A stretch of 40,531 bases of DNA from Planctomycetes bacterium GWC2_45_44 (GCA_001824555.1 MHXU01000095.1:1-40531); one strand, 5' to 3'; positions 1-40,531 are shown, counted from the first letter of the stretch. Notes: generated from the letters alone by a model not told the origin. Numbers and translations are program-made.

Positions 1-442
1 ATAGTTTCGCTCATAATTATATCTCCGAATAACACTATGAGCCGATTATCAACTTTTCAAAGAACCTCGCAAGATGCAGTTGGCCGGAAAGTTACTTGTA
101 ATCAACAAGCAACCCCAAAATATTCTTGCATACGCAATTTTTGAAGAAATTGCAACAATGGTGGACACACCACTTTTTCATCACATACTGGAGATAGCTT
201 TGCCAAAGGCAAACGGTTATATAAAACCTTAGACCTTTTTTTAAATTTTATAACTGCTTAATTTAAAACCACTTACAAAATGACCATTTTTAAGAAACTA
301 GCAGATATTGTGCCCTTTGGTTGTAGGGTGGTTGTATTAGATTGTGTCGCTGCATTTTTGAACATGGACAGCCACTACAAACACTTTAACACCATCTGCA
401 ACTACAATCATTTTAGTATCCTGCCAAGATGTAAACTTGATT

Positions 443-588
443 TTATATCTTTTGCGCAGGCCTGCTGTCATCCATGAGGATGCCAGACAGCATCTGCTCG
501 ATTTCCTTGAACACAATATCGTTGATGTTTTTAATATACGTTGCCTTCATCTTGATAATCTCAACATAGGACGATATGTGGGGATATT
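443..588 (-). pseudogene. Possible C-terminal remnant of an extracellular sugar-binding protein (ABC-type)
   Basis: Minus-strand reading gives ...SSYVEIIKMKATYIKNINDIVFKEIEQMLSGILMDDSRPAQKI* directly after the stop of the 589..2820 gene; resembles the C-terminal helices of solute-binding proteins but has no start or upstream part. Confidence 0.3.
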
Positions 589-2820
589 TTATTTACCAAC
601 AAATATTTTCCTGAACAAGTTACGCAGAGCCGGCTGCTGCATAATTATTTTCCCGTCGGCAGTACCCTTTATAACCGCATAACATTCATAAAACTGATAG
701 CCATCACAACCGCAGTTACGAGCTATCTTGATCATATCTTCAATTATATTACAGCTATCCATGGATTGAACGAAAAAGGGTAATACACAAGGATTAAAAA
801 TAACAGGAATATTTCTGGGTCGTGTGTGAGAAAAAATCTCCTGGGCAAGATGTGAATTCGGCCAGACGTCTTTCAGTGTAATACTATCTGCCAGACCTTC
901 TTTAAGCCAGGTGCGCCAATCCCAATGAATATTCATAGCTGAACCCTGCTCCGGGTCTGTATCCATGGTGCCAGAAATATGTAAGCCCAAATGTTTGCCA
1001 TAGGCAGTAACAAGTTGTTTGGCTTCACGATAAAACTGTGTATATGCCTCTCCTCTAAGCCTGCGAAAAGCAGCCATGTCAAAATCATCCGTCTTCAATA
1101 TATCAACTCCATAAAGCTGCTTAAAAGAGTTTACTACCGGTATCTCAAAACCATATTCTCCCCAGGCAAGATGTGAGTGATGATTACGTACGCGCAGTTC
1201 AATGCCATCTGCCCCTGCCTCTAAAATTTCGCGCACCCATGACAACCACCATTGACGAGTCTCCGGAAAAGAGGGTGAAAGAGCCGCCAGGGTTCCCGCT
1301 TCTTTGCCGCGAGCAATAGCAATAACCCCATCGCAAGAATCTAAAATGAAAGTTGAACGCACGGCATCAAAACCACCTGCAAAAACAGCGGTGGGAGTGC
1401 CGGGGTATTTGTCAAATTCAAATCCGTTCAGTTGAAACGGCATTGATATTTCAGAATCATCCTCTCGTAACCTCAAACCAAAAGTAAGAAATTTTTCTTC
1501 GCCTGTCTCACCAAAAACATGAATAAGATTGACCAGACTGTTGGCAAAGGACCTCTGTCGGCCAGATATTGAAATAGCAATATATTTGTTTTTAATCTCC
1601 AGATTAAACAATCTGATAATGCGTGACTTTCGAGTTCTATCTGTTCGTCGCTGACCTGACGGGGTATGAGTATAAACAGGATAACTCTCAATGGTGTCCT
1701 GTCTGTTAATGGGACCATTATACAAACAATATGTCGTGTTGTCATCACTGATAAAAAGTTTTATATCATCTGCAGACAAATCACAGGATAAATCATCTTC
1801 CTTAACTAAATCTATTCGTGTAAAAATTTTATTTTTTGATGGGCCATAAGCATCTGGTCTGCGGGACATTATCAACTCTCTATGTTCAGCCGGGAAATTT
1901 GCTATCCAGCCAACCGGTCCACCTATTCGCTGGAGTTTTCCTTTACTTTTTGCTTCAGGCGCAGCCTCCCCATAACTCCATTGTAATCCCATATCAAAAG
2001 GTTTAATTAATCCATATATTTCGATGTTATGTTCATGTGCCGCTTGTACCGCAGCATTAAATATCTCACCTGCATTTTCATAAGTTTTTAATGCATTTTC
2101 GCCAGACCCCAGTGCCGCAAAATCCCACCATCCATCAGACATCTTGCCATAATAAATCCAGTGAACACGGTTAACGCCCCAGCTTCTAAATTCAGCAAAT
2201 AGATCTCTGAACATATCGCTTGTAAATGGTGCGTTAATCAAATCATCTACAAAGTCAACACATACTTCAAGGCTGAAATTATCCCTTATTCGTGAAGGAG
2301 CAACATGACTGGAAATGTCAGATTTGCAATCACCTAATATTCTTATTTTATGCAATAAGCAGCCATTGCAAAATTCAAAGCATAGAGTACCTGCCAATGG
2401 TTGGCAAGATTGATCAATTGCTGAAATAATTTCCTGTTTATCGACGAAAGCCCGCAAAGACTTACTGTCAAATTCAAATCGAACCAGCCGTGGTCCGGAT
2501 TTATTAGGAATAGGTTTCACACTTTGTTCAAGCACCTGTTGACGTCTGGATGCAGTATGGCGGGGATATTTATTGTCGAACATTAAAAAAAGCAGTTGCA
2601 CACCGTCCACAGAACACCATATTCCCGAGTTGTCTGAAACTTCAACCTCTATTTCCACATTCAATTGTCTATATGTATTTTCTGGCAGCGGCACAATAAT
2701 CCCAACAGTACCCGTACATCTTAAACCAGCATTTTCAAAACTATACTGATTCGGAGCTATAAACCAATTTTCCGGCAAACATTTATTTTTAAAATCTTCT
2801 ACAATTATTTCTCGCATCAC
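589..2820 (-). CDS. Uncharacterised glycosidase-like protein (N-terminal beta-sandwich-like region plus TIM-barrel-like region)
   Basis: 743 aa ORF; motifs such as VHWIYYGKMSDGWWDF, EIYGLIKPFD, GADGIELRVRNHHSH, GLHISGTMDTD fit a TIM-barrel carbohydrate-active enzyme; family not recognised. Confidence 0.5.
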   Translation of the reverse strand: MMREIIVEDFKNKCLPENWFIAPNQYSFENAGLRCTGTVGIIVPLPENTYRQLNVEIEVEVSDNSGIWCSVDGVQLLFLMFDNKYPRHTASRRQQVLEQSVKPIPNKSGPRLVRFEFDSKSLRAFVDKQEIISAIDQSCQPLAGTLCFEFCNGCLLHKIRILGDCKSDISSHVAPSRIRDNFSLEVCVDFVDDLINAPFTSDMFRDLFAEFRSWGVNRVHWIYYGKMSDGWWDFAALGSGENALKTYENAGEIFNAAVQAAHEHNIEIYGLIKPFDMGLQWSYGEAAPEAKSKGKLQRIGGPVGWIANFPAEHRELIMSRRPDAYGPSKNKIFTRIDLVKEDDLSCDLSADDIKLFISDDNTTYCLYNGPINRQDTIESYPVYTHTPSGQRRTDRTRKSRIIRLFNLEIKNKYIAISISGRQRSFANSLVNLIHVFGETGEEKFLTFGLRLREDDSEISMPFQLNGFEFDKYPGTPTAVFAGGFDAVRSTFILDSCDGVIAIARGKEAGTLAALSPSFPETRQWWLSWVREILEAGADGIELRVRNHHSHLAWGEYGFEIPVVNSFKQLYGVDILKTDDFDMAAFRRLRGEAYTQFYREAKQLVTAYGKHLGLHISGTMDTDPEQGSAMNIHWDWRTWLKEGLADSITLKDVWPNSHLAQEIFSHTRPRNIPVIFNPCVLPFFVQSMDSCNIIEDMIKIARNCGCDGYQFYECYAVIKGTADGKIIMQQPALRNLFRKIFVGK

Positions 2821-2835
2821 AGCTTTTCCCTTCGT

Positions 2836-2879
2836 AACCGTTCACGGGTATTTTGACGGTTTTGGGCAACACACCCAAT
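2836..2879 (-). repeat. Intergenic stem-loop element, copy 1
   Basis: aaccgttcacgggtattttgacggttttgggcaacacacccaat; inverted repeat TTGGG-7-CCCAA; shares flank and hairpin with copies at 10263, 10513, 23293. Confidence 0.6.
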
Positions 2880-2934
2880 ATCACAAACCAAATAACTGGT
2901 TTTTTTCAAGCGGATTCTCGCATTCGTATGATAA

Positions 2935-4071
2935 TCAATACTGGCCATATCGCCGCAAAATGTTCAAGGCATTCAAGTAGTTTTCTGTTTTAGCGCCAAA
3001 TTGTACACTATTGGTTGAACCAAAAATAAAACCTCCGCCAAGCATGCAGATTCTCAACGATTCCCTAACTTCTTCTTCTACCTGTTGCAATGTTCCCTGA
3101 ATAAGTGTTTCGCACTGAATTCCAGCCCAAATTGTTAATTTCTCACCATATTGTTTTTTAACTGTCGTAAGATCCATACCTGCACTTACTTGTACTGACT
3201 GATATCCTTTTAAGCCTGCATCAATCCAGTCACCAAGGATGTCCCATATTTTACCACAGCAATGAAATAATATCGTAATACCGAGATTTTCGGCTGCTTC
3301 AACAATTTTCTTGTTAACCGGCATGAATAGCTCCCTAATCGTTTTAGGAGAAAGAATACAACCTGTTGTAGAACCATAATCGTGCCCCATCATAACTATC
3401 TTGACACCTTTTCCTGCACAATACTCCAATAATCGACGATTATATTCTATCGTAACATCATACAGCTTCCTTATTTCTTCTGGAGCAATAATTGTCATCA
3501 TGAGTTGGTGAGCCTCATCTCCGCCAAATGGAGCTATAAGTGGGCCATAAGTATCGAGGTCGCGAAAAACAACTGCTCGCTTTTCTGCAAAACGATCAAC
3601 AATGTGGTCAAGTAATTCAAACTGGGAGTAATCTATATTTAACAGTCGCTCGCTGTATGCATCTATCTCACTCAATGTCAGAGCTTCCTTTGCAGGTGAG
3701 GGTGTCATGCATACAATGGAATCGTTGGAAGCACAATATTTGTACACAAACCCAACAGAGTCTCGCCAGATGTCATCTTCAATTTTCCGAGGCGGATCTG
3801 GCGTAATTGTTTTCTCCGGCACTAATCCCACAGTAACTACATCGTAATCCAATGTCTCAATAAGCTCTGAATAATCCCGCTTCATACTCTCAACAGCTTC
3901 ATCTCTTCGCCCCTGCCATACGGCAAGTGTTGTGTCTTTTCGGTTTCGATGATAGGTATGTCGTCCGAGAATATTGCTAATGTGATCATGGTCAATCCCC
4001 CATTCCCCAACAGGGACACGATCCGGCTCTTCATGTGCAATAGTTTTAAAAACACGCTCTATGCTATTCAT
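2935..4071 (-). CDS. Uroporphyrinogen decarboxylase (URO-D)/MtaA-like family protein
   Basis: MNSIERVFKTIAHEEPDRVPVGEWG N-terminus and ITILFHCCGKIWDIL motif typical of the URO-D superfamily. Confidence 0.8.
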   Translation of the reverse strand: MNSIERVFKTIAHEEPDRVPVGEWGIDHDHISNILGRHTYHRNRKDTTLAVWQGRRDEAVESMKRDYSELIETLDYDVVTVGLVPEKTITPDPPRKIEDDIWRDSVGFVYKYCASNDSIVCMTPSPAKEALTLSEIDAYSERLLNIDYSQFELLDHIVDRFAEKRAVVFRDLDTYGPLIAPFGGDEAHQLMMTIIAPEEIRKLYDVTIEYNRRLLEYCAGKGVKIVMMGHDYGSTTGCILSPKTIRELFMPVNKKIVEAAENLGITILFHCCGKIWDILGDWIDAGLKGYQSVQVSAGMDLTTVKKQYGEKLTIWAGIQCETLIQGTLQQVEEEVRESLRICMLGGGFIFGSTNSVQFGAKTENYLNALNILRRYGQY

Positions 4072-4098
4072 TTTCAGCCTTAATGTATATCGAACAGA

Positions 4099-4401
4099 TT
4101 ATGAGCCATTTATTCTTTCCAGTTTGAAAATAACAGGTCTGTAACCATCTGTACAACAAGTGATAAATAATCCAGGTTTTGTTCCTCTAAAATTTCCTCC
4201 ACGAGCCAGTGTCATGACGTATTTTTGTATGTCAGTCCACGCCCAACTGCAAAATCCGTCCGGCATATTGACATTTTCGGAAATAAATTCCTGGTTTTCA
4301 CTTAGTCTTTCACATGGCGGCCAAACAGACTCGGCAAATTTTTCAAGAAACTCTTTATGCACCAGTCGTTTCAGTACCGTTATTTTTACTTTCGCATTCA
4401 T
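4099..4401 (-). CDS. TIGR04076 family protein
   Basis: KVKITVLKR...C...EFISENVNMPDGFCSWAWTDI...CCTDGYRPVIFKLERI matches the small Cys-rich TIGR04076 pattern. Confidence 0.75.
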   Translation of the reverse strand: MNAKVKITVLKRLVHKEFLEKFAESVWPPCERLSENQEFISENVNMPDGFCSWAWTDIQKYVMTLARGGNFRGTKPGLFITCCTDGYRPVIFKLERINGS

Positions 4402-4461
4402 CGCGGATACTTTCCTTATTAAAAATCTGATTAGTTATTTGGATAAATTAAATCAGGGTAA

Positions 4462-5322
4462 TTAGCTTTTAGCCATTTCATAATTTTTACCAATCTGAAA
4501 ATGAAAAATTTTCATAGCATTATCACTGAGTATTTGCTTCTTGGCTTTATAACTAAGATGAGCATTATCAATTCGTGCCCGCTGCATTGGGGCAAAATAG
4601 AACGGCGTATCTGTGCCATACAACAATCGCTCAGAACCTATTTCCTTAACTGCCCATTCAATTAGTCCGGGAAAAATGTTTTTTGCACTTGATGTATCAA
4701 CATAAACATTACCATATTTCGACTTTTGTATAGCACATACCTGATGGCTGGGCTCACCATCCCATCCACAACCAAGATGGGCGAGAATGAGTACTGCCTC
4801 CGAAAATTTATTGGCAAATGCGACTAAATCAGCAGGCATGCTGTTTTTCTCGCCGCTGTGACTCAAAACAATTGCGTGATGCTTTGCCGCAAATTCAAAT
4901 ATCTCTCTGCCCCACTTTTTAATTGAGTAACCATGTTCTTCGGGATGGATTTTAATTCCTGCACATTTTGGTGATTTTAACATTTCTCTGGCTTGTTCAT
5001 ACGTTTGTGGTTTGCGGGGATCAATAATTACCCACTGAAGCAGCCTTTCAGCTTTCTTAGTAACACGAGCCGAATCATCATTCCCTGCAACAGGATCATT
5101 GTTCAATCTTGGCAAAAGTCCCAGTAACGGAGAAACAATGGTCAAACGAGTATTGGATAATCGAGCTCGCTCAACTACGATTTTTTCATCACCTGTCATA
5201 AATTCATTAAGCAGCTTTGATTTGTCGCCATGATAAATACCATAGTGGCCATGAACATCTATGGCCTGTACTTCCCGGATATCCTGTTTTATTCTCGTGC
5301 CCATTTTATATATTCCTGCCAA
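4462..5322 (-). CDS. Amidohydrolase family (PF04909-like) TIM-barrel protein
   Basis: IDVHGHYG, GIKIHPEEHGY, ILAHLGCGW, LLYGTDTPF motifs. Confidence 0.8.
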   Translation of the reverse strand: MAGIYKMGTRIKQDIREVQAIDVHGHYGIYHGDKSKLLNEFMTGDEKIVVERARLSNTRLTIVSPLLGLLPRLNNDPVAGNDDSARVTKKAERLLQWVIIDPRKPQTYEQAREMLKSPKCAGIKIHPEEHGYSIKKWGREIFEFAAKHHAIVLSHSGEKNSMPADLVAFANKFSEAVLILAHLGCGWDGEPSHQVCAIQKSKYGNVYVDTSSAKNIFPGLIEWAVKEIGSERLLYGTDTPFYFAPMQRARIDNAHLSYKAKKQILSDNAMKIFHFQIGKNYEMAKS

Positions 5323-6178
5323 TGTTCTTTTTCACATTTGCAGGAAGTTCCCAACCTGCGATTTCAAGGTATTGCAACCCATTATCATATTCCTTCTCTA
5401 TTGCATTAAATGTCATATCACGGTATTCAAGTTCAACCGTGACATCACCCTTGTAGCCAACCTTATCTAAAGCTTGTGCAAACTTCTTAAAATCTACTTT
5501 TCCGGTTCCAGGGGTGAGTTCCAAATCCTGCTTACCATCAGCGGTGTCAGGACCGGCTGAATCACGCAAATGAATATGCCAAAGCCTGTCTCCGAGCGCT
5601 GAAAAAAATGAATCAGGGTCGTATCCAATTATACCCCAATGACTTGAATCAACCAGAGCTCCAATGTTAGGGCTTTCAAGACGGTCAAATACCCACAAAA
5701 CCTGTTCTGTTCGTGGCATTAGACCGTATAAATGGGGCACCTCTAACAGCATCCGCACCCCATACTTAGAAGCAATCCTGCCTACTCTATTATACGCCTT
5801 AATGGCATTTGACAGTTGATATTCCTGGTCATGACGACTATTTCGTACACCGAATCCCATAGTCATCATCGGTATCCCAACCTCGCCAAGTTGCACAATT
5901 TTCTTTTCCCATTCATGGACAAATTCATCTATCTCCTGCGGTATCCAGGCATTATGAAAATCAGTAAAATAATTTAAACCAATCGGCTGTAAACCGAAGC
6001 CATCCAGCATTTTCTTAAGCTCGGAAGGTATTGGATTTCCGAAGTTAAAATGAAAACAGTAAGTGCCAAAGCTGGCAAATTCCACCCGTTTAAATCCACG
6101 TGCCGCAATTTTTGGTAACGCTTCATAAAGAGTATAATGCGCCCAGCCTAAAGATGAAATTGCAGTTATTTTTGCCAT
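5306..6178 (-). CDS. Sugar phosphate isomerase/epimerase (xylose isomerase-like TIM barrel)
   Basis: RGFKRVEF, MLLEVPHL, GALVDSSHWG, LWHIHLRDSAG, VTVELEYRD motifs; overlaps the next gene by 17 nt. Confidence 0.8.
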   Translation of the reverse strand: MAKITAISSLGWAHYTLYEALPKIAARGFKRVEFASFGTYCFHFNFGNPIPSELKKMLDGFGLQPIGLNYFTDFHNAWIPQEIDEFVHEWEKKIVQLGEVGIPMMTMGFGVRNSRHDQEYQLSNAIKAYNRVGRIASKYGVRMLLEVPHLYGLMPRTEQVLWVFDRLESPNIGALVDSSHWGIIGYDPDSFFSALGDRLWHIHLRDSAGPDTADGKQDLELTPGTGKVDFKKFAQALDKVGYKGDVTVELEYRDMTFNAIEKEYDNGLQYLEIAGWELPANVKKNIGRNI

Positions 6179-6503
6179 ACTAACTTTCCTTTTATTATTT
6201 GTCTTAAATTTTCTTATTAGTATTTATAGTTATACGCCACCGCTATCATTCTTACTGACATATCCACATGATCCGATGCACCGGATGATTATCCAATTCT
6301 ACCGTTTGTTGAGTTGCAGAACTATTGCACTAAACTATAATGTCCTAAGATATTTGAGCAACCCCTTGGATAGCTCACCACTAACCAATGGAAAGTCTGG
6401 CTTTCATCTGTCAACTTTCGCTGGCATCCCTGTACATTTGCACTATACTTTAGAGGATTTTCATCTCCAAGCAGATGTGCCATGTTAGACACACCTATCT
6501 ATA

Positions 6504-6530
6504 GGCATAGCGGCCATAAGCCGCTATGCC
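6504..6530 (-). terminator. Stem-loop, putative terminator of the 1218-aa gene
   Basis: GGCATAGCGG ccataag CCGCTATGCC, 10-bp perfect stem 46 nt downstream of the minus-strand stop; no obvious U tract. Confidence 0.55.
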
Positions 6531-6575
6531 CAAATTAAACATCTTCCATAAAACTAATTAACTAATTTTCACCTA

Positions 6576-9500
6576 TTAAGGTTTAATCGCGATGCTCATC
6601 ATACCTTTGTACGCTGCATTCACAAGTGTAACAGCAGTGTTGCCGTAAGCCCCGGTTGCCGCCCTAATGCCTGTGGCTACACCGAGGCCGCCGCCGTTGC
6701 CAGCGGTTACGGAATTGTCGGTACGCTCGGTAACACTTGTCAGGTTGGCGTTTGTCCATGCCGAGAACTTTGCCGTGCTGCTCGCATCAGGGAGACTGGT
6801 GGCAATAGCCGTTACGACAAGAGTATTAGCAACCGTTGTAGTCGCTCCCGGAATGGAGCCGCTGGTGTCTGATACAGCCTCAACACCGCCCGCTGTAACA
6901 TCCCAGGGGTTGCCAGTGCTAATTGCACCACGAATAGCTATCATCCTGCCAAGCTGATGGTCACCTGAATCAGATGTGGTTGGAGCGCCCTGTGTCCCGT
7001 TATACCTCGACCAGAATACCGTAAGTCTGGCACCGGTAGTGCCGGCGGCTGTTCCGCAGTACTGCGGCGAGTTGGTAACCTGTGTCCACGTCCCGCCGTT
7101 TTGATTAGAAATCGAGATGGCCTGATTGGATGTCTCAAGAAACAGCAGCAAAATATCGTTTATGGCGATGCCTGCTGGAAGCGCTGGCGTTATCGTTCCT
7201 GTGCCAGATGTGACTGCTCCGGCTGCGACGAATGTTGGCATAAGGGTGGTAAAGCTCCAAACCGTACCTGTTGTAGTACCACCGGGACCAACCTCATCAA
7301 TACGCCAATAATATGTTGTAAGACTACTCAGCGTGCCGGGGGCATAAGTTGTGCCAGCCTGGTTGCCAATATATTCGGTTTCATCCGGCGTGGAATCAGT
7401 GCCGAAATAGACGTTATGTGAGGACGCACCGTTACCAGCCGTCCAGCTCAGAGTTGGGGTAAGACTGACACCTGTTGCGCCGTTGGCAGGACTTGGACTG
7501 CTTGCCGCCAAAGGAACAGCTGGTCCAGCTCCCATATAGCTGCCATCACAGGCACCTTGCCTGATAGCAGTGGGACAGGTTGTTGACAAATACATATAAT
7601 ATGGACTGTTAATATCCGTTGACACAAAAATCGGATTAACAGCCGTTAAGCAACCTGTGCCTCTGGTAATATTGTAACTTATCCCTTGGATGTTACCGTA
7701 AAAAGCGGTATATGTAACCGTCGTCAGGCTTCCAGTTGCCAACTGATACATCCCATATCCATAATTATTGACAATCAGATTGTCCTTAATTATCCAATTA
7801 GGGAGGTAATGACTCGTAAAGATTCCATACCCATCATATGTCGCGCCATTGCTAATAATCGTACAGTTCTCTATGGTGCCGCTGGTTTCTGTGGAGGGAT
7901 TAGTCAACATCTGTAGAGGTAACGCAATGCCATGATCAACATTACTCTCAAAAATGCTGTAGCGCACGGTACAATTGACAATCTTGTCAGTGTCACCGTT
8001 TGGCTCAAAATCGAGGCCGCACATGGGAGCAAGACCCGAGGTCGTCCGCAAAATACAGTTTTCTATAAGCAGCTTTATAACACTGACAACACTGATGCCA
8101 TTTCGAGCATTATCTTCACAGACAACATCTTTGATTGTAATATTCTGACAAGGTGAAGGGTTTTGGCCTATGTAGACACCATCACCACCGGTATTTTCAA
8201 TCCGCATTCCACGGATGTTCACGTTGCTACAAGTACGGAGCCAGACACCCATTCGCCACTCACCAGATAGCCCCACATAGTCTTCTTTCCGCATTCGGAA
8301 TCTTGCCCCATATCCTGTGAGCGTGATATTAGTCTTTCCCTCGGCCTTAAACAGACAATCTGTTTCGCCAGTGAAGAACCCCTTCTTGGCTTGAACAAGA
8401 ACACCATCCTCAAAAATGATCTCCTGGTTCGAGACCAGGAATATCGGGGTGACATTCCAAGGGATTCCCATATTGGGGACATACACTGTGCGGGCTCCAC
8501 TATTTATCGCTGCCTGCAGTGCGGTGGTTGCGTCAACCTCATCATACCCGAATGTTGAAGCATCTACCGTGTTGGGCACTGTCAAGATGATCGCTGAGGG
8601 AACATATGCAAGCGAAAGAAAAGGTGATGTCCCTGCCGAGCGAGTTACCTGTGAAGCTGCTTCTGCCGCATACACAACATCGCAGGGTGAACTTTGTATA
8701 TCATATGTTCCGGATCCCGCGTAAGACCCCGGTAGATTAATGGTGTCAATATATGCCCCAGTCGTCATGTTATAACGCTGGATATCATTATTGGCCATGT
8801 TGCTGACATACAGATATTCTCTAAACATTATAGCAGCAGCCTGTTGACCAAGTGAACCGGCTGGAACAAAATCATCAATATACGCACCCGTTGTTCCATC
8901 ATAACGCTTGACACAATAATTTGACATGGCTGCTACATAAATATTTCCGTCTGGACCAAACTTAATATCACGAGGGTTAGCAAGCCCGCCGCTACCAGCT
9001 GTCACAAAATCACCAATATATGCCCCTGTCGAACCATTATATTTCTTCACGGAGGAATTAGTAAAATCGGCAATGTATAGGTTGTTATCTGGACCGAAAG
9101 TCATGCCAACAATATTTGCCAATCCACCACTACCAGTAGTGACGAAGTTGCTATCGTATGCACCTGTCGAACCGTTATATTTTTTTACATTTCCATAATA
9201 ACTGGCGACATAAACATAGTTCGCATCTGGTCCATAGCATATGTCTTCAGGCATACTCAACCCACCGCTTCCGGCAGCAATAAATGCTCCTAAAGCTGCT
9301 CCAGTTATCCCGTCATAACGCAGAACACTGTTTCCACTCTCGTTGGCCACTAAAAGGTCTGGCACGGCTGTTGCGGGCATCATCCACGTAATCGCCGAGG
9401 GAATATATGCAAGCGAAAGAAAAGGTGATGCCCCCGTTGAGCGAGTTACCCGCGCAGCTGCTTCTGCCGCATACAGAACACCGTCAGATGAACTTCGGAG

Positions 9501-10232
9501 ATCATATGTCCCGGCTCCCGCATAAGACCCCGGCAATGTAAATGTGTCAACATATGCCCCAGTCGTCGAGTTATAACGCCGGATATTATTATCAGCCATA
9601 TTACTGACATACAAATATTGTTCATCAAACATTATAGCAGCCGGCTGTTGACCAAATGAGGGTACAAAATCACCCATATATGCACCGGTAGTGCCATTAT
9701 AGCGTTTGACCGTGTAATTTGACATGGCTGCTACATAAATATTTCCGTCTGGACCAAACTTAATGTCGCGAGGGTTAGCGAGACCTCCACTGCCAGCCGC
9801 CACAAAGTCGCCTATGTATGCACCAGTAGAACCATTATATTTCTTCACAGAAGAATTGCCAAAATCCGCAACATAGAGATTCTTGTCAGGACCAAAAGTC
9901 ATGCCCACGACATTTGCCAACCCGCCACTGCCAGCCGCCACAAAGTCGCCTATGTACGCACCTGTTTTACAACTGTACTTTTTTACACTGCCATAATAGC
10001 CGGCGACATAAACATAGCTTGCATCCGGTCCATAGCATATGTCTTCAGGTGAACTCAACCCACCGCTTCCGGCAGTAATAAATGCACCCAAATCTGCCCC
10101 GGTTACCCCGTCATAACGCTCAACAAGGTTTCCAGCCTCGTTGGCCACTAAAAGGTCTTGTACAGCTGCATTCGCCTGACTCGCTAACAAAACCAAAACT
10201 ATTACAATTGATACAATTTTTAATTTGCACAT
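6576..10232 (-). CDS. Secreted multidomain protein: signal peptide, two NHL-type propellers, right-handed beta-helix, Fn3-like domain, uncharacterised C-terminal domain
   Basis: 1218 aa; hydrophobic N-terminus; repeated (F)GPDxNxYVAxxxNxxVKKYNGxTGAYxGDFV units; beta-helix DATTALQAAINSGARTVYVPN...; SPSPANGATGVSLTPTLSWTAG...YYWRIDEV Fn3-like. Confidence 0.85.
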   Translation of the reverse strand: MCKLKIVSIVIVLVLLASQANAAVQDLLVANEAGNLVERYDGVTGADLGAFITAGSGGLSSPEDICYGPDASYVYVAGYYGSVKKYSCKTGAYIGDFVAAGSGGLANVVGMTFGPDKNLYVADFGNSSVKKYNGSTGAYIGDFVAAGSGGLANPRDIKFGPDGNIYVAAMSNYTVKRYNGTTGAYMGDFVPSFGQQPAAIMFDEQYLYVSNMADNNIRRYNSTTGAYVDTFTLPGSYAGAGTYDLRSSSDGVLYAAEAAARVTRSTGASPFLSLAYIPSAITWMMPATAVPDLLVANESGNSVLRYDGITGAALGAFIAAGSGGLSMPEDICYGPDANYVYVASYYGNVKKYNGSTGAYDSNFVTTGSGGLANIVGMTFGPDNNLYIADFTNSSVKKYNGSTGAYIGDFVTAGSGGLANPRDIKFGPDGNIYVAAMSNYCVKRYDGTTGAYIDDFVPAGSLGQQAAAIMFREYLYVSNMANNDIQRYNMTTGAYIDTINLPGSYAGSGTYDIQSSPCDVVYAAEAASQVTRSAGTSPFLSLAYVPSAIILTVPNTVDASTFGYDEVDATTALQAAINSGARTVYVPNMGIPWNVTPIFLVSNQEIIFEDGVLVQAKKGFFTGETDCLFKAEGKTNITLTGYGARFRMRKEDYVGLSGEWRMGVWLRTCSNVNIRGMRIENTGGDGVYIGQNPSPCQNITIKDVVCEDNARNGISVVSVIKLLIENCILRTTSGLAPMCGLDFEPNGDTDKIVNCTVRYSIFESNVDHGIALPLQMLTNPSTETSGTIENCTIISNGATYDGYGIFTSHYLPNWIIKDNLIVNNYGYGMYQLATGSLTTVTYTAFYGNIQGISYNITRGTGCLTAVNPIFVSTDINSPYYMYLSTTCPTAIRQGACDGSYMGAGPAVPLAASSPSPANGATGVSLTPTLSWTAGNGASSHNVYFGTDSTPDETEYIGNQAGTTYAPGTLSSLTTYYWRIDEVGPGGTTTGTVWSFTTLMPTFVAAGAVTSGTGTITPALPAGIAINDILLLFLETSNQAISISNQNGGTWTQVTNSPQYCGTAAGTTGARLTVFWSRYNGTQGAPTTSDSGDHQLGRMIAIRGAISTGNPWDVTAGGVEAVSDTSGSIPGATTTVANTLVVTAIATSLPDASSTAKFSAWTNANLTSVTERTDNSVTAGNGGGLGVATGIRAATGAYGNTAVTLVNAAYKGMMSIAIKP

Positions 10233-10262
10233 TGTCTTAGCTCCTTAAAACTTGAATAATTT

Positions 10263-10305
10263 GCCGTTCACAGATATTTTGACTACATTGGGCTACGCAC
10301 CCAAT
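10263..10305 (-). repeat. Intergenic stem-loop element, copy 2
   Basis: gccgttcacagatattttgactacattgggctacgcacccaat; ATTGGG-7-CCCAAT, upstream of the 1218-aa gene. Confidence 0.65.
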
Positions 10306-10334
10306 TCCAAAATACATAATTTAATTAGTTACAA

Positions 10335-10379
10335 AAAAGTACTTGCTTAATACTGAACATCAAAGGCTTCAGTACTTTT
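10335..10379 (-). promoter_or_regulatory. Candidate leader with mutually exclusive hairpins
   Basis: AAAAGTACT(10335-10343)/AGTACTTTT(10371-10379) 9-bp inverted repeat, and overlapping TACTGAA(10351-10357)/TTCAGTA(10368-10374); on the minus strand the outer hairpin runs into a T-run. Confidence 0.3.
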
Positions 10380-10512
10380 AAACGAGGTTGCTTAAGTAAT
10401 ATAAAAAAGATAACTCTATGGTAAACTAAGAATTAGTCGAGGCAGCGTCAACAAAGATGTACCCAATTATATTCTTATTAAAAATCTATTCCATAAGCAC
10501 CTCACTCAGTTA

Positions 10513-10546
10513 ATTATAGTTTGATATATTGGGCAACGCACCCAAT
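10513..10546 (-). repeat. Intergenic stem-loop element, copy 3
   Basis: attatagtttgatatattgggcaacgcacccaat; ATTGGG-7-CCCAAT, just downstream of the MFS gene stop. Confidence 0.6.
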
Positions 10547-10578
10547 CTTAAAATGCCCAGTTATTCAATTATTAACTT

Positions 10579-11946
10579 TTATATATGGGGTGGAACATAT
10601 CCCTTTATTCCTCCGCGACGCGACCACTCCCGATATACAAAAAACATCGGAATAAGGGATAGAAATCCGAAGAAGGCGACCCAAATGTATAAATAACGAT
10701 AGTTACCAATTATGTCAAAAAACTTACCTGCAAGGAAACTGCCCAAAATAATGCCCAAAGAATTGACAATTGCGTTTGCAGAACTAAATTGGCCATATTT
10801 TTCTCTTGGTACCAATGCAATAAACATAGGAACATTACTGACCGCAAAAAACAGATACAAAGCTGTCGTGATTAAGGAATACACAAAATAGGTAGATTTG
10901 TCATGAATGGCAAAAAAGGAAACGGTCATCCCAACAACAAAAATAGCAACGCCTATAATGTATATTCGCAAAGGATGTAATTTGTCAGAAAGATAACCCA
11001 TCGGTATCATTAAGCAAAATGATAAAAGCATACACCAACTTTGAATTTTTCCGATTTCGTCCAAGCTCAATCCAAGAGTATCGCGTGCGAAAAGTAAGCC
11101 GAAGGCACTGGTTGAGACGACAGCAACCATGAAAGTGGCTGTACCCAAGAAAATCCAGATGTATAGAGAATGACCAAAACATTCATGTAAGTAAACTTTA
11201 ACTGATCCTATGATGCTTTTACCATGAGCGTGTTCCGGAGGCGGAGGATATTCCCCTTCCTTGACCCGCCAGCACATAAATAGGAAAGAAATCAAATATA
11301 CTAAACCGATAACAAAATAGATTTCTCTCATGTGAGTTTTTGAAAAACCAAGAATATATCGATAAAACAGAAATCCAGAAGCCGTACCCACAACCTGGAA
11401 CCAAGCCATAAACCGCCCCATAAACTGTTCAGGAACAACATCGGCAAATAAATAATAGTAAATAGAAGATATAAACATATTAAAAAATTGGAAGCAAACT
11501 GAAAAAATACAAATAAGTGCAATCATTAGGCTGATGCTAGAAATATTGCAGGAATACAAAATGTGTGAGTGCAGCCATATACCAATGGCATCACTGTAGC
11601 CAATCAGAATTAAAAATAAGGCAACAAAAGGGGTCGCTATGAAAAGAAAGGGAATACGACGTCCAAAACGACTTCGATATCGATCACTTCTTACACTGAT
11701 AATTGGATTTACTATCATATTCATTAAGCTTGGAATACTCCCGATAACAACACCCATCAAAAGGTTCGATGCTCCCAAATCTTTTAGTGCAAGGGGCAAT
11801 AAATTGGGTATAACTGCTCTCATAAGCGTAAAGCAGAAATCGCCCCACAACAGCCATAGGAAAAGAGTAATCAAGCCTAATCGAGTATACGTCAACGTCC
11901 CTGCCCGATATGGTTTTATAGCTTTTAAATCCACCGCATTATTCAT
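10579..11946 (-). CDS. MFS transporter (putative sugar/glycoside)
   Basis: 455 aa, many hydrophobic helices; SDRYRSRFGRRIPFLF and GYLSDKLHPLR loop motifs typical of MFS. Confidence 0.85.
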   Translation of the reverse strand: MNNAVDLKAIKPYRAGTLTYTRLGLITLFLWLLWGDFCFTLMRAVIPNLLPLALKDLGASNLLMGVVIGSIPSLMNMIVNPIISVRSDRYRSRFGRRIPFLFIATPFVALFLILIGYSDAIGIWLHSHILYSCNISSISLMIALICIFSVCFQFFNMFISSIYYYLFADVVPEQFMGRFMAWFQVVGTASGFLFYRYILGFSKTHMREIYFVIGLVYLISFLFMCWRVKEGEYPPPPEHAHGKSIIGSVKVYLHECFGHSLYIWIFLGTATFMVAVVSTSAFGLLFARDTLGLSLDEIGKIQSWCMLLSFCLMIPMGYLSDKLHPLRIYIIGVAIFVVGMTVSFFAIHDKSTYFVYSLITTALYLFFAVSNVPMFIALVPREKYGQFSSANAIVNSLGIILGSFLAGKFFDIIGNYRYLYIWVAFFGFLSLIPMFFVYREWSRRGGIKGYVPPHI

Positions 11947-11982
11947 AAATACTCACAATATATCAAAATTTCTCTCATGTAC

Positions 11983-13278
11983 TCATTGGCTATCAGACTG
12001 AGAACTGCCCGCTTTCTCAATCCAAACGCCCCTTATAACTTTTTGAGGGCAGGCACCAGGATATTCAATATAATTTTGAAGGTCATATACAAGCAGTATT
12101 CTCCCAGGCTGCACTTCTACAAAAGTAACATTTTCCCAACTGCAAAAGTAACCTGAAAGCAAATTCTGACGAGCCCATTTAAGTTGCTCTTTTGGCACTG
12201 CTATACAAGACATATAATCTCTAACATCAACACGCGACGTAACAGGTTTGGCATTCGTAGTGAGAGTCAATTGCTCTACATCCCAGATATCAAGGCGGTC
12301 ATCAACTTCCCAATCACAACCATTTTCGCCAGAGTCAAACATTAAATATATCCCTGGTCTGCCATGACACATCGCAAAAGAACCATCAGACAATCTCACT
12401 ATTTTGGGCCAGACACCTCTTACTTTATCATTAATTGGCTTAAGTTCTTCCCATGACCGGCCATAATCTTTCGAGATTGTTTGCATAATCGGCCACCCGC
12501 CGCCGCCATGTCTCATCGCTACATATATATCACCATTATTCAGCATCACTGCTGAACCTTCTGCATATCCTTCGTCCGCTTCGCTATGAGGAGGATTCAA
12601 TTGGGACAAATAACGCCAATGAATGCCGCCATCTGTTGAAAATGCGGCCATTAAGTCGTATATATAAGGTTTACCTGTAAATTGTCTGTCGCAATAGGAA
12701 TAGAGAATGTTAAGCAAAGAGCCATCGGGTAATTGTAAGTATGTTTGGGGAGCTGGGCCATGGTTTCCTGACTCAATATCATCCCATTCATCCCTCTTCC
12801 ATCCTGCTGCCGTAAGGACATTTTCCCAATACGTCAGATTATCGTAAAGCAAATGGATTTTATTAAGACTTCCTATTTTACGAACATGTTCTCCATCATG
12901 CTCATAAAAACTAAAGCATTTGGGTCCAAATGTCCTGCCGCCATCAAATGAATCACAATACTGAAAAACGTACTGGGTTGGAGAAGAATCTTTCACCAGG
13001 AAAGTATTTTGATCATACATGCGTACAACATTACCAAGCTTCATAACACAACTAACACTCGGAATAGGACATTCTTCAGGTCTCCATGTGATACCTTGGT
13101 CAATAGATCTGATCATTTTTGTTCTGGAAAAGTAAAAATCTCCCTGGTCGTAATAAATAATTATCAAATCACCACAGGGCAATGAATACAATGAAGGGCA
13201 ACATAGTTCTCCCGCAAGTTCCTTTTTTGCCAATATCGTAAACGGCTTTCCTAATTTCCACTTACGCGAGTATGACAT
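11983..13278 (-). CDS. Sialidase/BNR-Asp-box-like beta-propeller hydrolase
   Basis: SxDxGxxW-type motifs (IRSIDQGITWRPEE, AFSTDGGIHWRYL, ISKDYGRSWEEL), AEGSAVMLNNGDIYVAMRHGG. Confidence 0.75.
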   Translation of the reverse strand: MSYSRKWKLGKPFTILAKKELAGELCCPSLYSLPCGDLIIIYYDQGDFYFSRTKMIRSIDQGITWRPEECPIPSVSCVMKLGNVVRMYDQNTFLVKDSSPTQYVFQYCDSFDGGRTFGPKCFSFYEHDGEHVRKIGSLNKIHLLYDNLTYWENVLTAAGWKRDEWDDIESGNHGPAPQTYLQLPDGSLLNILYSYCDRQFTGKPYIYDLMAAFSTDGGIHWRYLSQLNPPHSEADEGYAEGSAVMLNNGDIYVAMRHGGGGWPIMQTISKDYGRSWEELKPINDKVRGVWPKIVRLSDGSFAMCHGRPGIYLMFDSGENGCDWEVDDRLDIWDVEQLTLTTNAKPVTSRVDVRDYMSCIAVPKEQLKWARQNLLSGYFCSWENVTFVEVQPGRILLVYDLQNYIEYPGACPQKVIRGVWIEKAGSSQSDSQ

Positions 13279-13295
13279 AATTTTAGATTCTCCGT

Positions 13296-14627
13296 TTATT
13301 GTACAGCTCTCGGCGAAATCACACCACTCCTACTGCAAAGGATGATCTCGTGGCCATAATGGTCATTTTGGGGGTTTCGTGCATATAAAATCTGTCCCTG
13401 GCTCCAGCGGGCACTTAACGGCTGTCCTTCTTTATTCAATACAACTTTCATCTCATAAACCATGTGCACCTGTTCAATTTCTCCTGCAACTTTGAATTGT
13501 TTAGTATTCAGAATATCTTCCCAGACAAGTTTATCAGATTTCGTCCTTCCTATGATATGCAAATCTGTTGACTCCTGCCCACTAACAGAGTTGATGACGA
13601 CATCCAGTTGAACCTTAGGTCCAAACATGTTTTCACACAATGGCAACCAGTTGAGCGGTATCGAGGTCTTTGACTGAGTTTTTATTTTGCTTATTTCAAC
13701 AGGAATATCGTTCCAAATTGTTCCGGAAACAGCCGTCAAAGGACTTTCTTCCCAGGTCATGTGACGATAATGATGGTCTTTTATCCAGGCAGCATCAGGA
13801 CGCATGCTTCTTAACATATTCTCGTTTATCCCGTTAAGATTCGGTGCAGCACTCATGTGAGAATATGAACGATAATCCCAGCAATCAGGCTGGATGGTTT
13901 TCCATTTAGGTGAAAGTTTTTGAAAAATATTTTTAAAAAATGCCGCATTATCAAAACCTGGAAAACAAATCAAACCATTACTTATCATGCCTGTGTCGCC
14001 GATAACCACCAGGGACCCTGCCCCAATTTGTGTCTGAAAACCATAGATATTATCATTATAGGTAATTAGCGGCGTAATTCCTTTAGGCAATGATGCTCTT
14101 AAAACACGGCCTCCCTGGCCATATCCAACTTGTAATTCGCCTGATTTCGCACGTTCTATAGTTTTGTCATCTGACATATAATTAGGGTCCCATTGAACAC
14201 CAAGTCTGTCAAAAAGCAGACTTACGCGTTCAAGGTCAAAATTTTCTTCCCAAAAATCAGAACGAGATAAGAACGAGTTGACAAGTAACAACACTCCACC
14301 ACCACGATTAACAAATCTTAGCAACGCATCAACATCCTGTGGTGCCCACCGATATGGAGATGCCCCATTATAAAGCGGGTAGTCGGGATTTGCAATCAAC
14401 AGAATATCTGCATCAAAAAATGCGGCATCGCTGTAAGGCTGCGTAAGCAGGCGAATATCGTATTCCCCAGCCAAATCTGCATTCAGAAAAGAAAGCCCGT
14501 TTGGATGAAAACAATCACCCGGCGTGTAACGACCGAAATTCTCCTGATAGCCCCCTACGGAGATGTCATTTCCGATGCGATGTCCCGGCATCATATGATA
14601 GAAAGCATCGAATAGCACTCGAATCAT
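13296..14627 (-). CDS. Uncharacterised protein with GATase1/ThuA-like N-terminal domain
   Basis: ADILLIANPDYP...DVDALLRFVNRGGGVLLLVNSF is typical of class I GATase-like folds; C-terminal half not recognised. Confidence 0.5.
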   Translation of the reverse strand: MIRVLFDAFYHMMPGHRIGNDISVGGYQENFGRYTPGDCFHPNGLSFLNADLAGEYDIRLLTQPYSDAAFFDADILLIANPDYPLYNGASPYRWAPQDVDALLRFVNRGGGVLLLVNSFLSRSDFWEENFDLERVSLLFDRLGVQWDPNYMSDDKTIERAKSGELQVGYGQGGRVLRASLPKGITPLITYNDNIYGFQTQIGAGSLVVIGDTGMISNGLICFPGFDNAAFFKNIFQKLSPKWKTIQPDCWDYRSYSHMSAAPNLNGINENMLRSMRPDAAWIKDHHYRHMTWEESPLTAVSGTIWNDIPVEISKIKTQSKTSIPLNWLPLCENMFGPKVQLDVVINSVSGQESTDLHIIGRTKSDKLVWEDILNTKQFKVAGEIEQVHMVYEMKVVLNKEGQPLSARWSQGQILYARNPQNDHYGHEIILCSRSGVISPRAVQ

Positions 14628-14669
14628 TTAGTAGCTCCTGTTGAAATCTCTTATATTAAGTTTTTACAA

Positions 14670-15650
14670 TTATTCCGCGGCTTTTTGACTATACTCTTTC
14701 AATAATGAAACATAGCACTGATAATTGTGGAGAGATACATCTGGCGGAGTCTGGTGATCAACAGATGGTATAAAACCACCCTGTCTCATAATTGGCAACA
14801 GACGGTCAAATTCAGTACGCATCGCAGTTTCACCATTTTTCATTACCATTTTGTCAAAAGCGCCAATCATTCTAAATCGAGGGTGTTTTGAACGAATTTC
14901 CTGAATGTCAATTCCCGAAGCACGTTCCAACGGAAGTATGCCCTGAATTCCAACTTTCTCAAGCCAGGGGATTAACTCGCTGACATTGCCATCAGAATCA
15001 ACAAAAGGAATAATACCCAATTGCTTTAAAATCGGGACAATGCGTCGATAATATGGTGCAATAAACTCCTCAAAACATGTCTCGGAGAGCATCGGGCCAT
15101 GGTTGTAAGACATATCTTCTGCAAACGTCATAAAATCGGGTATGCAATAATGACTAATTTGTTCTAATAGATATACATAATAATCTGCTAAGTCATTATT
15201 GATTTCATGCATAAGCTCAGGCTCATCATAGAAAGAATATAGATGACGCTCAATTCCAAACAGTGTACGAGGAAACCAGAAAAATCCCTCCAACGTAATC
15301 CAGAAAACGCTTTGGCCGCACTGATGCCTATGTGCAATTTTTCTCAGTTCGTCGTCATGACCATAATCAGAATACAAAAACGGTTTAATGCTATGATAAT
15401 CGTTTTTATTTTTGATAAAAACATTATCGGGTAGAGGGTATTGCGTATGTCGCGGCGATGTCCAGAGATGATCGTATGCATCAAGACCAAAATAACTACG
15501 CAGGTTGGAGGCGCCAACCAGATCAGTGGGAAGCCCTTCCCCATGCCAACGCGCAACTGTCTTATCCCAATACTCAGCCCATTCTATGCATGGAACTCGG
15601 TCAACAGGTCGAAAGGACATCACTGCTTTGAAACGTTCTACATTATTCAT
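14670..15650 (-). CDS. URO-D family protein, metal-ligand-divergent
   Basis: MNNVERFKAVMSFRPVDRVPCIEWAEYWDKT N-terminus; IPFVDSDGNVSELIPWLEKVGI in place of the usual HxCG motif. Confidence 0.75.
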   Translation of the reverse strand: MNNVERFKAVMSFRPVDRVPCIEWAEYWDKTVARWHGEGLPTDLVGASNLRSYFGLDAYDHLWTSPRHTQYPLPDNVFIKNKNDYHSIKPFLYSDYGHDDELRKIAHRHQCGQSVFWITLEGFFWFPRTLFGIERHLYSFYDEPELMHEINNDLADYYVYLLEQISHYCIPDFMTFAEDMSYNHGPMLSETCFEEFIAPYYRRIVPILKQLGIIPFVDSDGNVSELIPWLEKVGIQGILPLERASGIDIQEIRSKHPRFRMIGAFDKMVMKNGETAMRTEFDRLLPIMRQGGFIPSVDHQTPPDVSLHNYQCYVSLLKEYSQKAAE

Positions 15651-15716
15651 ATTTAACAGATATCAAGCCAACTGTTTTGAAAAAGTGACATATGATTCAA
15701 AAAAATTTTTGAGCAT

Positions 15717-17756
15717 CTATTTTGCTTTTGAATCAGAATTCAAAAGCTTACGATCCCATCGTGAATCTTCCAGCCATGCGAGAAATCCCATATTGGCAAC
15801 ATTTTCATTTTCTATACTATTGCGATAGTCATGCAACTTCTGAAATGCAGCAATAAATTCCTGAGGATTCTTTGTCTTCAGCTGCGTATCATAAGCGTTT
15901 TGGGTGGTAAGAATGAGATTGGCGTGTTGCAATCCTTTTTTAAGGAAATCAACTCGCTGTTGTGATACGACATTTTTGCCGGCGGCAAGGTAAGCCTTTT
16001 TCAGCAACATTTCCCCCTCTGCTATGACTTCCGGTGCAAATAATGGTACGCTTTCCGAGTCATCTATCCTCGCTGACTTGGAGGCATTTTCCCAGAATAG
16101 GAAGTATGTCTTCACCTCCGATTTCGCCGGTCCGAATCCGGCATAATATTCATCAAGAATCTTCTCCACTGGCCAATCGGGGTGGATATTCATACGCCCC
16201 ATAACATAGAGGTCGGCCCCCTGAGTAGCCCATTGGCCAAAGATACTGTCAAAGTCTGTGGCAATCATTCCCCGCTTGGCCGCAAACGCAAAGCTCTCTC
16301 CAAGCTTCCGGGCATAGTTAAGAGGCATGCCGTGTCCATATATCGTATAATTAGGCCGCAGGAAGAGCCGGGCTCCCGTAGCCGCCCAACCATCCCACTG
16401 ATCTCTAAAGTTCTTCAATTGCTTGTCCGGCCACGGGGGTTGTATATCCGGGACAATCCCGATATAAACCCTGTCATTCAGTTTGGTGTGGATGGGGGCA
16501 CGGGAGTAATTTGCGTAGGCGTAGGCACAAACAACAACATTCGGATCTATTTTTGATGCTTCATTTTGAACAGCCAAATAGAACTTGGCATACCGATCAG
16601 AAAGCGACCCCAACCAAAGCGCAGCAGCACGACGATCGTATATTGTTTTTCCTTTCTCCCAGGCTTCTTTCATTTTTGCTACCCTGTTCGGAAAATCCAG
16701 CGAATTTGTTTCGGCCGGCAGATCACTGTTCTGATCCAATGCATCCCAGGACAGACATTTTTCACATACACATTTACCCATCGTGTCATTTTCACAAACA
16801 TTAACCTGTGGACGGGTGGATGTGCGGGTCTCCTGCCAGTCTTTAACGATTTGTTTCCAAAGCTCTGGCTGCGAAACGCACATCGCGACTAAATCAGCTC
16901 GGTTGTTCAACGTAGGATCAGGCCGACGAGTTCCGTCAGGTAGAAGACTGAAAAAATCACCATGGGTGCCGGAGAAACGGTCCCAGTAGTTTGAGAAAGC
17001 ATGGCCGATATTGATATCTACAGACATCGCAAATCGATGCCTCCGTAACCACACGGACTGATTATTCAGGAATTCAGTCCGATGCTCCGCCGCTGCCCAG
17101 GCATCCTGTTTTTCGTAGTCGTTTTCTGCATCGCGGAAACGGGAGCGAATAAATTTGGGTGCCCACGATCGGCTTTCTGTTTTGACCTTCAGAATCGAAA
17201 TTTTCGGGATCACCTCGCCCAACTTACCCGGCCAAAGCCAGTGAATATCCATTTCGTTTTCAAGAAACTCATAGACAGCAAAAAGGGTACCCACCCGGGT
17301 ATAGTTATTAATCAATATTCCCAATACCGGCCCATCGGTGTCGTTACCGACCAGATAAAGATTGTTATTGACTAATTTTATTACACATCCATTTGGCGGG
17401 AATTTCTGCGTTTCTATACCGGCTTCGAATGTTTTTTTACATAATCCCAGGTAAATTAACCCTGCCTCAACAGGCTTTTGGCTCTCTTTTACAACCGGCA
17501 CGCAGGCTCCTGTGGATTCCTTAATGTGATACTGCAATTCCTGGGCGGCATATGAGACCACAGCCAGTTCCTGGTCTGGTATGACAATACTGGTAGCAGG
17601 CTTCCCATCGAGAACGATATCAAAAGCCTTTGCACTTTGCCATGACAAGATTAAATTTGTAAAGATAAAAAAATAAAAAATAGAACATTTACAAAAATTG
17701 TTAACAAGACTCATCTCACAATCCTTTCTTTGGGGGGTTAAACATTTCTTCTGCAA
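15717..17756 (-). CDS. DUF4838 / alpha-glucuronidase-like secreted protein
   Basis: AAQELQYHIKESTGACVPVV...GTLFAVYEFLENEMDIHWLWPGKLGEVIPK and NVCENDTMGKCVCEKCLSWD are typical of DUF4838 proteins. Confidence 0.75.
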   Translation of the reverse strand: MQKKCLTPQRKDCEMSLVNNFCKCSIFYFFIFTNLILSWQSAKAFDIVLDGKPATSIVIPDQELAVVSYAAQELQYHIKESTGACVPVVKESQKPVEAGLIYLGLCKKTFEAGIETQKFPPNGCVIKLVNNNLYLVGNDTDGPVLGILINNYTRVGTLFAVYEFLENEMDIHWLWPGKLGEVIPKISILKVKTESRSWAPKFIRSRFRDAENDYEKQDAWAAAEHRTEFLNNQSVWLRRHRFAMSVDINIGHAFSNYWDRFSGTHGDFFSLLPDGTRRPDPTLNNRADLVAMCVSQPELWKQIVKDWQETRTSTRPQVNVCENDTMGKCVCEKCLSWDALDQNSDLPAETNSLDFPNRVAKMKEAWEKGKTIYDRRAAALWLGSLSDRYAKFYLAVQNEASKIDPNVVVCAYAYANYSRAPIHTKLNDRVYIGIVPDIQPPWPDKQLKNFRDQWDGWAATGARLFLRPNYTIYGHGMPLNYARKLGESFAFAAKRGMIATDFDSIFGQWATQGADLYVMGRMNIHPDWPVEKILDEYYAGFGPAKSEVKTYFLFWENASKSARIDDSESVPLFAPEVIAEGEMLLKKAYLAAGKNVVSQQRVDFLKKGLQHANLILTTQNAYDTQLKTKNPQEFIAAFQKLHDYRNSIENENVANMGFLAWLEDSRWDRKLLNSDSKAK

Positions 17757-17889
17757 AATAGCCCGTTTGCTGAATATTCCTATCTTACAACAATATTGTT
17801 CTTGTGCTTTTCTCCTGCATACCGCGCTGTCCTAATATGTTTTACTTGCAGCGTCAAAAATCCGATGTAAAACTATCAAGGAACAAGTG

Positions 17890-19242
17890 CTAAGGCGTTG
17901 GATTATTGGAAACAAGCCAGTCATTGGCTATCATGACAACGTCAAGGAAATTTACAACGCAATCGTGATTAAAATCGGCAGGCATACCCTTGCCAAATTG
18001 CCATATATTCGCACACGCCTGAGCATCAGATGCCATCGGTCGAGCTCCCAAATAGCCGCCATTGGAGGCACCGCTTAGTAGTATAGCGGGAACATTCACC
18101 TTCGCCAAATACATATAATCGGAACTGCTAATGTCTGCCGAGGCAAATAACGGAGCGACAGTCGTTAGGCAACCCGTGCCTCTGGTAACATGGTAAGTTA
18201 TCCCACCGATGTTTCCATAGAAAGCGGTATACGTAACCGTTGTTTGCAATCCAGCCATGTTCTGATACATCCCATAGCCATAATTATTGACAATCAGATT
18301 GTCCCTAATTGTCCAATTGGGCAGGTAATGACTTAGGTAGATTCCATATGCGTTATATAGCGAGCCATTACTAATAATCGTACAATTCGTTATACTGCCG
18401 CTAGTTTGCCCAGAGGGGTCGGTCAACTGCTGTAGAGGTAACGCAATGCCGTGATCAACATTGCCCTCAATAATGCTGTAGCGTACGATACAATTGACTA
18501 TCTTGTCTGTGTTATAGTTCGGCTCGAAATCTATGCCGCACATGGGGGCAAGACCCGAGGTAGTTCGTAAAATACAATTATCAATAAGTAAATTTACAAC
18601 ACTTACAACACTGATAGCATTACGAGCACAGTCTTCACAGGTAACGTCTTTGATTGTGATGTTCTGGCATGGAGTTGAAGATTCAGGAATTTCACCGATG
18701 TAGACACCATCACCGCCAGTGTTTTCAATCCGCATTCCACGGATATTCACATTGGTGCAACTACGGAGCCAAATACCCATTCGCCACTCACCCGGCAAAG
18801 ACAGGTAATCTTCCTTCCGCATTCGGAACCTTGCTCCATACCCAGTGAGTGTGATATTGGACTTTCCCTCGGCCTTAAACAGACAATCCTGTTGGCCTAT
18901 GAAAGAACCAGCCTTGGCCTGAATAAGAACACCACTCTCAAAAATTATCTCCTGGTTCGAGGCTAGGAAAATAGGAGTCACAATCCACGGAGTTCCCATA
19001 TTTGGCACGTACACTGTGCGGGCTCCGCTGTTGATCGCTGCTTGCAGTGCAGTAGTTGCGTCAACTGCATTATATCCGAATGCCGAAGCATCAACCCATG
19101 GTTGCCACACCGGCACTTCCGCTACTGAAGGACTACACGGCAGCACCACACACAGCAGTACAAAAGCAATTGAGTGTATTTTTGCCAAAATTGTCATATT
19201 TATTTTCATCATTCTACTTTCATTCAATTGGAAACAAGCCAA
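17890..19242 (-). CDS. Secreted right-handed parallel beta-helix protein with C-terminal dockerin-like motif
   Basis: Paralogous to the beta-helix part of the 6576..10232 protein; C-terminus ADFNHDCVVNFLDVVMIANDWL; start is probably internal (MMKINMTILAK, about 19212). Confidence 0.8.
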   Translation of the reverse strand: MACFQLNESRMMKINMTILAKIHSIAFVLLCVVLPCSPSVAEVPVWQPWVDASAFGYNAVDATTALQAAINSGARTVYVPNMGTPWIVTPIFLASNQEIIFESGVLIQAKAGSFIGQQDCLFKAEGKSNITLTGYGARFRMRKEDYLSLPGEWRMGIWLRSCTNVNIRGMRIENTGGDGVYIGEIPESSTPCQNITIKDVTCEDCARNAISVVSVVNLLIDNCILRTTSGLAPMCGIDFEPNYNTDKIVNCIVRYSIIEGNVDHGIALPLQQLTDPSGQTSGSITNCTIISNGSLYNAYGIYLSHYLPNWTIRDNLIVNNYGYGMYQNMAGLQTTVTYTAFYGNIGGITYHVTRGTGCLTTVAPLFASADISSSDYMYLAKVNVPAILLSGASNGGYLGARPMASDAQACANIWQFGKGMPADFNHDCVVNFLDVVMIANDWLVSNNPTP

Positions 19243-20213
19243 TTCTGTGCCATAACGGCAAAGTCAAGGAAATCAACAACGCAATCTTCATTCAGGTCGG
19301 TCGCCATTCCCATGTTCAGCAGCCATATATCCTCACAAGTCTGGGGGACGAACGGTGTCCAGACAATCGCTGAGGGGACGAACGAGAGAGAAAGAAAAGG
19401 TGATGTCCCTGCAGATCGAGTTACTCTGGCAGCAGCTTCCACTGCATACAGCAAGCCATCCGGACCATTACCAAGATCGTATGTTCCGGCTCCTGCGTAA
19501 GACCCCGGTAGAGTAAAGGTGTCAATATATGTACCATCGAAGCCATAACGCTTGATCTGATTATTGGCCATGTTACTGACATACAGAGCTTCTCTAAACA
19601 TTATGGCAGATGCCTGTTGACCGAGTGAAGTGATGGGGACAAAATCATCAATATAAGCACCGGTTGTCCCATTATAGCGTTTGACCGAATATGTTGACAT
19701 GGAAGCAATATAAAGATTCCCGTCCGGACCAAACTTAATGTCGCGAGGATTAGTAAGTCCGCCGCTGCCGGTAGCCACAAAATCACCCATGTATGCTCCC
19801 GTCGAACCGTTATATTTTTTGACAGAGGAACCAATAAAATCGGCGACATATAAATTATTGTCTGGACCGAAAGCCATGCCAATAATATTCGCCAATCCAC
19901 CACTGCCGGCAGTAACAAAGTTGCCAATGTATGCGCCTGTCGTGCCATTATATTTTTTTATAGTTCCAGAGTAGCAGGCTACATATAGATTACCGTCCGA
20001 ACCAAATTTAATGTCTTCAGGCGAAGTAAGCCCGCCGCTTCCGGCAGCAACAAATGCTCCTAAAGCTGCTCCGGTTATCCCGTCATAACGCAGAACACTG
20101 TTTCCGGCCTCATTGGCCACCAATAGGTCTTGTACTGCCGCATTTGATTGACTTGTTAAGCCTATCAACAAAACTAAAACTATTGCGACTGACACAACTT
20201 TTAATTTTAACAT
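19224..20213 (-). CDS. Secreted NHL-type propeller protein with dockerin-like C-terminus
   Basis: Signal peptide, repeated GPDNNLYVADF..SSVKKYNGSTGAYMGDFV units, C-terminus TDLNEDCVVDFLDFAVMAQNWL. Confidence 0.85.
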   Translation of the reverse strand: MLKLKVVSVAIVLVLLIGLTSQSNAAVQDLLVANEAGNSVLRYDGITGAALGAFVAAGSGGLTSPEDIKFGSDGNLYVACYSGTIKKYNGTTGAYIGNFVTAGSGGLANIIGMAFGPDNNLYVADFIGSSVKKYNGSTGAYMGDFVATGSGGLTNPRDIKFGPDGNLYIASMSTYSVKRYNGTTGAYIDDFVPITSLGQQASAIMFREALYVSNMANNQIKRYGFDGTYIDTFTLPGSYAGAGTYDLGNGPDGLLYAVEAAARVTRSAGTSPFLSLSFVPSAIVWTPFVPQTCEDIWLLNMGMATDLNEDCVVDFLDFAVMAQNWLVSN

Positions 20214-20264
20214 TGTCTCTCTATTTCTTAAAAACTGAAGAACCGCTTCGAAACAAGCCTAATA

Positions 20265-20292
20265 CGGTGGCTCACTATTGAGCGAGCCACCG
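20265..20292 (-). terminator. Stem-loop, putative terminator
   Basis: CGGTGGCTC actattgagc GAGCCACCG downstream of the 20339..21370 stop. Confidence 0.6.
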
Positions 20293-20338
20293 CGATAAAG
20301 AAAGGCAAATCTATTTTTGACAGCCCTGTAAACAATCT

Positions 20339-21370
20339 CTATTTAGTGGAAACAAGCCAGTTTTGCGCTATGATGGCAATATCAAGGAAATTTACGACGC
20401 AATCCTGATTCAGGTCGCCTTGCGAAAGTGGCAACGGCGAACAAGCCGGGACATAAGGCGGTAGTGGCGGTAACCAGGCAATCGCTGAGGGAGAAAAACC
20501 GAGTGAAACAAAAGGCGATGGCGTTATCGAACGAGTTATCCGCGCAGCTGCTTCTGCGGCATACAGTCTATTATCCGGACCATTACCAAGATCGTATGTT
20601 CCGGCTCCTGCGTAAGACCCCGGTAGAGTAAAGGTGTCAATATATGTACCATCGAAGCCATAACGCTTGATCTGATTATTGGCCATGTTACTGACATACA
20701 GAGCTTCTCTAAACATTATGGCAGATGCCTGTTGACCAAGCGAAGAGGCGGGAACAAAGTCATCAATATATTCCCCCGTAGTCCCATTATAGCGTTTGAC
20801 TGCATAATTCGACAGACCAGCTACATAAACATTACCGTCGTAGCCAAATTTAATGTCGCGAGGATTAGCAAGCCCGCCGCTTCCAGCCGTCACAAAGTCG
20901 CCCATGTACGCCCCTGTCAAACCATTGTATTTTTTTACAGAAGAATTAATAAAATCGGCTACATAGAGATTCTTGTCAGGACCAAAGGTCATGCCGATAA
21001 TATTGGATACTCCACCACTGCCCTCAGCGACGAAGTCACCAATATACGCACCCGTCGTGCCGTTATATTTTTTTACACTGCCATAATAGCTGGCAACATA
21101 AAGGTAGTTCGGGTCCGGCCCAAAACATATATCTTCAGGTGAAGTCAGCCCGCCTGATCCAGCAGTAATAAATGCACCCAAATCTGCTCCGGTGTCCCCG
21201 TCATAACGCATAACAAGGTTTCCGCCCTCGTTGACCACCAACAGGTCGTGCGCAGCCGCATTTAATTTACCGGCCACACCCATCAATAAAACTAAAACTA
21301 ATAGAATTAAAGTTCTCTTTTTCATGTGTTTCGCTCCAAAATAAATTACTTGTTTCTGCAAATTACACAA
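20339..21370 (-). CDS. Secreted NHL-type propeller protein with dockerin-like C-terminus
   Basis: Propeller repeats; C-terminus GDLNQDCVVNFLDIAIIAQNWLVSTK; likely true start MKKRTLILLVLVLLMG at about 21325. Confidence 0.85.
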   Translation of the reverse strand: MCNLQKQVIYFGAKHMKKRTLILLVLVLLMGVAGKLNAAAHDLLVVNEGGNLVMRYDGDTGADLGAFITAGSGGLTSPEDICFGPDPNYLYVASYYGSVKKYNGTTGAYIGDFVAEGSGGVSNIIGMTFGPDKNLYVADFINSSVKKYNGLTGAYMGDFVTAGSGGLANPRDIKFGYDGNVYVAGLSNYAVKRYNGTTGEYIDDFVPASSLGQQASAIMFREALYVSNMANNQIKRYGFDGTYIDTFTLPGSYAGAGTYDLGNGPDNRLYAAEAAARITRSITPSPFVSLGFSPSAIAWLPPLPPYVPACSPLPLSQGDLNQDCVVNFLDIAIIAQNWLVSTK

Positions 21371-21417
21371 ACATACTTAATAATTGCTTTCATATTGATT
21401 TTTTGCTTCGTTCCGCA

Positions 21418-21437
21418 TTGTCCCAACTTTGGGACAA
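21418..21437 (-). terminator. Stem-loop, putative terminator of the pseudopilin gene
   Basis: TTGTCCCA actt TGGGACAA, 8-bp perfect stem, 4-nt loop. Confidence 0.5.
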
Positions 21438-21453
21438 CTCACACCGGGCATCG

Positions 21454-22302
21454 TTACCACAAACTTCGCGGCAGCATCGTGTATTTATCGAAAAAGGAAT
21501 TTCGATTCGACTCAACATGGCCATCCCATGCAAGAACATTTACACCTGTATTACTGTTATGATAATAGTCGATAATCCAAAAAGCAGGATATGTTTTGGC
21601 GTATTTCAGGTCCCAATATATCGGAGTTGTAGCCGGGGCATGAAAGTGTCGTCCCTCCGCTACATCCGGGATACTTGCCGGACTACGCATTCTACCGACA
21701 CGAATAGGAGTATTGTTAGCAGACTCGCCATACCAACCAACACTAAGAGGGTCGAAAGAGTTACGAGTGTAAGACAGTTCGGACAAATAACGTTGGGTTA
21801 AAATGCCCCCAACAACAGGCCCATCTGACCAAGTCGTTTTTTTTAAACTTATGGAAGTGGGACATCTCAGCCACGCCCCCTTGACAGGCTGTACATTGCG
21901 TAAAAGTGGATCTGCCGGAGTTGAAACAGGCACTTTCCCCATCATACTCCATAAAGATATTGCCCAAAATCTGGATGAGTTACTCTTCCCTGGCGTCTCC
22001 AAGTATGTCCAGGCCGCGACACCGTTGTTACTTTCGTGGTACATCACCTCCAACTGACCCATGGCACGCAGATTCGCTTTACAGACCACCGATCTCGCAG
22101 ATTCCCTTGCCTTTCCCAAAGCCGGCATGAGCACCGCAAGAAGTAAGGCTATAATAGAAATCACGACCAATAGTTCTACAAGTGTAAAAGCTTTTTTTGT
22201 CTTCATAAAAAATCTTTTTCTCATGTCATAACTCGTTAGCAACGAATACATCCATCGTGACAAGATGGCAGCCCGCAATTGAGCAGGCTGCCACAGGTTC
22301 AC
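21454..22302 (-). CDS. Type II secretion/pseudopilin-like protein with prepilin N-terminal cleavage/methylation motif
   Basis: MKTKKAFTLVELLVVISIIALLLAVLMPALGKARESARSVVCKANLRAMGQ; likely true start near 22206. Confidence 0.85.
   Translation of the reverse strand: MNLWQPAQLRAAILSRWMYSLLTSYDMRKRFFMKTKKAFTLVELLVVISIIALLLAVLMPALGKARESARSVVCKANLRAMGQLEVMYHESNNGVAAWTYLETPGKSNSSRFWAISLWSMMGKVPVSTPADPLLRNVQPVKGAWLRCPTSISLKKTTWSDGPVVGGILTQRYLSELSYTRNSFDPLSVGWYGESANNTPIRVGRMRSPASIPDVAEGRHFHAPATTPIYWDLKYAKTYPAFWIIDYYHNSNTGVNVLAWDGHVESNRNSFFDKYTMLPRSLW
22266..22293 (-). terminator. Stem-loop, putative terminator of the PEP-CTERM gene
   Basis: TGGCAGCC cgcaattgagca GGCTGCCA just downstream of the 22310 stop. 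Confidence 0.55.
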
Positions 22303-22309
22303 TATATTT

Positions 22310-23257
22310 TTATTTTCTGCGTCGAAGCAACATCATCACGGCACCGGAGACCAGTAAACTCATAGTCATCGGCTCTGGCACAGGTGTCCAGGCAATTGCT
22401 GATGGTACGTATCCGAGCGAAAGAAAAGGTGATGGCAATATTGAGCGAGTTACCCGCGCAGCTGCTTCTGCTGCATACAGCCTGCCGTCAGGTGATTCGA
22501 TCATGTCATATGTTCCGGCTCCAGCGTAAGATCCAGGCAGAGTAAAAGTGTCAACATAACCCGTAGTTACGTCATAACGCTGGATGTCATTATTGGCCAT
22601 ATTACTTACATAGAGAACATTTCCTCTAAACAATACAGCAGCAGCCTGTTGACCAAGATAAGATGCTGGAACAAAATCATCAATATAAGCTCCTGTTGTC
22701 CCATCATAGCGTTTGACTGCATAATTCGACAGACCGGCTACATAAAGCTTCCCATCCGGACCAAACTTAAGATCACGCGGATTAGCAAGACCGCCGCTGC
22801 CGTTCGTCACCAAGTCGCCCATGTAAGCTCCTGTCGAACCATTATATTTTTTGACAGAAGAACCACCGGTTCCGGCAAAATTGGCAATATACAGATTGTT
22901 ATCGGGGCCAAAGGTCATGCCGATAATATTTGATACCCCGCCGCTGCCGGAAGTAACGAAGTCGCCAATATATGCGCCCGTCGAACCGTTATATTTTTTT
23001 ACAGTTCCAAAATAGCCAGCGACATATAAACTCCCATCCGGACCAAACTTAATGTCTTCAGGCGAACTAAGCCCGCCGCTCCCGGCGGCGACAAACGCAC
23101 CCAACGATGCCCCGGTTACTCCGTCATAACGCATAACAGCGTTTCCGGCCTCGTTAGCCACCAACAGATCTTGCGCAGCCGCATTTGCCAGACTCGCCAA
23201 GCCCGCTAACACAAGAACCATTACAACAACACTCAACACAATTCTAAACTTCGACAT
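22310..23257 (-). CDS. Secreted NHL-type propeller protein with PEP-CTERM sorting signal
   Basis: Propeller repeats; C-terminus VPEPMTMSLLVSGAVMMLLRRRK (PEP, hydrophobic helix, basic tail). Confidence 0.87.
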   Translation of the reverse strand: MSKFRIVLSVVVMVLVLAGLASLANAAAQDLLVANEAGNAVMRYDGVTGASLGAFVAAGSGGLSSPEDIKFGPDGSLYVAGYFGTVKKYNGSTGAYIGDFVTSGSGGVSNIIGMTFGPDNNLYIANFAGTGGSSVKKYNGSTGAYMGDLVTNGSGGLANPRDLKFGPDGKLYVAGLSNYAVKRYDGTTGAYIDDFVPASYLGQQAAAVLFRGNVLYVSNMANNDIQRYDVTTGYVDTFTLPGSYAGAGTYDMIESPDGRLYAAEAAARVTRSILPSPFLSLGYVPSAIAWTPVPEPMTMSLLVSGAVMMLLRRRK

Positions 23258-23292
23258 TTTTCTACCTCCCTAAAAAATACGACTATTCTGGA

Positions 23293-23325
23293 GTGTTTTG
23301 ATTACATTTGGGCAACACACCCAAT
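23293..23325 (-). repeat. Intergenic stem-loop element, copy 4
   Basis: agtgttttgattacatttgggcaacacacccaat, upstream of the PEP-CTERM gene. Confidence 0.6.
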
Positions 23326-23546
23326 TTCAAAAACACCCCTTGCTCAATTACATTCTTTCTTCCATATTACTTTCTCATCTCACTATGAAACATTAACAAA
23401 AGCATTTTCATTATGCCGTGATTGTAACTGAACCAATTTAATCTGTCAATATATTTTTTTTAAAAAATTTATTTTTTTAAAAGTAATTTTCAAAATTTCA
23501 AATTAAAGCGTAGTCTTGTCCTGTTTTGACCAAAAACTACCTTTGA

Positions 23547-23563
23547 ATTGCTTATTAAGCAAT
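23547..23563. promoter_or_regulatory. Perfect 17-nt palindrome, candidate operator
   Basis: ATTGCTTA T TAAGCAAT in the divergent intergenic region, about 142 nt upstream of the LacI-type gene. Confidence 0.45.
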
Positions 23564-23704
23564 GTAGTATATTGGCAATAGTAGACCCTTAAAATCGCAC
23601 TTATGCCGGTAATTAAATCACTTTTTCAATTTAATTCTAATTAAATTTGAAAATTTGAAAATTTATGCTTTACTTTTCTTCAAGTTTGTTTATAATCCAC
23701 TCAT

Positions 23705-24745
23705 ATGATAAAAACACAAAAAATTAGATTAGCTGACTTAGCAAAAGCAGCCGACGTATCAGTGGCCACAGTGTCGATGGCACTGGCGGACCATCCTGAC
23801 ATAAATCAGGAAACCAAGCTTCGCGTTCAGTTGCTTGGTCATAAGCTCGGGTATCGAAATCGGGCCGAACAACAAAAACAGTTCGCGACCAACCTTGAAA
23901 AACATCTCCCTGAACGTTTTGGATTTATGCTTATTGGCAGAAAATTACAGGATGAAGATCGTGTTGCATTTCTACATGCTTTAACAGTAGTTTCTGCGCA
24001 AAACGGCATACGGCTGGAAATTTCTGCCCTTGAACCGAACAAGAATTCTTCGGAATTAGAAGATCATGTACTAACCTATGCAAAAGGGGTCGATGGTTTG
24101 TTGCTTTCCGGTCTCGTTGAGCATGAATTGCTCAACAAACTCCGAACTGCCGGGGTACCTTATGTAGTACTCGGACATAGTATTGAAGATCCTTATGAAA
24201 CGGCTGTGGAGAATGAGCAGCTTGTGCTTTTTGACAATATCAAAATGGGAAGATTAGCTACAAATTATTTGCTCTCTTTAGGCCATAAACGCATTGGGTT
24301 TATTTGCGAAACCATAGTTAAGGGGTTATGCAATGATCTTTGGTTAACAGGATATAAAATTGCACATATTGATAAAGGATTAGTTCCAGATCCGGAGTTG
24401 ATTCATGTGGCAGGAAAAGTATTTGCCGGCGGAGCAACTGCTGCGCGTGCCGTGCATGCACTCGCAAATCATCCAACTGCCTATGTAATACCTGATGCCA
24501 GAACCGCATGTTCCTTTATGCAGGAGATGCGAGCTAATGGAATTAAAATTGGTCCTCGCGATATAGTCATTGGCTGCGTACCTGAGATGGAAAAAAGATA
24601 TGATATTGAAGATTATCCAGTACTTATAGAAGATTATGACATGATGGCTAAAGTTGCAGTTCGCCATCTCATTGAACTCTGCACAAAACCTATGCCTTGC
24701 AGAACCGAAATTGCTATACCATTTGTGGCAAAAAACTTTTCCTGA
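23705..24745 (+). CDS. LacI family transcriptional regulator
   Basis: IRLADLAKAADVSVATVSMALADHPDINQETKLRV helix-turn-helix plus periplasmic-binding-like effector domain. Confidence 0.92.
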   Translation: MIKTQKIRLADLAKAADVSVATVSMALADHPDINQETKLRVQLLGHKLGYRNRAEQQKQFATNLEKHLPERFGFMLIGRKLQDEDRVAFLHALTVVSAQNGIRLEISALEPNKNSSELEDHVLTYAKGVDGLLLSGLVEHELLNKLRTAGVPYVVLGHSIEDPYETAVENEQLVLFDNIKMGRLATNYLLSLGHKRIGFICETIVKGLCNDLWLTGYKIAHIDKGLVPDPELIHVAGKVFAGGATAARAVHALANHPTAYVIPDARTACSFMQEMRANGIKIGPRDIVIGCVPEMEKRYDIEDYPVLIEDYDMMAKVAVRHLIELCTKPMPCRTEIAIPFVAKNFS

Positions 24746-24777
24746 ACGCCACTGCTATTCGAAACAGGAGTTATAAC

Positions 24778-27700
24778 GTGCTTTCACAATCAATATCTTC
24801 ATCGCGAAAAACCGACTCTCACGGGCCTGTAGGCTTTTGGTTTTTTAATGATGGTCTCAATCTGGCGGAAATAGATTATCAGTTAGACCAGTTTGTTAAA
24901 CAAAAATTTTCAGGTGTTGTTGTGCATCCTCGGGACGGGTTATCTATCCCCTGGCAATCAGAGACATGGTTTGAAGTGCTTGAATACATAATTGGAGCCT
25001 GTAGCCATCGAAATTTGAAAGTCTGGTACTATGATGACGCTCCATATCCAAGCGGATCGGCAGGAGGACGTCTTATCCAACAATCCCCGGAACTGGCCGG
25101 CAAAAGCTTACTATTTGTTGATAAGGTCGCGATGCCTGTTCAAGGGGTCATTCGAATACCATTTTCTGTAACTGGCTGTTTGCTGAAAGTTTATGCCGCT
25201 GCAATAAATTCCGACAATGACTTGACTGACGTATTTAAAGATATTACGCATTATGCAGGTTTGGTGGGCGATCGCTGGTTTGTCCAGGGAGAGAGAACAG
25301 TAGGTTACGGTCCAATGTTCATAAACGATAACAACCACCCGCATTGGCGTGCATTTATCGAGCATGAAAATTGGGTGTTACACTGGCCTGTTAACAATGA
25401 TCAGCAATACCGTATTCTCGCTGTCTTTAAAACTGAAGCCGGGGACACAAGGCATGGCAAATACGTGGATCTCCTGAACCCAGAGACAACTGAACGATTT
25501 ATTGAACTAAGTTACAACACTACATTGAAGCGACTTGGAGCTTCTCGCTTCAAAAACTTTGCTGCTGCATTTACAGATGAACCAAGATTGTGTTCGCCCT
25601 ATCCGTGGACAGATACATTACCGGATGATTATTACAGGGCTTATAATGAGGATATATTTCAAATTTTGCCGCACTTAGCCATTCAGATAAGTGATTACAG
25701 CTATGAGGCGAGGTATCGATACAGACGACTTCTTGGCCAACTATGGGAAGAGCGATTCATGAAACCTTTGGCCCAATGGTGTCAGCAAAATGGATTACCG
25801 TTAACGGGTCATATTTCTCCGGAAGAGGACCCCATTCTTCAAACACTCGGGAGTCCGGGGCTTACCCGATTGATTACCCATATGCAATGGCTTGGCTATG
25901 ATTTGGTTCTCAAGCCATTTGGTTCAAGCGAGCAGGCCAAGCTTGTAGGCCCCAAACTTATAAGCTCAATAGCACATCAAAAAGCCAAGCCGCATTTGGT
26001 AACCGAAACTATGGGATGTTGCGGAGAAAATCTGACCATAAACGAAATGTTCAAATTAATAAATTGGCTGGCTGTTTGCAGTTATGATACCTTCATCCTG
26101 CACGGTCAGTATATGAGTTTGGATGGGCATCGAAAACGCGAAGCCCCTCCTTCCATATTTTTTCAAAGCCCCTATTGGAACCATTTTCATAAACTTTCAG
26201 AATATATTTCAGAATTGAGTCAATGGAATTCTCAGGGGAAACCAGTCCGCCCGATTGCGGTACTTTATCCAACCGCAGCCTTTGAAGCATTGGTACCAGT
26301 CGATAATAATCGCGCAACAGCCTTAGCAGTGAATCTTGCTGAGCTAACGGGTGGACTGACATCTGCCGCGCTGGAGTTTGACTTTGTAGCGGATCACGAT
26401 TTAGTTGAAACGAATATTGTGGGCAGCAAAGGAAATAACTACTTTCAAATTGGAGATGCTGTCTATGAGACGCTTATACTGCCAGATGTTTCTATTTTGG
26501 ATGATGCAACCATAAAAACAATAGAACAGTTACGGGATGCTAAAATAACCATCTTCTCGCTTACGAAGAAAATTGGCTCAATAAATTCGCAACGTAATGT
26601 TGATTTCTTATCTATGGACAAACAACATGTGATTCTTCAATTAGTTCAACTTTATCGCTCATGGGTTAGTTTCCCCTCAGACCGCAGACTTTATGTTCAA
26701 ACACGTACTGTCAACGATAAAAACCAAAGAATGCTCTGGAATCCAGAAGATCATCCAATAGCAATAACTATCAGGGGTGGTGAAGATATCACTTTCGCAG
26801 TTTCCAGCACTTTGCCATTTCCAAATGTAAAAAAGAATAAAAACAGTGAGAATATTTTAAATCTTGAGCCGTTTCAACTGATTATTATTACTGACCGAAC
26901 CCCCTCCGCCAACTCAGTAGACACGTTGATGCGACCCGCGGACGACGATGTGGCAAAATGGGAAGACCTGTGGCATTTTGCTCCTCAAGAAGTTAACACA
27001 TTATTACTTTCACACTGGAATCTCGAATTGTCAGACAGCATTCATGCAGTTCAATTGCCTGCTCGCAGCGGGGTCTTACCGTGGAATCTTGCCGGCCAAA
27101 CTGTCAAAATGTGGTGCGAAATTATTATTGATGATATATTTAAAGATGCTGAGCTTTGGTGGGAAAAATCAACATTTGGCGGCCCTTATGAGCTTTCTAT
27201 AAATGGTAAAAAAATCTCTCCCCTTGAAAGAGCTCACGAACACAGTTCGTATGAGATGCATGCAAACCTCAATGAATTTATTGTATCCGGAGTCAATCGT
27301 GTAGAGGTTGTTGTGGGTCCCATCCAGCGTTATGAGCCCGCAATGTTAGAACCGCTGCAATTAAAAGGCTGGTTCAGGGTGCTTCGTCTCAATGACAAAG
27401 ATGGCGGCCTCACAGCTGATCTGAGACCCGACTGGTACAAAAAATTGTTGGACGATGATCCGACTTTATCACGAATTGGACCATTGAATAAAATTAAATC
27501 TATCACCGAACCCACAGACTGGACTAAGTTAGGTTTTCCGCAATACTCTGGAACTATTTCATATCAGAACAAATTACACATAAAGAACACCTCAAACCGC
27601 ATATTTCTGGAAGCCGACCCGAATCAGGTTGATGCTTTTGAGTTGTTTGTGAATGGTTTGTCCGCCGGTGTTTGCTGTTGGTCGCCATTCCGTCTGGAAA

Positions 27701-27885
27701 TCTCCGAATTTGTCAAAAAGGGTATAAATGTGATTGAAGTGCGGGTAAGCAATACTTCCATTAATCGAACCGAAGGAAAAGCACAACCCAGCGGCCTTAA
27801 TGGAAACTTACGAATATTGATTAGTGCCTGTACTGAAAAACAGGACACGATAAACATTCCCCAGGTAAGTGTTAGGCAATCATAA
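24778..27885 (+). CDS. Large glycoside hydrolase-like protein (distant GH106-like architecture)
   Basis: Part of ORF 24697..27885; GTG at 24778 preceded by aggag-ttataac fits best as start. Motifs FWFFNDGLNLAEIDYQLDQFVKQKFSGVVVHPRDGL, AAFTDEPRL, ETMGCCGENLT; C-terminal beta-sandwich-like regions. Confidence 0.65.
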   Translation: MLSQSISSSRKTDSHGPVGFWFFNDGLNLAEIDYQLDQFVKQKFSGVVVHPRDGLSIPWQSETWFEVLEYIIGACSHRNLKVWYYDDAPYPSGSAGGRLIQQSPELAGKSLLFVDKVAMPVQGVIRIPFSVTGCLLKVYAAAINSDNDLTDVFKDITHYAGLVGDRWFVQGERTVGYGPMFINDNNHPHWRAFIEHENWVLHWPVNNDQQYRILAVFKTEAGDTRHGKYVDLLNPETTERFIELSYNTTLKRLGASRFKNFAAAFTDEPRLCSPYPWTDTLPDDYYRAYNEDIFQILPHLAIQISDYSYEARYRYRRLLGQLWEERFMKPLAQWCQQNGLPLTGHISPEEDPILQTLGSPGLTRLITHMQWLGYDLVLKPFGSSEQAKLVGPKLISSIAHQKAKPHLVTETMGCCGENLTINEMFKLINWLAVCSYDTFILHGQYMSLDGHRKREAPPSIFFQSPYWNHFHKLSEYISELSQWNSQGKPVRPIAVLYPTAAFEALVPVDNNRATALAVNLAELTGGLTSAALEFDFVADHDLVETNIVGSKGNNYFQIGDAVYETLILPDVSILDDATIKTIEQLRDAKITIFSLTKKIGSINSQRNVDFLSMDKQHVILQLVQLYRSWVSFPSDRRLYVQTRTVNDKNQRMLWNPEDHPIAITIRGGEDITFAVSSTLPFPNVKKNKNSENILNLEPFQLIIITDRTPSANSVDTLMRPADDDVAKWEDLWHFAPQEVNTLLLSHWNLELSDSIHAVQLPARSGVLPWNLAGQTVKMWCEIIIDDIFKDAELWWEKSTFGGPYELSINGKKISPLERAHEHSSYEMHANLNEFIVSGVNRVEVVVGPIQRYEPAMLEPLQLKGWFRVLRLNDKDGGLTADLRPDWYKKLLDDDPTLSRIGPLNKIKSITEPTDWTKLGFPQYSGTISYQNKLHIKNTSNRIFLEADPNQVDAFELFVNGLSAGVCCWSPFRLEISEFVKKGINVIEVRVSNTSINRTEGKAQPSGLNGNLRILISACTEKQDTINIPQVSVRQS

Positions 27886-30800
27886 TGCCACCTCTTTGGT
27901 TAAAAGATTTTGCGAATCCACCGGTTTCGTTTAGACCAGTTCCATTCTGGAGTTGGAATGAACGCATGGAACCTGCCGAAGTCCGCCGGCAAATTGACAA
28001 AATAGCAGAAGCAGGTTGGGGAGGTATAATGATTCATAGTCGAATAGGGTTGATAACGCCTTATCTTGGTAATGAATGGTTCGATGCGGTCGATGCGGCA
28101 ATCGAACAGTGTCGTAAATATCAGCTTAATGTATGGCTTTACGATGAAGACAAGTGGCCCAGCGGATTCAGTGGTGGAACTGTCCCGCTTGCCAATGAAT
28201 CATTTCATATGAAAACCCTTATTGCCAGGTCAGTACACTCAGCTATACCTGAAAATGTCAGCCCAATAGGCTCGCCTGTCAACGATTTGCAGATTTATAA
28301 ATGGACAGCCCCCTTGGGACATGCCTTTTTCAATGGTACCTGTTTTCCTGACCATATGAGTCGACCGGCGATGCAAAAATTTATTGAAGAAGCCTATGAA
28401 TCGTATTATCAAAGATACAGAGATGATTACGGCCAACTTATTGTGGCCGAATTCACAGACGAGCCCTGCACTATTTTTCGACGAAGGCTGCCAATTGGGT
28501 CCGTTCCGTACACGGATGAATTACTGGAAGCTTTTGAACAAGAGTACAGTTATAACCCAATTAATAAATTGCATCTATTATTTGTGAATTCTGTAGACGC
28601 CCAACAATTCCGAATTCATTATTTTAGAATCATTAACAAGCTTTTTGAAAAAAACTATTCCGCACAAATAGGTGAATGGTGCCGTTCACATAATATTCAT
28701 TTGACTGGACATTATATACTTGAGGGTGGCTTGTATGACCAGCAGTGCTGGGGTGTAAACATCATGCCCAACTATCGTCACATGGGCATACCCGGGATAG
28801 ACCATCTTTGTCGGCAAATTGAAGAACGTGTTTCTGCAAAACAGTGTCAGAGTGTTGCAAATCAGTATGGCCAAAAAAGATTAATTAGCGAAATGTATGG
28901 TTGCGCCGGTCAGTCACTAACATTTGAAGACCGCCTTTGGATTGCTTCACAGCAAATGGCTCTTGGCGTCAACATGCTCAATTATCATTTGTCGCTCTAC
29001 ACGATGGCAGGCTGCCGCAAACGCGATTGTCCTCCCAATATTTTCTATCAACAACCATGGTGGCCGGTAAACAAAGCAATCGATGAACCTCTTAGTCGTA
29101 CATGCTTTGCATTAAGCCAGGGTCAGTTCCATGCCGAAATGCTTATAATACATCCTCAGGAATCAACCTTTGCTTTGTGGCAATCAAAAGCGATATATAC
29201 CCCTACTCAAGAAGATTTCACTTTGGCAGAGTATGACGAGGAACCAACTGCAAAGGGGATTAAACAAACAATCACCAGTATTGAAAAGGAGTTTTTGTCA
29301 CTTATTAATGTGATGCTCAGCTCCCAGCGTACCTTTGATTTTGGCGCCGAAGCGATTCTTGCGGACATTGGCAAAGTCGAATTTGTGGATGGCCAGCCTG
29401 TAATCTGCATGGGACAGATGCGTTACGCACTTGTGATTTTACCAGGCATGCTTACGATAGCGACTACTACGCTTGATCTTTTGGAAGAGTTTCATCGGAA
29501 AGGTGGACAAATTATTCGTTGTGGCCAGGCACCACAATTATTAGACGGCATACCTTCTTCACGATTAGCCAAATGGCTTGAGGCTATTCCGTCTGTTACT
29601 ATCGATGATGTGCCTATCCGCATCAAAACAGTGATTCCTCCTGCCGTAGAATTAGTAGATGCCAATAGTGAAGATGCACGAATGCTATATGTTCATATAC
29701 GCAATCTTGGAAACGACCGTTTGATTTATCTGGTCAATCTGCATCGTACGAGAGCATTTAATGCAAGTATAAAACTTCATGGTCAGTTTAACTCTGTTCA
29801 CCAACTTGATACAATAACAGGTGAACAAACAGAATTAAAAGCAATTGTCGATAGCAACGGACTCATGGTAGAATTGCCATTTGCCCAAACACAATCTCAT
29901 CTCCTTTTGCTCTCGCCAAAATCTGCAGATAACAAACAGATTTCACCTATAGTCAACAATCCAAAACGCAAGTCGAGTTTTGCTCCCGAAGAAATAAAAG
30001 TTGAGCGACTTGATGATAATGCGATCACGCTCGATTATGCCTCTTGGCGAGAAGGAACAAATGATTGGGCATCTATGCCTATGCCAGTCATTGCGATTCA
30101 AGAACGACTTAATATTATTCAATATAATGGAGTCCTTGCACTGCGTTATCCCGTACATATTCAATCATTGGACAAAAATCGCAAAGTTCATCTTGTAATC
30201 GAATATCCAGACAAATATGAAATTCGAGTCAATCAATACCCTGTCAAATATAACGGCCTGCCCTTCCATATTGATTTTCGATGGATGCCTATCGACATTA
30301 CAGGTTTATTACATGAGGGCAGAAATACAATCGAACTATTATGCAATAACTTTCAATATGGCGATTTAAAAATCATAAAAGATCAAGCATCTCGTTATGG
30401 GACCGAAATCGAAGCGATTTATCTCGTGGGCGATTTTGCCGTCCAGGGCACCCCGACAAATGCAAAACCTGCATCGGCGCGATGGCATGCCTATGGATTG
30501 CCACCGATTGATGTTCAATGCTTTGCAGGCGATTCATTTTATCTAACCAATCCTATTGATCTGAAATTTGGTGACACCACTGTCCAGGGATTGCCATTTT
30601 ATGCCGGAAGACTAAAGCTTTCAGCAAAGATACCAAATGTCGACCTTGATGGATGCAAAACATTTATTGAAATCGACAAATTGGACGTTGCTTGCGGAGA
30701 AGTGATAGTTAACGCTAAGACTTCAGGATATTTTATCTCCCATCCATTTCGAGTAGAACTCAAAGACATTAGTGTCGATAACAGTAAACAATTTTCGATT

Positions 30801-31040
30801 ATCCTTTATAGCACCTTGAGAAATCTGTTAGGTCCTCACCATCATGCGGAAGGCGAACTTACCGATACCGGCCCAAATTGCTTTAAGCCGTGGCATGGTA
30901 CCCAATATGAGGAGTCTCCTGAAGTGGCGAAACTGTTAATTGATTGGACGAAAGGGAAACATGTCCCGTCAAAATGGAAAGATGACTATTGCATGGTCAG
31001 TTTTGGAAATCTGGGTCAAATACGAATTGTAAACTATTAG
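27885..31040 (+). CDS. Large glycoside hydrolase-like protein, tandem paralog of the preceding gene
   Basis: PFWSWNERMEPAEVRRQIDKIAEAGWGGIMIHSRIGL, AEFTDEPCT, SEMYGCAGQSLT, CRKRDCPPNIFYQQPWW. Confidence 0.68.
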   Translation: MPPLWLKDFANPPVSFRPVPFWSWNERMEPAEVRRQIDKIAEAGWGGIMIHSRIGLITPYLGNEWFDAVDAAIEQCRKYQLNVWLYDEDKWPSGFSGGTVPLANESFHMKTLIARSVHSAIPENVSPIGSPVNDLQIYKWTAPLGHAFFNGTCFPDHMSRPAMQKFIEEAYESYYQRYRDDYGQLIVAEFTDEPCTIFRRRLPIGSVPYTDELLEAFEQEYSYNPINKLHLLFVNSVDAQQFRIHYFRIINKLFEKNYSAQIGEWCRSHNIHLTGHYILEGGLYDQQCWGVNIMPNYRHMGIPGIDHLCRQIEERVSAKQCQSVANQYGQKRLISEMYGCAGQSLTFEDRLWIASQQMALGVNMLNYHLSLYTMAGCRKRDCPPNIFYQQPWWPVNKAIDEPLSRTCFALSQGQFHAEMLIIHPQESTFALWQSKAIYTPTQEDFTLAEYDEEPTAKGIKQTITSIEKEFLSLINVMLSSQRTFDFGAEAILADIGKVEFVDGQPVICMGQMRYALVILPGMLTIATTTLDLLEEFHRKGGQIIRCGQAPQLLDGIPSSRLAKWLEAIPSVTIDDVPIRIKTVIPPAVELVDANSEDARMLYVHIRNLGNDRLIYLVNLHRTRAFNASIKLHGQFNSVHQLDTITGEQTELKAIVDSNGLMVELPFAQTQSHLLLLSPKSADNKQISPIVNNPKRKSSFAPEEIKVERLDDNAITLDYASWREGTNDWASMPMPVIAIQERLNIIQYNGVLALRYPVHIQSLDKNRKVHLVIEYPDKYEIRVNQYPVKYNGLPFHIDFRWMPIDITGLLHEGRNTIELLCNNFQYGDLKIIKDQASRYGTEIEAIYLVGDFAVQGTPTNAKPASARWHAYGLPPIDVQCFAGDSFYLTNPIDLKFGDTTVQGLPFYAGRLKLSAKIPNVDLDGCKTFIEIDKLDVACGEVIVNAKTSGYFISHPFRVELKDISVDNSKQFSIILYSTLRNLLGPHHHAEGELTDTGPNCFKPWHGTQYEESPEVAKLLIDWTKGKHVPSKWKDDYCMVSFGNLGQIRIVNY

Positions 31041-31068
31041 CTGATTTTTAAATTCTCGAAAGAACTTT

Positions 31069-32418
31069 ATGAAAGTTGCAATTATTGGAGCTGGAAGCTA
31101 CACATGGTCGCTTGGATTCGTTCGCCAGTTTGTCCATTCTGAGAATCTGAGCGACTTAACACTGGCAATGATGGATATAAATCCTGAAAGGCTTAAGACA
31201 CTTAGCACTGCAGCACGCATTTATAATAAGTGCCATAGCTCCCCAATTAGAATTGAAGATATGCAAAATCTCGATGCGGCTCTTGACGGTTCAGATTTTG
31301 TAATTGTCTGTATCTCAACAGGTGGATTGGAAGCAATGAGGTTTGATATTGAAATACCCGAAAAATACGGTATTTGGCATACCGTTGGCGATACAGTCGG
31401 CCCTGGTGGATGGTCGAGAGCAACAAGAAATATTCCAGTTTTCAACGACCTGGCCGCCAGAATGAAAAGATATTGTCCTGATGCATGGCTAATTAATGTA
31501 ACCAATCCGCTCACCGTACTTACAAGGCTGCCTCAACGAGATTACGGCATTAAGACCATAGGTATGTGTCCGGGGGTAGAAGAGCAGGCCAGAGCAATGG
31601 CATCCGCCGTTGGCATTAGGAAAGAGAATATCGAACTTTCTTTTAGGGTGGCAGGGATCGACCATTGTTCATATTTCCTGGATTTGTTCGCCAATGGGAT
31701 CGATGTCTTAAACAAACTTAAAGAAATCGGATGTTTTCGGAATGACAATTTATTGTCTAAGCAAATTAAAACTGATGACCCTATGGCTCAAGGCGTGATG
31801 AATAACATTATATTTATGTTATGGTACAACCTTGGATACCTTCCCGCAATATCCGATCGGCACGCTGTTGAAAATTACCCGCAATTTCAAGTTAGCAAAA
31901 GCGGCAATCTCCCGTATGGTGTTGAGCGAACCAATATTGCCCAACGGCAAACCAGGCTCGATAAATGTCAGGCTCTGATAGAGGATTACATTAAAAGTCA
32001 GGATGACAAATCGCTTGGTGCCTTAGGGCATGGCGATGACCCGGTTGTACAAGTAATAGAATCACTTTCTGGAAAACGTACTTTCCTGTGGTGTTCAAAT
32101 TATATGAACATAGGACAATTGCCAGGTTTTCCAGAAGGAGCAGTGGTTGAAACACGATGCATGTTTGACAAAGCCGGCGTTCATCCACTTTGTTCAAAAA
32201 TGCCCGATATACTCAAGCCGATCGTCTTACCGCACGTTTTAAGGCAGGAGAATAGTATTGATATCATTCTGCACGGCACTTTTAAGGAATTAGTCGCTTT
32301 GATAATGACTGACCCTATGTGCTGCCAGCTTTCACCGCATGAGTGCCGCCAAATGGTAAGAGAACTGTTAGAAGCTAATAAATCATTTATTAAGAACCCG
32401 GAACTTTTGGAATTTTGA
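31069..32418 (+). CDS. Glycoside hydrolase family 4-like NAD-dependent enzyme
   Basis: KVAIIGAGSYTWSLGFVRQ, HTVGDTVGPGGWSRATRNIPVF, VTNPLTVLTR, GMCPGV, GIDHCSYFLDL. Confidence 0.88.
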   Translation: MKVAIIGAGSYTWSLGFVRQFVHSENLSDLTLAMMDINPERLKTLSTAARIYNKCHSSPIRIEDMQNLDAALDGSDFVIVCISTGGLEAMRFDIEIPEKYGIWHTVGDTVGPGGWSRATRNIPVFNDLAARMKRYCPDAWLINVTNPLTVLTRLPQRDYGIKTIGMCPGVEEQARAMASAVGIRKENIELSFRVAGIDHCSYFLDLFANGIDVLNKLKEIGCFRNDNLLSKQIKTDDPMAQGVMNNIIFMLWYNLGYLPAISDRHAVENYPQFQVSKSGNLPYGVERTNIAQRQTRLDKCQALIEDYIKSQDDKSLGALGHGDDPVVQVIESLSGKRTFLWCSNYMNIGQLPGFPEGAVVETRCMFDKAGVHPLCSKMPDILKPIVLPHVLRQENSIDIILHGTFKELVALIMTDPMCCQLSPHECRQMVRELLEANKSFIKNPELLEF

Positions 32419-32432
32419 AGAAAGAACATTTA

Positions 32433-33923
32433 ATGAAAACACTTAGAGAGCCAATTAGATTTCTCAACCGCGAGGAAATGGAGACTATTCATCGGAACGC
32501 ATTACGCATTCTGGCGGAAATTGGCATGAAGATTGATCATGATGAGGCTTTGGACTATTTGCAGGCGGCTGGATGTAAAATTGATCATTGTAAGAAAATT
32601 GTCAAGTTTCCTTCTGATGTGGTACAAAAGTTCGTTGATAAGATGAAGTCTGATTTTAAGAGCCGCAATGAACCCGGTAAAATGGCTGTGAGATATTCAC
32701 ACGTGAGATTTCGACGCGAGAATTTTTGCGTTCATGAGGACTTCACGGCTAGTGCTGGAGGATTTTGTGTGCACATATTTGATTTACATGGCATTCGTCG
32801 ATCTGGAACTTTGCAGGATACGCGAGATTCACTTAAATTGGTAGCGCAACTCGACCAAATTACTTATTCCGGGATTCCGATAGCGGCTCAGGATATTCCT
32901 GTAGCTCTGCGACCGATTACTATGGCTGCAGAACTAGTAAAACATACTGATAAACTTGGCGGTATAGAAGCATTTAATACTTTTGATATTGAATATATAT
33001 GCAGAATTGCTGAAGTTGCCCGTGGCGGCCGTGAAGAACTAAAAAAAAATCCTATTCTGGTTGGCTATGCCGAAGCAAGAACTCCGCTTGCCATCGATAG
33101 GAATATGTGTGAAATAATGATTGAGTATATTAAACGCGGCATGCCGCAATCACTTGATACGATGCCTAATGCCGGTGCGACCGCTCCCATGAACCCTGCC
33201 GGCGCTCTGACCCTGGGAATAGCGGAAACACTCGGAGGACTCGTGCTTGGCTATACTATTGATAAAGATGCCTGCATGACTATTGATGTTACACCTTCTT
33301 TTTCTGACATGGGTACTGGAATTTTTAAATATGCCGGTGCAGAGCGAGCTCCCCTGATTGGAGCACGAATTCAGATGATTAGTGAGTATTATGGTTGTCC
33401 CAGCGGTGTCCATGGCGGAAAAACAGACACCTGCGTTCCTGATATTCGCTGCGGCGTTGAAAAAGCTGTATCTATGATAATGCCAATTCTCTGTGGTGCT
33501 GTGGGTTTCGGGACATTGGGACAACTTGAAAACGGTGCGACATTTTCACCAATTCAACTGGTAATGGATAACGAAATTGTTCGATATGTTCGAAGAGCTA
33601 TTACAGGGTTTGAAGTTACCGACAAGTCAATCAATGTGGATATTATAAAAGAGATAGGCATAGGTGGTAACTATTTACAAACCGAAGACACTCTCAACCA
33701 GTTTCGTGAATTCCTCAATTTATCACCATTCTTCAAAGTGCAGCCGTGGGGCATCAGAAACGAATTAGACGAGGTCAATCGTTGGGAGAGAATGGCACAT
33801 AAAAAAACTCAGGAGCTACTGAAGAACGAGTTTATGTCGCCATTAAATCGCGACCAAATTTTGGAAATCGACAAAATAGTCGATGAAGCTGCAAAAAAGT
33901 TGCATGAACAAGGTCAAATCTAA
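32433..33923 (+). CDS. Trimethylamine methyltransferase (MttB) superfamily protein, non-pyrrolysine
   Basis: Part of ORF 32415 (TTG)..33923; ATG at 32433 likely. HRNALRILAEIGMKIDHDEALDYLQAAGC N-terminus; GAERAPLIGARIQMISEYYGCPSGVHGGKTD; no in-frame TAG. Confidence 0.85.
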   Translation: MKTLREPIRFLNREEMETIHRNALRILAEIGMKIDHDEALDYLQAAGCKIDHCKKIVKFPSDVVQKFVDKMKSDFKSRNEPGKMAVRYSHVRFRRENFCVHEDFTASAGGFCVHIFDLHGIRRSGTLQDTRDSLKLVAQLDQITYSGIPIAAQDIPVALRPITMAAELVKHTDKLGGIEAFNTFDIEYICRIAEVARGGREELKKNPILVGYAEARTPLAIDRNMCEIMIEYIKRGMPQSLDTMPNAGATAPMNPAGALTLGIAETLGGLVLGYTIDKDACMTIDVTPSFSDMGTGIFKYAGAERAPLIGARIQMISEYYGCPSGVHGGKTDTCVPDIRCGVEKAVSMIMPILCGAVGFGTLGQLENGATFSPIQLVMDNEIVRYVRRAITGFEVTDKSINVDIIKEIGIGGNYLQTEDTLNQFREFLNLSPFFKVQPWGIRNELDEVNRWERMAHKKTQELLKNEFMSPLNRDQILEIDKIVDEAAKKLHEQGQI

Positions 33924-33973
33924 CTTACTGACTACAAATCAAATTTTATTTATTCATTGGAGTCAACTTAGCC

Positions 33974-35062
33974 GTGAACAGTAAAGAACGAGTTTGTATA
34001 GCAATGACAGGTGGAATACCAGATATGGTTCCCGTAATTCCTCAAATTTGTCACCCTCATGCCATCAAGGCATTAGGGTTAGATTACAGGGAAACAATTA
34101 TTGAATGTCTCCGAAATCCTTTGCTGATAAATGAACTCGACCTTAAATGTGTTAAGATGTATGGGGTGGATGGGATACGGCTTTGGGTTCCATCCGATCC
34201 CATAACAGCTATCGAAGATGATGGAAATGATGTCTGGCAAATAGACGCAAAAACTGGTCAGCGAATTGGCAGAATCGATTTTATGGGTGGGGGTTGGGTT
34301 GAGCCATTGGAAGAAAAACCTTTGGTGGAAACCTTTGCAGATATCGAACAATTAAAAGTCGTTTCGGCTGACGAACTTCTTAAAACAGAAAAATTTCAAT
34401 CTGTAAAACAAATCATAGATGAGAATGGTGCAAACCTTTTTATGATAGGTGGAGTACCAGCGTTATCTTTTGAGTACGTCACCATTTTACGCGGCAAACA
34501 GCAGGCATTGATGGATATAATTGAAAAGCCGGAATTTGTCAAAGCTATTATTGAGCGGGGGCTGCAGATTTCTATCGAAGTGTCCATTGCATTTGCGAAA
34601 ATGGGAATTGATGCCTTATATATTGGTGAGACATTCGGCGGTCTCATCGGACCTAATCTTTTCGAAGAATTTTGCGTGCCTGCCTTTCGGCGTTTTACTG
34701 CCACCCTCAAAAAATACAACGTATTGATATATTTACATGTGTGCGGAAACAGCACACAGCTATTTGAACTGATGGCCGACACTGGCGTGGACTGTATAGA
34801 ACCGCTGGATTCATTGGGAGGTGTTAGTGTAGCAGATGCCAAGAAACGAGTGGGAAATCGTGTTGCGCTTATGGGCGGTGTGAATACCGCATTACTTGCT
34901 CATGGTTCTTTAGATGAGGTCGTAATAGATTGCCACCGTTGCCTTGATGAAGGTGCACCAAATGGCGGTTATATTCTTGCGGCAGGAGATATGCTGCCGA
35001 CAGAAACCTCAAAAGAAAAAGTTAAAGCTATGATAAATGCTGCTAAAAACTACCAATATTGA
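33974..35062 (+). CDS. URO-D/MtaA-like family protein
   Basis: MNSKERVCIAMTGGIPDMVPVIPQI; YLHVCGNSTQLFELMADTGVDCIEPLD; GGYILAAGDMLPTETSKEKVKAMI. Confidence 0.83.
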   Translation: MNSKERVCIAMTGGIPDMVPVIPQICHPHAIKALGLDYRETIIECLRNPLLINELDLKCVKMYGVDGIRLWVPSDPITAIEDDGNDVWQIDAKTGQRIGRIDFMGGGWVEPLEEKPLVETFADIEQLKVVSADELLKTEKFQSVKQIIDENGANLFMIGGVPALSFEYVTILRGKQQALMDIIEKPEFVKAIIERGLQISIEVSIAFAKMGIDALYIGETFGGLIGPNLFEEFCVPAFRRFTATLKKYNVLIYLHVCGNSTQLFELMADTGVDCIEPLDSLGGVSVADAKKRVGNRVALMGGVNTALLAHGSLDEVVIDCHRCLDEGAPNGGYILAAGDMLPTETSKEKVKAMINAAKNYQY

Positions 35063-35075
35063 AAGGAAATAGTCG

Positions 35076-36179
35076 ATGAAATTTGAAATTATCGAAACCG
35101 GTTATGTTTACAAGACGGCGATTGATTGTACAGATAAAGTTGCTGTGGGTTCACGATGTGCAGTAAGCTCCAGAGAAGAGATACTTTGTACGTTCATGAT
35201 ACAAAAAAAACTGGGTGGCAATGATTTTAAACCTGTGCTCTGTCGATCTTTTGATCATGGCAAAACCTGGACAAAACCGAATCTTATATGGCCCGACCTG
35301 CAAGATAAATTTTCAATTTTCGGCTCGATAAGTAAAGGAACTAATGGCGAATATCTATTTTTCGGTCAACGTACCGTAATTGATAAGGTCGGCGAATCAT
35401 TCTGGTGTGAGGCAACAAGCGGATTAAAAGCAAATGAACTTATCTGGGCCAAGTCCTGTGATAACGGAGCTACATGGAGCAAATTTACAGTTATACCAAT
35501 GCCTGTGCCAGGCGCAGCCGAAGCGCCGGGTGCAATGTGTGTTGCCAGAGATGGGAGTTGGTATTGCTGTTATAGTCCTTACAAAACATTCAACCCTGAC
35601 ATCGCCGTAAAAATTAATCAGGTGATTATGTTACGCAGCAGGGATGAAGGGAATACATGGGAACACAAGCAGATGTTGACTTTCGATGAGCCTGATTCAG
35701 GAGGTGCCGAATCATGGATTACCGAGTTAGGTAACAGTACACTTTTGGGTATGTCGTGGCATTTCAACCGAACCAGCGGTGCTGATTACCCAAATGCCTA
35801 CTCATTATCATTTGACGGTGGTAGTAGTTGGCAGCCGACTCAAGCAAGCGGACTTAAGGGGCAATCGCTGGCACTGACTCCGGTCATTGATGATTATGCA
35901 CTCGTTGTGTATAATCAGCGAAAAAATCCGCCGATAGGAATCTGGCTTGCATTGTTAAAGTCAAACAGAAAAGAGTTTTTGATTGACGCAAATGAAATTA
36001 TCTGGACTGCCGCTATCCCAGGCCGAAATAATACTGATACTGACCATCGACAGTGGACAAATTTTGCTTTTGGAGAGCCTTCAGTGACTATGCTTCAACA
36101 CAACATTATCTTAATTACATTTTGGTGTATCCAGCCAGATGCCCAGGGCATTGGCTTTGTTAAAATAAGAATGAAGTGA
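35076..36179 (+). CDS. Sialidase/BNR-like beta-propeller protein
   Basis: CRSFDHGKTWTKP, AKSCDNGATWSKF, LRSRDEGNTWEHK, SLSFDGGSSWQPT Asp-box motifs. Confidence 0.83.
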   Translation: MKFEIIETGYVYKTAIDCTDKVAVGSRCAVSSREEILCTFMIQKKLGGNDFKPVLCRSFDHGKTWTKPNLIWPDLQDKFSIFGSISKGTNGEYLFFGQRTVIDKVGESFWCEATSGLKANELIWAKSCDNGATWSKFTVIPMPVPGAAEAPGAMCVARDGSWYCCYSPYKTFNPDIAVKINQVIMLRSRDEGNTWEHKQMLTFDEPDSGGAESWITELGNSTLLGMSWHFNRTSGADYPNAYSLSFDGGSSWQPTQASGLKGQSLALTPVIDDYALVVYNQRKNPPIGIWLALLKSNRKEFLIDANEIIWTAAIPGRNNTDTDHRQWTNFAFGEPSVTMLQHNIILITFWCIQPDAQGIGFVKIRMK

Positions 36180-36214
36180 TTGCGAAAGACCTAAACTTAT
36201 AAAATTAATACTGT

Positions 36215-37177
36215 ATGGACACAGGTATGAACATGCGTAATCTTGGAGCAACAGGCCTGAAAGTTTCAGAAATCGCATTTGGTGGTGCAGAGATAGGTTT
36301 ATCTTATGGTGCGAACAAAGATTGTTTACTTTCTGAGTCAGATGCCATGACCCTTTTACATGCTGCTGTCGATAGAGGTATAAATTTCTTTGACACAGCA
36401 CGCATGTATGGTTGTTCGGAAGAGCGCATGGGTAAAGCATTCAAAGGCATTCGTGACAATATTGTTATTGCTACCAAATGCCCGTATCTACGCAATAATG
36501 ACAAACAAATACTAACCGGCCATGTGTTGCAAAGCTATATCGAAACATCTCTGTACGCAAGCTTGAAAGCGCTTCAGACTGATTATATCGATGTATATCT
36601 TGCCCACAGTGTCGATACTGAGATACTAAAGTGTGACGAAGTTGCCCATGCATTCGAAGATTGCAGACGCAAAGGTTTAGTCCGCTTTATCGGGGTTTCA
36701 ACATACGGTTTCAGTGATGTAAAACTCGCTATCGAGGATGGAAGATGGAATGTCATACAGCTTGCACTTAACCTCATGGATCAAAGCTGCGAAGATCTGC
36801 TTCCGATTGCCCAACAACGTGGGATTGGCATTATGATTAGATCCGTTCTAATGCGAGGCATTCTGACGGATAAAGGTGTTGATCTTAGTCATGAAAAACT
36901 TCGCTCAGTTTCCGAGCACCGCAGAAAATATTTTGAATTGCTCGATAATAACGGTCTATCACTCTCGGATTTAGCAATGAAATTTGTGCTCTCATTCAAG
37001 GATATTTCCTCAGCTTTAGTTGGTATAGATAAAATTGAATTTCTCAATAAAGCGGTCGCCTTGGCGAATGGGGAATGTCTTGCCCCCGAATTATTGTCCC
37101 GAGCAAGGAAATTGGCTTATCCCGAACCGGAATTTCTGAATTTGGGTGTTTGGGATAGGAATGGATGGACTAAATAG
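36215..37177 (+). CDS. Aldo/keto reductase
   Basis: MRNLGATGLKVSEIAFGGAEIG, AVDRGINFFDTARMYG-SEERMGKAFKG, DYIDVYLAHSVD. Confidence 0.92.
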   Translation: MDTGMNMRNLGATGLKVSEIAFGGAEIGLSYGANKDCLLSESDAMTLLHAAVDRGINFFDTARMYGCSEERMGKAFKGIRDNIVIATKCPYLRNNDKQILTGHVLQSYIETSLYASLKALQTDYIDVYLAHSVDTEILKCDEVAHAFEDCRRKGLVRFIGVSTYGFSDVKLAIEDGRWNVIQLALNLMDQSCEDLLPIAQQRGIGIMIRSVLMRGILTDKGVDLSHEKLRSVSEHRRKYFELLDNNGLSLSDLAMKFVLSFKDISSALVGIDKIEFLNKAVALANGECLAPELLSRARKLAYPEPEFLNLGVWDRNGWTK

Positions 37178-37223
37178 CAAAAATATGACCTTTCCACTTT
37201 TGATAATTTTTTGCTGATATAAC

Positions 37224-37397
37224 ACTACAACGCTATATTTTAATAACCCAGATTAATATAAGTTTTTATTTTATAAGTATTTGTATGAAATTTTAAGCAT
37301 TTTTCTATGACCAAGTAAGAAAAATAACATAAAAGCCGTAAATACGTATTAAACAATGACATATGGTTTAATATCAATAGTCATAGTAGCGTTGTAG
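37224..37397. repeat. AT-rich segment bounded by 12-bp inverted repeats (possible MITE-like element or decayed IR element)
   Basis: ACTACAACGCTA (37224-37235) and TAGCGTTGTAGT (37386-37397) are exact reverse complements. Confidence 0.4.
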
Positions 37398-37530
37398 TAA
37401 TAAGCAACCTCTTGTCATTGACTAATCACCCTAACAGATGTGGACATGAATTGGTTGGCAAAGAAACATTACAGTGGTTTCCAGTCGCTTGATTTAGCTG
37501 CCATTTATTTGTAGAAAGGTTTAATTTATT

Positions 37531-38292
37531 GTGAGCAGATTTGATGATTTACAGAACGGCGTTGTACTTGCCGAGCTTGCTGGCTATGGTAATGGATATT
37601 ACTGCGCTAAGCACGGCAAGGGCGCAGCGATGGTAATTTTAGGTTCGTACATAATCGACGACGCGGACAATGTCCCCTATCCGGTAGAGTTTGTGTTTAA
37701 GTCAGATATGGAAGATTACAAGCGATATATTGCAGAGCACGTGCTGGCAGCAGCCCTAAGCGGTGCAAAGATTTGTGTAAGCTCGCTTAGCACTGATACC
37801 AACAAAACTATCGAATCGTTTATAGCCGCCCAAAATGCCGGTGCCGATTACGTTTCCTATTGTGCATATTCCGAGATGGAGATGTTCACAAGCAAGGGGC
37901 TTGGCGTTGAGCTTTGCAAAAAACACAACCATCCAACACTGAAAACTCTGGCACGTCAGATTTTGGATAACGTCAATATCCCTTGTATCTTCAAACTGGA
38001 AATCCTCCACAGTCCTGATGCCACTCGGACAGTAGAATTGCTTGCCGACCTGGGGGTTGCGATGATTCATGTCGTCACTGGCTCACAGCCCGACTCTGAC
38101 GGCCTTAAAATACTCAGTGAGCTTGCCGACAAATGTGAATTTCTTATCGGCGGAGGAGGCGTAACTGATGTTAAAGGTGCAAGACGGATTCTGTCTGCCG
38201 GAGCAAATGCCGTTTCGGTTGGTAAAGCAGCAATGAAAGACCCATGTTTTTTGCAAAACCTACAAACACAATTATTCAGTTCCTCCGGTTAA
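37531..38292 (+). CDS. FMN-dependent TIM-barrel protein (tRNA-dihydrouridine synthase-like)
   Basis: LAGYGNGYYCAKHGKGAAMVILGSYI, GADYVSYCAYSE, FLIGGGGVTDVKGARRILSAGANAVSVGKAAM. Confidence 0.65.
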   Translation: MSRFDDLQNGVVLAELAGYGNGYYCAKHGKGAAMVILGSYIIDDADNVPYPVEFVFKSDMEDYKRYIAEHVLAAALSGAKICVSSLSTDTNKTIESFIAAQNAGADYVSYCAYSEMEMFTSKGLGVELCKKHNHPTLKTLARQILDNVNIPCIFKLEILHSPDATRTVELLADLGVAMIHVVTGSQPDSDGLKILSELADKCEFLIGGGGVTDVKGARRILSAGANAVSVGKAAMKDPCFLQNLQTQLFSSSG

Positions 38293-38382
38293 TGCATAGA
38301 TGGCGTAGCGGAGATAAGTGTGGTATCTGATTTTGCTACGAAGCATTGTAGCATTCACTTGCAATATATCGCCGCATAGAGC

Positions 38383-38793
38383 TTAGAGAAGATTATCAAT
38401 AAAATGTCTCGGAGTTACGATGGTTGTGTCAAGAAATGTGCCTATTTTAAGCAAATGCTTGTCGCCGCTTATGATATATTTACTTTTTGATGCAATCGCA
38501 CAGGCTATGAATTTATCATCGTCCGAGTCCTCACAGACAGGCTTTTCAAAGGAATATGAGGGAACAAGCTCTGCCTCGATAAGAAGCAGTTCCATGATAG
38601 AATCAAGATCGATGCGATCAAATTTCGCTGAAAGGATATCAATGACTCGTCTGTACTCATCGATTATTTCCTCGGATACGGCAATCTGAAGTTGCCCCTC
38701 CTGCCATGCCCTGAGAATTCGGTACGGCGGTCCACTAAAAAAGATGCCGGATACAAGCACATTTGTATCAATCACAACTTTAGTTGCTTTCAC
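38383..38793 (-). CDS. PIN-domain toxin (COG1569-like)
   Basis: KVVIDTNVLVSGIFFSGPPYRIL, ISEEIIDEYRRV-type, CEDSDDDKFIACAIASKSKYIISGDKHLL acidic PIN motifs; 4-nt overlap with the antitoxin gene. Confidence 0.9.
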   Translation of the reverse strand: MKATKVVIDTNVLVSGIFFSGPPYRILRAWQEGQLQIAVSEEIIDEYRRVIDILSAKFDRIDLDSIMELLLIEAELVPSYSFEKPVCEDSDDDKFIACAIASKSKYIISGDKHLLKIGTFLDTTIVTPRHFIDNLL

Positions 38794-39056
38794 TTCTTGC
38801 CCCGAACTTTTGCAATAGCACCGGAGATATCTTTGTGTTCTAAACCAGCTTTTTTGGCCGCTTTCCGGGCATTAGAAATCAAACTGCTAAATTCTTTCTT
38901 CGAAGGGGAAGAAATTGACTTCAGAATAACTGCGTCGTTTTCCCATAATACAAGAAATTGGCACCCGTTAACTAAACCAAGTGTTTTCCGAATAATCTCA
39001 GGAATCACGACCTGCCCTTTAGAAGACATTTTTGTTGTGGCCAAATTTGCTATCAT
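38790..39056 (-). CDS. AbrB/MazE-type antitoxin
   Basis: ATTKMSSKGQVVIPEIIRKTLGLVNGCQFLV swapped-hairpin AbrB motif. Confidence 0.88.
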   Translation of the reverse strand: MIANLATTKMSSKGQVVIPEIIRKTLGLVNGCQFLVLWENDAVILKSISSPSKKEFSSLISNARKAAKKAGLEHKDISGAIAKVRGKK

Positions 39057-39082
39057 ATATACACCTTTTAAAAAAAAAGCAC

Positions 39083-39126
39083 AATCTTACCGGTAAGATT
39101 ATATAATGAGATCAGTGTTTATGCAA
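39083..39126 (-). promoter_or_regulatory. Toxin-antitoxin promoter with 18-bp palindromic operator
   Basis: Perfect palindrome AATCTTACCGGTAAGATT (39083-39100); minus-strand TTGCAT (39121-39126) - 17 nt - TATAAT (39098-39103) overlapping it. Confidence 0.65.
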
Positions 39127-39323
39127 ACGGAAAATTAAACAAGTTGTTCAAAACATTCAGCAATCATAAGAAATTTATGGTAGAAAAGACGCAAGTAGCA
39201 TGCCTAAAGCCGAAATATCCTGCACGGCAAATAATCATAACTTCTTAAAAAACAACTACTTGCGATTTTAGCTCACCTTTGAGAGCAGAAGTCTGGCACA
39301 TACCAGCCTATAGCTTGTTCACA

Positions 39324-40454
39324 TCAGCTTTGCTTTGTGCACACGTATTTCCTACTGTTTTCAATCACACGGTCAGTCTGCGCAGAAACATCCTGCACAT
39401 ATCTGGTCGCCATTTGAAGATCTGCATGACCAAGAAGCCTTTGGACTGCAAATGGATCGCCGGAGCGAGCTGCAATAGTTGCTGCTGTTCTCCGGAGGCT
39501 ATAAAAACCAGTTCCTTTGGGAACATCAAAACCTGACTTTTTAATCAGCCTTGAAAATTTTGTGGTTATTGTATTTAGGGTTGTGTATTTCACGCTGCCA
39601 TCACCATCAGCCTTCAATAGTGTTTGTATATACGGGTTACCTCTGGAAGTATAGAAAACCAGATGACCTTTTCTTGGAGTTTTTTTAAGTGCGGCAATAG
39701 TCTCTGGCCATAATGGTAGATCTCTGAGAATGCCTGTCTTTTTTCGTGGCAATTTAACTCTACTATTTACCATATCCACATCTGCCCACATAAGTCCTGC
39801 GCAATCGGTACATCCGAAACCACAATTTAATCCAAGCCATATCATGGCTCTCATTTTTACATCAGCAACAGATAGCAATTTGTTAATCTGCTCAGTATCG
39901 AAAGTAAATTTGTCCTGATGAATAATCTTGCCTCTTGAGACCGCATCAATATTTGGGATGTTCACAAGAACATCGTTCTTTCTTGCCCAGTGGAATACCG
40001 CCTTCATAATGCTTATATGCAGGTTTAACCTGCAAACGGACACATGGCTTTTCTGTATCTTTCTTTTGTAGTTCTGTAAATCTAGGGTTGAGATGTTATT
40101 GATTTCTATATTCTGACCCAGAGAAGCCATTAACTTGTTAAGGCTGCCAATTTGTTCGTTATGGTGGCTTGCAGTAAGATCGTTTGCCTGGAGTTTTGAA
40201 TACTGATACTTCAAATACATATCACAAAGTTGTTTGAGTGTCATGTGATCCTTTGTTGGTTTCGGTAAATCCTCTTGATGCCCATGCAGATAAGTTGACT
40301 GATCCAGATATTTTTGAAGTGCCTCTTTCCTGTCGGAGCCAAAATAATACATTTTGCCTTTGACTTTCTTGCAGTATTGTCCTGTCCTATGAAGTGTAAG
40401 CGGAAATTTGTCGGAACGAGTTTTTCTTTTTAACGTTTTCATGTAACCATTCAC
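39324..40454 (-). CDS. Tyrosine recombinase/integrase with atypical catalytic boxes
   Basis: FYSLRRTAATIAARSGDPFAVQRLLGHADLQMATRYVQD C-terminal box with catalytic-type Tyr; LPRKKTGI Lys hairpin; box I reads GLNCGFGCTDCAGL. Confidence 0.85.
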   Translation of the reverse strand: MNGYMKTLKRKTRSDKFPLTLHRTGQYCKKVKGKMYYFGSDRKEALQKYLDQSTYLHGHQEDLPKPTKDHMTLKQLCDMYLKYQYSKLQANDLTASHHNEQIGSLNKLMASLGQNIEINNISTLDLQNYKRKIQKSHVSVCRLNLHISIMKAVFHWARKNDVLVNIPNIDAVSRGKIIHQDKFTFDTEQINKLLSVADVKMRAMIWLGLNCGFGCTDCAGLMWADVDMVNSRVKLPRKKTGILRDLPLWPETIAALKKTPRKGHLVFYTSRGNPYIQTLLKADGDGSVKYTTLNTITTKFSRLIKKSGFDVPKGTGFYSLRRTAATIAARSGDPFAVQRLLGHADLQMATRYVQDVSAQTDRVIENSRKYVCTKQS

Positions 40455-40531
40455 AGAAAATCTTATAAAAACCTCAAAATGTTAAAATAGATAATTTGCG
40501 CTTTTGCAAATAATATGCTACAAAACGGGCA

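Follow-up and report, generated by a model that had tools for sequence, protein, structure and literature searches.

The 40,531-nt stretch of DNA analysed here (the window) carries four copies of a hairpin that also forms the transposase-5′-side end of IS66-family insertion sequences (ISs), where it is accompanied by the terminal repeat GTAACCGTTCAC, an 8-bp target duplication, and an outward promoter. Judged from sequence comparisons, this IS end was probably exapted as a structured 5′ leader of mRNAs for exported and PEP-CTERM proteins, with a putative regulatory output. The element would be an RNA hairpin in mRNA 5′ leaders, just upstream of the ribosome-binding region, derived from that end of an IS66-family element which bears the hairpin and reads outward; copies beside genes would have lost the IS terminal repeat while the hairpin and its set spacing from the start codon were kept. 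We infer the direction from IS to leader, selection for a function in the mRNA, and a post-transcriptional action.

Copies in the window, the home genome, and relatives

All four copies were present where the preliminary description had placed them, in the orientation it reported, but the relevant strand is the minus strand, opposite to the one on which they had been written (Table 1). Three of them were said to lie upstream of minus-strand genes, and copies 1, 2, and 4 indeed end 28, 40, and 35 nt before minus-strand start codons, with propeller genes following copies 2 and 4.

Table 1 Features of the window (positions within the 40,531 nt)
Feature	Position	Strand	Evidence
Copy 1, hairpin with partly decayed outer stem	2846..2890	-	R2 49.7 bits; R1 34.8 bits
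GTGAACGGTTAC, intact terminal inverted repeat of IS66 type, immediately following copy 1	2834..2845	-	exact match
743-aa ORF downstream of copy 1	589-2820	-	hairpin 28 nt before its ATG
Copy 2, intact two-helix hairpin	10273..10316	-	R2 45.5 bits; fold z = -3.0
GTGAACGG, terminal-repeat remnant after copy 2	10264..10271	-	read in sequence; tail score 9/12
Copy 3, tandem upstream copy, inner hairpin kept, outer stem broken	10518..10557	-	R2 45.9 bits; fold without outer stem
Gene following copies 2 and 3; product exported, with two propellers and a beta-helix	6576..10232	-	Pfam NHL and Beta_helix
Copy 4, intact two-helix hairpin	23293..23336	-	R1 49.4 bits, E 4e-7; fold
Sigma70-like promoter TTGACA-17-TACAAT upstream of copy 4	23421..23449	-	11/12 consensus; consensus match only
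Shine-Dalgarno AGGGAGGT of propeller gene 22310-23257, outside the hairpin	23264..23271	-	read in sequence; unpaired with hairpin in fold
Gene following copy 4; product an exported NHL-propeller protein with a PEP-CTERM tail	22310..23257	-	Pfam NHL; TIGR02595 21.8 bits vs cut-off 16

Copies 2 and 4 precede paralogous propeller genes (protein identity 74–75%) and their leaders can be aligned along their whole length, so the two represent one inherited leader and not two insertions. They differ by one compensated A-T to G-C change in the outer stem, and the part of the IS repeat retained by copy 2 was lost from copy 4. From the predicted promoter, a leader of ~160 nt containing copy 4 would be transcribed; this leader stands at the head of a minus-strand gene run that includes a pseudopilin-type ORF. 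The NHL propeller family itself (window positions 17890-23257 and 6576-10232, five units with 74–76% identity) shows a recent expansion and is missing from most relatives. Copy 1, with its whole repeat kept and its outer stem damaged, looks like a less adapted IS end; its gene has no clear signal peptide, and Pfam and NCBIfam searches with the 743-aa protein gave no match. The string ‘ccgttcac’ previously noted as common to copies 1 and 2 belongs to the IS66 terminal inverted repeat, which had gone unrecognised, and GTGAACGGTTAC has two exact matches in the home genome, one of them at copy 1. For copy 3, whose outer stem is broken, decay of a tandem copy is the best reading; it is located just past the stop codon of an MFS gene (10579-11946) and lies 285 nt ahead of the propeller gene that copy 2 precedes, and this two-copy arrangement recurs on contig C172 of the home genome.

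Within the window, a 5-bp stem with an unspecified 7-nt loop was found four times against a shuffled mean of 1.4, with 4 of 100 shuffles reaching as high, which is only weakly above chance. A pattern with the fixed loop matched ten copies in the whole genome and none when reversed. R1, a covariance model derived from ten copies spaced by hand, retrieved 14 home-genome copies at E ≤ 1, and its successor rebuilt from 83 matches (R2) retrieved 16. Fourteen of these end 27–40 nt upstream of a start codon; the remaining two, copy 3 (contig C95) and its counterpart on C172, are tandem extras ~250 nt further upstream whose genes already have a proximal copy. The downstream genes mostly encode NHL propellers, PEP-CTERM proteins, and large secreted proteins, with at least 12 of the 14 products looking exported and about six carrying PEP-CTERM sorting tails. 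Roughly six of the ~30–36 PEP-CTERM genes of the home genome thus carry the element and most do not; the enrichment (~6e-9) assumes 2400 genes and refers to the ~6 PEP-CTERM genes among the 12 first counted.

Among relatives, the covariance model matched 34 of 161 genomes of the order and two further genomes of the class, the latter with one match each, while a sample of 392 genomes of the phylum, searched with strict filters, gave no match beyond the home genome. The covariance scan that the preliminary description had proposed, together with a search for compensatory changes, was thus productive in the home genome and in the order, with covariation in both stems (see below), and neither of the outcomes it had set against its own reading, a random distribution or a lack of extra copies, was observed. 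Presence is patchy: genome G012 has seven copies, and the covariance scan found none in the congener G001 (78% complete) or in most of genus g2. Leaders without the terminal-repeat tail are present in several families of the order. As for the lineage of the home genome, the one scan of named genomes yielded a single distant match, and its PEP-CTERM tails, dockerin-like repeats, and pseudopilins would fit a Phycisphaerae-like member of the Planctomycetota. Contigs of G136 (C431, C434, and C435) and contig ends of G154 and G020 break off at a uniform distance from the hairpin repeat, indicating that assemblies were broken at recent IS copies and that copy counts are lower bounds.

Structure of the hairpin and covariation of its stems

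Read on the minus strand of the window towards the genes, i.e., on the reverse of the strand described earlier, the element is a 44-nt two-helix hairpin composed of an 8-bp outer stem, an asymmetric internal loop, a 7-bp inner stem, and the loop GYGUW, with the anatomy GGGUAUUUGAU-AUUGGGUGYGUUGCCCAAU-ACUNUNAAAUACCC. The inner stem ATTGGGU/GCCCAAU has seven pairs with U.G closing the loop. The hairpin ATTGGG/CCCAAT of the preliminary description was recovered, but copies 1 and 4 begin with TTTGGG and their inner stem has 5–6 bp; the TTTTGA flank was likewise conserved as described, but the outer covarying stem, whose 3′ arm has TTTTGA as its antisense, had been missed.

Covariation was assessed on 69 distinct copies in an alignment that was fitted to the model and hence leans towards structure: 93.4% of the cells were paired compared to 82.3% in shuffles, sliding the partner by 1–3 columns reduced pairing to 50% or less, and two-sided changes occurred at 10 of 15 pairs. 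In the stand-alone copies only (n = 28; defined below), 91.8% were paired and both sides had changed at 9 of 15 pairs. With these shuffle and slide controls, covariation exceeded what column composition and relatedness account for. At one outer-stem position, UA, AU, GC, CG, and GU pairs were all found. Given the controls and this variety of pair types, the aligned sequences make the structure hard to doubt. On the gene-sense strand, G.U outnumbered A.C 82:23 overall and 53:5 in stand-alone copies (loop-closing pair left out), a bias predicted only by gene-sense RNA and therefore pointing to structure in the mRNA. By eye, loop CGUU could form a pseudoknot with tail AACG in some tailed copies; this was rejected, since several copies break it and stand-alone copies lack the tail.

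IS66 ends and stand-alone leaders

Genome G154 contained 22 matches, ~20 of them near-identical, with one sharp right boundary at GGTTAC, ending after CGTGAACGGTTAC, ragged left ends, and a perfect outward-reading TTGACA-17-TATAAT upstream. Sites with GTGAACGGTTAC numbered 62 in G154 and 22 in G020, compared to none in a reversed control, and often formed inverted pairs. The paired repeats GTAACCGTTCAC...GTGAACGGTTAC begin with GTAA, as IS66 terminal repeats do, and the sites bearing paired GTGAACGGTTAC repeats are IS66-type elements and MITEs with 8-bp target duplications; the 8-bp repeats were perfect at L147, L149, L150, and L154 and imperfect or absent at other loci. The element at locus L159 is a complete IS, with its repeats at positions 1049 and 2695, the duplication TCGTTTTC on both sides, and a transposase of 482 aa (NF033517 at 300 bits vs a cut-off of 180; PF03050, DDE_Tnp_IS66, at 143 bits); its hairpin occurs at one end only, beside the 5′ side of the transposase gene. 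Two other readings of these ends were dropped: an integron attC site, suggested by the GTTAC-like ends, which proved to be IS66 repeats, and a 5′-truncated retro-element, suggested by the ragged left ends in G154, which gave way to IS66 with internal deletions because paired repeats and 8-bp duplications were seen.

The same terminal repeat was also found on elements of other kinds. A MITE family of G154 (L147, L148, L150, L151, L153, and L154; ~200–470 bp) has no hairpin and a different interior, tcctgtaatcctgtcaaaaaa, and several members have perfect 8-bp target duplications. Elements of 49–71 bp (L152, 954-1002; L149, 906-976) consist of two terminal repeats face to face, the one at L149 with a perfect 8-bp target duplication. 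Complete IS66-type elements of ~1.47 kb at L145 (661-2143) and L146 (1230-2697) have no hairpin at either end; an IS3-like gene pair directly follows the former and a second IS66-like transposase gene adjoins the latter. Matches to GTGAACGGTTAC within conserved coding sequence at L161 and L163 (G022 and G103) are unrelated to IS ends.

In the home genome, IS66 is represented by one C-terminal fragment only, which ends in GTGAATGGTTAC. No IS66 gene or second terminal repeat was found at the window copies, which are thus at most IS66 derivatives. The suggestion that the element might be a dispersed small repeat was right; more precisely, it corresponds to the end of an IS66-family element.

Copies outside G154 were split by their match to the 12-base terminal repeat into tailed (11–12 matches, n = 31) and stand-alone (9 or fewer, n = 29). 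With start codons chosen by script (at least one poorly, at C164), 9 of 29 tailed copies lay within 21–51 nt of the next start, compared to 23 of 24 stand-alone copies, all counted upstream of the start; sense orientation and regular spacing within predicted 5′ leaders thus characterise the latter. Signal-like N termini, scored by a crude home-made rule, followed 18/29 tailed and 24/24 stand-alone copies and were found in 44/82 background genes, which were taken from the same contigs and from which the tailed group does not differ; since the leaders of copies 2 and 4 are paralogous, the counts are not fully independent. About 12 genes downstream of stand-alone copies encode PEP-CTERM proteins. 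IS66 coding remnants accompanied 11/31 tailed copies vs one stand-alone copy, and in stand-alone copies the hairpin is conserved within flanks that are near random. By these sequence features, tailed copies behave like IS ends and stand-alone copies like leaders. IS ends and copy 4 have a clear consensus sigma70 promoter; most stand-alone copies gave no clear signal, with promoter scores barely higher than those of shuffled sequence (8.1 vs 7.6), so stand-alone copies may use other promoters.

Alternative origins, possible action, and relation to known systems

That the copies are mere IS66 or MITE remnants, their hairpin serving the IS only (e.g., by controlling its transposase through an antisense or fold-back mechanism, as with RNA-OUT in IS10) and their position beside genes reflecting insertion bias, we consider unlikely. 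The hairpin does sit at an IS end with an outward promoter, copies with intact repeats show variable spacing and ordinary gene neighbours, copy 1 combines a full repeat with a gene lacking a clear signal peptide, and the IS66 remnant of the home genome ends in the same repeat. Decay should, however, erase hairpin and repeat at similar rates, whereas the copies without a repeat retain both stems with compensatory changes, a tight spacing, and exported-protein genes only, and the asymmetry of G.U over A.C is more pronounced among stand-alone copies than in the full set. The leader might instead be an ancient cis-regulatory RNA of the host, belonging to surface-protein genes, that an IS66 lineage captured and that supplies its insertions with a working outward promoter and leader; this would explain the tail-less leaders in several families of the order and a hairpin at one of the two IS ends only, as if added to a normal IS66 end. 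This origin is doubtful, as many otherwise stand-alone leaders have 8–11 of 12 tail matches, which is expected for decaying IS ends, and patchiness among close relatives suits mobile spread better.

A double-stranded DNA operator bound by a dimeric transcription factor, in favour of which are the inverted repeat at a constant distance upstream of genes and a LacI-family regulator gene nearby (23705-24745), is very improbable: G-C, U-A, A-U, C-G, and G-U are exchanged at outer-stem positions with pairing kept, which a base-reading protein would not preserve, and the G.U excess is strand-specific. The protein-binding site on DNA that the preliminary description had offered is accordingly disfavoured, stem bases changing freely while pairing is kept; its RNA regulatory element stands as a structure, on covariation and the strand-specific G.U excess, with the regulation putative. 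It had also argued against a plain terminator, and the absence of a T-run after the hairpin at any copy agrees. Although copy 3 and a copy on contig C21 lie shortly past stop codons, intrinsic termination of the upstream gene is extremely improbable, the scans listing no terminator there and the spacing being fixed to the downstream start codon rather than to the upstream stop.

If the exapted-leader reading holds, the most likely mode of action would be mRNA protection or translation control through a trans factor recognising the GYGUW loop; this is favoured because the region covered by the ribosome begins only past the hairpin and the Shine-Dalgarno sequence is left free. Action by hiding the start codon is unlikely according to the predicted folds, since the hairpin lies before the ribosome site and shows no Shine-Dalgarno pairing. 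Hairpins whose loop is conserved while the stem varies freely are typically recognised by a protein, another RNA, or a ligand, or serve as stabilising 5′ hairpins. More tentatively, and with a smaller chance of being right, the IS66 end with its promoter and hairpin may have placed dozens of unlinked genes for exported and PEP-CTERM proteins under one trans-acting signal as a transposon-dispersed RNA regulon, with the loop as the recognition site for a ligand or protein.

The IS described here shares with IS66 of the transposase-only type the GTAA-starting repeat, the 8-bp duplication, and, at L159, DDE_Tnp_IS66 and the IS66 NCBIfam equivalog; it differs in that the transposase-5′ end, and not the other, has the hairpin and an outward sigma70 promoter, and in that stand-alone hairpins are conserved without an IS. 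The papers searched for a hairpin or an outward promoter at the ends of IS66 elements yielded nothing relevant, and no such leader was found described. In IS10 (RNA-OUT) and mobile promoters, an outward promoter and a stem-loop occur at an IS end and transposition spreads promoter DNA; in contrast, the leaders here stand alone and appear to be selected without the IS. Leader RNA candidates of the kind reported by Weinberg (PMC2864571) are likewise covarying 5′ leaders with a conserved loop and functionally coherent genes, but the present element is shared with a transposon end and has no Rfam match: nothing was found at gathering thresholds on the window or at E ≤ 1 on the element in six loci, in a comparison that covers neither the ‘Rhodopirellula-1’ nor the ‘Transposase-resistance’ motif, both without an Rfam number in PMC2864571. 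In Proteobacteria, the cis-regulatory site upstream of PEP-CTERM genes is a DNA motif with a sigma54 promoter (-24 GG / -12 GC; Haft 2006, PMC1569441). Both are common elements upstream of many PEP-CTERM genes, but the one described here is a covarying RNA hairpin, and a sigma54 promoter of that type was ruled out, as TTGGGTGYGTTGCCC has GG-N7-GC instead of GG-N10-GC.

IS ends exapted as promoters are known, and so are structured leaders; what appears to be new is their combination, with a visible series that leads from IS end to leader and is linked to exported proteins. If the reading is right, many copies at different stages of decay show how an IS end becomes a structured mRNA leader, in a series running from fresh ISs with repeats and variable spacing to old copies of which the hairpin alone is left, at a constant spacing. 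A ready covariance model is at hand for a structured RNA missing from Rfam. The control of PEP-CTERM genes outside Proteobacteria was left open by Haft et al. (PMC1569441), and the element would provide a concrete handle on the control of PEP-CTERM and surface genes there.
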